A DNA stretch of 64,000 bases. Source: a virus. Both the position numbers and the translations under genes were made by a program. This document shows, in pieces, positions 1-64,000 of this stretch; the stretch's first letter is position 1, and the number at the start of each line of letters is the position of its first letter. The notes under the pieces were generated by a model. That model was not told where the DNA came from. It ran no database searches and worked only from the letters and a program-made list of their open reading frames with translations. The stretch lies in IMG/VR virus record IMGVR_UViG_3300043446_000617, positions 1 to 64,000 of that record; one strand, given 5' to 3'.

Positions 1-134
1 ATCCATGCAGACAACCAATAGTCCTGACCATTGACTGTGATGTTTCCTTTGTAATCAGGATGGTTTCCTGTTTCTTTCTTGTCGTTTTTAAACAACACGC
101 CTGAGTTATCTCTTACCTGTCGATTATTTTCCAT
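1..134 (-). CDS. SSB-like small protein, partial (window edge)
   Basis: This is the N-terminal 44 codons of a leftward gene cut by the window edge; it starts at the ATG at 134-132. The visible part closely matches the complete 79-residue homologue at 34089-34328 (shared [20 protein letters not shown] and QDYWLSAW). That homologue ends in an acidic DDSDVPF tail like those of single-stranded DNA-binding proteins. It lies downstream of an annealing-protein gene, which suggests a role in recombination. Its first 11 bases overlap the end of an HNH endonuclease gene that is absent from the other copy. The function is inferred from the tail and the neighbours. Confidence 0.75.
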
Positions 135-624
135 TTAACACTCCTTTGTATGAAGAAAATTCTTTGTGATACAGATTACACGCTTCTACTGCGACTAAAT
201 CTGCTAAATCACGATCTTTAAAATATCCAATGTGCTTATCTTTTCCGTTTACTGTTAATCGCACCCTCCATCTTTGTTCACGCCTTGCCCATCCAACATT
301 TTTAATACCACTGGTATTGTCATGTCTTATCTTTTGGTTCTTAAGATTTTCAGAATGAGTTGAAGCTCTTAAGTTTTCAATTCTGTTATTTATCTTATTT
401 CCATCTATATGGTCAACTTCTATTGGTAGATAGCCATGATGAAACATAAAAATAAGTCTATGTGCCATATATTCTCTGCCCATAAAACCTATTGCTTTAT
501 ATCCGTGGTTTGTTCTTCCAGCTATCTGCCCAACTGAAATTCGTCTGCCAGTTGGTTGCTTCCAAAATAAATTTCCATCTTCATAAGAGAAAGTTTCATG
601 TAACAACTTTTGACAGAGTTCCAT
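124..624 (-). CDS. HNH homing endonuclease with AP2-type DNA-binding domain
   Basis: The protein has 166 residues. An HNH_3-type nuclease core lies around residues 50-95 ([12 protein letters not shown], then [17 protein letters not shown]). It is followed by an AP2-like DNA-binding region (about 105-160: [25 protein letters not shown]). This is the classic layout of free-standing phage homing endonucleases. The gene sits between the annealing protein and the SSB-like gene, and its stop overlaps the next start by 11 bases. The right copy has no gene here (34328 is followed at once by 34330), so it looks like a recent insertion. The target site is unknown. Confidence 0.9.
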
Positions 625-625
625 A

Positions 626-1240
626 TTAGATTTCCTTCGCTTTCTTTAACGCTGTACGCACTTTACTTGGAAGCAGAGTCCACAGAGCTACCTTTTGCTC
701 AGAGTCTAGATTCTCTTCTTCCAACTTAACCCAAGCCTCCTTGGGATCACCTTGCTCACACATGGCAATCAGTTCAACTGCCATCTCTTGCAAGTACTGT
801 AATTCCTCTGCAGGAATGTTATCTTGAGCGCCTTGTGTTGGTGTAATCACAGGTGCTTGCTCTTTGATTGGAGGTGAGGAATCAAGGGCATCATGCTCTA
901 CGATTTCCATTGCCGACACCCAAAGATAGCGCCTGGTATATGTCTCCACCGCACCGAGATTCTGGATTGGATGGCAGCCTTTTAGATTGGCATCTGCCAT
1001 AGGGCTTGTCAACTTGATCTCAGAATTATCGTCTGTGTCTGTGATTGTCAGGGTTGCCAGTTCTTTATCGAACGATACAACACCGCAAAGACCGACCTTT
1101 GAGAAGATTTGATTGATTGTTGGCAAGAAATCACCAAGTTCAAAGTACTGGTAGCCAGCAAACTTGTTATGGCCTGATTTCTTGAGTGGAGCAGCCTGAA
1201 GTGCAATTCGTGCTTCCATTAACTTTTTATGTACGCCCAT
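626..1240 (-). CDS. erf: Erf-family single-strand annealing protein
   Basis: The protein has 204 residues. Residues 1-120 fit the ERF family of phage single-strand annealing recombinases: an N-terminal KLMEARIALQ, a mid-domain YQYFELGDFLPTI, and the GAVETYTRRYLWVSAMEIVE block ending near HDALD. Such proteins anneal complementary single strands in phage recombination and in concatemer or circle formation. Residues 131-204 (from [13 protein letters not shown] to the end) form a separate module shared almost unchanged with the right-copy protein at 34330-34938, whose N-terminal core is unrelated. It lies in an operon with the SSB-like protein and two small genes upstream. The family call is firm; the role of the C-terminal module is unknown. 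Confidence 0.88.
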   Translation of the reverse strand: MGVHKKLMEARIALQAAPLKKSGHNKFAGYQYFELGDFLPTINQIFSKVGLCGVVSFDKELATLTITDTDDNSEIKLTSPMADANLKGCHPIQNLGAVETYTRRYLWVSAMEIVEHDALDSSPPIKEQAPVITPTQGAQDNIPAEELQYLQEMAVELIAMCEQGDPKEAWVKLEEENLDSEQKVALWTLLPSKVRTALKKAKEI

Positions 1241-1249
1241 GATTTTTCC

Positions 1250-1432
1250 TTAAGTATTTTGATCGAACTCGTCATTAATGATTGATTTTTGTTGGTCAAG
1301 GTCTAAATCCTTGAACTCAATGAAGTCTGCTTCTTGGCAACAGACTATTTTATTACCCTTGATTGTCAAACAATAGGGACAGTATTTGATGTCTGAGAAC
1401 TCTTCTACAAAGAATTGAAATAGCGTTTTCAT
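1250..1432 (-). CDS. Small cysteine-containing early protein
   Basis: 60 residues, with CPYC near residue 18 and a CC pair near 31, a pattern that could bind zinc. The C-terminal half is acidic (EFKDLDLDQQK). It is conserved in the right copy (34940-35125) with a similar tail, so it is a real gene. It overlaps the upstream gene by one base and precedes the annealing protein by 9 bases, so it is probably translated from the same leftward message. I do not recognise the family. Confidence 0.75.
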   Translation of the reverse strand: MKTLFQFFVEEFSDIKYCPYCLTIKGNKIVCCQEADFIEFKDLDLDQQKSIINDEFDQNT

Positions 1433-1632
1433 TAGTGCAACCTATCAAAAGCCATTTCCCATAGAACATCGCTTGCCAGATCGGTGAGGCTATTCAACTC
1501 ATCTTCTGTTAGTTCTGTCCCATCTTCGTAGCATCCATAAGAGAAGTAGGCATCCGCAAAATCTGGATAATCTCTTGGGTCTACTCCATCTACTTCTAGG
1601 TCTACTACATTTTTTCCATTAAGTATTGGCAT
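1432..1632 (-). CDS. Small acidic early protein, first gene of leftward operon
   Basis: 66 residues from the ATG at 1632-1630, chosen because AGGAG lies a few bases upstream and the right-copy homologue (35125-35325) starts the same way (MPILNGK). The two differ at 10 of 66 positions. It is rich in Asp and Glu (VDGVDPRDYPDFADAYF) and ends LWEMAFDRLH. It is the promoter-proximal gene of the leftward recombination operon, facing the divergent control region. Function unknown; acidic early proteins are sometimes DNA mimics or anti-host factors, but nothing specific supports that here. Confidence 0.78.
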   Translation of the reverse strand: MPILNGKNVVDLEVDGVDPRDYPDFADAYFSYGCYEDGTELTEDELNSLTDLASDVLWEMAFDRLH

Positions 1633-1812
1633 ATTCACTCCTATCAATTGTTTATCAAAGTTGTCCGTTTTTGCAATTCGTCCCTAGCACCTTATGACCT
1701 GCATAAGAATTGGCCGTAAGTTTCGATGGCATTGCAACTGTTTAGCATGATGGACTTCACGCTTTCGGATGGCCAATGCCTGTAATGTGCCACACCTTTT
1801 TAGTCTTTTTAA

Positions 1813-1827
1813 TAGGGATAAACCCTA
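1813..1827. promoter_or_regulatory. Palindromic operator-like site TAGGGATAAACCCTA
   Basis: Inverted repeat TAGGG-N5-CCCTA. Equivalent sites lie at 5402, 9049, 9498, 35503, 39128, 42517, 43288 and 43743, all outside genes. Here it sits just upstream of a rightward promoter and overlaps a possible leftward -10 (TATTAA, complement of 1809-1814). A regulator-binding role is inferred from position and recurrence. Confidence 0.55.
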
Positions 1828-1828
1828 A

Positions 1829-1856
1829 TTGACTTGCAAAAAAACAACACTACTAT
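1829..1856 (+). promoter_or_regulatory. Sigma-70-like early promoter, possibly giving a leaderless mRNA
   Basis: TTGACT (1829-1834), 16-base spacer, TACTAT (1851-1856). The next start codon is the ATG at 1864, only 7 bases after the -10, where transcription would begin. The right copy keeps the same geometry: TTACAA, 16 bases, TAGGCT, and an ATG 6 bases later. Confidence 0.55.
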
Positions 1857-1863
1857 TCCGAGC

Positions 1864-2043
1864 ATGAACTACGAAAACCTTGAAAAACAATGTGCGGAAA
1901 CCCTACAGGGCTACGCCAACCGCATGGCTAGTGTCTATGTTGACGAGCCAGAGGACTTTACCGCTGCGGTAACTGCTCTGATCTCCAGAACACTAGAACT
2001 TCACCTTAACAGACCCATTAACTTGGAGAATCTATACAAATGA
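1864..2043 (+). CDS. Small early protein, first gene of rightward operon
   Basis: 59 residues. The ATG at 1864 matches the start of the right-copy homologue (35554-35739); an upstream in-frame TTG at 1834 would lie inside the promoter. The conserved core is CAETLQGYANRM, VYVDEP and ALISRTLELHL, and it looks helical. There is no Shine-Dalgarno upstream, and the -10 lies 7 bases before the start, which points to a leaderless message. Function unknown; its position suggests an early regulator or host-takeover protein. Confidence 0.75.
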   Translation: MNYENLEKQCAETLQGYANRMASVYVDEPEDFTAAVTALISRTLELHLNRPINLENLYK

Positions 2044-2381
2044 CACAAGCCGCCATCATTGATGCACTACAAAACGGCCCTTTAACCTCTCACGAACTGG
2101 CAGAGATCACAGGAATGAGCCAGGCAACAGTTATCTCAACCACCAAGAAACTACGCAATCAGGGTAAATTGACTGCCAAACTGGTGAAATCTGGGAAATT
2201 CTGGATTAACCAATACACCTTGGAAGAGGATGTACCAAAGCCTAGTCAGACTGTTTTTTGTGGAATCCAGACTCAGGGTATTTTTACCCCTGCTGAGTAC
2301 CGAGCCATGAAAGCTCAACTGAACAAGTTGTACAAAAGACACGATTTTTCAAAAGACATCACAAATCATCAAAATATTTGA
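2040..2381 (+). CDS. Winged-helix DNA-binding protein (MarR-like fold)
   Basis: 113 residues. The start ATG overlaps the previous stop (ATGA). Residues 5-60 read as a winged helix-turn-helix: DALQNGPLTSHELAEITGMS, ATVISTTKKLRNQGKL, then the wing (KSGKFWINQYTLEE). The C-terminal half contains FTPAEYRAMKAQLNKLYKR. A DNA-binding early regulator is the simplest reading. The right copy has no counterpart; a structured RNA lies at the equivalent place. Confidence 0.7.
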   Translation: MTQAAIIDALQNGPLTSHELAEITGMSQATVISTTKKLRNQGKLTAKLVKSGKFWINQYTLEEDVPKPSQTVFCGIQTQGIFTPAEYRAMKAQLNKLYKRHDFSKDITNHQNI

Positions 2382-2415
2382 TACACTAATTTGAAACACG
2401 GCTAGGTCTGAAGTC

Positions 2416-2514
2416 ATGAGCAGACCGAAAAGAGTTACTCCCTCTCCTGCCGCAGTTTCTTTAAGGGAGCGAAAAGGTGAGGAAAATGCACTTCTACAAG
2501 TTTCACATTGGTGA
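2416..2514 (+). CDS. Possible 32-residue ORF overlapping the replication gene start
   Basis: The ATG at 2416 opens a 32-codon frame (MSRPKRVTPSPAAVSLRERK, then GEENALLQVSHW) that ends 29 bases inside the downstream gene. It is basic and low in complexity. Its end overlapping the next start would allow translational coupling. No clear ribosome-binding site is visible and no counterpart exists in the right copy. Confidence 0.35.
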   Translation: MSRPKRVTPSPAAVSLRERKGEENALLQVSHW

Positions 2515-3331
2515 CTACATGAGTCACACACGCCATCTTTCGCACTACGAAGACTTGGCGTACAGGCGTTTGCTTGACTTTTATTATCTCCATGAACAAC
2601 CGATTAAGCATCGAGATGCTGCCCGACACATCGGAATGAGAGATCATGAAGAGGATGTTTTAACAGTCCTCAATGAGTTCTTTTTGTCCACAGAAAATGG
2701 CTTTGTGAACGCTTATGCCGACAAACAGATAGCTGATTTTCACAAACATCAGGCAGTTTCTGCATTTGGTGCGTTTATCAGGGACAACCCATCTTTGAAG
2801 GATAAAGTTAAAAAAGAAGACTTTATATCTCATTATTTGGCTAAATCCATTGATGTTTACATAGGTACATTAAGGGTTAATGATGTACCCATTGTGGACA
2901 CATCATCGATACACGATGCACCATTAACCAATAACCATAAACCATTAACCAATAACCAAATAAAAGAGAAAGCAACTAGCGTTGCCTTTGTTTTGCCAGA
3001 TTGGGTTCCTAAAGAAACTTGGGAGCAATTTTTGGAAATGAGAAAGCGCATCAAGAAGCCGCCAACTGACTACGCCATAAAACTTCTGATTGACAAGCTA
3101 AGTCGTTTTAGAAGCAATGGTCAGGACATTAAGTTGGTTTTGGAGAAATCAATCACTTCTGGTTGGCAAGATGTTTTTGAGATCAAAGGAAATCCTGCCG
3201 ACAACATCAGGACTACAGTTCCACCTTCAAACGAACCAGACCCTGCGCTAACCAAGATTATTGAAGATGCCAAAAAAGCAACGCCAATGCCAGACCACAT
3301 CAGAGCTAGATTAGCGGAGTTACGAAAATGA
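2486..3331 (+). CDS. DUF1376-type phage replication protein with conserved C-terminal tail
   Basis: 281 residues from the ATG at 2486; a GTG at 2477 is also possible. The N-terminus fits DUF1376/YdaU proteins found in phage replication modules (MHFYKFHIGDYMSHTRHLSH, EDLAYRRLLDFYYL). The middle is a linker with PLTNNHKPLTNN, then a helical region (WEQFLEMRKRIKKPPTDYAI). The last 30 residues (DPALTKIIEDAKKATPMPDH, IRARLAELRK) recur in the otherwise unrelated right-copy protein at 36103-36549, possibly a docking tail. Probable role: replication initiation or helicase loading. Confidence 0.75.
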   Translation: MHFYKFHIGDYMSHTRHLSHYEDLAYRRLLDFYYLHEQPIKHRDAARHIGMRDHEEDVLTVLNEFFLSTENGFVNAYADKQIADFHKHQAVSAFGAFIRDNPSLKDKVKKEDFISHYLAKSIDVYIGTLRVNDVPIVDTSSIHDAPLTNNHKPLTNNQIKEKATSVAFVLPDWVPKETWEQFLEMRKRIKKPPTDYAIKLLIDKLSRFRSNGQDIKLVLEKSITSGWQDVFEIKGNPADNIRTTVPPSNEPDPALTKIIEDAKKATPMPDHIRARLAELRK

Positions 3332-3813
3332 ACTTCTTAAAAAGGATTGTTATTGATGACAAAGGATGCTGGCTTTATCAAGGATACCGAATGAAAAGCA
3401 AAGCAGGACATAAATACGGATGGGTTTGGTTTAATAAAACAAATATGGGCGCACATAGAGCATCTTGGATTGTTCATTATGGTGATATACCAGATAAATT
3501 ATTTGTTTGTCATAAATGTGATGTGCCTAATTGTATAAATCCAGACCATTTGTTTTTAGGAACAGCAAAAGATAATGTTCAAGACATGATTAGTAAAAGT
3601 CGTAATGCACCATCAGCATTTATAGGTAGAAATGGCGAAAAACATTCACAAGCAAAATTAAATATAAAACAAGTTATTGAAATTAAAGAAATGCTCAACA
3701 AAAAAGTAAGTTTTTCAAAAATAGCAAATTTATTTAATGTTTCTAAGTCAACAATAGGATCAATTAAATGTGGGAAAAATTGGTCTAGTGTTAAAGAAAA
3801 TGAGATTGTATGA
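3328..3813 (+). CDS. HNH homing endonuclease with C-terminal helix-turn-helix
   Basis: 161 residues. Start ATG overlaps the previous stop. The core matches HNH_3: GAHRASWIVHYGDIPDKLFV, then CHKCDVPNCINPDHLFLGT. The C-terminus carries an HTH segment typical of these enzymes (FSKIANLFNVSKSTIGSIK). It is more A+T-rich than its neighbours and is missing from the right copy, where the same flanking genes abut directly (36549/36546). That is the signature of an inserted selfish endonuclease that preserves the ATGA couplings on both sides. Confidence 0.9.
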   Translation: MNFLKRIVIDDKGCWLYQGYRMKSKAGHKYGWVWFNKTNMGAHRASWIVHYGDIPDKLFVCHKCDVPNCINPDHLFLGTAKDNVQDMISKSRNAPSAFIGRNGEKHSQAKLNIKQVIEIKEMLNKKVSFSKIANLFNVSKSTIGSIKCGKNWSSVKENEIV

Positions 3814-3917
3814 ATTATTTTGAAGCCATGATCCTGTTGGACAAAGTAAAGGATGGAAAGAATGTTCCGCTTTACCTGATAAACAAAGCATTGGAGCTTA
3901 CTGGCGACTTAGAGTAA
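3810..3917 (+). CDS. Conserved 35-residue microprotein
   Basis: Short frame MNYFEAMILLDKVKDGKNVP, LYLINKALELTGDLE. The right copy encodes nearly the same peptide (36546-36653), again starting in an ATGA overlap with the gene before it. Differences cluster at the N-terminus while the rest is constant, which supports real coding. Function unknown. Confidence 0.7.
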   Translation: MNYFEAMILLDKVKDGKNVPLYLINKALELTGDLE

Positions 3918-3923
3918 ACACCT

Positions 3924-4136
3924 ATGGCGTATTCACGCAAAACAATATCCAATGAAGGAGACAGGGTTGTTCTGGAGAAAGCCGAAGCAAGGGAAATATT
4001 CCGTTCTTGGCAGACAACCAGAGATAACGACTTTGTTCGTTCCAGACTTGAAAGGTGTGAACGAATCTATGGGACTGGTGCTAGAGATAGAGTCCGAAAT
4101 TACATGAGTTTAATGAAAAATGGAACAATTGAATGA
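3924..4136 (+). CDS. Conserved small basic phage protein
   Basis: 70 residues. The central stretch EKAEAREIFRSWQTTRDNDF and the ERCERIYGTGARDRVR block are shared with the right copy (36660-36872); 10 of 70 positions differ. The charged helical composition suggests a nucleic-acid or protein-binding role. Its TGA overlaps the ATG at 4133, and the methyltransferase frame starts just before. I cannot name the family with confidence. Confidence 0.75.
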   Translation: MAYSRKTISNEGDRVVLEKAEAREIFRSWQTTRDNDFVRSRLERCERIYGTGARDRVRNYMSLMKNGTIE

Positions 4137-4977
4137 CCTGGTTAATCAGCAAAGCCTTAATGAACTCGCTCTCTTCGCAGGCGCAGGCGGTGGAATCCTT
4201 GGGGGACACTTGCTTGGATGGAGAACAGTCTGTGCCGTCGAATGGGAACCCTATCCCGCAAGCGTATTGTGCGCCAGACAAAATGACGGCCTTCTCCCGC
4301 CTTTCCCGATTTGGGATGATGTACAAACCTTTGACGGAAGACCTTGGAGAGGCATTGTTGATGTCGTATCGGGCGGGTTTCCATGCCAAGACATCTCAGC
4401 CGCAGGAAAAGGGGCAGGAATCGATGGAGAGCGGTCTGGAATGTGGGGAGAAATGGCGAGGATCATTCGTGAAGTACGACCCAGATACGTCTTCGTGGAA
4501 AACTCACCAATGCTCACTTCTAGGGGGCTTGGACGAGTTCTCGGGGACTTGGCCTCAATGGGGTTTAATGCGAGATGGGGAGTGTTGGGAGCAGCTGACG
4601 TTGGAGCGCCACATCAGAGGGATAGGATTTGGATTGTCGCCAAATGGCCTGGACACCTTCCACACGCCCAACACGACAGGATTGGACGGTGGGAGCAACA
4701 GCAGGAAAGCCTTAAAAAAGAGGCAAGAAAAATGGCCCACGCCCGTATGTCAAGACTCTCGCCATGCAATCAGCCGACACCTAGACCCGAACAACACGTA
4801 CTGGAAGAGCAATCTTGGGGAAGTTGTAATGAGTTTAGAGCCAACCCCGAATGGCCGTCTGAACCCAACGTGGGTCGAGTGGTTGATGGGATGGCCTCAA
4901 GAGTGGACAGACTTAAAGCCATTGGTAATGGACAAGTCCCATTGTGTGCAGCTACCGCATGGAGAATCTTGAAATGA
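4120..4977 (+). CDS. C5-cytosine DNA methyltransferase
   Basis: 285 residues from ATG 4120; the start homologous to the right copy is TTG 4129. Motif I is LALFAGAGGGILGGHLLGW; motif IV holds the catalytic Cys (GGFPCQDISAAGKG); motif VI is VFVENSPML; motif VIII is HQRDRIWIV; and motif X is RLKAIGNGQVPLCAATAW. Together they make a complete Dcm-type enzyme that transfers a methyl group from SAM to C5 of cytosine. Phages use this to escape host restriction. The target-recognition region (about 175-245) is short. A second frame (4133-4972) overlaps nearly the whole gene. RusA follows in an ATGA overlap. Confidence 0.9.
   Translation: MEQLNDLVNQQSLNELALFAGAGGGILGGHLLGWRTVCAVEWEPYPASVLCARQNDGLLPPFPIWDDVQTFDGRPWRGIVDVVSGGFPCQDISAAGKGAGIDGERSGMWGEMARIIREVRPRYVFVENSPMLTSRGLGRVLGDLASMGFNARWGVLGAADVGAPHQRDRIWIVAKWPGHLPHAQHDRIGRWEQQQESLKKEARKMAHARMSRLSPCNQPTPRPEQHVLEEQSWGSCNEFRANPEWPSEPNVGRVVDGMASRVDRLKAIGNGQVPLCAATAWRILK
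4133..4972 (+). CDS. Alternative-frame protein overlapping the methyltransferase
   Basis: 279 residues, +1 frame relative to the methyltransferase. The ATG at 4133 sits in an ATGA overlap with the stop of the preceding gene, the usual coupling in this operon. The product looks protein-like: AGFHAKTSQPQEK, SFVKYDPDTSSWKTHQCSLL, TWPQWGLMRDGECWEQ, then LNPTWVEWLMGWPQEWTDLK. These segments resemble an uncharacterised phage protein family with WPTP and WLMGWP motifs that I recall only from memory. The right copy keeps the same frame open (36869-37861) despite a net 153-base difference. Function unknown; it may be a restriction- or methylation-related partner. Confidence 0.55.
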   Translation: MTWLISKALMNSLSSQAQAVESLGDTCLDGEQSVPSNGNPIPQAYCAPDKMTAFSRLSRFGMMYKPLTEDLGEALLMSYRAGFHAKTSQPQEKGQESMESGLECGEKWRGSFVKYDPDTSSWKTHQCSLLGGLDEFSGTWPQWGLMRDGECWEQLTLERHIRGIGFGLSPNGLDTFHTPNTTGLDGGSNSRKALKKRQEKWPTPVCQDSRHAISRHLDPNNTYWKSNLGEVVMSLEPTPNGRLNPTWVEWLMGWPQEWTDLKPLVMDKSHCVQLPHGES

Positions 4978-5402
4978 CAATGATGATAACTTTTAAAGTA
5001 GATGGCGACCCTGTTGGCAAACAAAGAGCAAGGTATGCCAAACGTGGAAACTTTGTCCAAACTTACACCCCTGACAAAACCCGCAACTATGAGTCTTCAA
5101 TCAAAGAAGCGGCTATTGAAGCAATGGGAAGCTCGGAATGTTTAGAAACCCCTGTAAACCTGTATTTGTACATCAGAGCACCAATCCCTAAGTCATTGCC
5201 TAAAAAGCGCCTAGAAGCCTGTTTAAACGGCTCTGAGAAGCCAATTAAGAAGCCTGATGCATCTAATGTGCTGAAAAGCGTAGAAGATGCCATGAATGGA
5301 GTGGTTTACAAGGATGATTCTCAAATTGTGAATATCCACGTTACGAAGGTTTACAGCTCCCAATCTGGGATCGATGTGTGCGTCAAAGAATGTCTGGACT
5401 AA
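4974..5402 (+). CDS. rusA: RusA-type Holliday junction resolvase
   Basis: 142 residues from the ATG at 4974, which overlaps the methyltransferase stop. N-terminal FKVDGDPVGKQRARYAKRG and the acidic catalytic part (KKPDASNVLKSVEDAMNG, VVYKDDSQIV) fit RusA, which cuts four-way junctions and debranches phage DNA before packaging. Length matches the family. The homologue is at 37863-38291. An in-frame ATG at 4944 would lie inside the methyltransferase gene and is less likely. Confidence 0.88.
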   Translation: MTMMITFKVDGDPVGKQRARYAKRGNFVQTYTPDKTRNYESSIKEAAIEAMGSSECLETPVNLYLYIRAPIPKSLPKKRLEACLNGSEKPIKKPDASNVLKSVEDAMNGVVYKDDSQIVNIHVTKVYSSQSGIDVCVKECLD

Positions 5403-5418
5403 GGGTTTGTCCTAGTAC
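5402..5418 (+). promoter_or_regulatory. Palindrome plus possible -10, internal early promoter
   Basis: AGGGTTTGTCCTAGTAC lies directly after the rusA stop. It is the reverse-strand form of the recurrent palindrome, running into a TAGTAC -10 candidate. The right copy has the cleaner version (TTGTGG, 17 bases, TAATAG at 39118-39146). It would drive the genes from 5468 onward; the 65-base gap to that gene is otherwise A-rich. Confidence 0.4.
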
Positions 5419-5467
5419 AAAAAGAAAAAAACAAGAGTAAATTAACAGTTTTTAACAGGAGTGAATC

Positions 5468-5701
5468 ATGAATACATGGGAATTTGACACAACAACAGGT
5501 GCAGGCAGCGAGATTGTTACTGTCGTTTATGAGTATGAAAACGATGGAGAAACAACCTATAACGAGTCAATCAAGGAAATTTGGTTCAATGGTCGTGATG
5601 TCATCGGGTTACTGTCTGATGAGCAGTTCAAAGAGCTAGACATGGAGGCGGCTATGCGATTTCAGCACCACAAACTGAACTACAAGATGGAGGACGTATG
5701 A
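5468..5701 (+). CDS. Conserved small acidic protein
   Basis: 77 residues, preceded by AACAGGAGTGAATC, a strong ribosome-binding site identical in the right copy (39196-39435). Conserved features are WEFDTTTG, VVYEYE, TYNESIKEIWFNGRDV and the C-terminal AAMRFQHHKLNYK. The alternating pattern suggests a beta-rich fold. Function unknown. It overlaps the next gene by 4 bases. Confidence 0.75.
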   Translation: MNTWEFDTTTGAGSEIVTVVYEYENDGETTYNESIKEIWFNGRDVIGLLSDEQFKELDMEAAMRFQHHKLNYKMEDV

Positions 5702-5994
5702 GCTTAGAGAGAACTATTGCAGAACAACAAAAACGCATTGATGACTTAATGGAGGGCAATAAAAAGCTTATTGAGAGGTCAGCAAGGGTGTTTAAACAGA
5801 ATGAAGAGCTTTTCGAGGCTTGGGCAAGGCTCTGGGATGCTGATTTGCCAACAGATAAGGATAAAGAAGAGGGTACAAGTCGATTCAAGCATTACCACCA
5901 TTTGAGACATGAAGTCCGTATGCAAATGATTGAAGCTGGCTATTGCGTGACTTGCTATAACTTTATTTGTGAGTGTGAAGATCAATATGACTAA
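5698..5994 (+). CDS. Coiled-coil protein with C-terminal cysteine cluster
   Basis: 98 residues, left copy only. Residues 1-50 form a likely coiled coil (SLERTIAEQQKRIDDLMEGN), and the C-terminus has CVTCYNFICECE, a possible metal site. It starts in an ATGA overlap. No family recognised. Confidence 0.65.
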   Translation: MSLERTIAEQQKRIDDLMEGNKKLIERSARVFKQNEELFEAWARLWDADLPTDKDKEEGTSRFKHYHHLRHEVRMQMIEAGYCVTCYNFICECEDQYD

Positions 5995-6163
5995 AGATGA
6001 AATACTCGATGCAATAGAGATGCACTTGGAAAACAAAAGACCTTGGAGAGGGCTAACCGAGCAAGAGCATATGCAACTAGCCGAGGATTGGGGTTGCCTA
6101 AGTGCTGATTGGGTTTTCTACGCTGGCGCAATAGAACGTAAGTTAAAAGAGAAAAATGCGTAA
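5987..6163 (+). CDS. Small hypothetical protein
   Basis: 58 residues from ATG 5987, overlapping the previous gene by 8 bases; a GTG at 5969 is an alternative. The sequence starts MTKDEILDAIEMHLENKRPW and is helical and Trp-rich (PWRGL, EDWGCLSADWVFYAG). Left copy only. Unknown function. Confidence 0.55.
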   Translation: MTKDEILDAIEMHLENKRPWRGLTEQEHMQLAEDWGCLSADWVFYAGAIERKLKEKNA

Positions 6164-6614
6164 ACAAGTTAAACGCAAGGTATGGGCGTTGCTCAATCCA
6201 TTGAAACACGCTATCGAGGGTGCTTGCATTACCGACAGAGACAAACTAGACAAACTCAGGGTAATGGAATACTCAGCCCTAGAAGCGATAACTAAAGGCA
6301 TGGGAACAATTCAGGATTGGAATACGTTAACCGAGGTCTTAAACCTAAGCGAAACGATGGCAAGGGCTGGAGTAGGGCCAGAAGTGCTACCAGTATGCGA
6401 AAAGGCTCAAAAAGCACTCTATGAGTCAGCACTTAGATTCAAGAAAACAGGAAAATTCGGTTTAACTGGAGAGGGTATTCAATCGGTGCGTGAGTTGATC
6501 CAATACGCTGACTTGCAACAATCAAGTATTTCTAGGTCTGAATTTGAAAGATATATTCAGAAAACTAGAGATTATCTAAAATCAAATAATAATAATGTGG
6601 TGGAGATAATATGA
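6156..6614 (+). CDS. Conserved phage protein of the late-early region
   Basis: 152 residues, mostly helical. Shared with 39432-39893: VWALLNPL, DKLDKLR, EYSALEAITKGMGTIQDWNT, LNLSETMAR, LTGEGIQSVRELIQYADLQQ and SSISRSEFE. It belongs to a phage family I recall from similar operons but cannot name. Its place before the Ref-like nuclease suggests a replication or recombination accessory. Confidence 0.75.
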   Translation: MRKQVKRKVWALLNPLKHAIEGACITDRDKLDKLRVMEYSALEAITKGMGTIQDWNTLTEVLNLSETMARAGVGPEVLPVCEKAQKALYESALRFKKTGKFGLTGEGIQSVRELIQYADLQQSSISRSEFERYIQKTRDYLKSNNNNVVEII

Positions 6615-6793
6615 ATAATGAAGATATTATTAAATTGGCAATAGAAAATACTATTCATGGCCTAAAGTTTGATGAAGAAGGTCTTATTCGCTTTGCAAAA
6701 CTGATAGCAGAGCATGAGCGTAACGAAATAATTGAAATTTTGGACGCTTCAACTGGTTATGTTCACATGGATGCCATAAGGGAAAGAACATGA
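6611..6793 (+). CDS. Small hypothetical protein
   Basis: 60 residues, left copy only, inserted between two conserved genes with ATGA overlaps on both sides. Acidic and helical (MNNEDIIKLAIENTIHGLKF, AKLIAEHERNEIIEIL). No family recognised. Confidence 0.6.
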   Translation: MNNEDIIKLAIENTIHGLKFDEEGLIRFAKLIAEHERNEIIEILDASTGYVHMDAIRERT

Positions 6794-7113
6794 ACGAACC
6801 AACTAAAGCCATTCAATACATCATAGATACAGCGCCACTTTATGCCAAAGCCAAGGCCGACCGCATCTACTTGGAAGAGTTCAGGAAATCAAGAAAAGCT
6901 CAACTCATGGCAAACTCAAGGTTAGAGGCACTTGGAAAACAAGAAGCCTACGCCTATGCCCATTCAGAATATATCGAGATTTTGGAGGGTATAAGGCAAG
7001 CCGTAGAAATCGAGGAAAAATACCGATGGCTGATGACTGCAGCGCAGGCACGAATTGAATGCTGGAGAACTGAGCAATACTCAGCCAGAATTGAGATGAA
7101 AGCCACCACTTGA
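6790..7113 (+). CDS. Conserved helical phage protein
   Basis: 107 residues, homologous to 39893-40216. Conserved: PTKAIQYIIDTAPLYAKAKA, YLEEFRKSRKAQLM, EEKYRWLMTAAQARIECWRT. Strongly helical and charged. It always sits directly before the Ref-like nuclease, so it may act with it; that is inference. Confidence 0.72.
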   Translation: MNEPTKAIQYIIDTAPLYAKAKADRIYLEEFRKSRKAQLMANSRLEALGKQEAYAYAHSEYIEILEGIRQAVEIEEKYRWLMTAAQARIECWRTEQYSARIEMKATT

Positions 7114-7400
7114 ACAACAAACTAAACACAAGGGAACGGCTACACCTTGCAAGGGTTAAGAGCTTGTCATGCTCAGTATGCGAAGCACCACCACCAAGCG
7201 AAGCGCATCATTTTAAACAAGGGTTACAGTACACTTGCATAGCCCTCTGTGTTGATTGCCACCGAAACCCAGTTCTAGGCTGGCATGGGCAAAAACGTGC
7301 ATGGGCTATCCATAAGATGGATGAAATAGACGCTCTGAACGAAACTATCCGCAAATTGTGCGAGGAAATGCCCTCAAAAAGCGATAAAAGCCCGTTCTAG
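7110..7400 (+). CDS. Ref-like (RecA-dependent) HNH nuclease
   Basis: 96 residues. Cys/His pattern CSVCEAPPPSEAHHFKQG, then LCVDCHRNPVLGWHG, fits phage Ref-type nucleases, small HNH enzymes that cut DNA at RecA-bound sites. It starts at TTG 7110, overlapping the previous stop; the right-copy homologue (40216-40518) starts at GTG, so both use weak starts. It is the last gene of the rightward early operon and faces the leftward accessory block. Confidence 0.7.
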   Translation: MNNKLNTRERLHLARVKSLSCSVCEAPPPSEAHHFKQGLQYTCIALCVDCHRNPVLGWHGQKRAWAIHKMDEIDALNETIRKLCEEMPSKSDKSPF

Positions 7401-7569
7401 GCGTTTTTCTATGCTTGGATGATGTAGCACTAGTAAAATGAAAATAATCGCTTAAATCGCTGATTTTAGACAAAAGAAAACCCGCACAATGGCGGGTTAA
7501 GTTAGTGGTTACTTGCTTATTTTCTTTTGGTTAGTATTTGCAACAGTAGTGCCAGGGTAGCGTAAATCA
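7401..7569. other. Convergent spacer without genes
   Basis: 169 bases between the converging rightward early and leftward accessory operons. It is A+T-rich and holds the hairpin terminator listed separately; I see no ORF. Confidence 0.6.
7471..7498 (-). terminator. Rho-independent terminator of the leftward accessory operon
   Basis: Stem AACCCGC (7479-7485) pairs with GCGGGTT (7492-7498) around a 6-base loop. On the minus strand it is followed by a T-rich tract (complement of 7471-7480). The right copy has an equivalent hairpin at 40600-40619. Confidence 0.7.
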
Positions 7570-7743
7570 TCAGTAACCCATGCTGTAATCTTCTAATGAA
7601 GTAACTAGGCCATCAAAATCTTCACTTGGCCCAAGTAAATCAGCCATGGCATGGACAATCGACAATTCAATCCCTAAATTGTCGGCCAGATCTGCTAAAT
7701 ATTCTGAGCGATTAGAAAATCCGTTTTCTTTATAAATTGACAT
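7570..7743 (-). CDS. Small hypothetical protein of accessory block
   Basis: 57 residues from the ATG at 7743-7741, chosen because ATAGGTGTTAATT precedes it, the common leader of genes in this block. Helical and acidic (SEYLADLADNLGIELSIVHA). Last gene of the leftward operon. Not present in the right copy. Function unknown. Confidence 0.6.
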   Translation of the reverse strand: MSIYKENGFSNRSEYLADLADNLGIELSIVHAMADLLGPSEDFDGLVTSLEDYSMGY

Positions 7744-7837
7744 AATTAACACCTATAAACCCTGTAAGACACAGGCAAGCCCCTACACACAATGCACAGG
7801 CCATAAGCCCCTAATTTAAGGGCTTACAGTTTATGCA

Positions 7838-8101
7838 TTAAATAGTACAGCAGCCGCAACATGGCGCATCAATACAGCGCCCTGATTTATTTCTGTAGTA
7901 TTCGTGGCCACCGATACTAAACACATCGGAAACCCGTTTTTTTTGGCCTAAATAAGCCCCTGAATCAAAATTACAATCCCCTGGCTCACACAAAAAAGCT
8001 TGTTTTGTAGCTGTATCGTAGGTAATTTGATCCCCTGGCATGATAGGCGCACCAGATAGAACGCATCGGCCCTTATATTTTGCAATCATTGTTTTAAGCA
8101 T
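7838..8101 (-). CDS. Small cysteine-rich protein
   Basis: 87 residues from the ATG at 8101, with AGGGGTGTTCATT upstream. It has a zinc-ribbon-like look: KGRCVLSGAPIMPGDQITYD near the N-terminus and a C-terminal CIDAPCCGCCTI cluster. It overlaps the upstream gene by 8 bases. Left copy only. Metal binding is plausible; the role is unknown. Confidence 0.65.
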   Translation of the reverse strand: MLKTMIAKYKGRCVLSGAPIMPGDQITYDTATKQAFLCEPGDCNFDSGAYLGQKKRVSDVFSIGGHEYYRNKSGRCIDAPCCGCCTI

Positions 8102-8852
8102 AATGAACACCCCTAATTTGAACAAAGCCGCCATTGTCTTTTTTTGCTTTCCCTTTTGCATATAAAGCCACAACTACAGCTTTGGGTTCTATGTGGCGCA
8201 CATCGGTATTGTCCCCGTCAATTACACGCCAGCCACGAAAATTATTAGGGATATCGCTCTGTTTTTGGAAAACTACAGCTGTTCGGGCATTGTTCGGGTT
8301 AGTCAATCCTTTAATGCTTATCGGTTTTGGGGTAATGGCTGAAAAACTATAGGTAAGATCATAATTACCCGCTGTTTTTCCATCTAATTTACGTGAGGGA
8401 TGCTTCGTGTAGTCATAAAATTGCACATCTGGGAACAATTGAAAAATTGTTTTTCCATCATGCACGATAATATTTTCAAAAGCTATATCGCTTGTACCAT
8501 TAGGGCGCACCAAAGGGGTTAAACCGATTCGCTTTGCTTTATTTGCAAGTGACCACACGTCAGCGCACAATGAAAGCATGAAAGCTTCCCGATTATTGTA
8601 AAAAAACTGTGTTTTTGCTTCCCTGGCTTTTTGTACGCTATTAAATGCTCCACGTCCAGCGCTCTTGAGACAGCCATAAAAGCAGCCAGCAAGCTTTGCT
8701 AAAGGGCAAATGATTTCATCGGGTACAAGGTAGACGATACCCGTTAAATAACCGATCTTTTCGCCCTTAACTGTCTTTGCTGATGACTCCCCTAGAATTG
8801 TCTTATAGGGTAGACCACGTGCAGCCAGGATTGTTTTGTAAGGATTTTTCAT
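8094..8852 (-). CDS. Conserved phage/plasmid protein with Cys cluster and NGTSD motif
   Basis: 252 residues. Landmarks: KGEKIGYLTGIVYLVP, a Cys-containing segment (CPLAKLAGCFYGCLKSAGRG), LVRPNGTSDIAFE, and DVQFYDYTKHP. I recall this combination from a family found in phages and plasmids but cannot assign a function or name. The three spaced Cys could hold a metal or Fe-S cluster. Largest gene of the left accessory block, with the block-typical leader GATAGGTGTGAACA. Absent from the right copy. Confidence 0.7.
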   Translation of the reverse strand: MKNPYKTILAARGLPYKTILGESSAKTVKGEKIGYLTGIVYLVPDEIICPLAKLAGCFYGCLKSAGRGAFNSVQKAREAKTQFFYNNREAFMLSLCADVWSLANKAKRIGLTPLVRPNGTSDIAFENIIVHDGKTIFQLFPDVQFYDYTKHPSRKLDGKTAGNYDLTYSFSAITPKPISIKGLTNPNNARTAVVFQKQSDIPNNFRGWRVIDGDNTDVRHIEPKAVVVALYAKGKAKKDNGGFVQIRGVHYA

Positions 8853-8878
8853 TGTTCACACCTATCAGTAAAAGAAAA

Positions 8879-8974
8879 TTATTTAACCAAAACATCAAAA
8901 TAAGCCAGTAGACCTATGCAAAGCATTAGACCGATCACAATGGCTGCAAAGATATCTAGAAGAGTGTTTTTCAT
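8879..8974 (-). CDS. 31-residue single-span membrane microprotein
   Basis: MKNTLLDIFAAIVIGLMLCI, then GLLAYFDVLVK. One hydrophobic helix (about 8-25). The right copy has a clear homologue at 42550-42645 with the same GLLAYFDVL ending, although the surrounding accessory genes differ. Typical leader (TTAATAGGCGTCAAC) before the ATG at 8974. Function unknown; perhaps a membrane-acting anti-host or superinfection factor. Confidence 0.65.
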   Translation of the reverse strand: MKNTLLDIFAAIVIGLMLCIGLLAYFDVLVK

Positions 8975-9048
8975 GTTGACGCCTATTAAATTGCACTAGT
9001 TCCGCTAGTTCGGTATGTATAGAGTACCAAAGAAAAAAGAAAAAAACA

Positions 9049-9075
9049 TAGGGATAAACCCTTAGATGATAGAAT
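9049..9075. promoter_or_regulatory. Palindrome within divergent promoter region
   Basis: TAGGGATAAACCCTTA (9049-9064) is followed by TAGAAT (9070-9075), a -10 candidate for the rightward gene at 9110. Leftward, TATGTT (complement of 9045-9050) abuts the palindrome. The right copy keeps the layout at 43284-43313. This is probably an operator controlling both directions. Confidence 0.5.
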
Positions 9076-9109
9076 TATTTTAAATTATTTATTGGATAAG
9101 GTTCGGACA

Positions 9110-9334
9110 ATGCCAAGGCCCCCAAAATCTGACACAGTTCAATTCCGACGGAAACTAGACAACCCCAAGCTTCAGATACTTTTAGCTGCTGGACAAGGGA
9201 ATATCTCTCAAGGGTTCGAGAACGTTCTAGCCCTTTACCAGTACGCCCACAGTAAAGGATACAGAACCGATACGCCATTGGAAAGCATTGAGATAGTTAC
9301 GAACCTCGCGGAAAGAAACAGGCAGCCCCAATGA
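9110..9334 (+). CDS. Small basic protein, possible DNA-binding regulator
   Basis: 74 residues from ATG 9110, matching the right-copy start (43347); a TTG at 9092 is less likely. Conserved: RPPK.DTVQFRRKLDNPK, GQGNISQGFENVLALY. The basic N-terminus and a short helical core would suit a small DNA-binding protein. It sits alone between the palindrome-bearing promoter and the terminase-proximal element, so a switch-to-late regulator is possible (inference). Confidence 0.65.
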   Translation: MPRPPKSDTVQFRRKLDNPKLQILLAAGQGNISQGFENVLALYQYAHSKGYRTDTPLESIEIVTNLAERNRQPQ

Positions 9335-9645
9335 AGAGCATCTAGTAACGGATAGTGTAAGGATAGATAGAGAGAACGATAAGGGTTAGACAATGGCAAA
9401 CAGTAACTCAAGTACCCTAGAAAAGCACCCGCAAAGACTCTCTCACTTAACATAACAACTTAACATAATATTGCTTGAGTGTTGTAGAAATGTCACAAGG
9501 GTAAACCCTCATGTATGCCTGGACAGTACTGGACGGATCGACAGTAGGGTAAACGAGAAGTATGGGGGGGAGGGGGTAGTCGGTGGCTTAGGATATTTGT
9601 GGTACACCACCCCCACAGTAAAAAGCAAAACCAAAAGGAGTACAA
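9335..9645. other. Noncoding region upstream of terminase
   Basis: 311 bases without a convincing gene. The first part (9335-9490) is unlike the right copy; the second holds the conserved element listed next. A direct repeat CTTAACATAA lies near 9448-9470. The late promoter should be here, but I see no clear consensus. Confidence 0.6.
9498..9606. promoter_or_regulatory. Highly conserved G-rich element before terS (candidate pac/cos or late control site)
   Basis: This block is nearly unchanged between the copies (43743-43851), while the flanking spacer has diverged. It has the palindrome AGGGTAAACCCT, the self-complementary CAGTACTG, a second AGGGTAAAC (9546-9554), and a run of seven G, A, five G (9564-9576). 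A C-run follows at 9607-9615. Its place directly upstream of the terminase genes suggests a packaging or late-expression signal; a G-quadruplex is possible. Confidence 0.5.
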
Positions 9646-10017
9646 ATGGAAACGACTCTCAAACGAGGAAGAGGAAGACCTAAAGGGTCTGTGAAGATGA
9701 CGATACAGAGGTTTGCTGATAACCCGCCTGCTGTATTGCCTAAGACTGACCACCAGAGGCTCAAGGAGTTGAAGGAGTTGATGATTAGGAGTGGAGGTAA
9801 GGATGTTGCTCAGAAGGTGATAGAGATAGCTCTGAATGATGACCATCCACACCAATTGGTTGCTCTCAAGATGTGCTTAGACAGGACATTACCTATTTCT
9901 ATGTTTGAGAAGGATAAGAGTCAGAGGAGTGCTGTAACAATTAACATTACAGGACTTGGTGAGCCTACTGTGATTGATACTAACCCTGCAGAAGATGTAG
10001 AGGCTAAATATGGTTAA
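9646..10017 (+). CDS. terS: Terminase small subunit (candidate)
   Basis: 123 residues with AAAGGAG upstream. The basic N-terminus RGRGRPKGSVKM resembles an AT-hook, and the helical middle (HQRLKELKELMIRSGGKDVA, KVIEIALNDDHPHQ) suits the DNA-recognition subunit. The call rests mostly on position directly before terL and after the conserved element. The homologue at 43893-44270 is very similar. Confidence 0.7.
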   Translation: METTLKRGRGRPKGSVKMTIQRFADNPPAVLPKTDHQRLKELKELMIRSGGKDVAQKVIEIALNDDHPHQLVALKMCLDRTLPISMFEKDKSQRSAVTINITGLGEPTVIDTNPAEDVEAKYG

Positions 10018-10186
10018 TTGGATTCTTACTGTGAACAGGCCTGAATACTTAGAAAACAAGTCTTTGTTAGTTCCGAAAGACAAGATTGTTGAGTTGTTAA
10101 CAGGAATACTTGAAAACCAAGCAGATTGGCGTGAAGGCGACACTATTACGATAGAGCCTTCGAATATGGAGTACTTTGATGGCTGA
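10010..10186 (+). CDS. 58-residue ORF inserted between terS and terL
   Basis: MVNWILTVNRPEYLENKSLL, VPKDKIVELLTGILE, ending NMEYFDG. In the right copy terS and terL overlap directly. Here 169 extra bases are bounded by ATGG at both ends (10010-10013 and 10179-10182). The new frame begins at the ATG that would otherwise start terL. Function unknown. Confidence 0.6.
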   Translation: MVNWILTVNRPEYLENKSLLVPKDKIVELLTGILENQADWREGDTITIEPSNMEYFDG

Positions 10187-11438
10187 CCTTAATTTCTCTC
10201 TACTACCCTGGCAACAAGAAGTCTTCAAGGATTCCACGAGGTTTAAGGTTGTGGCTGCTGGTCGTAGGTGCGGTAAGTCTAGGATGGCTGCAGTAACGCT
10301 CTTGATTGAGGGTTTAAAGTGTCCACAAGGCTCTGCTGTGCTTTATGTGTCACCTACTATGGGACAATCTAGACAGATTATCTGGGACTTGCTGTTAGAC
10401 CTTGGAAGAGAAGTAATCCAGAGCAGTCATGTAAACAACTTGGATATCACTCTGATAAATGGAGCAAGAATCTATGTTCGTGGTGCTGACAGACCTGATA
10501 CCCTCCGTGGTGTGTCTTTAACTTATGCCGTACTGGACGAGGTAGCAGACATTAAGCCTGAAGCATGGGAACAGGTTATCCGAGCCTCTTTGTCTGATAA
10601 ACGAGGAAGAGCTTTGTTTATTGGGACTCCTAAAGGACGTAATTGGTTCTACGACACCTTTAAACTAGGTGAGAGTGAGGATGATCCTGATTGGAAGTCC
10701 TGGCACTTCACCACTGCAGATAACCCTTTGATTGACCAAAAAGAGATTGAATCTGCCAAGAAAACGCTTAGTTCATTTGCTTTTAAACAAGAGTACATGG
10801 CGAGCTTTACCAATGCGGGTTCTAACATCTTCAAAGAAGAATGGATTAAATATGGGGTTGAGCCTCAATATGGAAGCTATTACATCGCTGTTGACCTAGC
10901 AGGATTTGAAGAGGTTGCCAAACAAGCGGCTAACTCTAAGAAGCGTTTGGATGAGTCTGCTATCTCAATAGTGAAGGTTACTGACGATGGTAAATGGTTT
11001 GTCCAGAAGATTGAACATGGAAGATGGGATATTCGGGAGACTGCCGCCAAGATTTTGATTGCTATTAGGGACTACAGACCTTTGGCAGTAGGGATAGAGC
11101 GGGGGGCGCTAAAGAACGCTGTTTTACCCTACTTGAGTGACCTTATGCGAAAAAACAACACCTTTGCTCATATCGTGGATTTGACGCATGGAAATAGAAA
11201 AAAAGCTGACAGGATAATCTGGGCTTTACAAGGTAGGTTCGAGCATGGCAGAATTGTGTTAAATTCGGAAGAAGATTGGGATGAGTTTGTCGACCAATTG
11301 ATTCTTTTTCCTGCTCAAGGGGTTCACGATGATCTTCCTGACTCTCTGAGCTACATTGACCAACTGGCTGTTACATCGTATATGGAAGACGATGACAGTG
11401 AGGATTGGGAGCCGATTGACGTTATTAGTGGTGTTTGA
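10179..11438 (+). CDS. terL: Terminase large subunit
   Basis: 419 residues from ATG 10179. The ATPase has Walker A AAGRRCGKSRM near residue 27 and Walker B YAVLDEVAD near 115; the coupling motif is likely FIGTPKGRNW. The C-terminal nuclease has YYIAVDLAG, VGIERGALK and HDDLPDSLSY, the RNase H-like acidic triad. It pumps DNA into the prohead and cuts it. Nearly identical to 44263-45522. Confidence 0.95.
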   Translation: MADLNFSLLPWQQEVFKDSTRFKVVAAGRRCGKSRMAAVTLLIEGLKCPQGSAVLYVSPTMGQSRQIIWDLLLDLGREVIQSSHVNNLDITLINGARIYVRGADRPDTLRGVSLTYAVLDEVADIKPEAWEQVIRASLSDKRGRALFIGTPKGRNWFYDTFKLGESEDDPDWKSWHFTTADNPLIDQKEIESAKKTLSSFAFKQEYMASFTNAGSNIFKEEWIKYGVEPQYGSYYIAVDLAGFEEVAKQAANSKKRLDESAISIVKVTDDGKWFVQKIEHGRWDIRETAAKILIAIRDYRPLAVGIERGALKNAVLPYLSDLMRKNNTFAHIVDLTHGNRKKADRIIWALQGRFEHGRIVLNSEEDWDEFVDQLILFPAQGVHDDLPDSLSYIDQLAVTSYMEDDDSEDWEPIDVISGV

Positions 11439-11439
11439 T

Positions 11440-11943
11440 GTGAAAAAATGCTCTAAGTGCCAAATTTCCAAGCCTTTATCCGACTTTCATAAACATAAGT
11501 CAAATAAAGATGGCTTGCAATTTCAATGCAAAACCTGCCGAGTTGAGGGTTGCGCTAAGTACTTTCAAAGTATTTCTGATGAAAAAAAAGAAGAGCGTCA
11601 AGCAAAAACACGAATTTGGCGTGAAAAAAATAGAAGCCTTACCAGATCATACGCAACTGAATACAAACTTAAACATCGACCAACATATACTGCCAATCAA
11701 ATAAAACGACACGCAGGTAAAAAGAATCGAACACCACACTGGCTTACAGATTTTGATTTGTTGAGAATAAATTGTTACTATCAATTAGCGGCTATGCGTT
11801 CACGAGAAAGTGGCGAAAAATGGCACGTTGATCATATAATTCCATTACATGGGAAAATTGTTAGTGGTCTTCATGTTCCTAACAACCTAAGAGTAATTAC
11901 CGCTACTGAAAATGAGCGAAAAAGAAACTACTATGAGGTTTGA
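11440..11943 (+). CDS. HNH endonuclease with N-terminal zinc ribbon
   Basis: About 167 residues from GTG 11440, directly after the terL stop. An N-terminal CSKCQISKPLSDFHKHKS and CKTC zinc motif precedes a basic linker and the HNH core WHVDHIIPLHGKIVSGLHVP with NNLRVITATENERKRN. Absent from the right copy, where terL and portal are adjacent. The third homing-type nuclease of the left copy, inserted in the packaging module. The exact start is uncertain. Confidence 0.85.
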   Translation: MKKCSKCQISKPLSDFHKHKSNKDGLQFQCKTCRVEGCAKYFQSISDEKKEERQAKTRIWREKNRSLTRSYATEYKLKHRPTYTANQIKRHAGKKNRTPHWLTDFDLLRINCYYQLAAMRSRESGEKWHVDHIIPLHGKIVSGLHVPNNLRVITATENERKRNYYEV

Positions 11944-11945
11944 AT

Positions 11946-13934
11946 ATGCAAGGCATGAATGAATACAAATTTGACGAACCATCAGATTCTGATAAAGAAC
12001 TTATATCATTTGTTGTAGATCATTGCGATCGTTGGAGAGATTACAGGGATACTAATTATCTTGATGCGTGGAAGGAATATGAACGCATCTTCAATGGCGA
12101 ATGGGCTGTAGAAGATAAAACCCGTGATTCCGAGCGTTCAAGAATCGTTACTCCCGCTACTCAACAAGCCGTAGAAACCCGCCATGCAGAGATCATGGAG
12201 GCTATCTTTGGTCAAGGTGAGTTTTTTGACATCCAAGACGACATCCGTGATGTCAACAACAATCCATTAGATGTTGCTGCTATCAAAGCTCAACTCATGG
12301 AAGACTTCAAGGTCGATAAGATTCGCAAGTCTATTGACCAAATTGAGTTGTTGGCAGAGATTTACGGCACTGGTATTGGCGAGATTGTTGTTAAAACAGA
12401 GAAAATCTTTGTTCCTGCTACTCAAGCAATTCCTGGTCAAGTAGGACAAGCGGCTATTGGTGTTGTCGAAAAAGACCGCATTGCAGTGAAGATTGTTCCT
12501 GTTAACCCTAGAAACTTCTTGTTTGACCCTAATGGCACATCTATTGATGACTGCATGGGTGTGGCAATTGAGAAGTATGTTTCTATCCACAAAGTCGTTA
12601 AGGGTCAGGAAGATGGTATCTATCGCAAGGTAGAAATTGGTACTGACTCTATGGATACGGACTTAGAGCCTACTCAAGAGATTACTCAGTATGAAGACGA
12701 CAAAGTTAAGCTCCTTACTTACTATGGTCTTGTTCCTCGTGAGTATCTTGATCAACTTGAAAATGAAGAGGGTGAAGTAGAGGACTTGTTCCCTGAAGAC
12801 TCTGTTCAGGACGAGTATTCCGATCTGGTTGAAGCAATTGTTGTGATTGCCAATGATGGTGTTCTTCTCAAAGCAGAAAAGAACCCATATATGATGAAAG
12901 ACCGCCCAATCCTTGCGTATCAGGACGATACAGTTCCTAATCGCTTGTTGGGTCGTGGTACTGTTGAGAAGGCTTACAACTCACAAAAGGCTATTGATGC
13001 TCAAGTTCGTAGCCACTTAGACTCTTTGGCGCTGACTACAAGCCCAATGATGGCTATGGATGCTACTCGTTTACCTCGTGGTGCTAAATTTGAAGTTCGA
13101 CCAGGTAAATCCATCCTGACAAACGGAAATCCTAATGAGATTCTATTCCCATTCAAGTTTGGCAATACTGATGGTTCTAATCTGACTACTGCTAAAGAGT
13201 TTGAGCGTATGCTTTTGCAGGCTACTGGAACTTTAGACTCACAAGGAATGGTGTCTGCAGTCTCACGAGATGCAGGTCAAGGTGGTATTTCGATGGCTGT
13301 AGCCTCGATTATCAAAAAATACAAGCGCACATTGGTGAACTTCCAAGAGGATTTTATGATCCCCTTCATCACCAAAGCAGCTTACCGCTATATGCAGTTC
13401 GATCCAGAGCGTTATCCTACTGTGGACATGAAGTTTATTCCGACTGCCGCATTGGGAATTATTGCTCGTGAGCATGAACAACAACAATTCATCTCCTTGC
13501 TCCAGACTCTTGGCCCAAATACACCTGTTTTGCCAATCATTCTCAAGGGAATCATGGCAAATTCATCGTTGTCTAACCGCTACGAGTTGATTCAGATGCT
13601 TGATAAGATGGCTACGGCTGATCCGCAAGCACAACAGGCTCAACAGATGCAACAACAATTGGCTATGCAACTGGCTCAAGCTCAAATTGCAGTCCAAACG
13701 ACTCAAGCCGAGCAGAATAAGGCAGAGGCTCAGAAGTTGTTGACAGAGGCTCAACTGATGCCTATCGAGTTGCAGGCTAAGAGCATGGCGGCTAATACTA
13801 AGAATCTACCTAAACAGGATGATTTGGCTTCCAAAGAGTTCGATAAACGAGTCAAGATTGCTGAATTGATGCTTAAAGAAGCAGATATCAAGACTAAGGC
13901 CAAGATTGTTGACCAACAGATGACCAAACAATGA
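11946..13934 (+). CDS. Portal (head-tail connector) protein
   Basis: About 662 residues from ATG 11946 with GAGG upstream. Located between terL and scaffold. Podoviral portal features: an acidic N-terminal region (FVVDHCDRWRDYRDTNYLDA), RSRIVTPATQQAVETRHAEI, the RPILAYQDDTVPNRLLGRGT core, and a long Gln/Ala-rich C-terminal coiled region (QAQQAQQMQQQLAMQLAQAQ), probably the barrel. Forms the dodecameric ring for DNA passage. The right-copy portal (45524-47491) differs mainly at the N-terminus. Confidence 0.9.
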   Translation: MQGMNEYKFDEPSDSDKELISFVVDHCDRWRDYRDTNYLDAWKEYERIFNGEWAVEDKTRDSERSRIVTPATQQAVETRHAEIMEAIFGQGEFFDIQDDIRDVNNNPLDVAAIKAQLMEDFKVDKIRKSIDQIELLAEIYGTGIGEIVVKTEKIFVPATQAIPGQVGQAAIGVVEKDRIAVKIVPVNPRNFLFDPNGTSIDDCMGVAIEKYVSIHKVVKGQEDGIYRKVEIGTDSMDTDLEPTQEITQYEDDKVKLLTYYGLVPREYLDQLENEEGEVEDLFPEDSVQDEYSDLVEAIVVIANDGVLLKAEKNPYMMKDRPILAYQDDTVPNRLLGRGTVEKAYNSQKAIDAQVRSHLDSLALTTSPMMAMDATRLPRGAKFEVRPGKSILTNGNPNEILFPFKFGNTDGSNLTTAKEFERMLLQATGTLDSQGMVSAVSRDAGQGGISMAVASIIKKYKRTLVNFQEDFMIPFITKAAYRYMQFDPERYPTVDMKFIPTAALGIIAREHEQQQFISLLQTLGPNTPVLPIILKGIMANSSLSNRYELIQMLDKMATADPQAQQAQQMQQQLAMQLAQAQIAVQTTQAEQNKAEAQKLLTEAQLMPIELQAKSMAANTKNLPKQDDLASKEFDKRVKIAELMLKEADIKTKAKIVDQQMTKQ

Positions 13935-14170
13935 GTCCAGAACTGCAGAAATATTACGAAGAGCGATTCTCCATGATGTCCACTCAAGGTTGGGTGGATT
14001 TGATGGAGGATGTTGACAAGATGATTGAACCTTTGAATAATATTTCAACGATTGCAGATGAAAAAAGTCTACAATTTCGTAAAGGTGAGTTATCAATACT
14101 TATTTGGCTGAAAAACTTAAAGCAAGTCAGCGAGAGAGCATTTGAGGACTTAAATGAAAAGAATGTATGA
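13931..14170 (+). CDS. Small head-region protein
   Basis: 79 residues, ATGA-coupled to the portal. Helical (MSPELQKYYEERFSMMSTQG, WVDLMEDVDKMIEPL). The protein is identical in the right copy (47488-47727), although its DNA still shows six substitutions; the last, at 14119, marks the left edge of the identical block. Unknown function. Confidence 0.7.
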   Translation: MSPELQKYYEERFSMMSTQGWVDLMEDVDKMIEPLNNISTIADEKSLQFRKGELSILIWLKNLKQVSERAFEDLNEKNV

Positions 14171-14381
14171 ATTCGCCTGTGTAAATGGGCATAAAACAGA
14201 GAGATTTGTTGATTATGAGGCAACAAAACTCGTATGTGAGTGTGGTGAGGAAACTCATCGCATTCTTTCTGCGCCAGCCTTTAGACTAGAAGGATGGTCT
14301 GGCTCTTTTCCAACTGCTTATAGCAAGTTTGGCAAGAGTCATACTGACAAGCTAAAGGCTGAACGCAAAGCCAACTCATAA
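14154..14381 (+). CDS. FmdB-like zinc-ribbon protein
   Basis: 75 residues. MYEFACVNGHKTERFV and LVCECGEETHRILSAP make the paired-Cys zinc ribbon of FmdB-type proteins common in phage head operons. The C-terminus (RLEGWSGSFPTAYSKFGKSH) is the typical phage version. Overlaps the previous gene by 17 bases. The role in the virion or assembly is unknown. Confidence 0.75.
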   Translation: MKRMYEFACVNGHKTERFVDYEATKLVCECGEETHRILSAPAFRLEGWSGSFPTAYSKFGKSHTDKLKAERKANS

Positions 14382-14438
14382 GCAATTGTGCCGAGTTGAA
14401 TCTCCTACAACCGAAAACGGCAGGAAAAGGAAATAAGT

Positions 14439-15182
14439 ATGTTGATTGACGATGACAAAGAGGTGTTTGGTGAACTAGAAGCTGAAGAGCAAAAGATTGA
14501 GCAAAAGTCTGAGCTTCCTGAGAAATACAGGGACAAAAGTTTAGATGAGATTGTGAGAATGCACCAAGAGGCTGAGAAGCTCATTGGTAAGCAAGCACAA
14601 GAAGTAGGCGAAGTCCGTAAGCTCGCAGATGAACTTATCAAACAGAACCTTGGGTCTAGACAACAACAGACAAAAATGGAAGAGCCTGAAGTAGATTTCT
14701 TTGAGAATCCACAGAAGGCAGTTCAACGGACAGTTGATAATCACCCTGACATCTTAGCTGCACGACAAGTGACGCTAGAGATGAAAAAGGCACAGATTCA
14801 GCAGAAGTTGGCTCAAGAACATCCCGACTTTGGCGAAATCGCTAAAGATCAGGACTTTGCAAACTGGGTTAAATCTAGCCCTGTTCGCATTAAGTTATTT
14901 GAGCAAGCTGATGCGGGATATGATTACGACTCTGCCAATGAATTGCTGTCTACTTACAAGCAACTTCGTAGCATGAAGACTAAGCAAGCAAGTGATGCTG
15001 GAGAAGCCACTCGCAAGCAGAATCTGAAGGCTGTTGGAGTTGATGTTGGTGGTTCTGGAGAATCTTCTAAGAAGGTTTATCGTAGGGCTGACCTTATTCG
15101 GCTGAAAATGCAAGACCCTGGTCGTTATGAAGCGCTAAGTGACGAGATCATGCAAGCGTATTCTGAAGGCCGAGTTAAGTAA
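14439..15182 (+). CDS. Capsid scaffolding protein
   Basis: 247 residues, highly charged and helical with no hydrophobic core: LIDDDKEVFGELEAEEQKIE, KYRDKSLDEIVRMHQEAEKL, and a basic C-terminus (KKVYRRADLIRLKMQDPGRY) that could bind the capsid shell. Position directly before the major capsid gene is diagnostic. It directs prohead assembly and leaves before DNA entry. Identical to 47996-48739. Confidence 0.82.
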   Translation: MLIDDDKEVFGELEAEEQKIEQKSELPEKYRDKSLDEIVRMHQEAEKLIGKQAQEVGEVRKLADELIKQNLGSRQQQTKMEEPEVDFFENPQKAVQRTVDNHPDILAARQVTLEMKKAQIQQKLAQEHPDFGEIAKDQDFANWVKSSPVRIKLFEQADAGYDYDSANELLSTYKQLRSMKTKQASDAGEATRKQNLKAVGVDVGGSGESSKKVYRRADLIRLKMQDPGRYEALSDEIMQAYSEGRVK

Positions 15183-15208
15183 CTTTTTTATTTTTTGGAG
15201 ATTTAATC

Positions 15209-16183
15209 ATGGCAAATACCGCCTTTTCCCCCGCAAATAGTGTAACCACTACATCCGCAGCTAACTTCATTCCAGAGATTTGGAGTGATGAAATTGTTGC
15301 CGCCTATAAAAAGAACCTCGTATTGGCCAACTTGGTCAAGAAGATGTCTTTCAAAGGCAAAAAGGGTGACACTGTTAACATCCCTAGCCCTGCTCGTGGT
15401 TCTGCTTCTGCTAAAGCCGCTACCGATGCAGTTACTTTGATTGCCGAGAGCGACACTAACATTCAAGTGTTGATCAACAAGCACTATGAGTACTCACGCT
15501 TGATCGAAGACATCGTTGAAGTGCAAGCCCTGACATCTTTGCGTTCTTTCTACACAGAAGACGCAGGTTATGCTTTGGCAAAGCGCATCGATACTGACTT
15601 GGTTCAGTTGGGTCGTGCTTTCAATGGCGCTACTGTTGGTACTGATGACTATGCTACTAGCAACACTACTACCAAAGCCTATATCGGCTCTGATGGTACT
15701 ACTGCTTACAACAGCACATCTTCTAACGCTGCTGCTTTGACAGATGCTGCTATTCGTCGCACTATTCAGCGCTTGGACGACAACGACATTCCTATGGATG
15801 GTCGTTTCTTCCTGATTCCTCCATCAAGCCGCAACACTTTGATGGGTCTGGCTCGTTACACTGAGCAAGCCTTCATCGGTAATGGCGATGCGATCCGCAA
15901 TGGTGAAATCGGTCAACTGTACGGCATGGCTGTGTTTGCATCTTCTAATGCTGACACTGGTGCTGGTAACTCTGGCGCTGACCGCATCTGCTTGATGGGC
16001 CACAAAGACGCTATGGTCTTGGTTGAGCAATTGGGCATCCGTTCACAGACTCAGTACAAGCAAGAGTACCTCGGTACATTGTTCACTGCTGACACTATCT
16101 ATGGTGTGAAAGCTCTGCGTACATCTGCTACTAGCTCTGCCGCTAACGCATCTGGTGCATTTGCCTTGGCAGTTCCTGCTTAA
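15209..16183 (+). CDS. Major capsid protein
   Basis: 324 residues, preceded by a TTTGGAG ribosome-binding site. Pattern of podoviral HK97-fold capsid proteins: FIPEIWSDEIVAAYKKNLVL, MSFKGKKGDTVNIPSPARGS, then DTDLVQLGRAFNGATVGTDD and IPMDGRFFLIPPSSRNTLMG. Small residues and Thr/Ser are enriched, as in highly expressed coat proteins. A terminator hairpin follows, probably setting coat excess. Identical to 48766-49740. Confidence 0.92.
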   Translation: MANTAFSPANSVTTTSAANFIPEIWSDEIVAAYKKNLVLANLVKKMSFKGKKGDTVNIPSPARGSASAKAATDAVTLIAESDTNIQVLINKHYEYSRLIEDIVEVQALTSLRSFYTEDAGYALAKRIDTDLVQLGRAFNGATVGTDDYATSNTTTKAYIGSDGTTAYNSTSSNAAALTDAAIRRTIQRLDDNDIPMDGRFFLIPPSSRNTLMGLARYTEQAFIGNGDAIRNGEIGQLYGMAVFASSNADTGAGNSGADRICLMGHKDAMVLVEQLGIRSQTQYKQEYLGTLFTADTIYGVKALRTSATSSAANASGAFALAVPA

Positions 16184-16194
16184 TGTTGCCACTT

Positions 16195-16224
16195 CTCCCC
16201 TGTCTTCGGATGGGGGAGTTTTTT
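16195..16224 (+). terminator. Terminator after the capsid gene
   Basis: CTCCCC (16195-16200) pairs with GGGGAG (16213-16218), followed by six T (16219-16224). Probably a partial terminator that lowers transcription beyond the capsid gene. Confidence 0.8.
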
Positions 16225-16246
16225 CTTAATCTAGGAGGAATTTATT

Positions 16247-16570
16247 ATGGCAACCGCATCATCGGTAACATCACGCAGAGGTAATGACCAGTTTCGTGGT
16301 TTGTTTAGCGACACTTGGGCTGTTCGTGCTACTTTGGACGCAGGTTCATTGGTGGATGGCGCAGGCGAGACTGACGATATCACTATCCCTGGCGTAGCCT
16401 TGGGCGATATGGTCATTGGCGCATCTTTGGGTGTAGATTTGGTTGGTTTAACAGTAACAGGTTATGTTTCTGCCGCAAACACAGTCAAATTCCGTATCCA
16501 GAATGAGTCTGGCTCAACTGTTGACTTGGCTTCTACTACCCTTCGTTTGGTCGTAGTTCGCATGGTCTAA
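16247..16570 (+). CDS. Probable capsid decoration or head protein
   Basis: 107 residues behind a strong TAGGAGGAATT ribosome-binding site. Beta-rich and neutral (GSLVDGAGETDDITIPGVAL, VKFRIQNESGSTVDLASTTL). Flanked by two terminators right after the capsid gene, so it is probably made in large amounts; a decoration protein is the likeliest role, inferred from position. Confidence 0.6.
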   Translation: MATASSVTSRRGNDQFRGLFSDTWAVRATLDAGSLVDGAGETDDITIPGVALGDMVIGASLGVDLVGLTVTGYVSAANTVKFRIQNESGSTVDLASTTLRLVVVRMV

Positions 16571-16574
16571 TCTA

Positions 16575-16597
16575 AAGGGGGCTAATAACCCCCTTTT
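16575..16597 (+). terminator. Second terminator downstream of capsid genes
   Basis: GGGGG (16577-16581) and CCCCC (16589-16593) form a hairpin followed by TTTT. Confidence 0.75.
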
Positions 16598-16611
16598 CTT
16601 CGGAGATTCTT

Positions 16612-16809
16612 ATGGCAACCTTTAAGTGCTTACAAAGTGGGCAAACAGTAACTTTCACGCTTCAACATGATATTGATAGCATGAAGGGTCATGCAGGTTA
16701 TGTCAGAATAGACGAAGAAGTTAAAGAGTCTTTTGAAAAGCCTTTAATATTGTCTCAACCACAGCCTGTTAAGAAGATGGGCAGACCAAGGAAGACTGCA
16801 AATGTCTGA
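16612..16809 (+). CDS. Small protein with C-terminal GRPRK motif
   Basis: 65 residues: a beta-rich start (ATFKCLQSGQTVTFTLQHDI) and a basic AT-hook-like tail (KKMGRPRKTANV). Similar short proteins follow capsid genes in related phages. May bind packaged DNA; unproven. Confidence 0.65.
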   Translation: MATFKCLQSGQTVTFTLQHDIDSMKGHAGYVRIDEEVKESFEKPLILSQPQPVKKMGRPRKTANV

Positions 16810-17005
16810 GATTGATCCACGAGAGTTCGGTAAGTTAGAAGCCCAAGTAGAGGCTCTACAGTCCGAAGTTCATGCTATGCGTGAAGATATTAAAGCCCTT
16901 TTAGAGATGGCAAACAAGTCCAAAGGTGGAATGTTTGTTGGAATGGCTATCGCTTCTGTTTTAGGTGGTGTAGTATCCTTTATAGCTACTAAGGTGATAC
17001 GATGA
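16802..17005 (+). CDS. Coiled-coil protein with C-terminal membrane helix
   Basis: 67 residues. A heptad-like helix (EFGKLEAQVEALQSEVHAMR, EDIKALLEMA) and one transmembrane segment (GMFVGMAIASVLGGVVSFIA), layout similar to XhlA-type lysis accessory proteins. Overlaps both neighbours. Holin-like role possible but unproven. Confidence 0.6.
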   Translation: MSEIDPREFGKLEAQVEALQSEVHAMREDIKALLEMANKSKGGMFVGMAIASVLGGVVSFIATKVIR

Positions 17006-17409
17006 AACTTCTATCTGGCGATACTTGTCCTATAGCGACACAAGATGTTTCGGTCAATCTGAAGAACCGAAATAATGCCTTTAAGAAGTTTGGCTACGGC
17101 CCACCCAACCCTAATGAACCAAATGATGCGTTTTGGCTAAAGAAAGCCAAGATGTATAACGCTCCTACCTCTGTCATCAAAGGTATGCGTTGCGGTAATT
17201 GTGCTGCTTTTATCCAAACTCCAAAGATGATGGCCTGTATTGAAGGCGGTCTAGATAAGGATGAGGTCGAAGGAGAGCTTTCTTATGACAAGAACTTTGT
17301 TAAAGCGGCTGATCTCGGCTATTGCGACTTATTTCAGTTCACTTGTGCTTCCGCTCGTACTTGTGATGCGTGGAAATCTGGCGGCCCTATTACGAAGGAG
17401 AAACCATGA
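17002..17409 (+). CDS. Cysteine-rich protein resembling HiPIP iron-sulfur proteins
   Basis: 135 residues with ordered cysteines: CGNCAAF near residue 63, then MMACIEGG, GYCDLF, FTCASARTCDAWKSGGP. The CxxC...C...GYC pattern recalls high-potential iron-sulfur proteins and recurs in marine and freshwater podophages. Right copy 50559-50966 keeps all the cysteines. An Fe-S or zinc cofactor is plausible; function unknown. Confidence 0.6.
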   Translation: MKLLSGDTCPIATQDVSVNLKNRNNAFKKFGYGPPNPNEPNDAFWLKKAKMYNAPTSVIKGMRCGNCAAFIQTPKMMACIEGGLDKDEVEGELSYDKNFVKAADLGYCDLFQFTCASARTCDAWKSGGPITKEKP

Positions 17410-17558
17410 AAGCAACCAAGAAACCAAGCGATAAGAAGCCTAAAGGTATGCCTATCGCTATTATGATTGCCGTAGGAAAGCCTAAAATGCGTCCTATGCC
17501 TACTCGTGGTGGTCGTACAGCCACTAACATGATGAAGAAATCTGGGAGAAGCAAATGA
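17406..17558 (+). CDS. Lys/Met/Pro-rich small basic protein
   Basis: 50 residues from ATG 17406 (ATGA overlap). Very basic (KKPSDKKPKGMPIAIMIAVG, then MRPMPTRGGRTATNMM). First of four ATGA-linked basic genes ending at 18164. Probably virion DNA-binding or assembly factors. Confidence 0.6.
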   Translation: MKATKKPSDKKPKGMPIAIMIAVGKPKMRPMPTRGGRTATNMMKKSGRSK

Positions 17559-17728
17559 AGAAAGCCGCAGCCGCTAAGAAAGTTGGCAAAGTCATGCACG
17601 AATACAAGACTGGTATGCTTCATACTGGGTCTAAAAAAGGCCCTACTGTCACTTCTCGTAAACAGGCTATTGCCATTGCTTTGTCTGAAGCAGGTATGTC
17701 TAAGCCTAAGATGAAGAAAAAGAAATGA
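17555..17728 (+). CDS. DUF6496-type small basic protein
   Basis: 57 residues, ATGA overlap. KVMHEYKTGMLHTGSKKGP and RKQAIAIALSEAGMSK match the DUF6496 pattern. Lys-rich at both ends. Function unknown; homologue at 51112-51279. Confidence 0.68.
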   Translation: MKKAAAAKKVGKVMHEYKTGMLHTGSKKGPTVTSRKQAIAIALSEAGMSKPKMKKKK

Positions 17729-17874
17729 AACAAGGTCTTTACGCTAACATCCATGCCAAACAAGAGCGCATCAAAGCAGGCTCTAAGGAAAAGATGCGTA
17801 AAGTTGGCTCAAAGGGCGCTCCAACAGAGGCCGCCTTTAAAGCTGCAGCTAAAACTGCAAAGAAGAAGAAATGA
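17725..17874 (+). CDS. Small basic conserved phage protein
   Basis: 49 residues: MKQGLYANIHAKQERIKAGS, KMRKVGSKGAPTEAAF, ending in a poly-Lys tail. ATGA overlap at both ends. Recurrent in podophage structural operons next to DUF6496 and DUF6321 genes. Function unknown. Confidence 0.65.
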   Translation: MKQGLYANIHAKQERIKAGSKEKMRKVGSKGAPTEAAFKAAAKTAKKKK

Positions 17875-18164
17875 AAACTCCTGCTTGGCAAAGAAAAGAA
17901 GGAAAATCTCCTTCTGGGGGCTTGAATGCCAAGGGGAGAGCATCTTATAATGCAGAAACAGGTGGTAATTTAAAAGCACCAGTCAAGTCGGGAGATAACC
18001 CTCGTAGGGCATCCTTTTTAGCACGAATGGGCAATATGCCTGGCGCTGAGATGAAAGATGGAAAGCCTACCCGACTTTTACTTTCTCTTAGAGCTTGGGG
18101 GGCATCGTCCAAGGAAGACGCTAAGGCTAAAGCCAAGGCGATCTCTAAGAGGAATAAGAAATGA
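17871..18164 (+). CDS. DUF6321-type protein
   Basis: 97 residues. The conserved block GGLNAKGRASYNAETGG, VKSGDNPRRASFLARMGNMP, RLLLSLRAWGASSKEDA is typical of DUF6321. Highly basic. Nearly the same in the right copy (51422-51715). Function unknown. Confidence 0.7.
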   Translation: MKTPAWQRKEGKSPSGGLNAKGRASYNAETGGNLKAPVKSGDNPRRASFLARMGNMPGAEMKDGKPTRLLLSLRAWGASSKEDAKAKAKAISKRNKK

Positions 18165-18499
18165 GAGCTAGGTCTGTCGGTGCAAATCTAACTGCTGCAA
18201 CAGCAACTACGCTGTTCACAGTGCCGACTGGCTATTACGCCAAATGCGTATTGCTCCATGCTTCAAACTCTACTTCTGCTAATAAGCATATTACCTTCGA
18301 ATGGTACGATGCTAGTGCATCTTTAACAATTCCAGTAATCTATCAGTACACAATCACGGCAAAAGCAACTTTGTCTGCCATTGATCTGACTAAGTACTTT
18401 GTAATGGAAGAGGGTGACTATATCGTAGCCACTTCTGAATCTGCATCTACGATTTCTGTGATTGCAACATTTGAAATTGAAGGGTCACAACGAACATGA
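18161..18499 (+). CDS. Small beta-rich structural protein
   Basis: 112 residues, ATGA overlap. Ser/Thr/Ala-rich beta pattern (NLTAATATTLFTVPTGYYAK, then SASTISVIATFEIEG). Position before the tail-tube gene suggests a virion decoration or head-tail protein. Homologue 51712-52050 starts at GTG. Confidence 0.62.
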   Translation: MRARSVGANLTAATATTLFTVPTGYYAKCVLLHASNSTSANKHITFEWYDASASLTIPVIYQYTITAKATLSAIDLTKYFVMEEGDYIVATSESASTISVIATFEIEGSQRT

Positions 18500-19140
18500 C
18501 ATACTTAGAACTCGTTAATGATGTGCTTGTTCGCTTGCGTGAAAGCACTGTTTCTACTGTTGGCGAAACAACATATTCTTCTTTGATTGGCAAGTTTGTC
18601 AATGATGCCAAGCGCCAGATCGAAGACACATACACTTGGAATTGTCTATCACAAACAGTAACAATTTCGACTACTGGTGGCACACATTCATATTCTTTGA
18701 CTGGTGTTGGTCAAAAGTTCCGTGTGATGGATTCTCTGAATACAACTAGCAATGTTGTAATGGGTGATATTCCTTTCACGAGCATGAATCGTAAGTTGAA
18801 CTTTGTGACTCCTGTTCAAGGAATCCCCTCTGAATACTGCTTCAATGGCGTGGATTCTAATGGTGACACAAAGATTGATGTTTACCCTATTCCTGATGGC
18901 ACTTACACATTTCTGTTTGATGTGATTGTTCCTCAAGCTAATCTTTCATCTGATAGCACTACAGTAAAAGTCTTGGACTATTTGGTGACTCAGAGTGCTT
19001 ATGCTCGTGCTTTGATTGAGCGTGGTGAAGATGGAGGAACTAACTCTTCCGAGGCTTATGCCATGTTCCGAGGAATGCTTGCTGATGCTATTGCTATGGA
19101 AAGCACTCGTTACCCTGAAGATAATTTTGAGGCAGTCTGA
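18496..19140 (+). CDS. Tail tubular protein A-like adaptor
   Basis: 214 residues. Helical N-terminus (TYLELVNDVLVRLRESTVST, VNDAKRQIEDTYTWNCL) followed by a beta domain and helical C-terminus (AYARALIERGEDGG). This is the pattern of podoviral adaptor proteins that dock under the portal (T7 gp11/P22 gp4-like role). Order portal, capsid, adaptor supports it. Homologue 52047-52691. Confidence 0.72.
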   Translation: MTYLELVNDVLVRLRESTVSTVGETTYSSLIGKFVNDAKRQIEDTYTWNCLSQTVTISTTGGTHSYSLTGVGQKFRVMDSLNTTSNVVMGDIPFTSMNRKLNFVTPVQGIPSEYCFNGVDSNGDTKIDVYPIPDGTYTFLFDVIVPQANLSSDSTTVKVLDYLVTQSAYARALIERGEDGGTNSSEAYAMFRGMLADAIAMESTRYPEDNFEAV

Positions 19141-20684
19141 TGTCTAAGCAACTTCAAAGTTACAGTCTTTCAGCACCAGGCTTTTATGGCTTGAATACTG
19201 AAGACTCACCTCTTGATTTGGGGTCTGGCTTTGCTTTAGTTGCTACAAACTGTATCCTTGATCAATATGGTCGTATTGGTGCTAGAAAAGGTTGGACAAG
19301 GGTTAATTCTTCCTCTGGAAACCTTGGTGCTAATGATGTTGGCGTTATCCATGAGCTAGTTCAGATTGATGGAACATTGACTGTCCTTTTTGCAGGAAAC
19401 AATAAGATATTCAAGCTCAATAGCTCAAATGCTGTTGTTGAATTGACCTATGGTGGGGGTGGTTCTGCTCCTACTATCTCTGCAAATAATTGGCAATGTT
19501 CGACTCTCAATGGTGTTGCATACTTCTTCCAGACTGGACACGATGCTTTGATTTACGACCCTGCAGTAAGCACTACGACTTATCGCAGAGTTTCTGAAAA
19601 ATCAGGAAGTACTGGTACTGTTCCGCAAGCCAATATCTGTTTATCAGCATTTGGTCGGTTGTGGGTTGCTAATACTTCTACTGATAAGGTAACAGTTAGC
19701 TTCTCTGATCTGATTGCAGGTCATGTTTGGTCTGGAGGCACTTCAGGCTCACTAGATGTTTCTCGTGTATGGCCTAATGGTGCTGACGAAGTGATGGGTT
19801 TGGCTGCTCACAATGATTTCTTGTTTATCTTTGGTAAACGACAGATTCTTGTTTATTCAGGCGCTTCTACGCCTGCATCTATCGTTCTGAGCGACACGAT
19901 TGGCTCTATTGGATGTATTGCACGAGATACGATTCAGAGTGTTGGTTCTGATGTAATTTTCTTGTCAGACTCAGGCGTTCGTTCACTGATGAGAACTATT
20001 CAAGAGAAGTCTGCTCCTTTGCGTGACTTGTCTAAGAATGTTCGTTTTGACCTTGCATCATCATTGGCAAGCGAAACATTGGCTAACTTGAAGTCTGTTT
20101 ACTCAGAAAAAGAAGCCTTCTATCTGCTTGTTCTGCCAGCAACATTCCAAGTTTATTGCTTTGATACCAAACAATCATTGCAAGATGGTTCTTCTAGGGT
20201 TACTAAGTGGGATTCTATTGCTCCAACTTGCTTGAAATCATTGCGAAATGGTGATTTGTATATTGGAAAGAATGGTTACATTGGTAAATATGATGGTTAT
20301 TTGGATGACACATCTACTTATCGATTTGCTTACTATACGAACAATGCTGACTTAGGTAATCCTAACCAGATTTCCATTCTGAAGTCTGTTACTGCCATTG
20401 TGATTGGTGGATCGAATCAGTATTTAACAATTCTGTGGGGATTTGACTATTCTGGTGCTTACCAAGCAGAGAACGTCTACATTCCTTCACAGACAAGCTA
20501 TGAGTATGGCACTGCTGAATACAACATAGCTGAATACACAAGTGGTGTCCCTATCAAGACTCTTTCTGCCAATGCAACAGGGGCAGGAAAGATCGTCCAG
20601 ACTGGTTATGAGACTACGATCAACAATGTATCGTTCTCATTGCAAAAGATTGAAATTCAAGCCAAAGATGGCAAAATAGCCTAA
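19140..20684 (+). CDS. Packaged-DNA stabilisation/tail hub protein (gp10-like)
   Basis: 514 residues, beta-rich with repeated blades (DVGVIHELVQIDGTLTVLFA, AHNDFLFIFGKRQILVYSGA, SIGCIARDTIQSVGSDVIFL). N-terminus APGFYGLNTEDSPLDLGSGF and RIGARKGW fit the family that plugs the portal channel and carries fibres in short tails. Start overlaps the previous stop. Homologue 52691-54235. Confidence 0.75.
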   Translation: MSKQLQSYSLSAPGFYGLNTEDSPLDLGSGFALVATNCILDQYGRIGARKGWTRVNSSSGNLGANDVGVIHELVQIDGTLTVLFAGNNKIFKLNSSNAVVELTYGGGGSAPTISANNWQCSTLNGVAYFFQTGHDALIYDPAVSTTTYRRVSEKSGSTGTVPQANICLSAFGRLWVANTSTDKVTVSFSDLIAGHVWSGGTSGSLDVSRVWPNGADEVMGLAAHNDFLFIFGKRQILVYSGASTPASIVLSDTIGSIGCIARDTIQSVGSDVIFLSDSGVRSLMRTIQEKSAPLRDLSKNVRFDLASSLASETLANLKSVYSEKEAFYLLVLPATFQVYCFDTKQSLQDGSSRVTKWDSIAPTCLKSLRNGDLYIGKNGYIGKYDGYLDDTSTYRFAYYTNNADLGNPNQISILKSVTAIVIGGSNQYLTILWGFDYSGAYQAENVYIPSQTSYEYGTAEYNIAEYTSGVPIKTLSANATGAGKIVQTGYETTINNVSFSLQKIEIQAKDGKIA

Positions 20685-20694
20685 GAGGTAAATT

Positions 20695-23600
20695 ATGAGT
20701 AACTACACCAAAACCACCAATTTTGCTAGCAAAGACAATTTATCACCTGGCAATCCTTTGAAGATTGTTAAGGGTGCTGAGATTGACACTGAATATAATA
20801 ATATTGCGACTGCTATTGCCACTAAAACTGACAATGCTTCTGCCAATATTACTGGTGGTTCAATTACTGGTATTACCGATTTGGCTATTGCTGATGGTGG
20901 TACAGGAGCTTCTACGGCTACTGCTGCTATCAATAATCTCTTGCCTTCACAGACAAGCAATGCTAACAAATATCTACAAACTGATGGAACAAATGTTTCT
21001 TGGGATGCTGTCAGTCTATCTACTTCTGACATTACTGGCACTTTACCTGTTGCAAATGGTGGTACAGGCGTAACCACTTCTACTGGCACAGGAAGTGTAG
21101 TGTTGTCAAACTCGCCAACACTTGTGACACCTGCTTTAGGTACTCCTGCATCAGGCGTAGCCACTAACTTAACAGGCTTACCATTAACTACTGGTGTAAC
21201 AGGAACTTTGCCAGTGGCGAATGGCGGTACTGGTGTTACCACATCTACTGGCACAGGTTCTGCCGTTCTATCAAACAGTCCTACATTGGTGACTCCTGCA
21301 TTGGGAACACCTGCCTCTGCGACTTTGACAAATGCCACAGGATTGCCGATCTCTACTGGTGTGAGTGGCTTGGGTACTGGTGTTGCTACTTTCTTGGCTA
21401 CACCTACATCTGCTAATTTGGCTACTGCAGTAAGCGATGAAACAGGTAGTGGGGCTTTGGTGTTTGCCAATAGCCCAACATTGGTCACTCCCGCCCTTGG
21501 AACGCCCTCTAGCGGTACTTTGACCAATGCTACTGGCTTACCTATCAGCACAGGCGTTTCAGGTCTTGGAACAGGCGTAGCAACTTTCCTAGCAACTCCA
21601 TCTAGCGCAAACCTTATCTCTGCTGTAACAGATGAGACTGGCACAGGGTCTTTGGTCTTTGCAACCTCTCCTACATTAGTGACACCTGCTTTGGGTACAC
21701 CTTCTAGTGCAACATTAACTAACGCTACAGGACTTCCAATTTCAACTGGTGTTTCTGGTTTAGGAACTGGTGTTGCTACCGCTCTAGCAGGCAATGTTGG
21801 TTCTGCTGGCGCTCCAGTGGTTAATGGCGGTGTTTTGGGTACTCCATCTAGCGGTACTGCTACTAATTTAACTGGTCTTCCTTTGTCTACAGGCGTGACA
21901 GGAACTTTGCCAGTAGCGAATGGTGGAACTGGAGTAACAACATCCACTGGTTCTGGCAATAATGTACTGTCAACTAGCCCAACCCTTGTAACGCCTGCTC
22001 TTGGTACTCCATCAAGTGCAACATTGACTAATGCAACTGGTTTGCCATTGTCTACTGGTGTTATTGGAACTCTTCCAGTTGCTAATGGTGGAACAGGACA
22101 AACAACATATACAGATGGTCAACTGTTAATTGGTAATTCAACAGGAAATACGCTTACAAAAGCAACATTGACTGCAGGTTCTGGTGTAACTATTACCAAT
22201 GGTGGCGGTTCAATTACTATTGCGGCTTCTGGTGGTGGTGCTTCTGCCGCTACACCTACTGCATTGGGTACTGTTTATGGCTCAATGACCACTAGCGGTG
22301 CGTCACCGTATTTGACTGCACTTGGATATAACGCAGGCGCATCAAATACTGGCGTAAACAATAGTGCTGTAGGTTTCTCTGCGCTGAACAGCAATAGTTC
22401 AGGAACTAATAACAGCGCCCTTGGTATCTACGCTTTGAATTTGAACACTAGTGGCAGTTACAACACTGCTTTGGGTTCTTATTCAATGGGTAGCAATACC
22501 ACAGCATCTGGTAACACAGGTGTTGGTTATTACGCTGTTGGCTCAAATACTACTGGTATATCTAATACAGGCGTTGGTCGAGAAGCCCTGTCCAGCAATA
22601 CCACTGGCAGTTACAACACTGCTGTAGGCGCATTAGCACTTACAGCAAACACAACTGGCGGTGAATATAACAACGCTTTTGGTTGGCAGGCACTGAAAGC
22701 AAACACTACTGGCAATGAGAACCAAGCATTTGGTATATCTGCAATGCTGTCAAATACGACTGGTTCTAATAACACGGCAATGGGTTCAAATGCACTTCGT
22801 TCCAACACCACAGGCACAGATCATGTGGCGGTTGGCTATCAAGCTCTTTATAGCAACTCAACTTCAAACAACCTTTCTGCATTAGGTAGTCAGGCTGGGT
22901 ATTCAATGACAGGTGCATCAGGCACTTTCCTTGGGTATAGGGCTGGATATAGCGTCACAGGAACAGACAATACTGTTGTTGGACATGACGCAATGTATGC
23001 CACTACAACTGGCACATCTAACACGGCAGTTGGCAAACAGGCTTTGCGCTTTAACACCACAGCATCTAACAACACTGCTGTAGGTTATCAGGCGGCATAC
23101 ACAAACACCACTGGTGCAAGCAACACCGCTGTAGGCTATCAATCGTTATACGCAAACACTACGGGTGACATCAGTGTTGCGGTTGGTATGAACGCATTAA
23201 AAGCACAAACTACAGCAACACAAAATACCGCCATGGGTTATGGTGCTGGAGCAAAGCTAACCTCAAGTAGTTACAACGTGGCTATTGGTACTAGCGCATT
23301 AGGCAACATGGTAAATGGCGCTAATCAAAACGTTGCAATTGGACAAAATGCTTTATTAAGTTATGTAAACACAAGCGTTTCTGAAGGTGGTGCGGTTGCG
23401 GTTGGAGCTGGCGCTCTACAAAACTGCACTACAGGTGGCTCTAACATTGCAATGGGGCGTAACGCTGGATTATCAATTACAACAGGCGCACTTAACACGG
23501 TAATAGGGGATAGGGCTGGCGAATCTGCCAACTCAAATTATGGTGTGTATCTTGGTTCATTCTGCGGCATTTACACAACTGGCGACTACAACACTTTTAT

Positions 23601-24123
23601 TGGGTGGCAAGCAGGTCACAATACAACTAGCACAACCACAGGATCGTCAAACATTTACATTGGCGCAGCGTCAAGAGGTAGCGCGGCAACAAATAGTTCT
23701 GAAATTGTTATTGGTGTAAGTGCTAATGGTAAAGGCTCTAGCACTGGTTTTATTAACCCAAATAGCGGTGGCGTTTACCAAGGTAACAATTCATCTTCAT
23801 GGTCAACCACTTCTGACCAACGCTTGAAAAAAAATATTGCTGACAACAATGACGGCTTGGACAAGATCAATTCAATTCGTGTACGCAACTTTGAGTATCG
23901 CTTGCCAGAGGAAGTTGACACAGAACTTAGCCCTAATGACGCAATCAAAAAATCAGGTGTGCAACTTGGCGTAATTGCTCAAGAACTGCAAGCCGTTTTG
24001 CCTGAGTGCGTAAAGCAAGAATCGACTGGCGTTCTGTCTGTTGATACCGACAACCTGACTTGGTACTTAATTAATGCGGTCAAGGAATTGTCTGCTCGTA
24101 TAAAGCAATTGGAAGGAAACTGA
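20695..24123 (+). CDS. Tail fibre with repeat shaft and S74 chaperone domain
   Basis: 1142 residues. The N-terminal 40 (NFASKDNLSPGNPLKIVKG) match the right-copy fibre and should attach to the tail. Residues about 110-480 hold repeats of GTLPVANGGTGVTTSTG and SPTLVTPALGTPSS; about 545-985 hold YadA-head-like repeats (NTTGSNNTAMGSNALRS). The C-terminus has SDQRLKKNIADNNDG and LGVIAQELQAVLP, a Peptidase_S74 intramolecular chaperone that trims itself after trimer folding (Ser and Lys dyad visible). Confidence 0.9.
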   Translation: MSNYTKTTNFASKDNLSPGNPLKIVKGAEIDTEYNNIATAIATKTDNASANITGGSITGITDLAIADGGTGASTATAAINNLLPSQTSNANKYLQTDGTNVSWDAVSLSTSDITGTLPVANGGTGVTTSTGTGSVVLSNSPTLVTPALGTPASGVATNLTGLPLTTGVTGTLPVANGGTGVTTSTGTGSAVLSNSPTLVTPALGTPASATLTNATGLPISTGVSGLGTGVATFLATPTSANLATAVSDETGSGALVFANSPTLVTPALGTPSSGTLTNATGLPISTGVSGLGTGVATFLATPSSANLISAVTDETGTGSLVFATSPTLVTPALGTPSSATLTNATGLPISTGVSGLGTGVATALAGNVGSAGAPVVNGGVLGTPSSGTATNLTGLPLSTGVTGTLPVANGGTGVTTSTGSGNNVLSTSPTLVTPALGTPSSATLTNATGLPLSTGVIGTLPVANGGTGQTTYTDGQLLIGNSTGNTLTKATLTAGSGVTITNGGGSITIAASGGGASAATPTALGTVYGSMTTSGASPYLTALGYNAGASNTGVNNSAVGFSALNSNSSGTNNSALGIYALNLNTSGSYNTALGSYSMGSNTTASGNTGVGYYAVGSNTTGISNTGVGREALSSNTTGSYNTAVGALALTANTTGGEYNNAFGWQALKANTTGNENQAFGISAMLSNTTGSNNTAMGSNALRSNTTGTDHVAVGYQALYSNSTSNNLSALGSQAGYSMTGASGTFLGYRAGYSVTGTDNTVVGHDAMYATTTGTSNTAVGKQALRFNTTASNNTAVGYQAAYTNTTGASNTAVGYQSLYANTTGDISVAVGMNALKAQTTATQNTAMGYGAGAKLTSSSYNVAIGTSALGNMVNGANQNVAIGQNALLSYVNTSVSEGGAVAVGAGALQNCTTGGSNIAMGRNAGLSITTGALNTVIGDRAGESANSNYGVYLGSFCGIYTTGDYNTFIGWQAGHNTTSTTTGSSNIYIGAASRGSAATNSSEIVIGVSANGKGSSTGFINPNSGGVYQGNNSSSWSTTSDQRLKKNIADNNDGLDKINSIRVRNFEYRLPEEVDTELSPNDAIKKSGVQLGVIAQELQAVLPECVKQESTGVLSVDTDNLTWYLINAVKELSARIKQLEGN
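21040..22120 (+). repeat. Fibre shaft protein-level repeats
   Basis: The unit around VANGGTGVTTSTGTG / SPTLVTPALGTP / TNATGLPISTGVSGLGTG recurs about six times at the protein level, but the DNA of the units uses clearly different synonymous codons. Confidence 0.8.
22350..23650 (+). repeat. YadA-head-like repeat region of fibre
   Basis: About 30 short units of the form NTAVGYQAL plus xxNTTG. Predicted left-handed beta-roll shaft. Confidence 0.75.
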
Positions 24124-24124
24124 A

Positions 24125-24343
24125 ATGACTGAAGTAGCAACACCAACCGCAGAAGAAATTGCTCGCCATTATTATGCCGCCATAGATAGCGTCCATCTCA
24201 TCAATGCTGGCAAGCCTGAGCTGATGTCTGACGATGACTGGGCCGACTGCTTGTCACGCAACAAAGAACATCTAAAAATCATGTTAGCCAAAGACTTCTG
24301 GACAACAGAAGACTTGACACCCTTGCAACAGGCGGCATCATGA
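24125..24343 (+). CDS. Small post-fibre protein
   Basis: 72 residues directly after the fibre (PTAEEIARHYYAAIDSVHLI, MSDDDWADCLSRNKEHLKIM). Acidic and helical. Its position is typical of fibre-assembly chaperones; that role is inferred. The right copy has a different gene here. Confidence 0.6.
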   Translation: MTEVATPTAEEIARHYYAAIDSVHLINAGKPELMSDDDWADCLSRNKEHLKIMLAKDFWTTEDLTPLQQAAS

Positions 24344-24480
24344 CTTTAGAGTTAACACTTGAAGAAATCAATGCGCTATTGAACCTTATGGGAAAGACTG
24401 CTACTGAGAGTGGCTTCTTTCCTTTGATGGTTAAAATTAAAGAACAGGCAGAAGCGCAACTGCCAAAAGAATCGGAGTAA
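24340..24480 (+). CDS. Small hypothetical protein
   Basis: 46 residues (MTLELTLEEINALLNLMGKT, then GFFPLMVKIKEQAEAQL). ATGA overlap with the previous gene. Helical. Left copy only; function unknown. Confidence 0.6.
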   Translation: MTLELTLEEINALLNLMGKTATESGFFPLMVKIKEQAEAQLPKESE

Positions 24481-24486
24481 ACAATC

Positions 24487-26448
24487 ATGGCCGTAACGAA
24501 TGAACAAATTTTAGGGTTTTTGAACGCAAATCCTGGCATAAGTGATGCCGAGATCGTTGCGGCTATGGAGGCTTATGGAGTTTCTCCTGCTCAAATGGCT
24601 AAAGCTGTTGGAGTATCTGAAGGGGAAGTAGCGGCTCGTGTGGCAGCTACAGTCCCTCAAGGTCAATCAGTAACACTGGGTGACACCATTGTTCAACCTC
24701 AATATCAAGTTACTGGCTCTGGTGAAGACCAACAAGTCGGTGGTATTGAGAATGTCTATACCTATAAAGTAGGTGAAAACAAGACAGGTGGGGGGTATCA
24801 GCAATATAACCCTGATGGAACTCTTGCTCGAACTGGAACACAACAAGCAGTAAGCAACTCATTGACACCATTTATCTTGGGTTCTCTGGGATTGTTTGGC
24901 GGTCTTGGTGGTGGTTTTGAGAGCCTATTTGGTGGTGGCGCAGGCGCTACTGGAGCAGGTTCTACATTTGAAGCTTTGAATGCAGGTGCAGGAGCAGGTG
25001 CTGACTATCTTGGTGGCTCATTAGCCAATGTAGGCGCTGCTAGCACTATTGGCAACACTGGAATGACATTATCTGAGTTGACTCAACTCAATATGGCTTT
25101 AGGTGGTACTGGTGGCACTTTAGGTGCTTTGACTCTTGCTGAACAACTAGGTGGTTTGGCGGCAGGAACATTGACTGGCGCTGCGGTTTCTAATCTTGGT
25201 GGCACTACAGGAATGGGTGGTGGAACAGGGTTGCTTGCAGGTGCAGGTGGTTTAGGTCTGTCTACTACAGGTGCAGGTCTTGGTGCTGCAGGAACTGGTG
25301 CAGGCTTAACTGGTGGCGCTTTGACTGGTACTGGATTAGGTACAGGAAGCGTTCTATCAGGCTTAACAACTGGTGTTGGTACTGGTGTAGGAGCAGGCGT
25401 TGGGTCTACTTTGGCAGGTGTAGGAACTGCACTTGGTACTGGATTGACTGCAGGTGCAACAGGTTTAGGTGGATTAACTGCTGCTCAATTGGGCGCTTTG
25501 TTGTCAGGTGGTTTGACTTTAGGTGGTGGCTTGATGCAAAGCCAAACATCAAAGGATGCTGCTATTAAAGCTCAAGCCAAGATCGATGCAGAGACTGCTG
25601 CAGCTAAACAAGCAGCTGCATTCCGACCTGTTGGTATGACAACTCGATTTGGAACTTCACAATTCCAAGTTGATCCAGTTACAGGTCAATTGACAAGCGC
25701 AGGCTACACATTAAGTCCTGAAGCTAAGTATGCTCAAGACAAGTTGGCAGCTCAAGCTAATATTGGTCTTCAGCAGATTGAACAAGCACAAGGTCAATTT
25801 GCTCCATTGCAAACAGGCGCTCAAAGTTTGTTTACTTTAGGTAATAAATATTTGGCTCAAACACCAGAAGACGTTGCCAAGAACTATCTTGCTCAACAGA
25901 TGGCTTTGTTGCAACCTGGTCGTGAGTTGGAATTGGCTAACTTGCAGAATAAATTGCAACAACAGGGTCGTGCGGGTCTTTCAGTGGCTCAAGGCGGTGC
26001 ATTGGGTGCTACAACTCCTGAATTACAGGCTTTGTATAACGCTCGTGCAATGCAAGAGGCTCAGTTGGCTGCTCAAGCTCAACAAGCGGGTCAACAACAA
26101 GTTCAATTCGGTGCAGGGTTACTTGGTACAGGCGCTCAAACATTGGGTCAGTACTATGCAGGTCAACAAGCGGCCTATGCTCCATACACCACTGCATTGG
26201 GTCAAGTTCAGGCTCTGGAAGCCGCAGGTCAGCAACCATTCACAATGAGTACTAACCTTGCTCAACAAACTGCACAAGCAGGTGCTAATGTTGGAAAACT
26301 TGGCTTAACAGGAGCAGGTCAGAGCGTAGAGTTGGCAACTGGTCAAGCAGCCACTAACAACCCATACGCATCATTCTTGAGTGGCTTGGGTGCATCGCCA
26401 ACATTTGGTACTGCTGCAGGCAATGTCATTGGCGGTTTATTCGCATAA
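24487..26448 (+). CDS. Internal virion (ejection) protein 1, glycine-rich
   Basis: 653 residues. N-terminal helical repeat (TNEQILGFLNANPGISDAEI, YGVSPAQMAKAVGVSEGEVA), a long Gly/Ala/Leu-rich hydrophobic region (about 135-360), then a Gln/Ala-rich helical region (QAAFRPVGMTTRFGTSQFQV onward). First of three consecutive large genes that match the position and composition of podoviral ejection proteins, which enter the host and may form a trans-envelope channel. Homologue 56907-58793. Confidence 0.68.
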   Translation: MAVTNEQILGFLNANPGISDAEIVAAMEAYGVSPAQMAKAVGVSEGEVAARVAATVPQGQSVTLGDTIVQPQYQVTGSGEDQQVGGIENVYTYKVGENKTGGGYQQYNPDGTLARTGTQQAVSNSLTPFILGSLGLFGGLGGGFESLFGGGAGATGAGSTFEALNAGAGAGADYLGGSLANVGAASTIGNTGMTLSELTQLNMALGGTGGTLGALTLAEQLGGLAAGTLTGAAVSNLGGTTGMGGGTGLLAGAGGLGLSTTGAGLGAAGTGAGLTGGALTGTGLGTGSVLSGLTTGVGTGVGAGVGSTLAGVGTALGTGLTAGATGLGGLTAAQLGALLSGGLTLGGGLMQSQTSKDAAIKAQAKIDAETAAAKQAAAFRPVGMTTRFGTSQFQVDPVTGQLTSAGYTLSPEAKYAQDKLAAQANIGLQQIEQAQGQFAPLQTGAQSLFTLGNKYLAQTPEDVAKNYLAQQMALLQPGRELELANLQNKLQQQGRAGLSVAQGGALGATTPELQALYNARAMQEAQLAAQAQQAGQQQVQFGAGLLGTGAQTLGQYYAGQQAAYAPYTTALGQVQALEAAGQQPFTMSTNLAQQTAQAGANVGKLGLTGAGQSVELATGQAATNNPYASFLSGLGASPTFGTAAGNVIGGLFA

Positions 26449-26457
26449 GGATTCATC

Positions 26458-27756
26458 ATGGCAGAAAATATCGTAGGCGGTCTTTTTGGAATAACACCTC
26501 AAATGTATGGTGAGCAACAGAGAGTTGGCGCTTTAAATGAAGGCATCTCTTTGGCAAACCTAAATCCTGCTGCTCGTGGTGCGGCATTGACCTATGCAGG
26601 AGCTAAAGGTCTAGGCACTGCTTTAGGTGGCGTTATGGGTGCAGAAGACCCACAACTCAAGATGATTAGTGCTCGTAATGCTATTGCTCAACAGATTGAT
26701 CAAACTGATCCTAAATCTGTTTTAAGAGGCGCTCAAATGTTGGCACAGATTGGCGACCAACAAGGTGCTATTGCATTAGCTCAACTTGCTCGTCAAGCTC
26801 AAAGTGAAATGGCTTTGACTCAACAACGCCAAGCTGCACAAATGTCTTCAATGGCTACTGCTGCTAAAACACAATTGTCTATCAAACAAGAAGAACAATT
26901 GCGTGATGAGTTGTCTAAACTTGGTCCAGATGCTACGCAAGAACAAATCCTTTCTGTAGTGACAAAATATGGTTCTCCAGATAAGGTTTTAGCTTCTCTA
27001 CAAGGCTCTGCTGATAGACAGTTAGCTAATCAAGCACGAATTGATGCGGCTAAAGTTGCTGCAGAAGCACGAATTGATGCGGCTCGTGAGGCAGGCGCTA
27101 CAAGAGTTCAAGTTGCTCAAATGCAGGCAGATGCTCGTAGAGATATTGCACAAATGGCTCAGTCATTTAAGCAGGCTCAATCTGAGCAATTATTGACTCC
27201 TAAAGAACTTCAAAAGCGTGAATCGGCATATCCACAGGCTACTTCTGCAATCAAGAGTTTTGAGACTAAATCTGATGCATTTGTTGCAGATATTGAGAAG
27301 TTGCGTGATCACCCTGGTCTTCCTGAAATTACAGGCTTTGCTGCAGGTCGATTGCCTGGCCTAACTGCCAATGGTCGTGCGGCTCAAGCTTTGTACGACA
27401 AGATTGTCGCTAAAGGTGGTTTCCAAGCACTGCAAGACTTGCGTGATGCCTCTAAAACTGGTGGCGCTTTGGGTAATGTGTCTAATCAAGAAGGCAAGCA
27501 ACTTACTGCCTCATTTGGTGCTATTGACCGCAGACAAGATGTTAAGGATGTTCGTGAGGCTCTTAACCAAGCAATTGGTGACATTCAAGGCTCTAAAACA
27601 CGCCTTAAAGAAGCCTATGACATGACATACTCATACAAGGCTGAACAACCTAAAAAAGCTTTGACTGGTGAAGATCAGCAAGCCTTAGATTGGGCTAATA
27701 AGAATCCTAATGATCTTCGTGCAGCTCAAATCAAGAAACGACTAGGAGAGAAATAA
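26458..27756 (+). CDS. Internal virion (ejection) protein 2, coiled coil
   Basis: 432 residues. Hydrophobic N-terminus (AENIVGGLFGITPQMYGEQQ), then long Ala/Gln-rich coiled coil (TQQRQAAQMSSMATAAKTQL, ANQARIDAAKVAAEARIDAA), then a conserved C-terminal half (FAAGRLPGLTANGRAAQALY, TGGALGNVSNQEGKQLTASF). Probable ejection protein by position. Homologue 58803-60101; C-terminal half most conserved. Confidence 0.65.
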   Translation: MAENIVGGLFGITPQMYGEQQRVGALNEGISLANLNPAARGAALTYAGAKGLGTALGGVMGAEDPQLKMISARNAIAQQIDQTDPKSVLRGAQMLAQIGDQQGAIALAQLARQAQSEMALTQQRQAAQMSSMATAAKTQLSIKQEEQLRDELSKLGPDATQEQILSVVTKYGSPDKVLASLQGSADRQLANQARIDAAKVAAEARIDAAREAGATRVQVAQMQADARRDIAQMAQSFKQAQSEQLLTPKELQKRESAYPQATSAIKSFETKSDAFVADIEKLRDHPGLPEITGFAAGRLPGLTANGRAAQALYDKIVAKGGFQALQDLRDASKTGGALGNVSNQEGKQLTASFGAIDRRQDVKDVREALNQAIGDIQGSKTRLKEAYDMTYSYKAEQPKKALTGEDQQALDWANKNPNDLRAAQIKKRLGEK

Positions 27757-29792
27757 TGGCTGAATTTGACCCAGACGCATATCTTGGCAAAACTGCAGAA
27801 TTCGACCCTAACAAATATTTGGGCATTCAACCTCAAGTGGCAGATGAAACTGCTCGTTTAGCTTCAAGATATCCTGCTCCAATGTCGGAGCAAATACCAG
27901 GTTATGGCAAGCCAGTTCCTGCTTCTAAGAATCAACCAAATCTTAGTTTAAAAGAGTTGCTTTATCGCAACATCGCTAAACCAGTAGTTGCTCCAACAGT
28001 GGAGGCTCTTGGAGCAGTTGGTGGTGGTCTTCTAGGAACTCCACTTGGCCCTGCAGGTGTTGTCGGTGGAGCAGGACTTGGTTATGGAATGGCTAAAGAG
28101 GCCTTGAAGTTAGGTGATATCTACCTTGGTGGAATGACTCCAGAAGAAGCCAAAACAGAACCAGTCAAGAATATTCTTGAAGGTGCTACTTATGAGGCAG
28201 GAGGACGGGTAGTTGCTCCATTGCTTGCTAAAGGAATTGGCAAGGCTATTGACCTTGTTAATGCGCCTACTCAGAAAGCTGCAAGCTTGGCTCAGTTGGC
28301 ATTAGGTAAAGACCTGCCAAACGTCATTTCTGCGCTTAAAAATGCACCTGCAAATGCAAGTGTTGCAGAGGTTACTGCCTCTGTAAACAATCCAACTTGG
28401 CAGGCATTGATTGATGATGCTCTTAAGCAAGACCCACAATTCATACGCAAAATCCGTTTGTTTAACGAAGAAGAATCTTTGAAGGCTCTTTCTAAGTTGG
28501 CAGGCGGTGAGAATGCTGCAGAAGTTCGCTCTGTCGCTGAGAAGGCTAAATCTGCTCTTAATCAGATTACGACTCCATCACGAGAAGCCGCATTGGATCG
28601 GGCTAATCTTGGTAAAGCAGTAGCAGACTATGAGACTCAAGCAGGAATGCTTAGTGCAGAAGCAGCCGCTAAAGTTGCAGATGTTCGTAGGTTGATTGCA
28701 GCAGGTGATTTGGCAGAAGCTGCAGGTCGCCTTGAGTTAATCAAGAAGGGTATTCCTGTTGGATTTACCAAGTACACCTATAAGGGTGATTTGGCTCAAA
28801 TGGCAGATAACTGGGCTTCTAAGGCGGCACAGGCTTCCTTGGATTTAGGTCAAGGCGCTCGTTTTGCCCAAGGCGCTGCTGATGCTTTGCGTTCTGTTGG
28901 AATCAAGCCAATTGAAGGCGCTAGTTTGTCTAGAAGCATCTCTTCTATTGCCAATAATCCTCGTTTCGCAGGCGATGATGTGTTGGTAGGTGCAGTTAAG
29001 AATGTTGCTGATGACATTGCTCGTTGGACAAACAATGGCGGTGTTGTGGATGCAGTTGCTTTGGATGCGATTCGCAAGAATTCTGTCAATGCGGCTATTC
29101 AGAAGCTTCGTCCTGGCATTGATGCAACTTCTCAACGAAATCTTGCTTCTAAGGTTCTTGGAGACATTCGACCAATCATTATTGATGCAATTGAAGAGTC
29201 TGGTGGCAAAGGTTATCGCCAATATTTGGCTGACTACACCAAAGGCATGGAAAAGATTGCTGAACGCAAACTTACTGGTGAAGCACTCAAACTTTGGAAG
29301 ACCAATAAAGATGGTTTTGTGCGTTTAGTGCAGAACGAATCTCCAGAAGAGGTGGAGAAGATTCTTGGACCAGGCAAATACAACATTGCTTCTGAATTAG
29401 CAGAAAACTCAATGAATGTCTTGCGAGATCAAGCAAATAAGCGTTTGACTCAATTGTCTGTTGCTGAACAAGTAAGCGAAGGGAAGTCTGCTTTATCTCA
29501 ATTGCTGAAACAACAAACTTCTTACATTCGATTCCCATCATATTTGAGCGTATTGGCCTCCTCTACAAATAAAGTGATTAGTGAGTTGGAGAAGGCTGTT
29601 GGACAGAAGACATTGAAGACTTTGACAGAAGCCATGAAGACACCTCAAGGTGCTGCTGATTTGTTGTCAACATTGCCTGCTTCGGAGCGAGTTCAAGTGT
29701 TGAAAATATTGTCAGACCCAAGCCAATGGAGTCCAACAATTAGTTCATCAACTACCTTTGGTCTCAAAGGTGCAATGTCAACAGAAGAATAA
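27756..29792 (+). CDS. Internal virion (ejection) protein 3
   Basis: 678 residues. Two N-terminal FDPxxYLG copies, a Gly-rich hydrophobic segment (GAVGGGLLGTPLGPAGVVGG), then a long helical body (ENAAEVRSVAEKAKSALNQI, KVADVRRLIAAGDLAEAAGR). Start overlaps the previous stop. The size and order of the three genes fit a podoviral core/ejection set. No lytic transglycosylase motif seen. Homologue 60101-62158. Confidence 0.65.
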   Translation: MAEFDPDAYLGKTAEFDPNKYLGIQPQVADETARLASRYPAPMSEQIPGYGKPVPASKNQPNLSLKELLYRNIAKPVVAPTVEALGAVGGGLLGTPLGPAGVVGGAGLGYGMAKEALKLGDIYLGGMTPEEAKTEPVKNILEGATYEAGGRVVAPLLAKGIGKAIDLVNAPTQKAASLAQLALGKDLPNVISALKNAPANASVAEVTASVNNPTWQALIDDALKQDPQFIRKIRLFNEEESLKALSKLAGGENAAEVRSVAEKAKSALNQITTPSREAALDRANLGKAVADYETQAGMLSAEAAAKVADVRRLIAAGDLAEAAGRLELIKKGIPVGFTKYTYKGDLAQMADNWASKAAQASLDLGQGARFAQGAADALRSVGIKPIEGASLSRSISSIANNPRFAGDDVLVGAVKNVADDIARWTNNGGVVDAVALDAIRKNSVNAAIQKLRPGIDATSQRNLASKVLGDIRPIIIDAIEESGGKGYRQYLADYTKGMEKIAERKLTGEALKLWKTNKDGFVRLVQNESPEEVEKILGPGKYNIASELAENSMNVLRDQANKRLTQLSVAEQVSEGKSALSQLLKQQTSYIRFPSYLSVLASSTNKVISELEKAVGQKTLKTLTEAMKTPQGAADLLSTLPASERVQVLKILSDPSQWSPTISSSTTFGLKGAMSTEE

Positions 29793-29887
29793 TGATTGAC
29801 TGGGCTGAAGCAATTATTGCGTCAGTCTGCATTGCTTGCTTCATTGTCTTTGGAACATACATGATTATTTGGTGCGGAATATGGTAA
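29792..29887 (+). CDS. 31-residue single-span membrane protein
   Basis: MIDWAEAIIASVCIACFIVF, then GTYMIIWCGIW. Starts in a TAATG overlap. A similar short membrane peptide with different sequence sits at the same place in the right copy (62158-62250). Lysis or membrane role possible. Confidence 0.6.
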   Translation: MIDWAEAIIASVCIACFIVFGTYMIIWCGIW

Positions 29888-30591
29888 CTAAAAAACCTCC
29901 AGCTAAAGTAGCGCCTGTAAAACGAGCTATCCCTAAGACTGCTCCAAAACCAAAATCAGAGCCTTCAGTGTCTGTTACTCATGCTCGTAAAAAACCTGAG
30001 TCTTATGCTGACAAAGTAATTGAACTGATTAAGTGGGTAGACAATCCATTCAAACTGTTCACAGTTATTTTGTTGTCGTTTATGTTCTTTGCAGGATATT
30101 TTGCTTGGGATTCACGTCAAGTTTTGTTGCAAGCAATTACAAACTCTAGTCATCAAACAGAACTTAAAGATACACCATCGCTATTGCAAGTGGCATTAGC
30201 TGTACAGCGTGATCTTGAGGCTGAGACTGTAACTGTTCACAAGGCTAGTCTAGTTGTTAATTCACGCACAACGCTATTTGCTTTGAACGCTAAAGGTCAT
30301 GACAAGACAATGGATGGACTTAATTCATCATTGTTCAACAAAGACCCACAAAGAAACCAGTCGATGATTGCTATGCTTGGTGGCGAAGTCTACTGCGATA
30401 AGTTAGTGGTTACAGGAAAGAACTCTGATTGGGAAGAAAAGCAGGGCGTTAAATTTGTTTGTCGTGGTGGGATTCCTCCGCAAATGGGCGAGTTTGATGG
30501 TTATATATCTGTAGGTTTCAGAGAGATTCCAGAAGACGCAACTGAAATCAAGACAAGAATCAATCTAGCCACTACCGAGATGAGTAAATGA
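29881..30591 (+). CDS. Membrane-anchored protein with Lys/Pro-rich N-terminus
   Basis: 236 residues from ATG 29881, overlapping the previous stop. A basic Pro-rich cytoplasmic stretch (KKPPAKVAPVKRAIPKTAPK), one membrane helix (FKLFTVILLSFMFFAGYFAW), and a C-terminal domain of about 150 residues, probably periplasmic. Left copy only. It stands where holins and lysis accessories are found; function unknown. Confidence 0.6.
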   Translation: MVTKKPPAKVAPVKRAIPKTAPKPKSEPSVSVTHARKKPESYADKVIELIKWVDNPFKLFTVILLSFMFFAGYFAWDSRQVLLQAITNSSHQTELKDTPSLLQVALAVQRDLEAETVTVHKASLVVNSRTTLFALNAKGHDKTMDGLNSSLFNKDPQRNQSMIAMLGGEVYCDKLVVTGKNSDWEEKQGVKFVCRGGIPPQMGEFDGYISVGFREIPEDATEIKTRINLATTEMSK

Positions 30592-30878
30592 GATGGTTAG
30601 TGCTATGCCTGTTTTCCGCATGGTTACTGGTATCGGCACAACCCAAGCAGTGTTTGTTGACAGACTTTTATGCAATTACTTGGTTAAACGATCCGACACT
30701 TAGGCATATGCAGTTGTCTAGGTGGTTAACCACTAATGGAGACAGTTGTACGGCAGAGCAGTTGGTGGTGCTTTGGAATAGATTGGCAGAATGGGCTGGC
30801 GCTGCTGATTCTGGTGAACTAAGGGCAAAGATTCTTTACTTTTACGCTAGAGCAAGGGAAAGGGAGGATAAGAAATGA
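30588..30878 (+). CDS. Small secreted protein
   Basis: 96 residues. Signal peptide MRWLVLCLFSAWLLVSA with likely cleavage before QPK. The mature part is helical and Trp-rich (YAITWLNDPTLRHMQLSRWL, ELRAKILYFYARARERE). Left copy only. Periplasmic lysis or exclusion factor is possible; unproven. Confidence 0.6.
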   Translation: MRWLVLCLFSAWLLVSAQPKQCLLTDFYAITWLNDPTLRHMQLSRWLTTNGDSCTAEQLVVLWNRLAEWAGAADSGELRAKILYFYARAREREDKK

Positions 30879-31111
30879 TAGACAAAATCCGATGGTTTCC
30901 AATGGTTGATGCTTCTGGCTATCCAGATAAGACAGATGCCACTCAAAAGCGCATTGAAAAGCACCAGGACGAGTATCGAATGGCTGTTAAATCTGCCAAA
31001 GCGGAACGCAAGATTGACGATATTTTGCTTGAGTTGTACAACAAAAGAGCAGAGCAACAGAAGCTTAGGCTTGAGATTTTCACCAATAGAAAACTAGACT
31101 TCTATGTATAA
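30875..31111 (+). CDS. Small charged helical protein
   Basis: 78 residues, ATGA overlap. Lys/Glu-rich coiled coil (QKRIEKHQDEYRMAVKSAKA, YNKRAEQQKLRLEIF), ending LDFYV. The right copy has a shorter, similarly placed coiled coil (63009-63176) ending VDVYV, which may be a distant homologue. Confidence 0.6.
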   Translation: MIDKIRWFPMVDASGYPDKTDATQKRIEKHQDEYRMAVKSAKAERKIDDILLELYNKRAEQQKLRLEIFTNRKLDFYV

Positions 31112-31310
31112 AGTACTTTTATTGGTTTTGTTGTTGTCTGGATGTAAGGATGTCTACAGGTATCCCTGCCAGAACCCTGATAACTTTATCTTGGAACAGT
31201 GCCAAAAGCCTAAATGTCTGTTTACTCAACAATGTCCTGAGTACCTGGTAGCCCCAATTCTTGAAAAAAAGGTTAATGATGTCCCAACAGAAACCAAGAC
31301 CAACAATTGA
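31104..31310 (+). CDS. Cysteine-rich lipoprotein
   Basis: 68 residues. Signal sequence MYKVLLLVLLLSGC with lipobox LSGC; the mature part has YPCQNPDNF, EQCQKPKCLFTQQCPEYLVA. Predicted outer-membrane or inner-membrane lipoprotein with four further cysteines. Homologue 63169-63375. Common in podophage lysis regions; function unknown. Confidence 0.7.
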   Translation: MYKVLLLVLLLSGCKDVYRYPCQNPDNFILEQCQKPKCLFTQQCPEYLVAPILEKKVNDVPTETKTNN

Positions 31311-31773
31311 AGAGATAGAAACCTATGTTTGGGGATTTGTGGTCGTTGTGGTCACATTGATTCTGTGCTTCATCGTTGTGGCTTTGCTCTACTCTGTGAC
31401 ATTCGTGACTCAGCCAATCAAGAGTATGGCCCCGATTGATATGGCATATACCAAGATGCTCAATGACATCGTTTTGCTCATTGTTGGTGGAATCGGTGGA
31501 GTTATCGGTAAAAAGGGCGTAGGAAGCGCTATAAACGCCATCCAAGGCACTCCAACACCGCCTCCAGTGCAACCTAGTCCACCACCTGTTCAAACGCCTG
31601 TAGCGACTTCTACTTGGAGTCCTACAACTTCTGCGCCAAACTGGTTAAATTTCAAGAATCCTGACCTAGATGAGTCTTGGACACCACCACCTCCTCCAAC
31701 CACGCCTCCTGACCACTTAGAACCTGATCACGAGCGTGAAGAGCTAGCAAAAGCAAGAAAAGAGGCTGAATAA
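31276..31773 (+). CDS. Putative holin-like membrane protein with Pro-rich tail
   Basis: 165 residues from ATG 31276; a second ATG follows at once. Two membrane segments (WGFVVVVVTLILCFIVVALL, and LNDIVLLIVGGIGGVIG), then a Pro-rich cytoplasmic tail (TPTPPPVQPSPPPVQTPV). Two spans, next to Rz/Rz1 and the endolysin, fit a class II holin; not proven. Homologue 63347-63859. Confidence 0.6.
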   Translation: MMSQQKPRPTIEEIETYVWGFVVVVVTLILCFIVVALLYSVTFVTQPIKSMAPIDMAYTKMLNDIVLLIVGGIGGVIGKKGVGSAINAIQGTPTPPPVQPSPPPVQTPVATSTWSPTTSAPNWLNFKNPDLDESWTPPPPPTTPPDHLEPDHEREELAKARKEAE

Positions 31774-32270
31774 TGTTTGGCATTCCACTTTCTTGGCTAC
31801 TTTTGGGGTTTTCTATTGCTTTATTTGGGACTTACCGAGGTGGATATCACTTTGGTTGGGCAGATAGAGATGCTGAAATGCAAATAGCCATTGCTAAGAA
31901 GAATGAAGAATCTCGTCAAATAGAGCAAAAACTCAATGAAGAGCTAAATACTACTGCCAGTAAACTCATGGAGGTTAATAATGTTGTCAATCAAAAACAG
32001 TCTGCTTTGGATAATGCTATTAGGGCTGGTCGGGTGCGGATCAGCTCCCCAAGTTGTGTACAAGCCACCCCAAGTCCCGCCCCTACCACCACAGATTCAA
32101 AAGCAGGAAGTCAACCTGACAGACAGGCTAACGAAGCTTCTGATGCCGAACGAGCAACCCTCCAAGCCATCGCAGAAATAGTCGCCCAAGGTGATAAGAA
32201 TACTGCCGCATTGAATGCTTGCGTGGACGCATACGAGAATGTAAGGAATTTGTTAAATGGTAACAAGTGA
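31773..32270 (+). CDS. Rz: Rz-like inner-membrane spanin
   Basis: 165 residues. N-terminal membrane anchor (PLSWLLLGFSIALFGTYRGG) and a periplasmic coiled coil (KNEESRQIEQKLNEELNTTA, NQKQSALDNAIRAG), typical of i-spanins that span the periplasm and fuse the membranes at the end of lysis. A proline-rich lipoprotein frame (Rz1) is nested within it. Overlaps the endolysin start by 14 bases. Confidence 0.78.
   Translation: MFGIPLSWLLLGFSIALFGTYRGGYHFGWADRDAEMQIAIAKKNEESRQIEQKLNEELNTTASKLMEVNNVVNQKQSALDNAIRAGRVRISSPSCVQATPSPAPTTTDSKAGSQPDRQANEASDAERATLQAIAEIVAQGDKNTAALNACVDAYENVRNLLNGNK
31981..32181 (+). CDS. Rz1: Rz1-like outer-membrane lipoprotein spanin, nested in Rz
   Basis: 66 residues in the +1 frame entirely inside the Rz gene. 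Signal peptide MLSIKNSLLWIMLLGLVGC with lipobox LVGC, then a Pro-rich mature part (KPPQVPPLPPQIQKQ), the classic Rz1 composition and arrangement. It would pair with Rz through the periplasm. Easy to miss in annotation. Confidence 0.78.
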   Translation: MLSIKNSLLWIMLLGLVGCGSAPQVVYKPPQVPPLPPQIQKQEVNLTDRLTKLLMPNEQPSKPSQK

Positions 32271-32856
32271 TCAACTACAAAAACTGAAGATTAGCCCTGA
32301 ATGGGTTGATCCTTTAAACGAAACATTTGCTCGTTTTGACATCTCTACGCCACTTAGACAAGCTTGTTTTATTGGTCAAGCAGCACATGAGAGTGGTAAC
32401 TTTAAGAAACTCCAAGAGGGCTTGAGTTATTCTGCCGAACGACTCATGGTTATCTGGCCCAAGCGATTTCCTACGCTAGAGATTGCTCAAAAGTACGCTC
32501 GTAACGAAAAAGCATTGGCAAACAATGTTTACGCCAATCGTATGGGCAACAGAGATGAAGCCTCTGGTGATGGATTCAGGTTTTCTGGAAAAGGTCTGTT
32601 TCAACTAACTGGTCATGCAAATTTCTATCACGCAGGACAGGCTTTAGGTGTTGATTTTGTAATGCAACCAGAGTTGGTTAAAACACCGCAATATGCAGCT
32701 CTAACTGCAGGATGGTTTTGGTCTACACAGAAACTTAATCAGTATGCTGATACCCGAGACTACAAGACCATGACTAAACGCATAAATGGCGGTCTAATAG
32801 GTCTTGCAGATCGGGAAAAAGAGATAAATCACGCATTAGCAGTTCTTACTGCTTAG
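32257..32856 (+). CDS. GH19-family endolysin (chitinase-like muramidase)
   Basis: 199 residues. GH19 features: FIGQAAHESGNFKKLQEGLS with the catalytic Glu, ANNVYANRMGNRDEASGDGF, FSGKGLFQLTGHANF, and KRINGGLIG near the end. Cuts peptidoglycan glycan strands at lysis. No signal peptide, so it needs a holin. Its stop codon overlaps the stop of the convergent MazG-like gene. Confidence 0.92.
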   Translation: MVTSDQLQKLKISPEWVDPLNETFARFDISTPLRQACFIGQAAHESGNFKKLQEGLSYSAERLMVIWPKRFPTLEIAQKYARNEKALANNVYANRMGNRDEASGDGFRFSGKGLFQLTGHANFYHAGQALGVDFVMQPELVKTPQYAALTAGWFWSTQKLNQYADTRDYKTMTKRINGGLIGLADREKEINHALAVLTA

Positions 32857-33155
32857 TCCTTGTAAAAAATCCCATCAGCACCAAGTCTGCCTGTGCGTCC
32901 TTTAATCTCCTCGTAAGCGCCTTTAAAACAGTCTACAAGGTCTAAATCAGCGCAAGCGCAACCCATTACTAGGGTGACAAGAATATCGCCATAAGCGTCT
33001 TTTATTGCGTCTTTGTCATCTTTGGAGATGGCATCGAACAATTCGTCTAGCTCTTCCTTGGTCTTCAGGGCTTGAGCAAATGGAGTGCTATTTTGTACGA
33101 TTCCTCTTGCTTCACCCCATTGGATGACCTTCATTTCAACATCTGCATAACTCAT
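32853..33155 (-). CDS. MazG-like nucleotide pyrophosphohydrolase
   Basis: 100 residues. FAQALKTKEELDELFDAISK and DAIKDAYGDILVTLVMGCA give the EExxE...ExxD-type metal sites of the MazG/dUTPase-like all-alpha NTP pyrophosphatases; C-terminus YEEIKGRTGRLGADGIFYKD is typical of phage versions. May alter host nucleotide or (p)ppGpp pools. Last gene of the leftward set that begins at 34000. Confidence 0.75.
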   Translation of the reverse strand: MSYADVEMKVIQWGEARGIVQNSTPFAQALKTKEELDELFDAISKDDKDAIKDAYGDILVTLVMGCACADLDLVDCFKGAYEEIKGRTGRLGADGIFYKD

Positions 33156-33331
33156 TTCTTGCCCTTAGTATTAAGATTTTTATAAGTGATTCGTTTTGTC
33201 CAACAAGATTGACAGTTCCATTTAGAACCCATGTCAATTCCTCCTTCTGGAGGCTTCATGGATTCGCATTTATCACAGAACTTAAACTTGTTGGCAGGTG
33301 GATTACCGCCTAACTCAATTGGTGGCATCAT
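33152..33331 (-). CDS. Small zinc-ribbon protein
   Basis: 59 residues from ATG 33331 in an ATGA overlap. CDKC near residue 20 and CQSC near 42 form a zinc-ribbon pair; Pro-rich start (MMPPIELGGNPP) and basic tail. ATGA overlaps on both ends show it is in the operon. Function unknown. Confidence 0.65.
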   Translation of the reverse strand: MMPPIELGGNPPANKFKFCDKCESMKPPEGGIDMGSKWNCQSCWTKRITYKNLNTKGKK

Positions 33332-33510
33332 TTTTTATCTCTCGCAGGACAAGTTCGTCCCTGATTGCAGTTCCCATGACAAGGTGGGCATACTTTCATG
33401 TTTCTTACATAAGTAGCAAAACTATGTGCCGTATCACCAAATGGTTTCATCTTCTCAAACTCTTTGGCAACCTCTTCTAGAGTGTCGTTTCTGGTTTGAT
33501 TCTCGTTCAT
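33328..33510 (-). CDS. Small cysteine-rich protein
   Basis: 60 residues from ATG 33510 behind a strong GCGGAGGATAAG site; longer frames upstream lack one. Helical start (MNENQTRNDTLEEVAKEFEK) and CPPCHGNCNQGRTCPARDKK at the end. Probably metal-binding. Function unknown. Confidence 0.65.
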   Translation of the reverse strand: MNENQTRNDTLEEVAKEFEKMKPFGDTAHSFATYVRNMKVCPPCHGNCNQGRTCPARDKK

Positions 33511-33689
33511 CTTATCCTCCGCAGCGGAATATCTAATTTCTCTGGTGGTGGAGGAGTCATGTTCTCTGAAGGAGGAGTCCATCCATGCTTTCTCCAAAGG
33601 GCTTGGACATCCGATCCTGATTCCCATTTAAAGTCTTTCAAGGGAATAGATGGATAGCTAATCTTTGAATGTGGTGGTTTTTCAATCAT
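33507..33689 (-). CDS. Small hypothetical protein
   Basis: 60 residues, ATGA overlap at both ends. Trp and Pro-rich (DVQALWRKHGWTPPSENMTP). The upstream in-frame ATG at 33698 lies inside the preceding gene. No family recognised. Confidence 0.6.
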   Translation of the reverse strand: MIEKPPHSKISYPSIPLKDFKWESGSDVQALWRKHGWTPPSENMTPPPPEKLDIPLRRIR

Positions 33690-34000
33690 ACTGTCCACTC
33701 CCTTTCTGCACGACCTGAGTCTGATTTGACTGTCTTACCAGTTAATTTGATAAGTCCAATCTTCTGCATTTCTCCCAAACGCCTGGCAACCTGATTTGAG
33801 TCTAGGTTTGTCATGGCTGAGATTCCATCTTTACCAAGTGGCCCATAAGTCTGCAGGCACTCTAAGATTATTTGGAAGTGGTGGGCAACAACAGGCTTGA
33901 TTGCTTCTGCCGCCTCATGTGATGTTACAGGGTCTGTTTTCCTGACTCTAGGAAACTCAGACAAGTTAAACATTCTGTCAAAAGCACTTTTAATATCCAT
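33686..34000 (-). CDS. Winged-helix DNA-binding protein
   Basis: 104 residues behind TTAATAGGAGTTAATA. Pattern HHFQIILECLQTYGPLGKDG, ISAMTNLDSNQVARRLGEMQ, IGLIKLTGKTVKSDSGR is a winged helix with its wing. N-terminal VRKTDPVTSHEAAEAIKP is common in phage replication-region proteins. Probably binds DNA; first gene of its group. Confidence 0.7.
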   Translation of the reverse strand: MDIKSAFDRMFNLSEFPRVRKTDPVTSHEAAEAIKPVVAHHFQIILECLQTYGPLGKDGISAMTNLDSNQVARRLGEMQKIGLIKLTGKTVKSDSGRAEREWTV

Positions 34001-34088
34001 TATTAACTCCTATTAAGTTGGGGGTACTTACTGTTCTTTCGCAAACTAAGGAAACTCATTGCACAGCTTTCCCCCCGAGAAAAGTTTA

Positions 34089-34328
34089 TCAGAAAGGCAC
34101 GTCAGAGTCATCAAACCCTGTTGCTTTAGAGCGTTCAGAAGGCTTTGCTTGTTGTTCCTTGGGAGACACTGCCAAACCCATGAATTTACCGCCCTTACCT
34201 TCTTTGATCCAAGCAGATAGCCAGTAATCCTGACCACCTACTGTTATGTTTCCTTTGTAATCAGGATGGTTTCCTGTTTCTTTCTTGTCATTCTTGAACA
34301 AAACACCCGAGTTATCACGCTTTTCCAT
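34089..34328 (-). CDS. SSB-like small protein with acidic tail
   Basis: 79 residues. Full version of the partial gene at the window start. Beta-rich N-terminal part ([35 protein letters not shown]) and acidic aromatic tail DDSDVPF as in bacterial SSB. Immediately downstream of the annealing protein (1-base gap), which supports a shared recombination task. Confidence 0.7.
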
Positions 34329-34329
34329 A

Positions 34330-34938
34330 TTAAATTTCCTTTGCCTTTTTCAAGGCGGTACGCACTTTACTAGGAAGCAAAGTCCACAATGCGATTTTTT
34401 GCTCGGCATCTAGGCTCTCTGCTTCTAACTTAACCCAAGCTTCTCTTGGATCACCTTGCTCGCACATGGCAATCAATTCGACTGCCATCTCTTGCAGGTA
34501 CTGTAATTCCTCTTCAGGAATGTTATCTGTTGCACCCTGAGTAGGCGTAATCACGACTAATTTACCTTCTTCTGGGACATCTTCACCGCTATACAAATAT
34601 AGACCCAATCCATGAAGTGCCAGGGCTTTTGTCATGCAGCGCATGATGGCAGTATTAACTGCAAAAGCGTCAGGTTTAGGGATTGCTTTGTTTCGGTAAT
34701 CCATGACTGGCAATTGGCAAGTCATTGGTTTGTTGAACATGGTAACTGTCACAAATACCATTGCCGTACCATTGATGTCCATGAAACACTTGTCTCCGAA
34801 CATTTCCACCTTGTAGGAAGCAGTAGGATCAGCCTTGAGAGCTTCTGCCCAACCCCATGCCCATGATAGGTAGGACAAACCATTTTTCTTCTCAACGTGT
34901 TCGTTGACATTGGTTTTTAGTAACGCTTCTATTGACAT
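34330..34938 (-). CDS. Sak3/DUF1071-type annealing protein with shared C-terminal module
   Basis: 202 residues. The N-terminal 125 fit the DUF1071/Sak3 single-strand annealing family ([60 protein letters not shown]). Residues 129-202 ([20 protein letters not shown] to the end) are nearly the same as in the Erf protein at 626-1240, whose core is unrelated. So the recombinase core was exchanged in frame while its tail stayed. Confidence 0.85.
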
Positions 34939-34939
34939 A

Positions 34940-35125
34940 TTAACTCCTGTAAGTATCTAACTCGTCATCGATGATTTGTTTTTGTTGATCAAGGTCTAAA
35001 TCCTTGAACTGGATAAAGTCTGCTTCTTGGCAACAGACTATTTTGTTTCCTTTTGTTTTCAAACAATAAGGGCAGTACTGAATTCCTGAGAATTCTTCTA
35101 TGTAGGTCTGAAATAGTGATTTCAT
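34940..35125 (-). CDS. Small cysteine-containing early protein
   Basis: 61 residues, homologous to 1250-1432 (CPYCLKTKGNKIVCCQEADF, FKDLDLDQQ). Conserved Cys pattern. Function unknown. Confidence 0.75.
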   Translation of the reverse strand: MKSLFQTYIEEFSGIQYCPYCLKTKGNKIVCCQEADFIQFKDLDLDQQKQIIDDELDTYRS

Positions 35126-35325
35126 TAGTGAAGCTTGTCAAATGCCATTTCCCATAAGACATCAGATGCTAGGTTGGTTAGTTTGTCTAACTCATCTTCT
35201 GTCAATGGCGTACCATCTTCATAACTACCACTAGAGAAGTAAGCATCGCAGAAATCTGGATAATCTCTGCTATCTACTCCATCTACCTCTAGGTCTACGA
35301 CCTGTTTTCCATTAAGTATTGGCAT
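35125..35325 (-). CDS. Small acidic early protein
   Basis: 66 residues from ATG 35325 with AGGAG upstream; homologous to 1432-1632. First gene of the right leftward operon. Two residues that are Cys or Tyr in the left copy are Ser here, and one Ala is Cys. Function unknown. Confidence 0.78.
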   Translation of the reverse strand: MPILNGKQVVDLEVDGVDSRDYPDFCDAYFSSGSYEDGTPLTEDELDKLTNLASDVLWEMAFDKLH

Positions 35326-35553
35326 ATTCACTCCTGTTGTTTACCAAATGTCCGTTTTTGCAATTCGTCCCTGTTTTACGCTTGATTCAATCAACCATGT
35401 TAGGCACAAGTTTCGATGGCATTGCAACTGTTTAGCTCGATGGACTTCGAGGAGAAAGTTGCCCAACACCTGTAATGTGCCACACCTTTTTAATCTTTTT
35501 AATAGGGATAAACCCTTAGTTACAAGACTATTTTGCCATGCTAGGCTACTCGT
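35326..35553. promoter_or_regulatory. Divergent early control region, right copy
   Basis: 228 bases, with the same two conserved islands as 1633-1863: AAGTTTCGATGGCATTGCAA with following TTTAG, and TGTAATGTGCCACACCTTTT through the palindrome at 35503-35518. Holds promoters in both directions. Confidence 0.6.
35503..35547 (+). promoter_or_regulatory. Palindrome and early promoter, right copy
   Basis: TAGGGATAAACCCTTA (35503-35518), then TTACAA (35520-35525), 16 bases, TAGGCT (35542-35547). The ATG at 35554 lies 6 bases downstream, so transcription would start at or next to it. Confidence 0.5.
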
Positions 35554-35739
35554 ATGAACATCGAACAAATTGAACAAACTTGCGCTGAAACACTACAGGG
35601 CTATGCTAATCGCATGGCTGTTGTCTATGTTGACGAACCTGGCGATTTCTCTGCAGCAGTAACTGCTTTGCTTGTCAGAACTCTAGAGTTGCATCTAGAT
35701 CGTCCAATAAACATAAAAAAAATGCTTGACACGCATTAA
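35554..35739 (+). CDS. Small early protein, right copy
   Basis: 61 residues, homologous to 1864-2043 (CAETLQGYANRMAVVYVDEP, RTLELHLDRPINI). Probably leaderless. Its last codons lie over the promoter of the downstream small RNA. Confidence 0.75.
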   Translation: MNIEQIEQTCAETLQGYANRMAVVYVDEPGDFSAAVTALLVRTLELHLDRPINIKKMLDTH

Positions 35740-35752
35740 ATTTGTGTAAAAT
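35726..35752 (+). promoter_or_regulatory. Promoter for structured RNA
   Basis: Perfect -35 TTGACA (35726-35731), 15 bases, TAAAAT (35747-35752). Predicted start near 35759, just before the structured RNA. Confidence 0.6.
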
Positions 35753-35758
35753 AAAGTT

Positions 35759-35878
35759 GTTGCTGTGGTAGGTAACAAAATTAAGGCCGTTTGCACATAC
35801 TCTCTGTCTTCCCTAAGTACCGATAAGGGTGTATTTAGGAAAGACTACCACCAGAGAGTAGTTGCAAGCGGTTTTTTT
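35759..35878 (+). ncRNA. Structured small RNA with own promoter, terminator and possible pseudoknot
   Basis: Outer stem 35787-35806 pairs with 35852-35871 (20 positions, one G-U and a 2x2 internal loop). Inner stem 35807-35820 pairs with 35831-35844 (14 positions including G-U pairs) around a 10-base loop. Seven T follow at 35872-35878, as in a Rho-independent terminator. The 7-base bulge CTACCAC (35845-35851) is exactly complementary to GTGGTAG at 35765-35771, which would close a pseudoknot. About 120 nt. No counterpart in the left copy. Function unknown. Confidence 0.65.
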
Positions 35879-36102
35879 ATTTCTACTTCAGCTTCCGTAC
35901 TCCACACGAAAGTAGTGCATCTGCATGGATGGCTTGGAAGAAAACACCGACATCAGGAAACACCCCCTGTTTGCCGACCAGCGTTAGTTAAGCGACTGGT
36001 AAAGCATTTGGTACATCGGTGGAAACAAGGCCAAATGTATAAGCGAATTAACTCGTCATGCGCACTTGGGGCGTTTTGTATTTTAGTTAACAGGAGTCAA
36101 TA
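35879..36102. other. Noncoding stretch after the small RNA
   Basis: 224 bases. An ORF spanning 35765-36103 crosses the RNA hairpin and does not look like a protein. A local stem ACCAG/CTGGT (about 35978-36001) inside a longer CACCGA/TCGGTG pairing suggests more RNA structure, possibly an untranslated leader of the gene at 36103. Confidence 0.4.
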
Positions 36103-36549
36103 ATGAATACCTTAATGCTTGGAGAAGGTCGGATAGAAAGTCCTCTATCCACCCTTGGAGAACCTATGTCTAAAGGAAATAGCATGGATAACTTTGAAAG
36201 ATTCTGGACAACTTGGCCTAAATCATTCAGAAAAGGTGGCAAGGCTGCCTGTCTCGTAAAGTGGAAAAAGTTTTATTGTGATACTTGCGCAGACCAGATC
36301 ATCAAGCATATCGAATGGATGAAAACAACAGATGCTTGGAGAAAAGACGATGGTGCTTTTATTCCTGCACCTCTGGTTTATCTGAATCAACAAAGATGGG
36401 ATGGGGCTGAGATTCCAGAAAGCTTCGGGATCAAAAAAGAAGTTGAAATTGATCCTGCACTTGCAAAGATTGAGGCTGACAGAAAAAAAGCCGCCCCAAT
36501 GCCTGAACATATAAGAACTAGACTAGCTCAATTAAGGAATAAAACATGA
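36103..36549 (+). CDS. Phage replication protein, alternative core with shared tail
   Basis: 148 residues with AACAGGAGTCAATA upstream. The core FERFWTTWPKSFRKGGKAAC, IPAPLVYLNQQRWDGAEIP resembles the C-terminal domains of phage replisome-organiser/DnaT-like proteins. The tail IDPALAKIEADRKKAAPMPE, HIRTRLAQLR matches the end of the DUF1376 protein at 2486-3331, which otherwise differs. Replication role inferred. Confidence 0.68.
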   Translation: MNTLMLGEGRIESPLSTLGEPMSKGNSMDNFERFWTTWPKSFRKGGKAACLVKWKKFYCDTCADQIIKHIEWMKTTDAWRKDDGAFIPAPLVYLNQQRWDGAEIPESFGIKKEVEIDPALAKIEADRKKAAPMPEHIRTRLAQLRNKT

Positions 36550-36653
36550 GCCACTATCAGGCAATGATCCTGTTAGACCAAGTAAAGGATGGAAAGAATG
36601 TTCCGCTTTATCTGATAAACAAAGCATTGGAGCTTACAGGAGACTTAGAGTAA
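36546..36653 (+). CDS. Conserved 35-residue microprotein
   Basis: MSHYQAMILLDQVKDGKNVP, LYLINKALELTGDLE. Homologue of 3810-3917, here ATGA-coupled directly to the replication gene since no HNH gene intervenes. Confidence 0.7.
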   Translation: MSHYQAMILLDQVKDGKNVPLYLINKALELTGDLE

Positions 36654-36659
36654 ACACCT

Positions 36660-36872
36660 ATGGTTTATTCAAGAAAAGTTGTATCAAATGTTGGAGACAG
36701 AGTTGTATTGGAAAAAGCCGAAGCAAGGGAAATATTCCGCTCTTGGCAGACAACCAGAGATAACGACTTTGTTCGTGCCAGACTTGAGCGTTGCGAAAGA
36801 ATCTATGGAACTGGAGCAAGAGATCGAGTCCGTTTTTATATGCGTCAAATGAAAGAAGGACAAATTGAATGA
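36660..36872 (+). CDS. Conserved small basic phage protein
   Basis: 70 residues, homologue of 3924-4136 (EKAEAREIFRSWQTTRDNDF, ERCERIYGTGARDRVR). Stop TGA overlaps the ATG at 36869, the start of the alternative frame in the methyltransferase gene. Confidence 0.75.
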   Translation: MVYSRKVVSNVGDRVVLEKAEAREIFRSWQTTRDNDFVRARLERCERIYGTGARDRVRFYMRQMKEGQIE

Positions 36873-37866
36873 GTTGGCTAATCAGCAGGGCCTTAATGAA
36901 CTCGCTCTCTTCGCAGGAGCAGGTGGAGGCATTCTCGGAGGACACCTCCTTGGATGGAGAACAGTCTGTGCAGTTGAATGGGAGCAATACCCAGCTAGCG
37001 TATTGTGCGCAAGACAAAATGATGGGTTTCTCCCGCCTTTCCCGATTTGGGATGACGTTCAAACCTTTGATGGAAGACCTTGGCGAGGAATTGTTGATGT
37101 CGTATCTGGCGGGTTTCCATGCCAAGACATCTCAGCCGCAGGAAAAGGTGTCGGAATCGATGGAGAGCGGTCAGGAATGTGGCGAGAAATGGCGAGGATC
37201 ATTCGTGAAGTACGACCCAGATTCGTCTTCGTGGAAAACTCACCAATGCTCACTTCTCGGGGACTTGGAGCCGTTCTCGGAGACTTGGCCTCAATGGGGT
37301 TTGATGCGAAATGGGGAGTGTTGGGAGCAAACGACATTGGAGCGAACCATCAGAGGGACAGGATTTGGATTAGAGGAGAACAAATGGGCAACTCCGACAA
37401 CCATGGACAAACTTCCTCCGAAGTCTGCCCAAGCTTTGGAGAAAGAAGCAACACAAGCTCGACCTGGCAGAAGCAAACCTGCCAATCTAAGGGATCAGGT
37501 GAGCAATATGCAGAACTGGCCTACCCCGAACGCATGGGATGGCAAGAGAGGACCTCGGAGCGAGGAAAATCTGAAGAACAAGAAGCACCAAATCAACCTG
37601 ATAACTGCAGTCAAACAAGCGGAGCGGGAGAAGCTTTTGCCAACACCAAACGCTCGGGATTGGAAGGACGGAAAGACTGCGGGAAACAGGAAGTCACCTG
37701 GACTTGGGGTGGTGGCGCACCAATTGGAAACAGAGACTGGTGGGCAACTGAACCCAACGTGGGTCGAGTGGCTCATGGGGTGGCCGCTCGGATGGAGCGA
37801 ATTAAAGCCATTGGTAACGGACAAGTCCCCTTGTGCGCTGCCTCCGCATGGAGAGTCCTGAAATGA
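36865..37866 (+). CDS. C5-cytosine DNA methyltransferase, TTG start
   Basis: 333 residues. Motifs as in the left copy: LALFAGAGGGILGGHLLGW, GGFPCQDISAAGKG, VFVENSPML, NHQRDRIWI, IKAIGNGQVPLCAASAWR. A stop lies just upstream in this frame and no ATG precedes motif I, so TTG 36865 is the likely start, sharing AAGGA with the ATG at 36869. The target-recognition part is longer than in the left copy. Overlapped by 36869-37861. Confidence 0.88.
   Translation: MNELANQQGLNELALFAGAGGGILGGHLLGWRTVCAVEWEQYPASVLCARQNDGFLPPFPIWDDVQTFDGRPWRGIVDVVSGGFPCQDISAAGKGVGIDGERSGMWREMARIIREVRPRFVFVENSPMLTSRGLGAVLGDLASMGFDAKWGVLGANDIGANHQRDRIWIRGEQMGNSDNHGQTSSEVCPSFGERSNTSSTWQKQTCQSKGSGEQYAELAYPERMGWQERTSERGKSEEQEAPNQPDNCSQTSGAGEAFANTKRSGLEGRKDCGKQEVTWTWGGGAPIGNRDWWATEPNVGRVAHGVAARMERIKAIGNGQVPLCAASAWRVLK
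36869..37861 (+). CDS. Alternative-frame protein with WPTP repeats over the methyltransferase
   Basis: 330 residues, ATGA-coupled to the gene before. It contains three variants of one module: WATPTTMDKLPPKSAQALEK, WPTPNAWDGKRGPRSEENLK and LPTPNARDWKDGKTAGNRKS, each followed by a Leu-containing helix. It ends LNPTWVEWLMGWPLGWSELK. The repeat structure in this frame argues for true coding. Also shares SFVKYDPDSSSWKTHQCSLL with the left-copy frame. Function unknown. Confidence 0.6.
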   Translation: MSWLISRALMNSLSSQEQVEAFSEDTSLDGEQSVQLNGSNTQLAYCAQDKMMGFSRLSRFGMTFKPLMEDLGEELLMSYLAGFHAKTSQPQEKVSESMESGQECGEKWRGSFVKYDPDSSSWKTHQCSLLGDLEPFSETWPQWGLMRNGECWEQTTLERTIRGTGFGLEENKWATPTTMDKLPPKSAQALEKEATQARPGRSKPANLRDQVSNMQNWPTPNAWDGKRGPRSEENLKNKKHQINLITAVKQAEREKLLPTPNARDWKDGKTAGNRKSPGLGVVAHQLETETGGQLNPTWVEWLMGWPLGWSELKPLVTDKSPCALPPHGES

Positions 37867-38291
37867 CATTCATGTTGACCTACATTGTCTATGGTGAGCC
37901 AGTAGGCAAAGGCAGACCAAGGTTTGCTAGAAGGGGCAAATTCACCTCTACCTATACGCCACAAAAGACAAAGACTTACGAAGATGAAATCAGGATGATG
38001 GCAAAGGCAGCTATGGGTGCTTCAGAGCCTTTAGACACGCCTATAACAGTCGCAATTTATATCAGAGTTGGAATACCCGCATCCTACTCAAAACAGAAGC
38101 GCAAAGACGCATTGTCAGGAATCATCAAGCCCATGAAGAAGCCCGATCTAGACAATGTAGCCAAGTGCTTTTTGGACTCCATGAATGAAATTGTCTATCT
38201 GGATGACAAACAGGTAGTCAATCTCCATGTGACAAAGGTTTATGCAGAAACCCCTGCAGTAGAAGTAATGGTTAAAGAGGATTTAACATGA
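37863..38291 (+). CDS. rusA: RusA-type Holliday junction resolvase
   Basis: 142 residues from ATG 37863, overlapping the methyltransferase stop. VYGEPVGKGRPRFARRGKF and MKKPDLDNVAKCFLDSMNEI, VYLDDKQVVNLHVTKVY hold the acidic catalytic residues. Homologue of 4974-5402; the sequence has drifted more than its neighbours. Confidence 0.9.
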   Translation: MTFMLTYIVYGEPVGKGRPRFARRGKFTSTYTPQKTKTYEDEIRMMAKAAMGASEPLDTPITVAIYIRVGIPASYSKQKRKDALSGIIKPMKKPDLDNVAKCFLDSMNEIVYLDDKQVVNLHVTKVYAETPAVEVMVKEDLT

Positions 38292-39130
38292 GTAACCCAT
38301 TTGAGATTATTGAACCGACCTGCATTAGCTTCTCAGGAGGCAGAACATCGGCATTCATGCTTTACAAGATACTAGAGGCTCACGACATGAGCCTGCCAGA
38401 GGAAGCAATCGTCTGTTTTGCCAATACAGGCAAGGAATGTGAGGAAACCTTAGAGTTTGTCCATGCCTGCGAAACAAATTGGGGTGTAAAGATTAACTGG
38501 CTTGAATACAAAGCTCACGAAATCCCAAAAGAGCGTTTCAGAGTCGTTACCTATGAAACTGCAAGTCGTAATGGCGAACCTTTTCTTGAGTCAATCAGCC
38601 AACATGGGAAATTTAATCTTCCAAACCCTGTTGCCAGGTTCTGCACAATTAACATGAAGATTCGTGTCATCCATCACTTTTTAAAGTCTTTGGGTTGGCA
38701 ACATAACGAAAACATGGACTGGGTTGGCATTCGAGCAGATGAACAAAGACGAGCCGCTAAGATTGACCGAAGCAGGACACCTTTGGTTGCAGCAGGAATC
38801 ACAAAGGAAGATGTTGGGAAGTTTTGGAAAAATCACTCTTTCGACCTTAAATTGCCAAATAACAATGGGGTAACGATGCATGGAAATTGTGATTTGTGCT
38901 TTTTAAAACCTGCTCACCAAATCCAGTCCCTGATCCAAGAAAAACCTGAAAGAGCATTATGGTGGATGAAAGTAGAAGAGCTTGCAAGTGATTCAAGCCA
39001 GACCTATGGCGATGGAGCAAAGTTCCGCAAAGACCGCCCAAGTTATGCAGAAATGCACAAATATGCATTGGCTCAGACAGATATGTTTGACCAAAACGAA
39101 GAGGGAATTGCTTGTTTTTGTGGTGACTAA
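38288..39130 (+). CDS. PAPS-reductase-like PP-loop protein
   Basis: 280 residues, ATGA overlap with rusA. PP-loop ISFSGGRTSAFML near residue 13, ANTGKECEETLEFV, then Cys-containing ARFCTINMKIRV, GNCDLCFLKPAHQI and ACFCGD. This is the phage phosphoadenosine-phosphosulfate-reductase-like group of N-type ATP pyrophosphatases. True sulfate reduction is unlikely in isolation; a nucleotide or DNA sulfur-modification or nucleotide-transfer role is possible. Absent from the left copy. Confidence 0.78.
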   Translation: MSNPFEIIEPTCISFSGGRTSAFMLYKILEAHDMSLPEEAIVCFANTGKECEETLEFVHACETNWGVKINWLEYKAHEIPKERFRVVTYETASRNGEPFLESISQHGKFNLPNPVARFCTINMKIRVIHHFLKSLGWQHNENMDWVGIRADEQRRAAKIDRSRTPLVAAGITKEDVGKFWKNHSFDLKLPNNNGVTMHGNCDLCFLKPAHQIQSLIQEKPERALWWMKVEELASDSSQTYGDGAKFRKDRPSYAEMHKYALAQTDMFDQNEEGIACFCGD

Positions 39131-39146
39131 GGGTTTTTCCTAATAG
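39118..39146 (+). promoter_or_regulatory. Promoter with palindrome in the spacer
   Basis: TTGTGG (39118-39123), 17 bases, TAATAG (39141-39146). The spacer holds TAAGGGTTTTTCC of the recurrent palindrome, so a bound regulator would block RNA polymerase. Drives 39196 onward. Confidence 0.5.
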
Positions 39147-39195
39147 AAACCAATATAAAACAGGAATAAAGTGTAATTTTTAACAGGAGTGAATC

Positions 39196-39435
39196 ATGGA
39201 ACATACATGGGAATTTGATACAACAATCGGCCAAGGTAGCGAAGTCGTAACAGTCGTTTATGAATACGAAATAGACGATGACAAGTCCACCTATAACGAA
39301 TCCATAAAAGAAGTCTGGTTTGAAGGTCGTGATGTCGTTGGAATCATGTCAGAAGAGGCTTGCGCTGAACTGGAAATCGAGGCAGCCATGCGCTTTCAAC
39401 ATCACAAACTGAACTACAAATACGAAGATGTATGA
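39196..39435 (+). CDS. Conserved small acidic protein
   Basis: 79 residues, homologue of 5468-5701 (TWEFDTTIGQGSEVVTVVYE, AAMRFQHHKLNYKYEDV). Same AACAGGAGTGAATC ribosome-binding site. Overlaps the next gene by 4 bases. Confidence 0.75.
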   Translation: MEHTWEFDTTIGQGSEVVTVVYEYEIDDDKSTYNESIKEVWFEGRDVVGIMSEEACAELEIEAAMRFQHHKLNYKYEDV

Positions 39436-39893
39436 GAAAGCGTGTTAAACGCCAAGTATGGGCATTGATTAACCCGCTAGTCCATGCGCTAGAGGGCGCT
39501 ACCATTGCACCAAGGGATAAGTTGGACAAACTTAGACTCACAGAATACTCAGCCCTAGATTCAATCACCAAGGGTCAAGGAACAATCCAAGACTGGCATA
39601 CCTTGACTCAGGTTTTAAACCTTTCAGAAACAATGGCCAGGCATGGGGTTGGTAGAGACGAGGTTCTACCAGTCTGTGAGAAAGCCCAAAAAGCACTCCA
39701 TGATGCAGCCTTGCGATATCAAAAGACAATGCGTCTTGGTTTGACAGGCGAGGGGATTCAGGCAATTAGGGAACTAATCCAATATGCTGATTTACAACAA
39801 TCGAGCATTAGCAGATCAGAATTTGAAAAATATATTAAGAAAACCAAAGATTATATTAAATCCAATAACCATAATGTCGTGGAAATAACATAA
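39432..39893 (+). CDS. Conserved helical phage protein
   Basis: 153 residues, homologue of 6156-6614 (WALINPLVHALEGATIAPRD, LTGEGIQAIRELIQYADLQQ). Here it follows 39196 directly; the two small left-copy genes between them are missing. Confidence 0.75.
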   Translation: MRKRVKRQVWALINPLVHALEGATIAPRDKLDKLRLTEYSALDSITKGQGTIQDWHTLTQVLNLSETMARHGVGRDEVLPVCEKAQKALHDAALRYQKTMRLGLTGEGIQAIRELIQYADLQQSSISRSEFEKYIKKTKDYIKSNNHNVVEIT

Positions 39894-40216
39894 TGGATTA
39901 TCCATCTAAAGCTATTCAATATTTAATCGATACCGCACCTTTATATGCAAAGGCTAAGGCTGATAGAATGTATTTAGAGGAATTTAGAAAATCAAGAAAA
40001 GCCCAATTGATGTCGCAAGCAGGGACAGAAGTTCTTGGAAAACAGGAAACCTTTGCTTATGCTCATCAAGATTACATTCAGATTTTGGATGGAATTAGGG
40101 CAGCAGTAGAGCTTGAGGAAAAATATCGTTGGTTAATGACCACCGCTCAAGCAAAAATATCTGTATGGCAGACAGAACAATATAATGCTCGCATGGAAGT
40201 AAAGGCAACCCAATAG
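39893..40216 (+). CDS. Conserved helical phage protein
   Basis: 107 residues, homologue of 6790-7113 (YPSKAIQYLIDTAPLYAKAK, EEKYRWLMTTAQAKISVWQT). Precedes the Ref-like nuclease as in the left copy. Confidence 0.72.
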   Translation: MDYPSKAIQYLIDTAPLYAKAKADRMYLEEFRKSRKAQLMSQAGTEVLGKQETFAYAHQDYIQILDGIRAAVELEEKYRWLMTTAQAKISVWQTEQYNARMEVKATQ

Positions 40217-40518
40217 TGCATTCTAAAAACAAAGCAAAGCCCACCAATGACGAAAAAGCCCATATTGAGCGTATCAAGGGCATGGCTTGCATTGTTTGCC
40301 AGGCATCACCACCAAGTGAATGCCATGAAATAAATCAAGGCCAATGGTTTACTTCAATGCCTTTATGCGCTGATTGTCACAGAGGATCGGTTAACGGAAT
40401 ACATGGACAAAAAAGGCTTTGGAATGTCTACAAAATGGACGAATTGTCTGCACTGAATGAGACGATACGCAAATTGTGCGAGACAATGCCACTAAAAGGC
40501 GATAAAAGCCCCTTTTAA
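40216..40518 (+). CDS. Ref-like HNH nuclease, GTG start
   Basis: 100 residues. CIVCQASPPSECHEINQG and LCADCHRGSVNGIHGQKRLW keep the Cys/His metal sites; one left-copy His (AHH) is replaced by CHE, which may alter but not abolish the site. GTG start overlaps the previous TAG. Confidence 0.7.
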   Translation: MHSKNKAKPTNDEKAHIERIKGMACIVCQASPPSECHEINQGQWFTSMPLCADCHRGSVNGIHGQKRLWNVYKMDELSALNETIRKLCETMPLKGDKSPF

Positions 40519-40560
40519 GCGTTTTTTTAGCCCAATGCATACTTGGGTAGCATAGACGCA

Positions 40561-40619
40561 AAAAAAAGCCCATAAAGGCTTAAATTTCAGATATGAAAAA
40601 ACCCTCACAATGGAGGGTT
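40561..40619 (-). terminator. Two tandem terminators of the leftward accessory operon
   Basis: AAGCC/GGCTT hairpin (40566-40581) followed leftward by a T-run (complement of 40561-40567), and AACCCTC/GAGGGTT hairpin (40600-40619) with its own T-run (complement of 40596-40601). Convergent spacer 40519-40672 holds nothing else I can see. Confidence 0.72.
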
Positions 40620-40672
40620 CTAGGTTTAGCGTTTAGTGAGTATTCGTAGAATTAGGGCTAGTGCAGCATAAA

Positions 40673-40921
40673 TCATGGATGCTCCAAAATTGCTTCATTG
40701 TCACGATAGCATCCACCTAAACCAACCTCAATTACATAAATATCATTTTTGTATTCAATCCACCAGTCTTGGTCAATCCCAAAATCTCGTGAATGTTGAA
40801 TTAATCCCTCTTTTAACTTTTCAATTGCTTTTTGTTTTGTTTCACCATATGAGGTGAAGATAAAATTATATGAATCAAATTTAGCTTTATAAAATGTAGG
40901 GCAGCCAGTATCTTTTTTCAT
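40673..40921 (-). CDS. Small hypothetical accessory protein
   Basis: 82 residues from ATG 40921, after TTTTAATAGGACTCAAC. Alpha/beta look (YNFIFTSYGETKQKAIEKLK, DWWIEYKNDIYVIEVGLGGC). The spaced pattern resembles small cytosolic domains; no family recognised. Right copy only. Confidence 0.62.
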   Translation of the reverse strand: MKKDTGCPTFYKAKFDSYNFIFTSYGETKQKAIEKLKEGLIQHSRDFGIDQDWWIEYKNDIYVIEVGLGGCYRDNEAILEHP

Positions 40922-40932
40922 GTTGAGTCCTA

Positions 40933-41265
40933 TTAAAACTGTTGATATACAAAAGTGCCTGAATCTGTCAAACCAATGAAAATACATTGCTCCTCAAGAA
41001 AATTGATTAAATAATCAAGCATTTCGTTCTGCTCCATTCCATCGATTTCTTTTTCTAGTTTATAACCATAAACCAGCTCAGGAATGGTTTGTTCTACATA
41101 TTCACAGCAAATGGCAATTGGGTCAAACTCAATTTCTTCGCCAATATCACGTTCGTATTGCTCGAAATACTCAAACATCATAATCAGCGCCTCACGAGAG
41201 AAATTATTTGGGCGTAATAAATCAAATTGATTGATAAATTCGTGGCAGTTAATTGTTTGTTTCAT
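40933..41265 (-). CDS. Acidic conserved phage-type protein
   Basis: 110 residues, strongly acidic. FSREALIMMFEYFEQYERDI and GEEIEFDPIAICCEYVEQ recall a family seen in phages and mobile elements that I cannot name. Acidic surface could mimic DNA (inference). Leader TTAATAGGTGTAAAC. Confidence 0.65.
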   Translation of the reverse strand: MKQTINCHEFINQFDLLRPNNFSREALIMMFEYFEQYERDIGEEIEFDPIAICCEYVEQTIPELVYGYKLEKEIDGMEQNEMLDYLINFLEEQCIFIGLTDSGTFVYQQF

Positions 41266-41295
41266 GTTTACACCTATTAAAAAATTATTGAGTTA

Positions 41296-41493
41296 TTAAT
41301 GCCAGGTAATGCGGATTCGTGATGATTCCCAAACCAGTAAATCCGATCTGCGAATCAATACCTCATCATCACCTTGTCGCATGAGTCGTGCATTGTCAAA
41401 GTCTAGGACAGTTGAAAAGCCTTGTGAATAGTAATGCGCAATTGCCTCTGCTCCACTAGCAAAGGTCAAGCATTCAAGCTTTTGAGTTTTCAT
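41296..41493 (-). CDS. Small hypothetical accessory protein
   Basis: 65 residues, leader TTAAAAAGGCGTAAAC. ASGAEAIAHYYSQGFSTVLD, then VLIRRSDLLVWESSRIRITW. No family recognised. Confidence 0.6.
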   Translation of the reverse strand: MKTQKLECLTFASGAEAIAHYYSQGFSTVLDFDNARLMRQGDDEVLIRRSDLLVWESSRIRITWH

Positions 41494-41514
41494 GTTTACG
41501 CCTTTTTAATAAGA

Positions 41515-41805
41515 TTAGACAAAAATTTCTGTTGGTGCAGCTTTCAACATATCTGATAATTTTGTACTGAAATGCTTAAAGCTTTTATATAAAACATTTA
41601 TTTCGTTTTTTTCTTTATTCTCTTGATATATGCGTTCAATAATTGCATATTTATCATGAATGCAATTTAATTGTTTAGCATGATTTGTAAAAGATAAAAT
41701 ATTATGTCCACTTATATGAACAAGTAACTCAAGATTATCTGTCTCAATTGTTAGAGTTGGATTTCTAAGAGTTGGGACATGGCTATATTCAATTGTATAT
41801 TTCAT
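41515..41805 (-). CDS. Small hypothetical accessory protein, A+T-rich
   Basis: 96 residues, leader CTTAATAGGTGTCAAA. More A+T-rich than neighbouring genes, which hints at separate origin. Lys/Asn/Ile-rich helical composition. No family recognised. Confidence 0.6.
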   Translation of the reverse strand: MKYTIEYSHVPTLRNPTLTIETDNLELLVHISGHNILSFTNHAKQLNCIHDKYAIIERIYQENKEKNEINVLYKSFKHFSTKLSDMLKAAPTEIFV

Positions 41806-41816
41806 TTTGACACCTA

Positions 41817-41996
41817 TTAAGAATTTTTTGCAATAAGGTTAAAAGACTTGAAATAGGCACTAGCTGCCCTGTAAGTATCGGTCATGACCTTATCAACTAG
41901 TTCACCTCGTTTGTAAAGCTTCACCACATAATAGCCACTTGGGAATGTGCGCTCAAATGTTGTATAATTTCCATTCTTTTGTTCTTTGATTTTCAT
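41817..41996 (-). CDS. Small hypothetical accessory protein
   Basis: 59 residues from ATG 41996 after AAAAGGAGTTAAT. Beta-hairpin-like sequence (GYYVVKLYKRGELVDKVMTD). No family recognised. Confidence 0.6.
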   Translation of the reverse strand: MKIKEQKNGNYTTFERTFPSGYYVVKLYKRGELVDKVMTDTYRAASAYFKSFNLIAKNS

Positions 41997-42032
41997 ATTA
42001 ACTCCTTTTAAAAAAAATCGATAATCAGCCAA

Positions 42033-42452
42033 TCATGCACACAAGAAATCATTATAGATTTCTGGATAACAAACCCGAACATAATCTGTAGCTTTTTCCA
42101 TAGCCTCATCAAGATTAGAACTAAGAATCATTTCTGGTTGGCCTTGGTCAAACAATTGAATTGCTCCATTGGTCAACAAAACAATAGTAATAATGCCATC
42201 GCCATCACAACAGTAAGTGCCAATTTCGTAGACTGTTGGGTCATCATCTAAGGCATAACCTCCAACCCAAAAATCCCAACCCTCAAATTTTTTAGGACTA
42301 TAAAAGTCTGTTGGCTTATCGCAGAGTTTGTTGGTGTTGTAGACAAAACATTGCCCAAGTCTGGTTTCTTGGATTTTTTCGCCTGTGGTTATGTCGGTAT
42401 AAATCGCCCGAATGTCTTGGAAATTTACTTCTTGTTTAACCCATTTTTTCAT
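42033..42452 (-). CDS. Hypothetical accessory protein
   Basis: 139 residues from ATG 42452 with TTTTAATAGGTGTCAAC leader. Aromatic and acidic (FEGWDFWVGGYALDDDPTVY, IGTYCCDGDGIITIVLL). Mixed alpha/beta. No family recognised. Right copy only. Confidence 0.62.
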   Translation of the reverse strand: MKKWVKQEVNFQDIRAIYTDITTGEKIQETRLGQCFVYNTNKLCDKPTDFYSPKKFEGWDFWVGGYALDDDPTVYEIGTYCCDGDGIITIVLLTNGAIQLFDQGQPEMILSSNLDEAMEKATDYVRVCYPEIYNDFLCA

Positions 42453-42516
42453 GTTGACACCTATTAAAAGTTGATTAAGAAAAGACATTGTAGTCAATAG
42501 TCAATGCCTGGAAAAC

Positions 42517-42530
42517 TAGGGAAAACCCTA
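42517..42530. promoter_or_regulatory. Palindrome TAGGGAAAACCCTA inside the accessory block
   Basis: Perfect form of the recurrent palindrome in the spacer between two leftward genes, with an ATTGACTATTGACT direct repeat just downstream on the minus strand. Suggests an internal regulated promoter for the distal accessory genes. Confidence 0.45.
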
Positions 42531-42549
42531 TGATTTGGCTGCACGCCTA

Positions 42550-42645
42550 TTATTTGAATAAAACATCAAAGTAAGCCAACAACCCTACACAAAGGGAAAG
42601 GCCAACAAGAATGGCGGTTAGGATATCTTTGTGGTTGTCATTCAT
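42550..42645 (-). CDS. 31-residue single-span membrane microprotein
   Basis: MNDNHKDILTAILVGLSLCV, then GLLAYFDVLFK. Homologue of 8879-8974. Start overlaps the preceding stop (ATGA). One of the few accessory-block genes shared by both copies. Confidence 0.65.
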   Translation of the reverse strand: MNDNHKDILTAILVGLSLCVGLLAYFDVLFK

Positions 42646-42956
42646 GCCCATGCTCCCCAAGTCTGATTAACTTTGTTGACAAGCTCTTCCCAAGAATCTG
42701 TAGTGAAGAGGACATTGTCATACGATTCAATGTCTAAGTCTTCATCATTGATAGGGTTCAAGCAAAGGGTGAATTGTTTGCCTCCACCCTCTCTACGATT
42801 TGGGTTTTTGAAGTTAACCCACAAAACCAAATCATGTGTAGCATTGAATTGGCTATAGAAGCTTGGGCAAACATCGTTCCGATAAGACTTATCTGTGAAG
42901 CCCTCAAGGAATGGGATATCAAAGTCAAAAGTTGGAAATTCCGATCTGTAGCTCAT
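42642..42956 (-). CDS. Hypothetical accessory protein
   Basis: 104 residues from ATG 42956 after TTAAAGGTGTAAAC. Beta-rich and aromatic (TFDFDIPFLEGFTDKSYRND, HDLVLWVNFKNPNRREGGGK). No family recognised. Confidence 0.62.
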   Translation of the reverse strand: MSYRSEFPTFDFDIPFLEGFTDKSYRNDVCPSFYSQFNATHDLVLWVNFKNPNRREGGGKQFTLCLNPINDEDLDIESYDNVLFTTDSWEELVNKVNQTWGAWA

Positions 42957-42958
42957 GT

Positions 42959-43225
42959 TTACACCTTTAAAGATTTGATAGTTTTCACAAGAAAAGATTT
43001 TGAGGGTTCTACACAAGGGGAAAGAACGTACTTACCCGAATAATTTGAACCTTGCCATTTGCTCTCATGCTCAAAGATGAAGTCATCATAGCCAAGGGCA
43101 TTGTGAACACCTTTGGCATTAGTCTTGAATTGCAACATAAGATCGGAAACGAAAATTGCCTTTTCTGTTTCAAGATATCTATCTAAGACGAATTGTCTGA
43201 TTCTTTGGACTTCTTCAATTTTCAT
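42959..43225 (-). CDS. Small hypothetical protein, first of accessory operon
   Basis: 88 residues from ATG 43225 after AATAGGTGTAAAT. Helical start (KIEEVQRIRQFVLDRYLETE) and a winged-helix-like run (FVSDLMLQFKTNAKGVHNAL). Possibly DNA-binding. First gene behind the leftward promoter at 43284-43312. Confidence 0.6.
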   Translation of the reverse strand: MKIEEVQRIRQFVLDRYLETEKAIFVSDLMLQFKTNAKGVHNALGYDDFIFEHESKWQGSNYSGKYVLSPCVEPSKSFLVKTIKSLKV

Positions 43226-43283
43226 ATTTACACCTATTGATTGATTGAACACACAGATAGGATAGCAACAAAAAAACAAAAAA

Positions 43284-43313
43284 CTATTAGGACAAACCCT
43301 AATAAAGTACAAT
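43284..43313. promoter_or_regulatory. Overlapping divergent promoters around a palindrome
   Basis: Leftward: TTGTAC (complement of 43307-43312), 17 bases, TAATAG (complement of 43284-43289). The palindrome TAGGACAAACCCTAA (43288-43302) fills the spacer. Rightward: TACAAT (43308-43313) can serve as -10 for the gene at 43347. Confidence 0.5.
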
Positions 43314-43346
43314 TATTTTAAATTAATTATCAGACGAGGGAAAACA

Positions 43347-43568
43347 ATGGCTAGACCTCCCAAAATTGATACTGTTCAGTTTCGCAGAAAACTAGACAAC
43401 CCTAAACGACAAATCCTTTTAACAGTTGGACAAGGGAATATTTCCCAAGGATTCGAAAACCTTTTAGCCCTTTATCAACATCTGCATTCATTGGGATACA
43501 GAATAGATGAACCTTTTGAAAGACTAGGGTTAGTTACTAACTCTGTCGGAAATAAACAACAACCCTAA
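43347..43568 (+). CDS. Small basic protein, possible DNA-binding regulator
   Basis: 73 residues, homologue of 9110-9334 (RPPKIDTVQFRRKLDNPKRQ, GQGNISQGFENLLALYQHLH). The C-terminal third differs. Adjacent to an operator-like site, as in the left copy. Confidence 0.65.
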   Translation: MARPPKIDTVQFRRKLDNPKRQILLTVGQGNISQGFENLLALYQHLHSLGYRIDEPFERLGLVTNSVGNKQQP

Positions 43569-43665
43569 ACAGAGGATTGTCTACTAAGGTTAGATAAGGA
43601 TAGATAGAAGGAATAAGTAAGGGTAAGACAAGCTAGTCCAAATCCAAGTACCCTAAAAAAGGTGC

Positions 43666-43715
43666 ATAAGAATCATTCGCATTTACCTAAACACAAATGA
43701 GAATTATTCGCATCT
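43666..43715. promoter_or_regulatory. Two Fur-box-like sequences
   Basis: ATAAGAATCATTCGCATTTA (43666-43685) and AATGAGAATTATTCGCATCT (43696-43715). Both fit the AATGAGAATnATTCnCATT form of beta-proteobacterial Fur sites, 30 bp apart. They are missing from the left copy. Iron-dependent control is inferred only from the sequence. Confidence 0.4.
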
Positions 43716-43742
43716 AGCTGCTTACCTGGTTATTTATACAGT

Positions 43743-43851
43743 AGGGAAAACCCTCATGTATGCCTGGACAGTACTGGACAGATCAACAGTAGGGTAAACG
43801 AGAAGTATGGGGGGGAGGGGGTAGTCGGTGGCTTGAGATATTTGTGGTACA
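43743..43851. promoter_or_regulatory. Conserved G-rich element before terS, right copy
   Basis: Counterpart of 9498-9606: AGGGAAAACCCT, CAGTACTG (43769-43776), AGGGTAAAC, seven G, A, five G (43809-43821). Very few differences from the left copy, against diverged flanks. Confidence 0.5.
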
Positions 43852-43892
43852 CCCCCCATTCAGAAAAAGCTAAAACCATCCAAGGAGGACAA

Positions 43893-44270
43893 ATGGAAGC
43901 GCGATTGAAAAGAGGAAGAGGAAGACCTAAAGGGTCGGTGAAGATGACGATACAGAGGTTTGCTGATAACCCGCCTGCTGTATTGCCTAAGACAGACCAC
44001 CAGAGGCTCAAGGAGTTGAAGGAGTTGATGATCAGGAGTGGAGGTAAGGATGTTGCTCAGAAGGTCATAGAGATAGCTCTGAATGACGACCATCCACACC
44101 AATTGGTTGCTTTGAAGATGTGCTTAGACAGGACATTGCCTATTTCCATGTTTGAAAAGGATAAGAGCCAAAGGTCTGCTGTGACGATTAACATTACAGG
44201 ACTTGGTGAGCCTACTGTTATTGATACGAATCCTGATGAACCCCAAGATGTAGAGGCTAAATATGGCTGA
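43893..44270 (+). CDS. terS: Terminase small subunit (candidate)
   Basis: 125 residues from ATG 43893. Like 9646-10017, with the basic RGRGRPKGSVKM N-terminus. The C-terminus has two extra residues (DEPQDVEAKYG). Stop overlaps the terL start by 8 bases. Confidence 0.7.
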   Translation: MEARLKRGRGRPKGSVKMTIQRFADNPPAVLPKTDHQRLKELKELMIRSGGKDVAQKVIEIALNDDHPHQLVALKMCLDRTLPISMFEKDKSQRSAVTINITGLGEPTVIDTNPDEPQDVEAKYG

Positions 44271-45522
44271 CCTTAATTTCTCTCTACTACCCTGGCAACA
44301 AGAAGTCTTCAAAGACCAAACGAGGTTTAAGGTAGTGGCTGCTGGTCGTAGGTGTGGTAAGTCTAGGATGGCGGCAGTAACGCTCTTGATTGAGGGTTTA
44401 AAGTGTCCACAAGGCTCTGCTGTGCTTTATGTATCACCTACTATGGGACAGTCAAGACAGATTATCTGGGACTTGTTGTTAGACCTTGGTAGAGACATTA
44501 TCCAGAACAGTCATGTGAACAACTTGGATATCACTCTGATAAACGGAGCAAGAATCTATGTTCGTGGTGCTGACAGACCAGATACCCTTCGTGGTGTGTC
44601 TCTAACGTATGCCGTACTAGACGAGGTAGCCGATATCAAGCCTGAAGCATGGGAACAGGTTATCCGAGCATCTCTATCTGATAAACGAGGAAGAGCCTTG
44701 TTTATTGGGACTCCTAAAGGGCGTAATTGGTTCTACGATACCTTTAAATTGGGCGAGAGTGAGGATGATCCTGATTGGAAGTCCTGGCACTTCACCACCG
44801 CAGACAACCCTTTGATTGACCAAAAAGAGATTGAATCTGCCAAGAAGACCCTGAGTTCCTTTGCTTTCAAACAAGAGTACATGGCGAGCTTTACCAATGC
44901 GGGTTCAGACATCTTCAAGGAAGAATGGATTAAGTATGGTGTTGAGCCTCAATATGGAAGCTATTACATTGCTGTAGACCTAGCAGGATTTGAAGAGGTT
45001 GCCAAACAAGCCGCTAACTCTAAGAAGCGTCTTGATGAGTCTGCTATCTCGATTGTGAAGGTTACTGACGATGGGAAGTGGTTTGTTCAGAAGATTGAAC
45101 ACGGAAGATGGGACATTCGGGAGACTGCTGCCAAGATATTGGTTGCTATTCGGGACTATAGACCTTTGGCAGTAGGGATTGAGCGGGGGGCGCTAAAGAA
45201 CGCTGTTTTACCCTATCTGAGTGACCTAATGCGAAAAAACAACACATTTGCGCATATCGTTGATTTGACTCATGGAAACAGAAAAAAAGCTGACAGGATA
45301 ATCTGGGCTTTACAAGGAAGGTTCGAGCATGGCAGAATTGTGTTAAATTCTGAGGAAGATTGGGATGAGTTCGTAGACCAGTTAATCCTGTTCCCTGCTC
45401 AAGGAGTTCACGATGACTTGCCTGACTCCCTTAGTTACATTGACCAACTTGCTGTTACATCTTACATGGAAGAAGATGACAGTGAGGAATGGACACCAGT
45501 AGATATTATTTCAGGGGTATAG
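44263..45522 (+). CDS. terL: Terminase large subunit
   Basis: 419 residues. Walker A AAGRRCGKSRM, Walker B YAVLDEVAD, nuclease YYIAVDLAG and HDDLPDSLSY. Few substitutions from 10179-11438. Start ATG overlaps terS. Confidence 0.95.
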   Translation: MADLNFSLLPWQQEVFKDQTRFKVVAAGRRCGKSRMAAVTLLIEGLKCPQGSAVLYVSPTMGQSRQIIWDLLLDLGRDIIQNSHVNNLDITLINGARIYVRGADRPDTLRGVSLTYAVLDEVADIKPEAWEQVIRASLSDKRGRALFIGTPKGRNWFYDTFKLGESEDDPDWKSWHFTTADNPLIDQKEIESAKKTLSSFAFKQEYMASFTNAGSDIFKEEWIKYGVEPQYGSYYIAVDLAGFEEVAKQAANSKKRLDESAISIVKVTDDGKWFVQKIEHGRWDIRETAAKILVAIRDYRPLAVGIERGALKNAVLPYLSDLMRKNNTFAHIVDLTHGNRKKADRIIWALQGRFEHGRIVLNSEEDWDEFVDQLILFPAQGVHDDLPDSLSYIDQLAVTSYMEEDDSEEWTPVDIISGV

Positions 45523-45523
45523 A

Positions 45524-47491
45524 ATGGAATTCCAAGAACCAAGCGATTCAGATAAGGAACTGGTTTCCTTCGTTGTTGACCACTGTGATCGGTGGAGACA
45601 ATACCGAGATACCAACTATCTGGATGACTGGTTGGAATACGAGCGCATCTTTACTGGTGAATGGGCTGCTGAAGATAAGACTCGTGATTCCGAGCGTAGC
45701 CGAATTGTCACTCCTGCTACCCAACAAGCCGTAGAGACACGCCATGCCGAAATCATGGAAGCTATCTTTGGTCAAGGTGAATTCTTTGACATCCAAGACG
45801 ATATTCGTGATGTCAACAACAATCCTTTAGATGTTGCGGCTATTAAGGCTCAACTTATGGAAGACTTCAAGGTCGATAAGATTCGCAAATCTATTGATCA
45901 AATTGAGCTTCTTGCTGAACTCTATGGTACTGGTATCGGTGAGATTGTTGTCAAAACAGAGAAGGTCTATGTTCCTTCTACTCAACCTATTCCTGGTCAA
46001 GTTGGACAAGCAGCAATTGGTGTTGTAGAAAAAGACCGAATTGCAGTAAAGATTGTTCCTGTTAATCCTCGTAACTTCTTGTTTGACCCTAATGGCACAT
46101 CTATTGATGACTGTATGGGCGTGGCAGTAGAGAAGTATGTCTCTATCCATAAGATTGTTAAAGGTCAGGAAGATGGCATCTATCGCAAGGTAGAAGTCGG
46201 CACTGACTCTATGGACACAGACTTAGAGCCTACTCAAGAGATTACTCAGTTTGAAGACGATAAAGTCAAACTGTTGACCTACTATGGACTTGTTCCTCGT
46301 GAATATCTTGACCAAATTGAAGATGGTGCTGAAGTAGAGGACTTGTTCCCTGAAGACTCAGTACAAGACGAATATGCTGATTTGGTCGAAGCAATTGTCG
46401 TGATTGCCAATGATGGTGTTCTTCTGAAGGCAGAAAAGAACCCATACATGATGAAAGACCGCCCAATCCTTGCTTATCAGGACGATACAGTTCCTAATCG
46501 CTTGTTGGGTCGTGGTACTGTTGAGAAGGCTTACAACTCACAGAAAGCTATTGATGCCCAAGTTCGTAGCCACTTAGACTCTTTGGCGCTGACTACAAGC
46601 CCAATGATGGCTATGGATGCTACTCGCTTGCCTCGTGGTGCTAAGTTTGAAGTTCGACCAGGCAAATCTATCCTGACAAACGGCAATCCTAATGAGATTT
46701 TGTTCCCATTCAAGTTCGGCAATACTGATGGTTCTAATCTGACGACTGCTAAAGAGTTTGAACGTATGCTTTTGCAAGCTACTGGCACTCTGGACTCTCA
46801 AGGAATGGTATCTGCAGTCTCCCGAGATGCAGGTCAAGGTGGTATTTCGATGGCTGTAGCCTCGATTATCAAGAAATACAAGCGTACATTGGTGAACTTC
46901 CAAGAGGATTTCATGATCCCCTTCATCACCAAGGCTGCTTACCGCTATATGCAGTTTGACCCAGAGCGTTATCCTACTGTGGACATGAAGTTTATTCCGA
47001 CTGCCGCATTGGGAATCATTGCTCGTGAGCATGAACAACAACAGTTCATCTCTTTGCTACAGACTCTTGGCCCAAATACACCTGTTTTGCCAGTCATTCT
47101 CAAGGGAATCATGGCAAATTCATCGTTGTCTAACCGCTACGAGTTGATTCAGATGCTTGATAAGATGGCTACGGCTGATCCACAAGCACAACAGGCTCAA
47201 CAGATGCAACAACAATTGGCTATGCAACTGGCTCAAGCCCAGATTGCTGTCCAAACCACTCAAGCCGAGCAGAATAAGGCAGAGGCTCAGAAGTTGTTGA
47301 CAGAGGCTCAATTGATGCCTATTGAGTTACAGGCTAAGAGCATGGCGGCTAATACCAAGAATCTACCTAAACAGGATGACTTGGCTTCTAAAGAGTTTGA
47401 TAAGCGAGTCAAGATTGCTGAATTGATGCTCAAGGAAGCAGATATCAAGACTAAGGCCAAGATTGTTGACCAACAGATGACCAAACAATGA
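45524..47491 (+). CDS. Portal protein
   Basis: 655 residues from ATG 45524, directly after terL with no HNH gene between. Homologue of 11946-13934. The N-terminal 60 and the segment around EDGAEVEDLFPEDS differ most; the C-terminal half is almost unchanged. Confidence 0.9.
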   Translation: MEFQEPSDSDKELVSFVVDHCDRWRQYRDTNYLDDWLEYERIFTGEWAAEDKTRDSERSRIVTPATQQAVETRHAEIMEAIFGQGEFFDIQDDIRDVNNNPLDVAAIKAQLMEDFKVDKIRKSIDQIELLAELYGTGIGEIVVKTEKVYVPSTQPIPGQVGQAAIGVVEKDRIAVKIVPVNPRNFLFDPNGTSIDDCMGVAVEKYVSIHKIVKGQEDGIYRKVEVGTDSMDTDLEPTQEITQFEDDKVKLLTYYGLVPREYLDQIEDGAEVEDLFPEDSVQDEYADLVEAIVVIANDGVLLKAEKNPYMMKDRPILAYQDDTVPNRLLGRGTVEKAYNSQKAIDAQVRSHLDSLALTTSPMMAMDATRLPRGAKFEVRPGKSILTNGNPNEILFPFKFGNTDGSNLTTAKEFERMLLQATGTLDSQGMVSAVSRDAGQGGISMAVASIIKKYKRTLVNFQEDFMIPFITKAAYRYMQFDPERYPTVDMKFIPTAALGIIAREHEQQQFISLLQTLGPNTPVLPVILKGIMANSSLSNRYELIQMLDKMATADPQAQQAQQMQQQLAMQLAQAQIAVQTTQAEQNKAEAQKLLTEAQLMPIELQAKSMAANTKNLPKQDDLASKEFDKRVKIAELMLKEADIKTKAKIVDQQMTKQ

Positions 47492-47727
47492 GTCCAGAAC
47501 TGCAAAAGTATTACGAAGAGCGATTCTCCATGATGTCCACTCAGGGTTGGGTGGATTTGATGGAGGATGTTGACAAGATGATTGAACCTTTGAATAATAT
47601 TTCAACGATTGCAGATGAAAAAAGTCTACAATTTAGAAAAGGTGAGTTATCAATACTTATTTGGCTGAAAAACTTGAAGCAAGTCAGCGAGAGAGCATTT
47701 GAGGACTTAAATGAAAAGAATGTATGA
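47488..47727 (+). CDS. Small head-region protein
   Basis: 79 residues, protein identical to 13931-14170 though the DNA differs at six positions. ATGA-coupled to portal. Confidence 0.7.
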   Translation: MSPELQKYYEERFSMMSTQGWVDLMEDVDKMIEPLNNISTIADEKSLQFRKGELSILIWLKNLKQVSERAFEDLNEKNV

Positions 47728-47938
47728 ATTCGCCTGTGTAAATGGGCATAAAACAGAGAGATTTGTTGATTATGAGGCAACAAAACTCGTATGTGAGTGT
47801 GGTGAGGAAACTCATCGCATTCTTTCTGCGCCAGCCTTTAGACTAGAAGGATGGTCTGGCTCTTTTCCAACTGCTTATAGCAAGTTTGGCAAGAGTCATA
47901 CTGACAAGCTAAAGGCTGAACGCAAAGCCAACTCATAA
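47711..47938 (+). CDS. FmdB-like zinc-ribbon protein
   Basis: 75 residues, identical to 14154-14381 at DNA and protein level. Confidence 0.75.
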   Translation: MKRMYEFACVNGHKTERFVDYEATKLVCECGEETHRILSAPAFRLEGWSGSFPTAYSKFGKSHTDKLKAERKANS

Positions 47939-47995
47939 GCAATTGTGCCGAGTTGAATCTCCTACAACCGAAAACGGCAGGAAAAGGAAATAAGT

Positions 47996-48739
47996 ATGTT
48001 GATTGACGATGACAAAGAGGTGTTTGGTGAACTAGAAGCTGAAGAGCAAAAGATTGAGCAAAAGTCTGAGCTTCCTGAGAAATACAGGGACAAAAGTTTA
48101 GATGAGATTGTGAGAATGCACCAAGAGGCTGAGAAGCTCATTGGTAAGCAAGCACAAGAAGTAGGCGAAGTCCGTAAGCTCGCAGATGAACTTATCAAAC
48201 AGAACCTTGGGTCTAGACAACAACAGACAAAAATGGAAGAGCCTGAAGTAGATTTCTTTGAGAATCCACAGAAGGCAGTTCAACGGACAGTTGATAATCA
48301 CCCTGACATCTTAGCTGCACGACAAGTGACGCTAGAGATGAAAAAGGCACAGATTCAGCAGAAGTTGGCTCAAGAACATCCCGACTTTGGCGAAATCGCT
48401 AAAGATCAGGACTTTGCAAACTGGGTTAAATCTAGCCCTGTTCGCATTAAGTTATTTGAGCAAGCTGATGCGGGATATGATTACGACTCTGCCAATGAAT
48501 TGCTGTCTACTTACAAGCAACTTCGTAGCATGAAGACTAAGCAAGCAAGTGATGCTGGAGAAGCCACTCGCAAGCAGAATCTGAAGGCTGTTGGAGTTGA
48601 TGTTGGTGGTTCTGGAGAATCTTCTAAGAAGGTTTATCGTAGGGCTGACCTTATTCGGCTGAAAATGCAAGACCCTGGTCGTTATGAAGCGCTAAGTGAC
48701 GAGATCATGCAAGCGTATTCTGAAGGCCGAGTTAAGTAA
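47996..48739 (+). CDS. Capsid scaffolding protein
   Basis: 247 residues, identical to 14439-15182. Charged helical protein before the capsid gene. Confidence 0.82.
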   Translation: MLIDDDKEVFGELEAEEQKIEQKSELPEKYRDKSLDEIVRMHQEAEKLIGKQAQEVGEVRKLADELIKQNLGSRQQQTKMEEPEVDFFENPQKAVQRTVDNHPDILAARQVTLEMKKAQIQQKLAQEHPDFGEIAKDQDFANWVKSSPVRIKLFEQADAGYDYDSANELLSTYKQLRSMKTKQASDAGEATRKQNLKAVGVDVGGSGESSKKVYRRADLIRLKMQDPGRYEALSDEIMQAYSEGRVK

Positions 48740-48765
48740 CTTTTTTATTTTTTGGAGATTTAATC

Positions 48766-49740
48766 ATGGCAAATACCGCCTTTTCCCCCGCAAATAGTGT
48801 AACCACTACATCCGCAGCTAACTTCATTCCAGAGATTTGGAGTGATGAAATTGTTGCCGCCTATAAAAAGAACCTCGTATTGGCCAACTTGGTCAAGAAG
48901 ATGTCTTTCAAAGGCAAAAAGGGTGACACTGTTAACATCCCTAGCCCTGCTCGTGGTTCTGCTTCTGCTAAAGCCGCTACCGATGCAGTTACTTTGATTG
49001 CCGAGAGCGACACTAACATTCAAGTGTTGATCAACAAGCACTATGAGTACTCACGCTTGATCGAAGACATCGTTGAAGTGCAAGCCCTGACATCTTTGCG
49101 TTCTTTCTACACAGAAGACGCAGGTTATGCTTTGGCAAAGCGCATCGATACTGACTTGGTTCAGTTGGGTCGTGCTTTCAATGGCGCTACTGTTGGTACT
49201 GATGACTATGCTACTAGCAACACTACTACCAAAGCCTATATCGGCTCTGATGGTACTACTGCTTACAACAGCACATCTTCTAACGCTGCTGCTTTGACAG
49301 ATGCTGCTATTCGTCGCACTATTCAGCGCTTGGACGACAACGACATTCCTATGGATGGTCGTTTCTTCCTGATTCCTCCATCAAGCCGCAACACTTTGAT
49401 GGGTCTGGCTCGTTACACTGAGCAAGCCTTCATCGGTAATGGCGATGCGATCCGCAATGGTGAAATCGGTCAACTGTACGGCATGGCTGTGTTTGCATCT
49501 TCTAATGCTGACACTGGTGCTGGTAACTCTGGCGCTGACCGCATCTGCTTGATGGGCCACAAAGACGCTATGGTCTTGGTTGAGCAATTGGGCATCCGTT
49601 CACAGACTCAGTACAAGCAAGAGTACCTCGGTACATTGTTCACTGCTGACACTATCTATGGTGTGAAAGCTCTGCGTACATCTGCTACTAGCTCTGCCGC
49701 TAACGCATCTGGTGCATTTGCCTTGGCAGTTCCTGCTTAA
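48766..49740 (+). CDS. Major capsid protein
   Basis: 324 residues, identical to 15209-16183. If both genes came from different virions the coats would be indistinguishable. Confidence 0.92.
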   Translation: MANTAFSPANSVTTTSAANFIPEIWSDEIVAAYKKNLVLANLVKKMSFKGKKGDTVNIPSPARGSASAKAATDAVTLIAESDTNIQVLINKHYEYSRLIEDIVEVQALTSLRSFYTEDAGYALAKRIDTDLVQLGRAFNGATVGTDDYATSNTTTKAYIGSDGTTAYNSTSSNAAALTDAAIRRTIQRLDDNDIPMDGRFFLIPPSSRNTLMGLARYTEQAFIGNGDAIRNGEIGQLYGMAVFASSNADTGAGNSGADRICLMGHKDAMVLVEQLGIRSQTQYKQEYLGTLFTADTIYGVKALRTSATSSAANASGAFALAVPA

Positions 49741-49751
49741 TGTTGCCACTT

Positions 49752-49781
49752 CTCCCCTGTCTTCGGATGGGGGAGTTTTTT
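49752..49781 (+). terminator. Terminator after the capsid gene
   Basis: CTCCCC/GGGGAG hairpin and six T, as at 16195-16224. Confidence 0.8.
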
Positions 49782-49803
49782 CTTAATCTAGGAGGAATTT
49801 ATT

Positions 49804-50127
49804 ATGGCAACCGCATCATCGGTAACATCACGCAGAGGTAATGACCAGTTTCGTGGTTTGTTTAGCGACACTTGGGCTGTTCGTGCTACTTTGGACGCAG
49901 GTTCATTGGTGGATGGCGCAGGCGAGACTGACGATATCACTATCCCTGGCGTAGCCTTGGGCGATATGGTCATTGGCGCATCTTTGGGTGTAGATTTGGT
50001 TGGTTTAACAGTAACAGGTTATGTTTCTGCCGCAAACACAGTCAAATTCCGTATCCAGAATGAGTCTGGCTCAACTGTTGACTTGGCTTCTACTACCCTT
50101 CGTTTGGTCGTAGTTCGCATGGTCTAA
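49804..50127 (+). CDS. Probable capsid decoration or head protein
   Basis: 107 residues, identical to 16247-16570, with the same TAGGAGGAATT site. Confidence 0.6.
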   Translation: MATASSVTSRRGNDQFRGLFSDTWAVRATLDAGSLVDGAGETDDITIPGVALGDMVIGASLGVDLVGLTVTGYVSAANTVKFRIQNESGSTVDLASTTLRLVVVRMV

Positions 50128-50131
50128 TCTA

Positions 50132-50154
50132 AAGGGGGCTAATAACCCCCTTTT
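50132..50154 (+). terminator. Second terminator downstream of capsid genes
   Basis: GGGGG/CCCCC hairpin and TTTT, as at 16575-16597. Confidence 0.75.
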
Positions 50155-50168
50155 CTTCGGAGATTCTT

Positions 50169-50366
50169 ATGGCAACCTTTAAGTGCTTACAAAGTGGGCA
50201 AACAGTAACTTTCACGCTTCAACATGATATTGATAGCATGAAGGGTCATGCAGGTTATGTCAGAATAGACGAAGAAGTTAAAGAGTCTTTTGAAAAGCCT
50301 TTAATATTGTCTCAACCACAGCCTGTTAAGAAGATGGGCAGACCAAGGAAGACTGCAAATGTCTGA
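50169..50366 (+). CDS. Small protein with C-terminal GRPRK motif
   Basis: 65 residues, identical to 16612-16809. Confidence 0.65.
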   Translation: MATFKCLQSGQTVTFTLQHDIDSMKGHAGYVRIDEEVKESFEKPLILSQPQPVKKMGRPRKTANV

Positions 50367-50562
50367 GATTGATCCACGAGAGTTCGGTAAGTTAGAAGCC
50401 CAAGTAGAGGCTCTACAGTCCGAAGTTCATGCTATGCGTGAAGATATTAAAGCCCTTTTAGAGATGGCAAACAAGTCCAAAGGTGGAATGTTTGTTGGAA
50501 TGGCTATCGCTTCTGTTTTAGGTGGTGTAGTATCCTTTATAGCCACTAAGGTGATACGATGA
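50359..50562 (+). CDS. Coiled-coil protein with C-terminal membrane helix
   Basis: 67 residues, same protein as 16802-17005. The identical block ends inside this gene: the first difference (T/C, silent) is at 50544. Confidence 0.6.
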   Translation: MSEIDPREFGKLEAQVEALQSEVHAMREDIKALLEMANKSKGGMFVGMAIASVLGGVVSFIATKVIR

Positions 50563-50966
50563 AACTTCTATCTGGCGATACTTGTCCTATAGCGACTCAA
50601 GATGTTTCGGTCAATCTAAAAAACCGAAATAACGCCTTTAAGAAGTTTGGTTACGGCCCACCAAATCCTAATGAACCAAATGATGCGTTTTGGCTGAAAA
50701 AAGCCAAGATGTATAACGCTCCCACCTCTGTCATCAAGGGTATGCGATGTGGTAATTGTGCTGCTTTTATCCAAACTCCAAAGATGATGGCCTGTATTGA
50801 GGGCGGTTTGGAGAAGGATGAAGTCGAAGGAGAACTTTCCTATGATAAAAACTTCGTTAAAGCAGCTGATCTTGGCTATTGTGACCTATTTCAATTTACT
50901 TGTGCTTCCGCTCGTACTTGTGATGCGTGGAAATCTGGCGGCCCTATTAAAAAGGAGAAACCATGA
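50559..50966 (+). CDS. Cysteine-rich HiPIP-like protein
   Basis: 135 residues. Differs from 17002-17409 by a few residues (for example EGGLEKDE) and many silent changes; all cysteines kept (CGNCAAF, ACIEGG, GYCDLF, CASARTC). Confidence 0.6.
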   Translation: MKLLSGDTCPIATQDVSVNLKNRNNAFKKFGYGPPNPNEPNDAFWLKKAKMYNAPTSVIKGMRCGNCAAFIQTPKMMACIEGGLEKDEVEGELSYDKNFVKAADLGYCDLFQFTCASARTCDAWKSGGPIKKEKP

Positions 50967-51115
50967 AAACAACCAAGAAACCAAGCGATAAGAAGCCTAA
51001 AGGTATGCCTATCGCTATTATGATTGCCGTAGGAAAACCAAAAATGCGTCCTATGCCTACTCGTGGTGGTCGTACAGCCACTAACATGATGAAGAAATCT
51101 GGGAGAAGCAAATGA
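50963..51115 (+). CDS. Lys/Met/Pro-rich small basic protein
   Basis: 50 residues, homologue of 17406-17558, one residue different (T for A at position 3). ATGA overlap. Confidence 0.6.
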   Translation: MKTTKKPSDKKPKGMPIAIMIAVGKPKMRPMPTRGGRTATNMMKKSGRSK

Positions 51116-51279
51116 AGAAGACCAAAGCTGAAACCAAAATCTCAAAGGTTTACAAAGAATATAAGGCTGGTACTTTGCACTCTGGCAAAGGTGGCCCTGT
51201 AGTTAAATCAAAGAAGCAAGCCCTTGCCATTGCCTTGAGTTCTGCAGGCATGAGCAAACCAATGAAGAAAAAGAAATGA
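51112..51279 (+). CDS. DUF6496-type small basic protein
   Basis: 55 residues: KVYKEYKAGTLHSGKGGPVV, SKKQALAIALSSAGMSK. Clearly diverged from 17555-17728 although the flanking small genes are near identical, so this gene is changing faster or was exchanged. Confidence 0.68.
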   Translation: MKKTKAETKISKVYKEYKAGTLHSGKGGPVVKSKKQALAIALSSAGMSKPMKKKK

Positions 51280-51425
51280 AACAAGGTCTTTACGCTAACA
51301 TCCATGCCAAACAAGAGCGCATAAAAGCAGGTTCTAAGGAAAAGATGCGTAAAGTTGGCTCAAAGGGCGCTCCAACAGAGGCCGCCTTTAAAGCCGCAGC
51401 TAAAACTGCAAAGAAGAAGAAATGA
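51276..51425 (+). CDS. Small basic conserved phage protein
   Basis: 49 residues, protein the same as 17725-17874. ATGA overlaps at both ends. Confidence 0.65.
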   Translation: MKQGLYANIHAKQERIKAGSKEKMRKVGSKGAPTEAAFKAAAKTAKKKK

Positions 51426-51715
51426 AAACTCCTACTTGGCAAACAAAAGCAGGAAAAAACCCAAAAGGGGGCTTGAATGCCAAGGGGAGAGCATCTTATA
51501 ATGCAGAAACAGGTGGTCATTTAAAGCCACCAGTCAAGTCGGGAGATAACCCTCGTAGGGCATCCTTTTTAGCACGAATGGGCAATATGCCTGGCGCTGA
51601 GATGAAAGATGGAAAGCCTACCCGACTTTTACTTTCTCTTAGAGCTTGGGGAGCATCGTCCAAGGAAGACGCTAAGGCTAAAGCCAAGGCGATCTCTAAG
51701 AGGAATAAGAAGTGA
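51422..51715 (+). CDS. DUF6321-type protein
   Basis: 97 residues, homologue of 17871-18164 with a few N-terminal changes (WQTKAGKNPKGGLNAKG). Confidence 0.7.
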   Translation: MKTPTWQTKAGKNPKGGLNAKGRASYNAETGGHLKPPVKSGDNPRRASFLARMGNMPGAEMKDGKPTRLLLSLRAWGASSKEDAKAKAKAISKRNKK

Positions 51716-52050
51716 GACCAGTATCAGTCGGTAAGAATCTAACTGCTGCTACAGCTACTACGCTGTATACAGTTCCGACTGGATATTACGCTAGGTGCGT
51801 TCTCATTCATGCCGCTAACGCAACCGCTTCAAATAAACATATCACCTTGTCTTGGTACGATGCAAGTGCAAGTACAAGTATTTACATCACATTTGAGTAC
51901 ACATTGTCTGCTAAAACTTCACTAGCAACAATTGACTTAACAAAGTATATTGTGATGGAAGAAGGTGATTATTTAACTGCAACCTCAGAGACAGGCTCTA
52001 CAATTTCTGTAATTGCTACCTTTGAAATCGAAGGGTCACAACGAACATGA
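51712..52050 (+). CDS. Small beta-rich structural protein, GTG start
   Basis: 112 residues from GTG 51712; homologue of 18161-18499, which uses ATG. Same beta pattern, with many substitutions. Confidence 0.62.
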   Translation: MRPVSVGKNLTAATATTLYTVPTGYYARCVLIHAANATASNKHITLSWYDASASTSIYITFEYTLSAKTSLATIDLTKYIVMEEGDYLTATSETGSTISVIATFEIEGSQRT

Positions 52051-52691
52051 CTTATCTAGAACTTGTTAACGATGTGCTTGTTCGCTTGCGTGAAAGCACA
52101 GTATCTACTGTTGGAGAAACTGCTTATTCAGCCTTGATTGGCAAGTTTGTCAATGATGCCAAGCGTCAGATCGAAGACACATATACTTGGAATTGTCTGT
52201 CTCAAACAGTAACAATTTCTACAACTGCTGGCACACATTCATATTCTTTGACTGGTGTTGGTCAAAAGTTTCGTGTGATGGATGCCCTGAATACAACTAG
52301 CAATGTTGTGATGGGAGATGTTCCTTTCACAAGCATGAATCGCAAGTTGAACTTTGTGACTCCAGTACAGGGTATTCCATCTGAATACTGCTTCAATGGC
52401 GTAGATTCAAGCAACGATACAAAGATTGATTTGTACCCAATTCCTGATGGTGCTTACACAATCTTGTTTGATGTGATTGTTCCTCAAGCAGCATTATCAT
52501 CCGACTCTACATCTGTAAAAGTCTTAGACTATTTGGTGACTCAGAGTGCCTATGCTCGTGCTTTGATTGAGCGTGGCGAAGATGGCGGGACAAACTCTAA
52601 TGAGGCTTATGCAATGTTTAGAGGAATGCTTGCAGATGCAATTGCTATGGAAAGCACTCGCTATCCTGAAGACAATTTTGAGGCAGTCTAA
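52047..52691 (+). CDS. Tail tubular protein A-like adaptor
   Basis: 214 residues, homologue of 18496-19140 with scattered substitutions (VDSSNDTKIDLYPIPDGAYT). Confidence 0.72.
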   Translation: MTYLELVNDVLVRLRESTVSTVGETAYSALIGKFVNDAKRQIEDTYTWNCLSQTVTISTTAGTHSYSLTGVGQKFRVMDALNTTSNVVMGDVPFTSMNRKLNFVTPVQGIPSEYCFNGVDSSNDTKIDLYPIPDGAYTILFDVIVPQAALSSDSTSVKVLDYLVTQSAYARALIERGEDGGTNSNEAYAMFRGMLADAIAMESTRYPEDNFEAV

Positions 52692-54235
52692 TGGCATCGC
52701 AACTTCAAAGTTATAGTCTTTCTGCACCAGGGTTCTTTGGCCTGAATACTGAAGATTCGCCTCTTGATTTAGGCTCTGGCTTTGCTTTAGTTGCCACAAA
52801 CTGTATTCTTGATCAATATGGTCGTATTGGTGCTAGAAAAGGTTGGACTAAAGTAAACCCATCATCAGGCAATTTGGGTGCTAATGATGTTGGTGTTATC
52901 CATGAGTTAGTTCAGACTGATGGAACTCTTACAGTTCTTTTTGCAGGCAATAATAAGATATTTAAGCTTGGTAGTGCCAATGCAGTAACTGAGTTGACCT
53001 ATGGTGGTGGCGGTACTGCTCCAACCATTTCTGCAAACAACTGGCAATGCGCAACTCTAAATGGAATTGCATACTTCTTCCAAACAGGACATGATGCTCT
53101 AATCTATGATCCTGCAGTAAGTACGACTACTTATCGTAAAGTTTCTGAGAAATCAGGAAGCAATGGTACTGTTCCGCAAGCAAATATCTGCATCTCTGCT
53201 TTTGGTCGCTTATGGGTTGCCAATACTTCTACTGACAAAGTAACTGTTTACTTTTCTGATCTGATTGCAGGTCATGTATGGAGCGGTGGCACTTCAGGTT
53301 CATTGGACGTATCTCGTGTATGGCCTAATGGCGCTGATGAAGTGATGGGCTTGGCTGCTCATAATGACTTCTTGTTTATCTTTGGTAAGAAGCAAATCTT
53401 GGTTTATTCAGGAGCTTCTACGCCTGCATCATTGGTTCTTAGCGACACAGTAGGCTCTATTGGTTGCATTGCTAGAGATACTATTCAAAGCATTGGTTCT
53501 GATGTTGTTTTCTTGTCAGACTCAGGAGTTCGTTCATTGATGCGAACCATTCAAGAAAAGTCTGCTCCTTTGCGTGACTTGTCCAAGAATGTTCGTTTTG
53601 ACTTGGCATCATCATTGGCTGGTGAAACATTGGCTAATCTGAAGTCTGTTTACTCAGAAAAAGAAGCGTTTTACCTTCTTGTTTTACCAGAGACTTTGCA
53701 GGTTTACTGCTTTGACACTAAGCAATCATTGCAAGATGGCGCTTCTCGTGTGACAAAGTGGGACTCAATTGCTCCGACTTGTTTGAAGTCACTTCGCAAT
53801 GGTGATTTGTACATTGGTAAAAAAGGCTACATTGGGAAATATACTGGATATCTCGATGATTCATCTTCTTATCGATTCCTGTACTACACAAACAATGCCG
53901 ACTTAGGAAATCCTAACCAGATTTCTATTTTGAAGTCTATTACGGCTGTTGTGATTGGTGGATCGAATCAGTTTCTCACGATTAAGTGGGCTTTTGATTA
54001 CTCAGGAGCTTATCAGTCAGAGAACGTCTTTATTCCACCTCAAGGGTACTTCGAGTATGGTGTAGGTGAGTATGCCGTTGCAGACTACTCAAGCGGTATT
54101 CCAATTAAAGCATTAACAAGCAATGCCTCAAGCGCAGGTAAGATTGTGCAAACTGGTTACGAGGCCACTATCAATGGCACTCAGTTATCAATTCAGAAAA
54201 TTGAACTTCAAGCCAAAGAAGGCAAGATAGGTTAA
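52691..54235 (+). CDS. Packaged-DNA stabilisation/tail hub protein (gp10-like)
   Basis: 514 residues, same length as 19140-20684. The N-terminal two thirds are most alike; the C-terminal 100 residues vary more (PPQGYFEYGVGEYAVADYSS), as expected near a fibre contact. Confidence 0.75.
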   Translation: MASQLQSYSLSAPGFFGLNTEDSPLDLGSGFALVATNCILDQYGRIGARKGWTKVNPSSGNLGANDVGVIHELVQTDGTLTVLFAGNNKIFKLGSANAVTELTYGGGGTAPTISANNWQCATLNGIAYFFQTGHDALIYDPAVSTTTYRKVSEKSGSNGTVPQANICISAFGRLWVANTSTDKVTVYFSDLIAGHVWSGGTSGSLDVSRVWPNGADEVMGLAAHNDFLFIFGKKQILVYSGASTPASLVLSDTVGSIGCIARDTIQSIGSDVVFLSDSGVRSLMRTIQEKSAPLRDLSKNVRFDLASSLAGETLANLKSVYSEKEAFYLLVLPETLQVYCFDTKQSLQDGASRVTKWDSIAPTCLKSLRNGDLYIGKKGYIGKYTGYLDDSSSYRFLYYTNNADLGNPNQISILKSITAVVIGGSNQFLTIKWAFDYSGAYQSENVFIPPQGYFEYGVGEYAVADYSSGIPIKALTSNASSAGKIVQTGYEATINGTQLSIQKIELQAKEGKIG

Positions 54236-54261
54236 GCCTAATAGGCACAAGGAGAATTAGA

Positions 54262-56544
54262 TTGTCAAATTACTCAAAATCCACGAATTTCGCATCTAAA
54301 GACAATTTGTCGCCTGGCAATCCTTTAAAGATTGTTAAGGGTACTGAAATTGATACAGAGTTCAACAATATTGCAACAGCAATAGCGACCAAGACTGATA
54401 ACAGTTCTGCGACTATTACTGGTGGAACAATCAATGGTGCAACCATTGGTGCTTCTACAGCCGCTGCAGGTACATTCACTAACTTAACTGTTAGTTCTGC
54501 TGCTACGATTGCTTCTGCCGCTATTAGCGCAGGCACTATCAATGGCGCAGTTATTGGTGGATCATCTGCAGCTGCTATTACTGGTACAAACGTAACTGCA
54601 ACAACAGGCTTTAGTGGCCCATTGACAGGTGCAGTAACTGGTAACGTGACTGGTAATTTGACAGGTAATGTCACAGGTAACGTCACAGGAAACATCACAG
54701 GTAACGTGACTGGTAATGTGACTGCCGCTTCTGGCACTTCTACATTCAACAATGTGACCATCTCTGGCTCATTGGACATGGATAGTGGTACATCTGCCAC
54801 TATTACTGGTTTAGCAAGCCCTACAAACGATTCTGATGCGGCTACGAAGGGCTATGTAGATGCTCTAGCACAAGGAATTGATGCCAAGGCTTCTGTGGTT
54901 GTTGCTACTACTGCAAATATCACATTGTCTGGCACACAAACTATCGATGGCGTGGCGGTTTCTGTTGGCGACCGAGTTCTGGTTAAGGATCAATCTACTG
55001 CTTCCCAGAATGGTATTTACTTATGTGCATCTAGCACTTGGACTCGTACTACAGATGCTGACTCATGGACTGAGTTGGTAGCTGCTTTTACTTTTGTTGA
55101 AAAAGGCACAACAAACGCTGATTCAGGATGGGTCTGTACAGTAGATGCAGGTGGGACATTGGGAAGCACATCTGTTACCTTTGCACAATTCTCTGGTGCA
55201 GGTCAAATTACCGCAGGTGCAGGTCTTACAAAGACTGGTAACACAATAGATGTTGGTACTGCTTCTTCTAGCCGTATTGTTGTCAATTCTGACAATATTG
55301 ATTTGGCTACTTCTGGTGTAACAGCAGGGACTTACAAGTCTGTTACTGCTGATGCTTATGGTCGCATTACTGCAGGAACGAATCCTACTAGCATCTCTGG
55401 TTTTGGAATTACAGACGCTTATACTAAAACTGAAATAGATTCGATTTTTGGTTCAACCACATCTGCTGCTACTTCAGCTTCTAATGCGGCTACCAGTGCT
55501 TCTAATGCCGCTACGAGTGCATCAAGTGCCTCTACAAGCGCTACAAATGCTGCTTCTAGTGCAACCAGTGCTGCCGCCAGTTACGATGCTTTTGATGACC
55601 GATATTTAGGTTCTAAGAGTTCCGCTCCAACTCTAGACAACGATGGTAATGCACTACTTACAGGTGCTTTGTACTGGAATACAACAGTATCTACCTTGTA
55701 TGTTTACACTGGTTCTGCATGGACACAGGCTGCATTTACTTCAAGTGGCTTCTTAACTGCAAGCAATAACTTGTCTGATGTTGCTAGTGCATCTACTGCT
55801 CGTAGTAACTTAGGATTGGCTATTGGTACTAATGTACAAGCATGGGATGCTGATTTAGATACATGGGCTACAAAAACTGCTCCATCGGGTACTGTTGTAG
55901 GTACATCTGACACTCAGACTCTAACAAATAAAACTCTTACTACACCTACATTAACAACTCCAAACATTACGACTGGATTAACTATTGCAGGTTCTGCTGG
56001 CACATCTGGCCAAGTCCTAACTTCTGCTGGCTCTGGTGCTGCGCCTACTTGGAGTACGCCAAGTGCGGGGGCGATGACACTTATTAGTACACAAACAGCT
56101 TCTAGTTCTGCAAGTATAGGATGGACTGGTCTAAGTGGGTACAGCAGATATATCCTAATTTTAGATAACATTAGACCAGCTACAGCAAATGCTGAGTTGT
56201 ATGTACAAATTGGAACAGGAGCAACTCCAACTTACGTAACAACTGGCTACAGTTCTGGTACTAATGTAAATGAAGGTAACACTATTGGCTTTCAAATAAC
56301 CAAAGGAGATTACACAACCGCTGCGCCGGGTTTGAATGCAACGGTAACTTTAATATCAACCGCTGGTAGTTATCCGGGATACACAGTAACTGCGGGTTGG
56401 TATGACGCTGTAAGCTCAATAGCTAGATGGAATGCTGGCGGTGGTAGATATAACTCAACGGCAACAATCACTGCATTCAGATTGATTTTTAATACTGGCA
56501 ACATAAGCGCAGGAACTGCATCACTTTATGGAATTTCATCATGA
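54262..56544 (+). CDS. Tail fibre, type 2, TTG start
   Basis: 760 residues from TTG 54262 behind CAAGGAGAATTAGA. The first 45 residues match the left fibre (NFASKDNLSPGNPLKIVKG); the rest is unrelated. GNVTGNLTGNVTGNVTGNIT repeats (about 127-155), an ATKGYVDALAQGIDAKASVV domain as in many phage fibres, Ala/Ser coiled coil (SNAATSASNAATSASSASTS), and a C-terminal beta domain of about 150 residues, likely the receptor binder. No S74 domain. Confidence 0.85.
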   Translation: MSNYSKSTNFASKDNLSPGNPLKIVKGTEIDTEFNNIATAIATKTDNSSATITGGTINGATIGASTAAAGTFTNLTVSSAATIASAAISAGTINGAVIGGSSAAAITGTNVTATTGFSGPLTGAVTGNVTGNLTGNVTGNVTGNITGNVTGNVTAASGTSTFNNVTISGSLDMDSGTSATITGLASPTNDSDAATKGYVDALAQGIDAKASVVVATTANITLSGTQTIDGVAVSVGDRVLVKDQSTASQNGIYLCASSTWTRTTDADSWTELVAAFTFVEKGTTNADSGWVCTVDAGGTLGSTSVTFAQFSGAGQITAGAGLTKTGNTIDVGTASSSRIVVNSDNIDLATSGVTAGTYKSVTADAYGRITAGTNPTSISGFGITDAYTKTEIDSIFGSTTSAATSASNAATSASNAATSASSASTSATNAASSATSAAASYDAFDDRYLGSKSSAPTLDNDGNALLTGALYWNTTVSTLYVYTGSAWTQAAFTSSGFLTASNNLSDVASASTARSNLGLAIGTNVQAWDADLDTWATKTAPSGTVVGTSDTQTLTNKTLTTPTLTTPNITTGLTIAGSAGTSGQVLTSAGSGAAPTWSTPSAGAMTLISTQTASSSASIGWTGLSGYSRYILILDNIRPATANAELYVQIGTGATPTYVTTGYSSGTNVNEGNTIGFQITKGDYTTAAPGLNATVTLISTAGSYPGYTVTAGWYDAVSSIARWNAGGGRYNSTATITAFRLIFNTGNISAGTASLYGISS

Positions 56545-56723
56545 GTCAATACACACACAAAATGGTTAATGGCGAACGGGTTGATTTAACACCTGAAGAA
56601 ATCGCTGAGTTTGAAGCCCGTGATGCGGCGTATGTACCGCCTATTGCACCTCCCGCACCAACCAAAGAACAACTGCTTGCGCAGCTCAACTCAATTGCGG
56701 CCCAAATCCAAGCACTGGCGTAA
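56541..56723 (+). CDS. Small post-fibre protein
   Basis: 60 residues, ATGA-coupled to the fibre. MVNGERVDLTPEEIAEFEAR and LLAQLNSIAAQIQAL resemble small fibre-assembly or virion proteins after fibre genes. Not homologous to 24125-24343. Confidence 0.65.
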   Translation: MSQYTHKMVNGERVDLTPEEIAEFEARDAAYVPPIAPPAPTKEQLLAQLNSIAAQIQALA

Positions 56724-56735
56724 CACAACGAAACC

Positions 56736-56888
56736 ATGACGATCGCCTACACCTGGCAGTTTGATTCGCTTGACGTGTTCCCGACATACCAAACAGTAAA
56801 AAATATGAAAATATATAAAAAAGCATTGAGGGATGTTCCTACTCAAGAGGGATTCCCTTGGAACATTACATGGCCTGTTGAGCCATAA
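56736..56888 (+). CDS. Short, possibly truncated protein
   Basis: 50 residues. The start MTIAYTWQFDSLDVFPTYQT resembles the N-terminus of a longer phage protein family that usually runs to about 90-100 residues (from memory). Here the frame then becomes Lys-rich and stops. Could be a decayed or re-used remnant. Confidence 0.45.
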   Translation: MTIAYTWQFDSLDVFPTYQTVKNMKIYKKALRDVPTQEGFPWNITWPVEP

Positions 56889-56906
56889 TATAGTTAAGGA
56901 GCAATC

Positions 56907-58793
56907 ATGGCCGTAACCAATGAACAAATTTTAAGTTTTCTGACTGCTAATCCTGATCTGACAGATAGTCAGATTGTTGCGGCTATGGAGCAATATGGTG
57001 TTTCTCCTGCTCAAATGGCTCAAGCAGTTGGACTACCAGAGGGTGAAGTTGCTTCTCGTGTAGCGGCTACTGTTCCACCAGGTCAATCTATTACCTTGGG
57101 CGACACAATTGTTCAACCTCAGTATCAAGTTATTGGTTCTGGTGAAGACCAACAAGTCGGTGGTCTTGAAAATGTCTATACCTACAAAGTTGGTGAAAAC
57201 CAAGTTGGTGGAGCGTATAACCAATATAGCGGTACTGGCGAACTGCAACGAACTGGTACTCAACAGAAAGTTGATAGTGGATTAAAAGAGTTTGCTCTTG
57301 GTTCTGCTTTGCTTTTTGGTGGTCTAGGTGGCGGATTTGAAAGCCTATTTGGTGGTGGCGCTCCTACTGTTGGTACTACTGGTTTAACAGAGGCTCAATT
57401 AGCGCAACTTGATTTGGCCTTAGGTGGAGCAGGTGGTACTGCAGGAGCTGAATCTTTGGCCGCAGCATTGAGTACTGGTGCAGGCGTTGGAACACTAACA
57501 AACCTTACTGGTGGTAGTGGAGTTGCAGGCGGTACTGGATTGTTAACCGCTGGTGGCGGAGGCGGTACTGTAGTTGGCATGGGTGGTGGCACAGGATTAA
57601 CTGTTGCAGGCGCAGGTGGTCTTGGTGGCGCTACAGGAGCGGCTGGTCTTGGTGGTGGATTAGGAACAGGACTAACAACGGCTGGGTTAGGAGGCTTGGG
57701 TGCGGCAGGCACAGGCGCAGGCATTACAGCAGGTACAGGTTTAGGTACTGGTGTTCTAACAGGCTCAAATCTTGGCACTGCTTTGGCAGGAGTTGGTTCA
57801 GCACTTGGTACTGGATTAAAAACAAGCAATCTTGCTAATTTATTCTCTGGTGGACTAGGCACAACAGGCAATCTGCTTCAGATGCAACAATCTAAAGAAG
57901 CGGCTCAACGTGCGCAACAGATGATTGATGCTGAAACTGCTGCTGCCAAACAAGCGGCTCAGTTCCGTCCTGTTGGCATGACCACTCGTTTTGGTACTTC
58001 ACAGTTCACAGTCGATCCAGTTACAGGTCAATTGACAAGCGCAGGCTACACATTGAGTCCTGAATCTAAGAATGCTCAAGACCGATTGGTAGCATTGGCT
58101 GAACAAGGTTTACAGCAAGCAGAAGGCGCTCAACAGCAGTTTGCTCCTTTGCAGACAGGTGCGCAGAACTTGTTTAACCTTGGCAATCAATACATTGCTC
58201 AATCTCCTCAAGAAGTTGCTCAGAACTATCTGAATCAACAGATGGCTTTGTTGCAACCTGGTCGTGAGTTGGAATTGGCTAACTTGCAAAACAAACTGCA
58301 ACAACAAGGTCGTGGCGGTTTAGCGGTTGCTCAAGGTGGCACTTATGGCGCTACAACTCCTGAACTACAGGCTTTGTATAACGCTCGTGCAATGCAAGAG
58401 GCTCAATTGGCGGCTCAAGCTCAACAAGCAGGTCAACAACAAGTCGCATTTGGTGCGGGTCTGCTGGGTACTGGTGCGCAAACAATGGGTCAGTACTATG
58501 GTGGTCAGCAAGCGGCTTACCAACCATACACAACTGCTTTGGGTCAGGTTCAAGGTTTGGAGGCTGCAGCACAGCAACCATTAACAACAGGCATCAACTT
58601 AGGACAAATTAGTTCTCAAGCAGGCGCAAATGTTGGTCGCTTAGGTTTGACAGGCGCTCAACTCAGCACCAACATGGCAACAAGTGCAAATGCTACTGCC
58701 AATCCTTATGCTCAAGCATTGATGGCGGCAGGCAATCCAAATGCTATGTTTGGTCAGGCGCTTGGTAATGTGTTTGGCGGTTTATTTTCGTAA
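56907..58793 (+). CDS. Internal virion (ejection) protein 1, glycine-rich
   Basis: 628 residues, homologue of 24487-26448. Ends are conserved (TNEQILSFLTANPDLTDSQI; LQQQGRGGLAVAQGG); the Gly-rich middle differs in length and sequence. Confidence 0.68.
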   Translation: MAVTNEQILSFLTANPDLTDSQIVAAMEQYGVSPAQMAQAVGLPEGEVASRVAATVPPGQSITLGDTIVQPQYQVIGSGEDQQVGGLENVYTYKVGENQVGGAYNQYSGTGELQRTGTQQKVDSGLKEFALGSALLFGGLGGGFESLFGGGAPTVGTTGLTEAQLAQLDLALGGAGGTAGAESLAAALSTGAGVGTLTNLTGGSGVAGGTGLLTAGGGGGTVVGMGGGTGLTVAGAGGLGGATGAAGLGGGLGTGLTTAGLGGLGAAGTGAGITAGTGLGTGVLTGSNLGTALAGVGSALGTGLKTSNLANLFSGGLGTTGNLLQMQQSKEAAQRAQQMIDAETAAAKQAAQFRPVGMTTRFGTSQFTVDPVTGQLTSAGYTLSPESKNAQDRLVALAEQGLQQAEGAQQQFAPLQTGAQNLFNLGNQYIAQSPQEVAQNYLNQQMALLQPGRELELANLQNKLQQQGRGGLAVAQGGTYGATTPELQALYNARAMQEAQLAAQAQQAGQQQVAFGAGLLGTGAQTMGQYYGGQQAAYQPYTTALGQVQGLEAAAQQPLTTGINLGQISSQAGANVGRLGLTGAQLSTNMATSANATANPYAQALMAAGNPNAMFGQALGNVFGGLFS

Positions 58794-58802
58794 GGAATCA
58801 TC

Positions 58803-60101
58803 ATGGCAGAAAATATAGTAGCAGGCTTGTTTGGCATGACTCCTGATATGTATCAGCGTCAACAGTATCAACAAGACTTAAAAACAGGCTATGAACTTGC
58901 CAAACTAGACCCTGGTGCTGCTGCTCGTGCGCAATTAGGTGCAAATATTGGCCAATTAGGTCGTGGTATTGCAGGTGCTATGGGTGTACAAGACCCACAA
59001 CTACAGTTGATTAGCGCAAGACAATCTATTGCCAAGCAGATTGACCAAACGAATCCAGAATCGATTCTAAAAGGCGCACAAATGTTGGCTCAAATGGGTG
59101 ACCAACAAGGTGCGTTTGCTCTTGCAGATGTTGCTCGTAAGGCACAAAGCGAAATGGCTTTGATGCAACAACGACAGGCTGCTCAACAAGCTTCTTTGGC
59201 TACTGCGGCTAAGACTCAATTGTCTATCAAGCAAGAAGAGCAATTGCGTGATGAGTTGTCTAAATTGCCACAAGATGCTACTTCAGACCAGATTTTGTCT
59301 GTTGTTACCAAGTATGGCTCACCAGATAAAGTGCTTGCTGCATTGCAAAGTTCAGCAGATAAAGCTACCGCAAATCAAGCCCGTATAGATGCGGCTAAGA
59401 TTGCCGCTGATGCACGAATTGATGCCGCTCGTGAGGCAGGTGCAAATCGTATTCAGATTGCTCAAATGCAAGCAGATTCACGCCGTGATATTGCGATGAT
59501 GCAACAGGCTTTTAAAGAGTCACAGTTAAATCAGCCAATTAGTCCTAAAGACCTGCAAAAGAGAGAGGCTGCATATCCTCAAGCAACTTCTGCACTTAAA
59601 GGCTTTGAAGACAAAGCAGATTCCTTTGTTAAAGATATTGAGAAACTGCGTGATCACCCTGGTCTTTCAGAGATTACAGGTATTGCCGCAGGTCGACTGC
59701 CTGGTTTAACAGCAAATGGTCGTGCAGCTCAAGCCTTGTATGACAAGATTGTTGCTAAAGGTGGCTTCCAAGCTTTGCAAGACCTTCGTGATGCCTCTAA
59801 AACTGGCGGTGCTTTGGGTAATGTGTCTAATCAAGAGGGCAAACAACTTACTGCTTCATTTGCGGCTATTGATCGCAGACAAAATGCTAAAGATGTTAAA
59901 GAGGCTCTTAACCAAGCTATTGGCGATATTGAAGGCTCTAAGACTCGACTCAAAGAGGCTTATGACATGACATATGCCTATAGAACTGAGAGAATTGGTA
60001 AAGCCTTATCTCCTCAGGATCAGCAGGCTTTGGAATGGGCAAATGCTAATCCTAAAGATGCTCGTTCTGCACAAATTAAGAAACGCCTTGGAGTCCAATA
60101 A
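58803..60101 (+). CDS. Internal virion (ejection) protein 2, coiled coil
   Basis: 432 residues, same length as 26458-27756. First 70 residues diverged (PDMYQRQQYQQDLKTGYELA), C-terminal half close. Confidence 0.65.
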   Translation: MAENIVAGLFGMTPDMYQRQQYQQDLKTGYELAKLDPGAAARAQLGANIGQLGRGIAGAMGVQDPQLQLISARQSIAKQIDQTNPESILKGAQMLAQMGDQQGAFALADVARKAQSEMALMQQRQAAQQASLATAAKTQLSIKQEEQLRDELSKLPQDATSDQILSVVTKYGSPDKVLAALQSSADKATANQARIDAAKIAADARIDAAREAGANRIQIAQMQADSRRDIAMMQQAFKESQLNQPISPKDLQKREAAYPQATSALKGFEDKADSFVKDIEKLRDHPGLSEITGIAAGRLPGLTANGRAAQALYDKIVAKGGFQALQDLRDASKTGGALGNVSNQEGKQLTASFAAIDRRQNAKDVKEALNQAIGDIEGSKTRLKEAYDMTYAYRTERIGKALSPQDQQALEWANANPKDARSAQIKKRLGVQ

Positions 60102-62158
60102 TGGCTACTTTTGACCCAGATGCATATTTAGCGCAATCAGGCGGTTTTGACCCAGACAAGTATTTGGGTGCAGAAAAGCCTGCTGAAAAGCCTATTGCTG
60201 ATGAAACACAAAGGTTGGCTGCACGATATCCTGCGCCTCCTTCTGGACAAATACCAGGCTATGGAAAACCTGTTCCTGCTGCCAAGAATGAGCAAAAACT
60301 TAGTTTAAGTGAGTTGTTATACAGAAACATTGCCAAACCTGTTGTTGCTCCTACTGTTGAAGCATTGGGAGCGGTTGGTGGTGGTCTTTTAGGCACTCCA
60401 CTAGGCCCTGCTGGTGTTGTTGGTGGTGCAGGTCTTGGCTATGGAATGGCTAAAGAAGCGCTTAAATTGGGCGACATTTATCTTGGTGGAATGACACCAG
60501 AACAAGCCCAAACAGAACCAGTAAAGAATATTCTTGAAGGTGCTACTTATGAGGCAGGTGGCCGTGTTGTAGCGCCATTGCTTGCTAAAGGTTTAGGCAA
60601 GGTTGTTGACACTGTAACTGCATCATCTAAACAAAAAGCTGCTACTTTGGCGCAGTTAGCTCTTGGAAAAGACTTGCCAGAGGTGCTAAATACTCTTAAA
60701 AATGCACCACCAAATGCCAGTGTTGCAGAAATTACAGCATCTTTTAACAATCCAACTTGGCAAGCATTGATTGATGATGCCTTGCAAAAAGACCCACAAT
60801 TCTTGCGTAAGATTCGTTTGTTTAACGAAGATGAGTCATTGAAGGCTTTGTCTAAGTTGGCAGGCGGTGAGAATGCTGCAGAGGTTCGTTCTGTTGCTGA
60901 AAAAGCTAAGTCTGCTCTTACTGCGGTTACAACTCCTGCTAGAGAAGGCGCATTGGATCGGGCAAATCTTGGTAAAGCAGTTGCTGAATATGAAGCACAA
61001 GCGGGTCAACTATCCGCAGATGCTGCAGCCAAGGTTGCCGATGTTCGTAGATTGATTAATGCTGGTGAACTGGCAGAAGCTGCAGGTCGACTTGAGTTAA
61101 TCAAGAAGGGCATTCCTGTTGGATTTACCAAATATACCTACAAAGGTGAGTTGGCTCAAATGGCTGACAACTGGGCTTCTCAAGCGGCAAATGCTTCTTT
61201 GGATTTAGGTCAAGGCGCTCGTTTTGCTCAAGGCGCTGCAGATGCACTTCGCTCTGTTGGAATTAAACCAATCGAAGGCGCTTCATTGGCACAACGAATT
61301 TCTGCCATTGGCAACAATCCTCGTTTTGCTGGTGATGATGTCCTTGTTGGTGCAGTAAAGAATGTTGCTGATGACATTGCCAAATGGACTAACAATGGTG
61401 GTGTTGTTGATGCAGTGGCTTTAGATGCTATTCGCAAGAACTCTGTGAACGCTGCTATTCAAAAGTTACGACCAGGCATTGACGCTACATCACAGAGAAA
61501 CCTTGCCTCTAAGGTTCTTGGTGATATCAGGCCAATCATTGTTGATGCAATCGAAGAGTCTGGCGGTAAAGGCTATCGTCAATATCTTGCTGATTACACA
61601 AAAGGTATGGAGAAGATTGCTGAACGCAAACTATCTGGTGAAGCTTTGAGATTGTGGAAAACCAACAAAGATGGCTTTATTCGTTTGGTTCAGAATGAGT
61701 CTCCTGAAGAGGTTGAAAAGATTCTTGGACCAGGCAAGTACAACATTGCTACAGAGTTGGCAGACAACTCAATGGCTGTATTGCGTGACCAAGCCAATAA
61801 GCAATTGACAAAGATGTCTGTCAAAGAGCAAGTGAGCGAAGGCAAGACTGCACTTTCTCAGCTTCTCAAGCAACAGACTTCATTTATTCGCTTGCCTTCT
61901 TATCTAAGTGTTTTGGCATCCTCAACTAATAAGGTAATTAGCGAGTTGGAAAGAGCGGTTGGTTTGAAGACAATGAAGACTTTGACAGAAGCCATGAAAA
62001 CACCAGAAGGTGCAGCAGATTTGTTATCTACATTGCCTACTGCTGAACGAAATCGAGTGCTAAGTATTTTGGCAAACCCAGACCAATGGAGTCCAACTGT
62101 TAGCACTTCTGCAAGCTCTACTTTGAGGGGAGCAATGCAATCTAAGGAAGAGCAGTAA
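60101..62158 (+). CDS. Internal virion (ejection) protein 3
   Basis: 685 residues, homologue of 27756-29792. N-terminal FDPDAYL and FDPDKYLG copies, a Gly-rich hydrophobic segment, and a helical body. The C-terminal 15 residues differ. Confidence 0.65.
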   Translation: MATFDPDAYLAQSGGFDPDKYLGAEKPAEKPIADETQRLAARYPAPPSGQIPGYGKPVPAAKNEQKLSLSELLYRNIAKPVVAPTVEALGAVGGGLLGTPLGPAGVVGGAGLGYGMAKEALKLGDIYLGGMTPEQAQTEPVKNILEGATYEAGGRVVAPLLAKGLGKVVDTVTASSKQKAATLAQLALGKDLPEVLNTLKNAPPNASVAEITASFNNPTWQALIDDALQKDPQFLRKIRLFNEDESLKALSKLAGGENAAEVRSVAEKAKSALTAVTTPAREGALDRANLGKAVAEYEAQAGQLSADAAAKVADVRRLINAGELAEAAGRLELIKKGIPVGFTKYTYKGELAQMADNWASQAANASLDLGQGARFAQGAADALRSVGIKPIEGASLAQRISAIGNNPRFAGDDVLVGAVKNVADDIAKWTNNGGVVDAVALDAIRKNSVNAAIQKLRPGIDATSQRNLASKVLGDIRPIIVDAIEESGGKGYRQYLADYTKGMEKIAERKLSGEALRLWKTNKDGFIRLVQNESPEEVEKILGPGKYNIATELADNSMAVLRDQANKQLTKMSVKEQVSEGKTALSQLLKQQTSFIRLPSYLSVLASSTNKVISELERAVGLKTMKTLTEAMKTPEGAADLLSTLPTAERNRVLSILANPDQWSPTVSTSASSTLRGAMQSKEEQ

Positions 62159-62250
62159 TGAAAGACTGGCTGTTTGCATTTTGTGCAGCAGCCTGTATTT
62201 CAGCGTTTGTGATATTTTGTAGTATTGTTATTGTTTGGGCATTTCCGTGA
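62158..62250 (+). CDS. 30-residue single-span membrane protein
   Basis: MKDWLFAFCAAACISAFVIF, then CSIVIVWAFP. TAATG overlap with the previous stop. Same place and type as 29792-29887 but with little sequence in common. Confidence 0.6.
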   Translation: MKDWLFAFCAAACISAFVIFCSIVIVWAFP

Positions 62251-62360
62251 TCGCCTTTCTCTTGGCGGCAACCATAGAGTACCGATGTATTAAGTGGACT
62301 TGGACTGGTGATGTGTATAACCGAAGGGTTGTATGCTTGAAGTGGGAGAGAAAGAAGTGA
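62247..62360 (+). CDS. Small basic ORF, GTG start
   Basis: 37 residues (MIAFLLAATIEYRCIKWTWT, then GDVYNRRVVCLKWERKK), starting in a GTGA overlap and ending in another. A short hydrophobic start and a basic rest. The paired overlaps support translation. Function unknown. Confidence 0.5.
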   Translation: MIAFLLAATIEYRCIKWTWTGDVYNRRVVCLKWERKK

Positions 62361-62860
62361 TACCGATTGATCCGATAACGGCTTTAAATGGGCTACAAAG
62401 TGCCATTTCGATGGTCAAGAAGGCGAGTAAGGTCGCCAATGATTTGGGTTCTCTTGCTCCGATGTTGGGCAAGATGTTTGATGCCAAGAGTCAGGCTACC
62501 AAAGCCATGCTTCAGGCTAAAACAAGCAAGAAAGGCTCTAACATGGGAGCCGCTCTTGAGATTGAGATGGCTCTTGAGCAAGCCAGAGCATTTGAAGAAG
62601 AGTTAAAGATGCTCTTCATGCAGACAGGTAAGATTGATGTCTGGAATAAGATTAAAGCCCGTCAAGCAGAGATGGACTTGGCTGATGCCAAAGAATTAAG
62701 TGCTTTAAAGAAGGCTGAAAAAGAAGCCAAAGCCAAAGAGCAAGAACTGCAAGAGTGGGCAATGATCATTGGCGGTGTATTCTTCGTCTTGTTTTTGATT
62801 GTTGTTGGCGTGAATGAGATGATGGACTTTTGCCAATCCACCAGAAGGTGTGGTAGATGA
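62357..62860 (+). CDS. Helical protein with C-terminal membrane helix
   Basis: 167 residues from GTG 62357 (GTGA overlap, GGGAGAG upstream); ATG 62333 is an alternative. N-terminal ITALNGLQSAISMVKKASKV, long charged coiled coil (KELSALKKAEKEAKAKEQEL), membrane helix (WAMIIGGVFFVLFLIVVGVN). Right copy only, replacing the left-copy genes at 29881-30878. Lysis or host-membrane role possible. Confidence 0.6.
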   Translation: MIPIDPITALNGLQSAISMVKKASKVANDLGSLAPMLGKMFDAKSQATKAMLQAKTSKKGSNMGAALEIEMALEQARAFEEELKMLFMQTGKIDVWNKIKARQAEMDLADAKELSALKKAEKEAKAKEQELQEWAMIIGGVFFVLFLIVVGVNEMMDFCQSTRRCGR

Positions 62861-63012
62861 ATGAGTACCAAAAGACATTTGATCTGGCTCTGAAGATCAT
62901 TGTTTATGGTCTTGTGGCACTTTATTTCCTTGGGTTTTTGCAGTTCTTACCCAATGATTTGTCGGACAAAATAGTCAATCTTTTGCTTGGAAAGGTAGGA
63001 CTTGGGAAATGA
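62857..63012 (+). CDS. Small membrane protein, holin-like
   Basis: 51 residues, ATGA overlap. One membrane helix (LALKIIVYGLVALYFLGFLQ) and a short amphipathic tail (SDKIVNLLLGKVGLGK). Single-span holin or pinholin-like proteins have this form; unproven. Confidence 0.55.
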   Translation: MNEYQKTFDLALKIIVYGLVALYFLGFLQFLPNDLSDKIVNLLLGKVGLGK

Positions 63013-63176
63013 GAATTACCACTTATCAACAAAATGCTCAAATGTTGTGGGAGGCTCAAAGGGTGATCCACCAACAGAATATGCAGCGTTTGGCAGAGTT
63101 AAATCGACAAGCTGACCAACAAAAGAAAGCCTATGAGATTAAGACTCAATGGCAAAAGGTAGATGTTTATGTTTAA
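63009..63176 (+). CDS. Small Gln-rich coiled-coil protein
   Basis: 55 residues: MRITTYQQNAQMLWEAQRVI, QNMQRLAELNRQADQQKKAY, ending VDVYV. May correspond to 30875-31111. ATGA overlap. Confidence 0.6.
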   Translation: MRITTYQQNAQMLWEAQRVIHQQNMQRLAELNRQADQQKKAYEIKTQWQKVDVYV

Positions 63177-63375
63177 GTATCTACTTATATTTGTAGCTTT
63201 TATGCTACAAGGCTGTGAAGAAAAGTATCGATATTTTTGTCAGAACCCAGATAACTTTCATGCCGAACAATGCCAAAAGCCTAAGTGTCAGTTTACTCAG
63301 ACTTGCCCAGAGTACTTAGTAGCACCAATCTTGGAGAAAAAAGTTAATGATGTCCCATCAGAAAATGTCCGTTGA
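63169..63375 (+). CDS. Cysteine-rich lipoprotein
   Basis: 68 residues from ATG 63169 (better spacing from AAGGT than ATG 63163). Signal MFKYLLIFVAFMLQGC with lipobox LQGC. Mature part YFCQNPDNF, EQCQKPKCQFTQTCPEYLVA as in 31104-31310. Confidence 0.7.
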   Translation: MFKYLLIFVAFMLQGCEEKYRYFCQNPDNFHAEQCQKPKCQFTQTCPEYLVAPILEKKVNDVPSENVR

Positions 63376-63859
63376 GGATTTCGAAGTAAGAATTTGGGGC
63401 TTTGTTGTGATTGCAGTCACACTTATCCTCATGTTCATTGTTGGTGCGCTACTGTATTCTGTCACCTTTGTGACACAACCAATCAAGAGCATGGCTCCTA
63501 TTGACCAAGCCTATACCAAGATGCTGAACGACATTGTTCTGTTGATTGTGGGTGGTATTGGTGGTGTTATCGGTAAAAGGGCTGTAAATGGCGCTGCAAG
63601 GGCTTTAGGAGCGCCAAATCCACCTCAGATGATGCAACCTATGTGTCATTCAATGCAAGGCTCATACGGCTCTTCTTACGCACCCCCGCAATCTGCGTAT
63701 GGTTTGCCAAGCCAACCTTTTGGTGCAATGCCTGTTTGGAAGAACCCAGAACTAGATGAATCTTGGACACCTGGCCCACCACCAACAACCCCACCAGACC
63801 ATTTGGAAGACGACAATGATCGTGTTCAATTGGCTATTGCTCGTCAGGAGGCTGAATAA
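63347..63859 (+). CDS. Putative holin-like membrane protein
   Basis: 170 residues. Two membrane segments (WGFVVIAVTLILMFIVGALL; LNDIVLLIVGGIGGVIG) as in 31276-31773. The tail is less Pro-rich and has a Met/Gln/Ser stretch (MMQPMCHSMQGSYGSSYAPP). Confidence 0.6.
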   Translation: MMSHQKMSVEDFEVRIWGFVVIAVTLILMFIVGALLYSVTFVTQPIKSMAPIDQAYTKMLNDIVLLIVGGIGGVIGKRAVNGAARALGAPNPPQMMQPMCHSMQGSYGSSYAPPQSAYGLPSQPFGAMPVWKNPELDESWTPGPPPTTPPDHLEDDNDRVQLAIARQEAE

Positions 63860-64000
63860 TGATACCTTTACCTTGGTTAATCGTTGGTGTTTTGGTATCT
63901 CTCTTTGGTACATACCGAGTTGGACACCATTATGGGTGGCTAGAGCGTGATAACGACATGAAACTAGCCATTGCCAAAAAGAATGATGAAGCTCGCCAGA
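63859..64000 (+). CDS. Rz: Rz-like spanin, partial (window edge)
   Basis: First 47 codons. Membrane anchor IPLPWLIVGVLVSLFGTYRV and start of coiled coil (DNDMKLAIAKKNDEARQ), homologous to 31773-32270. A nested Rz1 would lie beyond the window. Confidence 0.7.
   Translation, partial: MIPLPWLIVGVLVSLFGTYRVGHHYGWLERDNDMKLAIAKKNDEARQ

Follow-up and report, generated by a model that had tools for sequence, protein, structure and literature searches.

The window, that is, the whole 64,000-nucleotide stretch of viral DNA that was analysed, holds two copies, left and right, of a C5-cytosine methyltransferase (MTase) gene. In both copies, a long open frame in +1 of the MTase frame lies almost wholly inside the gene. 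The MTase frame (frame 0) is called ORF1 and the alternative frame ORF2. The features are as follows.

3924..4136, plus strand: upstream 70-aa gene, left; its TGA overlaps the ATG of ORF2 (ATGA)
4120..4977, plus strand: ORF1, left, catalytic C5-MTase, 285 aa (PF00145, E = 6.8e-32; phrog_363; M.HhaI alignment), with motifs I FAGAGGG at 4174, IV PCQDIS at 4381, VI ENS at 4498, VIII RDRIWI at 4618 and X GNGQVP at 4924
4133..4972, plus strand: ORF2, left, proposed specificity subunit, 279 aa, ATG start (phrog_1008, E = 1.6e-27; homologue conservation; selection tests)
4631..4858, plus strand: variable (module) region of left ORF2, without nucleotide match to the right copy there; modules start at about 4661 (HTPNTTGLDGGSNSR) and 4733 (WPTPVCQDSRH)
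4859..4915, plus strand: motif-IX-like segment of left ORF2, LNPTWVEWLMGWPQEWTDL, by resemblance to C5-MTase motif IX only
36660..36872, plus strand: upstream 70-aa gene, right; overlaps the start of right ORF2 (ATGA)
36856..36860, plus strand: Shine-Dalgarno-like AAGGA, 8 nt before the ATG of ORF2 and 4 nt before the TTG of ORF1
36865..37866, plus strand: ORF1, right, catalytic C5-MTase, 333 aa, TTG start (PF00145, E = 7e-31; phrog_363)
36869..37861, plus strand: ORF2, right, alternative-frame protein, 330 aa, ATG start (phrog_1008, E = 6.5e-27)
37367..37747, plus strand: variable region of right ORF2, three modules, at 37385-37516 (opening with WATPTTMDKLPPKS), 37517-37636 (WPTPNAWDGKRGP) and 37637-37747 (LPTPNARDWKDG)
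37748..37804, plus strand: motif-IX-like segment of right ORF2, LNPTWVEWLMGWPLGWSEL, by resemblance

A sequence-only reading had reported an 840-base +1 frame through nearly the whole MTase gene and a frame of the same kind, 993 bases long, in the right copy, and the coordinates of both were exact. It was also right about the TTG start of the right MTase, about the start of the second frame in an ATGA overlap, which holds in both copies and involves the stop of the 70-aa gene, and about the difference of 153 bases between the copies (330 - 279 = 51 codons). This difference exists because the variable regions (4631-4858 and 37367-37747) are different sequence: nucleotide identity is 88% and 78% in the flanks, and the variable regions are unrelated.

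Homologues were gathered via the MTase frame alone, which gave 80 viral and 7 bacterial loci and, with the window copies, a set of 89. The +1 frame spanned at least 85% of the gene in 87 of the 89, the two homologues without an open +1 frame being extraction artefacts. Stops in the frame in close relatives, which would have counted against the overprinted pair, were thus not what we found. After synonymous-codon shuffling (n = 300), the mean longest +1 run was about 110 aa, and in most homologues few of the 300 shuffles (often 0 or 1) matched the observed stop count. The right copy alone was less unusual, 53 of 300 shuffles matching its openness; its own openness is little proof, and the proof is conservation across homologues. 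As a control, 30 canonical C5 MTases had 6-36 stops in +1, and in none did the longest run exceed 49% of the gene.

Since ORF2 lies in +1, codon position 2 of ORF2 is the wobble position of the MTase, so that conservation of ORF2 residues requires conservation of the synonymous sites of ORF1. We compared 132 dereplicated homologues with neighbouring genes of the same loci in the same identity class. For pairs at 65-70% MTase amino-acid identity, the identity of 4-fold third positions was 0.689, versus 0.395 in the neighbouring genes. At 4-fold sites that differed, no stop was observed in the alternative frame, versus about 599 expected (60-70% class), and the other changes in this frame were more conservative than expected.

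The contribution of each frame was resolved by region: in 14,998 aligned segments from 250 genes, every possible single change was classed by what it does in each of the two frames. In the catalytic region (motifs I-VIII), the transition rate was 0.143 for changes synonymous in ORF1 and nonsynonymous in ORF2, 0.020 for changes nonsynonymous in ORF1 and synonymous in ORF2, and 0.350 for changes synonymous in both. Both frames are therefore constrained in this region, ORF1 more strongly. In the variable region the order was inverted, with 0.024 for changes synonymous in ORF1 and nonsynonymous in ORF2 versus 0.213 for the reverse class (0.118 for changes synonymous in both). ORF2 is therefore the selected protein there and ORF1 is free to change. 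Constraint was again found in both frames at the IX/X end. The pairs used in this substitution test are not independent of one another; despite this, the change of sign of the constraint within one gene is an internal control. In this overlap, selection is inverted from region to region, and the active frame of each segment can be read from that inversion.

These results demonstrated that the alternative frame is a real coding sequence, truly overprinted on the MTase gene. The proposal of a true overprinted pair is supported: the second frame is under strong purifying selection, and the frame-specific tests contradict the objection that such selection would not exceed expectation. A further ground named for refutation, the lack of homologues outside MTase overlaps, did materialize: no free-standing ORF2 was found among 352 homologous ORFs in 347 loci. 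The reading as a pair stands nonetheless, as this absence does not outweigh frame-specific selection; it is also what one would expect of a protein that functions only together with the overlapped MTase.

The order of elements in ORF2 is an N-terminus MSWL(F/Y/I)S, SSSWKTHQCSL, TWPQWGLMRNGECWE, the module array and LNPxWVEWLMGWPxGWTDLKPL. Each module opens with (W/F/L)(P/A)TPxAxD (WPTPxAxD for short), and what had been noticed as protein-like repeats (WPTPNAWD, LPTPNARDW) proved to be the starts of interchangeable recognition-like modules. There are 1-5 modules per locus, with a median length near 36 aa. Module clusters, defined by mutual-coverage clustering (single linkage had merged modules), recurred at more than one place in the array and between lineages whose catalytic identity was as low as 26%; modules one and two of right-copy ORF2 match such recurrent clusters. 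In 124 pairs with less than 55% catalytic identity, common modules were 68% identical in the ORF2 frame versus 29% in the ORF1 frame. No shared variable region was detectable in 4024 of 6499 pairs with catalytic domains at least 85% identical. The variable region of ORF2 is thus modular and constrained in the ORF2 frame only. As judged from sequence comparison, module swapping, which includes the two window copies, is the behaviour of target-recognition domains (TRDs), recognition of DNA being inferred. Tandem exchangeable modules, as expected from multispecific phage C5 MTases, are present, though without data on DNA recognition; contrary to expectation for such enzymes, they do not share a polypeptide with the catalytic motifs but sit in the +1 frame. 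A module resembling GRLDEWGGSSNPFRGTEI was common to the otherwise divergent ORF2 of three loci from Pseudomonas, Microcystis and Vibrio phages (L002, L009, L010).

No match to ORF2 was obtained in Pfam, and a PDB search with an ORF2 profile gave no convincing match, with one spurious-looking hit at 0.005. Two AlphaFold2 models were poor (pLDDT 56-57, pTM 0.23-0.24), and no fold could be derived from them. A catalytic motif was looked for in ORF2 and none was found.

ORF1 tested as a member of PF00145, with motifs I, IV (PCQ), VI (EN), VIII (RxR) and X (GN) located. For the METHYLTRANSFERASE link, its alignment to M.HhaI stopped at motif VIII (query 13-173). Between VIII and X, ORF1 did not show the expected TRD and motif IX in its frame, and a motif IX in frame 0 was absent from 501 loci except one with swapped frames (L271). 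With its variable region free of constraint in frame 0, ORF1 lacks a constrained TRD, and it lacks a canonical motif IX. A motif-IX-like string was present in +1 in about 450 of the 501 loci and essentially never in frame 0. In a PSSM test, however, the segment LNPxWVEWLMGWPxGW of ORF2 scored no higher than shuffled controls (not significant), and hhalign aligned motif X alone and not the IX-like segment. This segment precedes motif X in the loci where ORF2 carries X. It can be said to resemble motif IX by position and appearance only, homology not being statistically proven.

In about eight natural variants (L296, L313, L428, L436, L208, L083, L055, L089), ORF1 stops past motif VIII, 4-5 codons past it in L428, L296 and L313 and later in the others, and ORF2 continues without a change of frame across the IX-like segment as far as motif X. 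Since X lies in ORF2 in these variants and in ORF1 in the window, motif X may occupy either ORF. The presence of the remaining motifs on the second ORF, as a two-polypeptide enzyme would demand, was thus met for X (about eight loci) and for IX by resemblance only.

A fusion of I-VIII with the IX-like motif in a single frame was sought and was found in no locus but L271 (1916-2893), where both frames swap near the end: the ORF1 frame enters DWVEWLMGWPIGW and ORF2 ends at LNPTGSSG. This swap is consistent with one indel or a sequencing error near the 3' end. In some loci (e.g. L342, L266), a regular expression for motif X matched in frame 0 as well as in frame 1; these double matches were dismissed as noise. 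In L083 (3291-3641) and L055 (3363-3710), the third frame holds an HNH-like ORF with zinc-finger cysteines, situated after the IX-like segment of ORF2 and before X, so that further frames are open there; hidden HNH insertions in mycobacteriophage methylases (PMC11855218) may be compared. In a Gallionella MAG (L186 / L505-L506), the N-terminus of ORF2 was in frame with motifs VI-X of ORF1, complementary pieces being in the other frame; this is a frame-shifted, probably decayed prophage copy.

The ATG of ORF2 commonly lies 4 nt past the ORF1 start, as in (A/G/T)TGAATGAG. When the ORF1 start is about 20 nt upstream, the ORF1 codons ahead of the ORF2 ATG contain a Shine-Dalgarno sequence (e.g. AAGGAGAATTTAAATG). 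In a second subtype, in which ORF2 starts more than 60 nt inside ORF1, an SD-like motif was present at 38 of 73 starts versus 14% at random positions. In the absence of expression data, this SD excess favours independent initiation of ORF2 over frameshifting.

We propose that one stretch of DNA encodes a two-polypeptide C5 MTase, in which ORF1 is catalytic and ORF2 assembles with it and sets specificity; this we hold to be likely, although neither biochemical nor expression data are available. ORF1 would be the catalytic subunit. It has motifs I-VIII and, in most members (the window among them), motif X, and its part between VIII and X would be passive filler. ORF2, with its own ATG, would be translated separately, its C-terminal half carrying an array of interchangeable recognition modules and the motif-IX-like segment. 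The two proteins would assemble and ORF2 would choose the DNA sequence or sequences to be methylated. Complex formation, recognition of DNA by the modules, multispecificity and the biochemical role of ORF2 are all inferred. As to history, also by inference, the second ORF of an AquI-like split enzyme may have grown upstream until it covered the catalytic region, and the first ORF may have grown downstream, across the module region, as far as motif X. The passive filler of ORF1 and its early stop in variants with X in ORF2 fit such a history.

Three other explanations were weighed. That the second frame is untranslated, and is kept open and conserved-looking by conservation of the MTase, codon bias or nucleotide-level constraint, can draw on the mirrors of motifs IV and VI (AKTS, WKTHQ), which partly follow from the MTase motifs, on a weak mirror match given by a canonical MTase (L563, E = 5e-5, but with 3 stops) and on the unremarkable openness of the right copy. 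Yet the frame does not survive synonymous shuffling and is closed in canonical C5 MTases, wobble sites vary far less than those of neighbouring genes, changes in the alternative frame are more conservative than expected, and in the variable region it is the alternative frame that is conserved and the MTase frame that is free. We give this explanation practically no credence; chance or a mirror frame is ruled out by the shuffles, the canonical control and the inverted substitution pattern. Programmed +1 frameshifting past motif VIII, with ORF2 made as a C-terminal extension of ORF1 in one fused enzyme, would connect catalysis to the recognition modules and the IX-like segment, and loci such as L296 would yield a complete I-VIII-TRD-IX-X chain. 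But ORF2 is constrained upstream of any shift, in motifs I-VIII (0.350 for doubly synonymous changes versus 0.143 for those altering ORF2 alone), it has a conserved ATG with an SD excess, and the window type would need a second, backward shift for motif X, which makes frameshifting very improbable.

ORF2 could also be real but unrelated to methylation, for instance an anti-restriction protein, an inhibitor or a DNA-binding protein overprinted by happenstance. The lack of a fold or family match, the poor structure models and the lack of direct evidence for a complex leave room for this. It is nevertheless unlikely, since ORF2 is never apart from the MTase in 347 loci, its modular region sits where ORF1 lacks a constrained TRD, and in the variants motif X is carried by ORF2, ORF1 ending past VIII. 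The preferred reading, ORF2 as specificity subunit of a two-polypeptide MTase, has points against it as well: the TRD of M.EcoHK31I is predicted in the large subunit, the opposite assignment (PMC3404938), and no role has been assigned to the N-terminal ~160 residues of ORF2.

Homologues occurred in phages of Proteobacteria, cyanobacteria, mycobacteria, lactobacilli and the human gut, at least hundreds of phage contigs carrying the locus, with an ORF2 of about 200-400 aa. Bacterial loci were found in about 8% (31/398) of sampled Pseudomonadota genomes, a count that includes some mirror or decayed matches. A phage-wide class of C5 MTases with the specificity subunit encoded as an overprinted mix-and-match module array in +1 of the catalytic gene seems to us a fairly probable generalization. 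If it is true, specificities would be changed or added through exchange of DNA cassettes, for which an open passive catalytic frame is the sole requirement, methylation specificity might be predicted from the short modules of this cassette system, the lack of a recognition domain in these MTases would be explained, and gene callers would have seen only one protein of each pair.

M.EcoHK31I, whose small subunit is encoded within the large-subunit gene in a different frame, is the nearest described case. This natural two-polypeptide C5 MTase (YGGCCR) has motifs I-VIII and X on the large subunit, where the TRD is predicted, and motif IX on the small one (PMC3404938). The window ORF1 likewise has I-VIII and X; the second polypeptide has a segment that only resembles IX. 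Three things differ from M.EcoHK31I: the recognition-like region lies in the second frame and is built as an array of modules, none of the annotated records that we examined showed an REase partner, and the group is spread phage-wide. Our model suggests re-examining the location of the TRD in M.EcoHK31I. The alpha/beta C5 MTase M.AquI (CYCGRG) has I-VIII on one polypeptide and IX and X on the second, and the variable region is described as divided between its two subunits (PMC3404938). Its motif layout is that of L296, L428, L436 and L208; unlike in M.AquI, ORF2 overlaps nearly all of ORF1, and the window has motif X on the first polypeptide, ORF1, instead.

Multispecific C5 MTases of Bacillus phages (e.g. 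SPR, H2) have tandem TRDs (PMC8936443). These lie in frame in a single polypeptide, whereas the modules described here are in a second, overlapping frame. The module array in the second frame, the near-complete overlap and the phage-wide spread are new as a combination, and we did not find an overlapping specificity subunit of phage C5 MTases described in the open-licence literature. Type I HsdM/HsdS systems differ from a C5 pair by adenine methylation, a different fold and a trivial overlap. They have a separate specificity subunit with interchangeable recognition regions, the EcoKI genes overlapping by 1 nt (PMC3510504), and work in this respect like the proposed ORF1/ORF2 pair.

Among the annotated phage loci compared, no record had both frames annotated as genes. 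ORF2 is omitted or mislabelled by annotators because it lies inside another gene; it is annotated alone, as 'hypothetical protein', in e.g. Pseudomonas phage phPA-G and Komagataeibacter phage phiKX1. The phrog_1008 profile, which matches ORF2 and spans the IX-like segment to motif X, is labelled 'DNA methyltransferase', in contrast with the lack of a detected catalytic motif in ORF2. The alternative-frame protein is matched by phrog_1008, phrog_26627, phrog_27243 and phrog_35493, the annotations of which probably need correction.

The contig itself (virus record of 68,218 bases) consists of two related ~33-kb phage genomes in tandem (1-34000 and 34200-64000), 66-92% identical in aligned blocks. 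It represents either prophages in tandem or two relatives that were joined by the assembly. A PAPS-reductase-like gene is present at 38288-39130, downstream of the right copy and not of the left one, and such a gene also lies downstream of the MTase in phage C72C1 (L013).

Follow-up and report, generated by a model that had tools for sequence, protein, structure and literature searches.

The record containing this locus raises the question of whether it describes one double-size phage genome or two genomes written one after the other. The window analysed here is a stretch of 64,000 nucleotides, bases 1-64000 of the IMG/VR record IMGVR_UViG_3300043446_000617; the full record has 68,218 bases, and its last part was also analysed. 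Comparing the window with itself, we found that positions 14120-16986 equal positions 47677-50543 over all 2867 bases, on the same strand, with no mismatch and an offset of 33,557. Mismatches appear immediately at both edges (14119 A versus 47676 G; 16987 T versus 50544 C), which confirms the block described in the initial annotation, hereafter R. The second-longest exact repeat in the window measures 124 bases.

Alignment of the record with itself showed two diverged and collinear versions of one phage gene order, copy A (1-34206) and copy B (34207-67641), followed by 577 bases that open a third round (67642-68218). The parts of each copy before and after R are called early and late below. 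The head-to-tail order of diverged copies noticed at the outset is thus found again, with an identity of 90.6% across 11968-20871, 77% across 25581-29743 and 66-88% in several early stretches, with no match in places. In 300-base windows, the identity increases from 85% to 97% on approaching R from the left, while to the right of R it drops to 92% and then to 78%. At its ends, the record repeats bases 1-110 exactly at 67642-67751, after which come 467 bases of a third allele (67752-68218), about 78-80% like the other two. Beyond this overlap, an HNH endonuclease gene (124-624) and one Erf allele follow at the record start, and the record end runs directly into another Erf allele, without the HNH gene. 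The end overlap of 110 bases differs from the 127 bases seen in the second assembly, of sample 3300046804, described below.

Each copy contains terminase, portal, scaffold-like, capsid, tail and fibre genes, together with genes for spanin-like proteins, endolysin and an Erf-type annealing protein and a small set of early genes (Table 1); some genes of copy B were placed by the A-B alignment, without a profile scan of their own. In the profile scans, the capsid gene in R matched phrog_267 (5e-48), and the gene in the scaffold position matched phrog_13678 and the head scaffolding family phrog_19777 (4e-05). An integrase family was matched by 0 of the 30 distinct proteins scanned, no tRNA gene was found and no host gene was recognised.

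Table 1 Positions of the shared block, the putative genome parts and the main genes. Positions are those of the record, of which the window covers 1-64000.
Feature	Positions	Strand	Evidence or remark
Shared block R, copy 1	14120..16986	+	Exact identity to 47677-50543; holds the end of a small ORF, a 75-aa ORF, the scaffold-like gene (14439-15182), the major capsid gene (15209-16183) and three small ORFs
Shared block R, copy 2	47677..50543	+	Exact identity to copy 1
Overlap with the record end, 67642-67751	1..110	.	Exact match
Putative genome 1	14120..47676	+	Contig 3300046804_000997 = 16860-48993, 100%
Putative genome 2, late part	50544..64000 (to 67641 in the record)	+	Contig 3300046804_000049
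Putative genome 2, early part with terminase and portal	1..14119	+	Contig 3300046804_003016; 1-110 = 67642-67751
Erf-type single-strand annealing protein, A copy	626..1240	-	phrog_155 5e-22, PF04404 8e-10
Erf-type single-strand annealing protein, B copy	34330..34938		
Terminase large subunit, A copy	10176..11438	+	phrog_2 1e-48
Terminase large subunit, B copy	44263..45522	+	97% residue identity to the A copy
Portal, A copy	11940..13934	+	phrog_1216 9e-39
Portal, B copy	45524..47491		
Tail fibre/spike, A copy	20695..24123	+	Internal repeats and S74 peptidase end
Tail fibre, B counterpart	54262..56544		Different fibre from the A copy
Endolysin, A copy	32257..32856	+	phrog_181, 3e-73 and 1e-74
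Endolysin, B copy	64337..64936		Past the window end

Three contigs of sample 3300046804 carry the DNA of this record, and each of them ends inside R. IMGVR_UViG_3300046804_000997 (32,134 bp) is 100% identical to window positions 16860-48993, with 0 mismatches: it starts at R position 2741, runs through A-late and B-early and enters R again up to position 1317, so that both of its ends lie in R. The initial annotation had proposed a figure-eight assembly of two genomes sharing one segment, and this reading is supported by the finding of the predicted arc as a contig of its own. The contig 3300046804_000049 (17,955 bp) starts at R position 1191 and contains B-late, corresponding to 48867-66821 with 24 mismatches. 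The A-early side is represented by 3300046804_003016 (8,596 bp), which corresponds to 5986-14242 with 1 mismatch and stops at R position 123; at its start, 339 bases are absent from the record, the contig departing from the window sequence at 5985. No crossing of R from an early to a late half was seen among the 3300046804 contigs found. This sample and the reads behind the window may not be independent, since the near-zero mismatches fit water, or even reads, common to both; the sample is not named in any paper found by literature search.

A usual maximum k-mer length is 127. Contig 000997 overlaps contig 000049 by 127 bases (R 1191-1317), and its lead-in (R 2741-2867) has exactly the same length, as expected at de Bruijn branch points, considering that contigs are described as keeping ends of maximum k-mer length where the assembler meets a branch (COBRA, PMC10914622). 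Contig 003016 stops four bases short of the end that a pure-R 127-mer would give, and there is therefore probably a further variant near R, on either side, on the A-early background.

Contig 000049 also points to a second haplotype of the block, R′. Its differences from the window are concentrated in R, where 23 of the 24 are found (positions 1318-2724), i.e. 23 of 1,677 sites in R versus 1 of 16,278 outside (Fisher p = 4e-23). As 21 of these 23 substitutions are synonymous, the remaining two altering the capsid protein, R′ is, judging from its substitution pattern, a natural haplotype. In the window R is followed by B-late, whereas in 3300046804 the same B-late half carries R′. The perfect identity of R in the window is probably in part the consensus of the assembler, R′ having been merged into R, and this would account for a perfect block inside a region of 85-97% identity; alternatively, the samples could differ, with R′ coming from another time point. 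The single identical segment first proposed is therefore exact in the window but, with the 23 substitutions of R′ in 3300046804, probably unequal in the phages themselves.

These data support the hypothesis that the record is, very probably, an artefact of a known kind, in which the genomes of two related and co-occurring phages were joined by assembly through R. The repeat is an exact one on the same strand and, with 2867 bases, is longer than k-mer and insert lengths; each arc together with R amounts to 33,557 or 34,084 bp, compared with 33.5-37.6 kb in eight closed relatives; and the arcs are found as separate contigs meeting in R. Genome 1 is well supported as a circle of 33,557 bp composed of R, A-late and B-early. 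Genome 2 would consist of R, 50544-67641 and 1-14119, about 34,084 bp, with more doubt about its early half, since the record goes on into the third allele at 67752-68218. Of the division into two genomes made initially, the part 14120-47676 stands, but the remainder exceeds one genome, holding 34,084 bp and, in addition, the 577-base overrun.

Using circular sequences, we compared the k-mer content of one 67,641-base genome with that of two genomes of 33,557 and 34,084 bases. The two sets coincide for k = 127, 500, 2867 and 2868 but not for k = 2869 and 2900. Therefore, short-read graph data cannot support the order in which the record is written. The habitat would have contained two related phages with circular or circularly permuted genomes; a recent exchange would have left both with almost the same scaffold-capsid block R. 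The graph of short reads would then offer two entries to R, from A-early and B-early, and two exits, to A-late and B-late, and the first arc would form a loop out of R and back into it. The written path would lead from A-early into R, once around the loop (A-late, B-early, R), out into B-late and on into the allele of a third strain. Loop traversal of the SPAdes type is proposed as the source of the written order. We infer this traversal, as well as the pairing of the halves across R and the merging of R′ into R.

Related records were sought in IMG/VR by seven protein scans, with the best 80 matches kept in each, and none of about 67 kb appeared, the longest among the matches listed having 40,443 bp. 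The terminase was matched in 33 of the 50 records queried. The record of the window has two copies, and 31 of the 33 have one terminase or one that is split by the ends of the record (G042 and G050); G002, for instance, has one. In G047, two terminase genes result from ends that overlap by 1,293 bases. Of the 31 matched records other than that of the window and G002, the ends were checked in 29 (30.9-38.3 kb), G022 and G028 being left out as weak or distant matches. Exact end repeats of 87-197 bases close eight of the 29 as single genomes of 33,493-37,582 bp, cut at different genes. One relative, G004 (also L008), whose capsid protein shares 97% identity with that of R, closes at 34,496 bp and thus provides an example of nearly the same capsid in a 34.5-kb genome.

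In another eight of the 29, the two ends overlap flush over 177-1,293 bases with 88-99.4% identity, i.e. these near-complete relatives continue past their start into a divergent form of it, and the clade is in this sense prone to such artefacts. These overlaps look like the same fault on a small scale, the assembly having gone round the circle and on into another strain. A fixed biological terminal repeat was ruled out as their source, because the ends that can be placed fall at different genes; several ends have no assignable gene. The remaining relatives comprise G033, with an exact 125-base overlap lying 7 bases short of its end, two with partial overlaps and ten with none, one of the ten having a 25-base chance match. 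For the pairing of the halves, the A and B versions of 17 segments were compared with 80 loci, among which those outside 3300046804 are not close enough to either version to tell the pairings apart.

The alternative offered in the initial annotation, a real dimeric genome with recent homogenisation of the capsid module, would here be a heterodimer of about 67.6 kb in which two diverged genomes lie head to tail and gene conversion has lately evened out the capsid genes. It agrees with the written order itself, is compatible with the k-mer data, and would explain the increase in identity towards R. Such a genome would nevertheless duplicate all structural and packaging genes, and the relatives argue against it both by their length, at most 40,443 bp among the matches listed, and by the closure of eight of 29 at 33.5-37.6 kb, including the one with the 97%-identical capsid protein. 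Additionally, the presence of two haplotypes of R in 3300046804 means that the block is not homogenised there, and we consider this alternative extremely unlikely. The 67.6-kb order could also be physical if co-infection were followed by recombination at the capsid block, yielding replicating hetero-concatemers that are then packaged as single genomes whose halves have been exchanged; this too is very unlikely. A head-to-tail order would likewise result if two related prophages had integrated side by side at the same attachment site in a host chromosome. This explanation was rejected, its probability being practically negligible, as there is no integrase among the 30 scanned proteins, no tRNA gene and no recognised host gene, and as the relatives close as free circles.

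Other readings concern which halves belong together. If the true genomes were A-early with A-late and B-early with B-late, the joins 34206/34207 and 67641/1 would be wrong. The gene order is complete in each copy, and the exchange of R is possibly recent enough for both pairings to exist; however, the join of A-late to B-early has no long repeat and is intact in contig 000997, so it is not repeat-induced, and the parental pairing is hardly credible. Within the preferred reading, that of two genomes joined through R, the early half of genome 2 might instead be the third allele (67752-68218 onward), in which case 1-14119 would belong to a third phage. The record does run over into that allele, and the A-early contig of 3300046804 leaves the window sequence at 5985. 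In the nearest relative, 3300025889_001828, the allele (94%) lies beside a stretch 94% like 1262-2406, which indicates that the alleles are interchangeable between strains. On the other hand, the 110 bases preceding that allele also open the record, as in a closing circle, and we regard this variant as possible but doubtful.

Among described phages, the capsid is related, with 26-34% identity, to those of the podovirus-like Anabaena phage A-4L, Mastigocladus phage CHP58 and Phormidium phage Pf-WMP4, while the best matches of the portal are to Pelagibacter, Roseobacter and other phages, with 23-27% identity. In the cultured-phage collection, no nucleotide match to window positions 9000-21000 was found.

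Used as a database entry, this record would be taken for a phage of double size, and it combines early halves with late halves to which they probably do not belong. Comparable records have been described: the CheckV paper calls IMG/VR contigs in which one genome is repeated probable artefacts (PMC8116208), and MetaVR is described as screening for concatemers by a mean 21-mer frequency above 1.4 (PMC12807716). Like these concatemers, the present record places more than one genome length in a contig through assembly (PMC8116208, PMC12807716). Concatemers, however, repeat one genome and thereby raise the k-mer frequency, whereas here two different strains are joined; the mean 21-mer frequency is 1.08, and the record would therefore pass the MetaVR criterion as described (PMC12807716). 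A two-strain record passing a k-mer screen meant for concatemers is useful mainly as a warning. The COBRA paper attributes assembly breaks to regions shared between genomes and to within-population variation (PMC10914622). The 3300046804 contigs, ending with 127-base overlaps in R, resemble such breaks at branch points, but the assembler of the present record crossed the shared region twice without breaking, and COBRA, by the description given in that paper, is unable to detect or fix chimeras of this type (PMC10914622).

In the alignment of copy A of the record with copy B, one stretch is 88% identical between the copies and the matches surrounding it are weaker; from this pattern of similarity, it is possibly another exchanged segment. 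A cytosine-5 DNA methyltransferase gene lies largely within this stretch. The fibre alignment stops at 20871/54438, the similarity between the two phages' fibre genes being confined to near their start, and the A fibre presents an S74 peptidase end and internal repeats. The phosphoadenosine phosphosulfate reductase gene has no matching stretch in copy A in the same alignment.

Coordinates of the features in the record
Feature	Copy A	Copy B
HNH endonuclease gene	124-624	
Methyltransferase stretch	3825-4635	36561-37371
Phosphoadenosine phosphosulfate reductase gene (B-early, early gene half)		38288-39130
Fibre genes	20695-24123	54262-56544

The HNH endonuclease gene adjoins the 110-base end overlap of the record in one allele and is absent from the other two (67752-68218 of the record compared). 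A gene of this kind may cause assemblies to break at this place.

In sample 3300046804, the contig IMGVR_UViG_3300046804_003016 (L587) departs from the A-early sequence of the window at 5985; its bases 1-339, which match nothing anywhere in the record, are a further strain variant.

Among related IMG/VR loci, eight near-complete records (L037, L080, L265, L267, L353, L392, L414 and L445; G008, G016, G031, G032, G041, G047, G049 and G051) exhibit end overlaps of 177-1,293 bases that are flush but diverged (88-99.4%), and that would escape an exact end-repeat test. These records appear to be contigs overrunning into another strain.

Follow-up and report, generated by a model that had tools for sequence, protein, structure and literature searches.

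A modular structured RNA locus that may take part in starting DNA replication in freshwater phages

The window analyzed here, a stretch of 64,000 nucleotides, is contained in a 68,218-base viral record (IMGVR_UViG_3300043446_000617) in which two related phage genomes of ∼33.5 kb lie head to tail. The RNA feature that we followed belongs to the right-hand copy. Across the RNA and the 61-aa and rep genes, this copy is 100% identical to a separate 32-kb contig (IMGVR_UViG_3300046804_000997), and the record may therefore be a chimera or a concatemer. On the + strand of the right copy, a 61-aa gene (35554-35739) is followed by a first small RNA (RNA 1, 35759-35878), a second structured RNA of ∼180 nt (RNA 2, 35895-36073), a hairpin that leads into a start codon (RNA 3, 36115-36168), and a 148-aa open reading frame (36103-36549, with its likely start at 36166 or 36184) for a stand-alone C-terminal domain of a phage replication initiator. 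In the left copy, a winged-helix gene is present after the 61-aa gene common to both copies (2040-2381). The homologous slot there holds no RNA and is occupied by a full-length DUF1376 replication initiator (2477-3331, + strand), within which lie two tandem 21-bp iteron-like repeats (2913-2954, + strand). The two copies show strong conservation in the intergenic DNA that precedes the 61-aa gene (1740-1830 and 35431-35520; TGTAATGTGCCACACCTTTTTA...TCTTTTTAATAGGGATAAACCC), which is probably a divergent early promoter region.

A first-pass annotation, made from the letters alone, had claimed a perfect TTGACA -35 element in front of RNA 1, and this element is present at 35726-35731. The accompanying -10, TAAAAT at 35747-35752, had not been named; together the two form a + strand promoter (35726-35752) with a 15-nt spacer, which a simple promoter scan missed because the scan demands a spacer of 16 to 18 nt. 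Among 70 unique homologous upstream sequences, 58 have a -10 of at least 5/6 that ends 6 to 7 nt before the 5′ hairpin of RNA 1, and 46 have a -35 of at least 5/6. With the -10 held at a fixed distance from the 5′ hairpin, the most likely start of transcription is that hairpin itself or a position immediately beside it. Close relatives carry an ACACAA-N7-TTGTGT palindrome between the -35 and the -10, again with a 15-nt spacer (window 35726-35752), and this palindrome is a possible repressor site.

RNA 1 combines a 5′ hairpin, a pseudoknot, and an intrinsic terminator whose seven T residues occupy 35872-35878, all on the + strand. Its predicted folding energy is -50.7 kcal/mol (z -6.3), a stability that no sequence among 200 shuffles attained. 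The 5′ hairpin, H1 (35759-35776), pairs 35759-35763 with 35772-35776, and its loop carries the first pseudoknot strand, GTGGTAG (35765-35771). The long hairpin spans 35783-35875, ends in the T run, and bears the second strand, CTACCAC (35845-35851), as a bulge on its 3′ side. The hairpin, the seven-T end, and the exact complementarity of GTGGTAG and CTACCAC all lie where the first-pass annotation had placed them. It had, however, taken GTGGTAG for the 5′ end of the molecule; the motif does pair with CTACCAC, yet it forms the loop of H1 rather than a free end, so that the tertiary pairing of RNA 1 joins a hairpin loop to an internal bulge.

Homologous loci were retrieved by their neighboring genes and by DNA patterns, and RNA 1 was found again in very different sequence. 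A MAFFT alignment of RNA 1 (A2) placed the pseudoknot bulge off by one column between subgroups and was dropped for covariation counts; a permutation test and structure-anchored extraction replaced it. Across 26 distinct loop sequences, the complement between a loop and its own bulge averaged 7.15 nt, compared to 3.73 nt with swapped partners, and none of 20,000 permutations reached the observed sum. Picking the bulge by its best complement introduces a slight bias toward a pseudoknot, but the permutation test picks likewise for the swapped partners. In 49 unique structure-anchored homologues, the fraction of paired cells was 97.1% in the 5′ hairpin, 99.4% in the pseudoknot, and 97.1% in the outer long stem, with two to five standard pair types at each pair of the pseudoknot. 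The compensatory changes in both stems and in the pseudoknot that had been proposed as a check on this structure are thus seen, both in the permutation test and in the 49 homologues. At the level of sequence comparison, these results confirm RNA 1 as a genuine small RNA that is promoter driven, terminated, and pseudoknotted.

Within the helices of RNA 1, G.U pairs outnumber A.C pairs by 111 to 13, which points to the + strand transcript as the folded molecule. This count bears on the idea that the conserved structures act as folded single-stranded DNA, for example as a primosome-assembly or single-strand initiation site, and not as RNA: it counters the complementary strand, and the + strand of the DNA less fully. 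In other replicons, hairpins of this kind in DNA serve to load the helicase or the primase, and the replication context of the locus would suit such a role. A consensus promoter at constant spacing and a T-run are nevertheless present in nearly all homologues, and we regard folded DNA as extremely unlikely.

An RNA with its own promoter and terminator might instead act alone after termination and in trans, as a small RNA, a decoy of a host RNA, or a counter-defense RNA, with RNA 2 being a separate entity. The many different downstream RNAs and gene neighborhoods in which RNA 1 occurs would accord with this, as would the very variable sequence of its pseudoknot, which recalls specificity loops. 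The variation is, however, always matched inside the same molecule, which argues that it serves structure and not an outside target, and action in trans would leave unexplained the tight exclusion of full-length initiators described below. No Rfam family speaks for it either: Rfam 15 gave no match in the window at the gathering cutoff, and a lax scan of 35700-36120 returned chance hits only. We therefore consider this explanation improbable, and the earlier suggestion that the RNA mimics a host RNA finds no support for any known one, since even lax thresholds produced no Rfam match. In being a short terminated RNA near replication genes, RNA 1 resembles lambda OOP; OOP is antisense to cII and, according to a review (PMC12197685), not a primer, and the text of that review makes no mention of a pseudoknot.

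The description of RNA 1 as a stand-alone phage small RNA holds for its promoter, terminator, and pseudoknot and does not hold for "stand-alone," since RNA 1 makes up the 5′ module of a larger locus. RNA 2 (+ strand) begins after a gap of ∼17 nt in the window, which leaves it without an obvious promoter of its own. Among close relatives RNA 2 stays 92 to 99% identical where RNA 1 drifts, and its core motif was found in at least 119 stretches of viral contigs. The folding energy of RNA 2 is unremarkable (z -0.6), and its structure becomes visible from comparison. In the C hairpin (35977-36000), ACCAG (35977-35981) pairs with CTGGT (35996-36000) in 210 of 210 stem cells, with changes on both sides. 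The loop of this hairpin, AGTTAA (35986-35991), forms a pseudoknot with TTAACT (36048-36053) that is paired in 252 of 252 cells, against a shuffled mean of 201 and a maximum of 215. The D hairpin (36005-36037; CATTTGG at 36005-36011 and CCAAATG at 36031-36037) is paired in 286 of 293 cells with 18 pair types changed on both sides, and the A hairpin in 168 of 168 cells, again with changes on both sides. The B-stem, 56% paired in an alignment too poor for the purpose, was not counted. RNA 2 is also more conserved than the third codon positions of the rep gene (0.75 versus 0.44 to 0.51, and 0.94 versus 0.71).

RNA 3 (36115-36168, + strand) consists of a hairpin in which GGATAG (36131-36136) faces CTATCC (36145-36150), followed by CCCTTGGAG and the ATG at 36166-36168. 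The hairpin (36131-36150) is paired in 94% of cells, with weak covariation, and runs into CCCTTGGAGAACCTATG, which holds a ribosome-binding site and the start codon. A U-run at the end of RNA 2 was considered as a second terminator and rejected by eye, since in several homologues it pairs with a downstream A-run (GTCTTTT/AAAAGAC in locus L213 and TACTCTT/AAGAGTA in locus L249, both by eye). This compensatory pairing of T-run and A-run (window 36074-36130) implies that a single molecule may comprise RNA 2 and the RNA 3 hairpin. We also rejected a coding reading of RNA 1 and RNA 2: the lengths of 33 of 42 RNA-2 representatives differ by a number that is not a multiple of three. The window's own open reading frame over the RNA locus is open in only 8 of 35 close homologues. 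A protein annotated as hypothetical, UOF77725.1 (L003:2829-3188; MW202484.1 33533-33892), overlies both RNAs, and its reading frame is probably not a gene.

In relatives, two other large conserved elements were found at the position of RNA 2, namely E3 (∼255 nt; L059:4731-4990) and E4 (∼380 nt; L073:4706-5085), mostly behind a second type of RNA 1. This second type (in L059, for example, where it starts CGTCTGAGTGGCATCAGGCG) folds better still (z -7.2) and, judged by eye, has a covarying long-range pairing of its own. RNA 2, E3, and E4 were never seen together in one locus, and Rfam has no match within E3 or E4. An HNH-endonuclease-like open reading frame lies directly 3′ of E3 (L059:4987-5260). 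Large conserved sequences of at least five other kinds lie behind RNA 1 (loci L330, L332, L337, L320, L319, L329, L361, and L387) in phages that lack the stand-alone initiator domain, and several of them share a CCGTACYCC..CACG 5′ stretch with RNA 2. Altogether, 38 of 141 RNA-1 pattern hits precede other large RNAs in phages without the domain, with some of these loci ending at a contig edge, and the tie of RNA 1 to the domain is thus not universal. Near RNA 1, loci L330, L334, L368, and L400 have a primase-helicase-like gene of ∼560 aa, which was domain checked in L330 only and is there of the Toprim/DnaB type, and several loci without the domain carry RecT/YqaJ recombination genes. Such neighbors fit a role in replication, and they fit a broader role as well.

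The gene behind the RNAs encodes the C-terminal part of an initiator and nothing more of it. Its product (36103-36549) matches only residues 176 to 275 of the 288 in phrog_9474 (E 6e-16), whereas residues 1 to 182 of that profile are matched in L020, where the slot holds a full-length relative. The product shares a C-terminal tail with the left-copy initiator, identical at 22 of 31 positions, and from this common tail we conclude that the left-copy initiator and the right-copy domain gene occupy the same slot. A sequence search found no PDB relative for the domain, and its predicted structure was too weak for use (pLDDT 61). It had earlier been remarked that the RNA sits where the left copy has a winged-helix gene. 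The left copy does have such a gene, but the gene displaced is the full-length replication initiator (2477-3331). Replacement of the winged-helix gene by the RNA was discarded because the two co-occur in ∼30 related RNA loci.

To survey the slot, we chose 80 loci by the unrelated 61-aa gene, which serves as a neutral anchor; the loci share descent, so that these counts and those that follow overstate independence. In 55 loci the slot holds a full-length initiator, belonging to any of five N-terminal types, and lacks an RNA; 22 others have an RNA (15 RNA 2, 5 E3, and 2 E4) but no full-length initiator, and the remaining 3 end too soon for classification. Among the 22 RNA loci, two (L029 and L053) stop short of the rep gene, and in a third (L056) a search of 2 kb found no stand-alone domain. 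A second survey took the domain side, with 80 loci at 70 to 100% identity chosen by alignment of the domain. It returned 36 loci with RNA 2, 21 with E4, 18 with E3, 4 at contig edges, and one further locus, L483, which ends 360 nt downstream of the domain and whose nearest kin have the RNA downstream of the gene. Where the flanking sequence was sufficient, therefore, 75 of 75 stand-alone domains have RNA 2, E3, or E4 beside them. Seen from the RNA, the domain was present in 127 of 140 unique RNA-2 loci; it invariably shares the strand of the RNA, and at most 64 residues precede it. Most of the 13 RNA-2 loci without the domain are at contig ends, and a few lack it despite ample sequence (L176, L253, and L056/L233). 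Across the loci compared, these surveys show that the RNA locus and full-length initiators are mutually exclusive, and that the RNA locus is associated with stand-alone C-terminal domains of initiators.

Could the RNAs simply control the gene behind them? RNA 1 might serve to attenuate transcription, with RNA 2/3 acting as a long leader that regulates expression of the replication gene and its operon, much like the control of plasmid copy number. The arrangement in the window would suit this, with a 5′ promoter, a strong terminator, and then the ribosome-binding site and ATG that end the RNA 3 hairpin, and a distance of no more than 500 nt separates the RNA from the start of a downstream rep domain in 107 of 127 loci. 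The order is reversed, however, in MW202484.1 and at least six more loci, where the domain gene precedes the promoter of the RNA and the association persists; the RNA thus cannot be simply the leader of this gene. A leader also predicts neither the loss of the DNA-binding domain and the repeat array nor the high conservation of RNA 2, and we consider it unlikely.

Passive linkage would need no joint function at all: the RNA locus would be an accessory cassette coinherited with a truncated rep gene. Modules do swap as blocks in these phages, and some RNA-1 loci are without the domain. Yet the link is kept by three large RNAs, at least two types of RNA 1, both gene orders, and protein identities of 70 to 100%, and we give this explanation little credence. 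The locus also lies early in a rightward transcription unit that runs into the late genes, which might suggest a processive antitermination element of the HK022 put or EAR type serving this long operon. HK022 put, too, is a structured RNA encoded early in a phage operon, and put RNAs act in cis without a phage protein; they are ∼70 nt long with two stem-loops (PMC9378689), unlike RNA 1, which at ∼120 nt ends in a terminator, and RNA 2, which at ∼180 nt contains a pseudoknot. Moreover, the sister phages (the left copy) keep the same operon order without RNA 2. Antitermination is accordingly very improbable as an account of the locus.

The slots with and without the RNA also differ in their repeats. 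Tandem arrays with a TRF score of at least 45 were present in 44 of 50 unique full-length initiator genes, typically near nucleotide 380 of the reading frame, and in none of 50 codon-shuffled controls. At the same score, none was found in 128 RNA slots, and the right-copy slot contains no repeat family (35540-37000). Origins of the lambda type lie at the mid-gene position where the initiator arrays sit. The arrays encode low-complexity linkers too, and for this reason they are consistent with origins without proving them. The comparison with lambda-type origins, in which O has its iterons within the gene, extends to the gene slot, and full-length relatives have mid-gene arrays and O-like family matches; unlike those systems, the RNA-bearing phages have neither the DNA-binding half of the initiator nor the repeats. 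In the complete 41.8-kb genome MW202484.1, most of whose proteins are unannotated, the annotation names no further replication initiator gene. The GC skew of this genome turns at the divergent promoter, 2 kb away, and is uninformative as a marker of the origin.

Our searches found no description of this RNA locus in the open-access literature and no match to it in plasmids. Bacterial genomes gave a single match, on an 8.8-kb contig filed under a Comamonadaceae metagenome-assembled genome. The GOLLD and ROOL models of Rfam have no match in the window. GOLLD and ROOL are large structured phage RNAs with pseudoknots and of unknown function from environmental phages; they often occur near tRNA islands, and many GOLLD RNAs exceed 800 nt (PMC12286853). 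The present locus differs from them in being shorter, in having a separate RNA 1 module, and in its place in a replication slot, with no tRNA or tmRNA gene found in the window. A type III toxin-antitoxin RNA was also rejected, as there is a single pseudoknot, no repeat family at 35540-37000, and an initiator domain as the downstream gene.

Closer parallels may be found among origins that use RNA. ColE1 RNA II provides an RNA-primed origin. The phage locus would share with ColE1 RNA II and with T4 oriF and oriG a host-type promoter beside replication genes, a transcript with a proposed role in opening or priming the DNA, and the lack of a DNA-binding initiator domain. At T4 oriF and oriG, it is through R-loops that the primosome reaches the open strand, and an R-loop can act as the signal for replisome assembly; these R-loops require no specific sequence (PMC3016281). 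The fold of the RNA is conserved in the phage locus, in contrast to the T4 origins, and the R-loop is here only proposed. Relative to both RNA-primed systems, the phage locus also differs in that no antisense RNA was found there.

Given the exclusion of full-length initiators, the link between domain and RNA in both directions, the lost DNA-binding half, the missing arrays, and the conservation of RNA 2, we lean somewhat toward the interpretation that RNA 1, RNA 2, and the stand-alone initiator C-terminal domain constitute an RNA-based replication-initiation module. The occurrence of both gene orders and the lack of another annotated initiator in MW202484.1 argue for it as well. Under this interpretation, a host promoter would start the transcript at the 5′ hairpin of RNA 1, and the pseudoknotted RNA 1 would mostly terminate it, such that readthrough sets the amount of long RNA. 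RNA 2, or E3 or E4 in relatives, would remain at its own locus and hold or prime open DNA, either as an R-loop or as an RNA-protein complex, and the loader domain would recruit the replicative helicase at the opened DNA. The RNA module would thereby stand in for the winged-helix/DUF1376 DNA-binding domain and the iteron repeats. Against RNA-based initiation we counted the strong terminator between RNA 1 and RNA 2, the presence of RNA 1 in phages without the domain, and the few RNA-2 loci that lack the domain despite ample sequence. From the comparative evidence we infer the role of the RNA in initiation, its action at its own DNA, the formation of an R-loop or primer, and the control of dose by RNA 1. 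A bolder version, for which the balance tips somewhat the other way, holds that a structured RNA has supplanted the initiator's origin-recognition domain as well as its DNA repeats. At least three large RNAs would then be interchangeable in this role, each following a common pseudoknotted RNA 1 module and neighboring a stand-alone helicase-loader domain, and would form a modular family of RNA-directed origins in freshwater phages.

The larger finding, as read from sequence, is an undescribed, modular, structured RNA locus of which RNA 1 is only the first half, and it suggests that RNA took over part of starting DNA replication. Known phage initiators recognize the origin by a protein domain and DNA repeats. 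If the R-loop mechanism is right, the system could count as a variant of RNA-primed origins. Function aside, the locus adds abundant undescribed structured RNAs, on well over 100 viral contigs, to what freshwater phages contain, and these RNAs have a clear functional neighbor. If the interpretation is true, a folded, swappable RNA that replaces the DNA-binding half of an initiator would be a new way of starting DNA replication and would offer a testable case of RNA assuming a protein's task.
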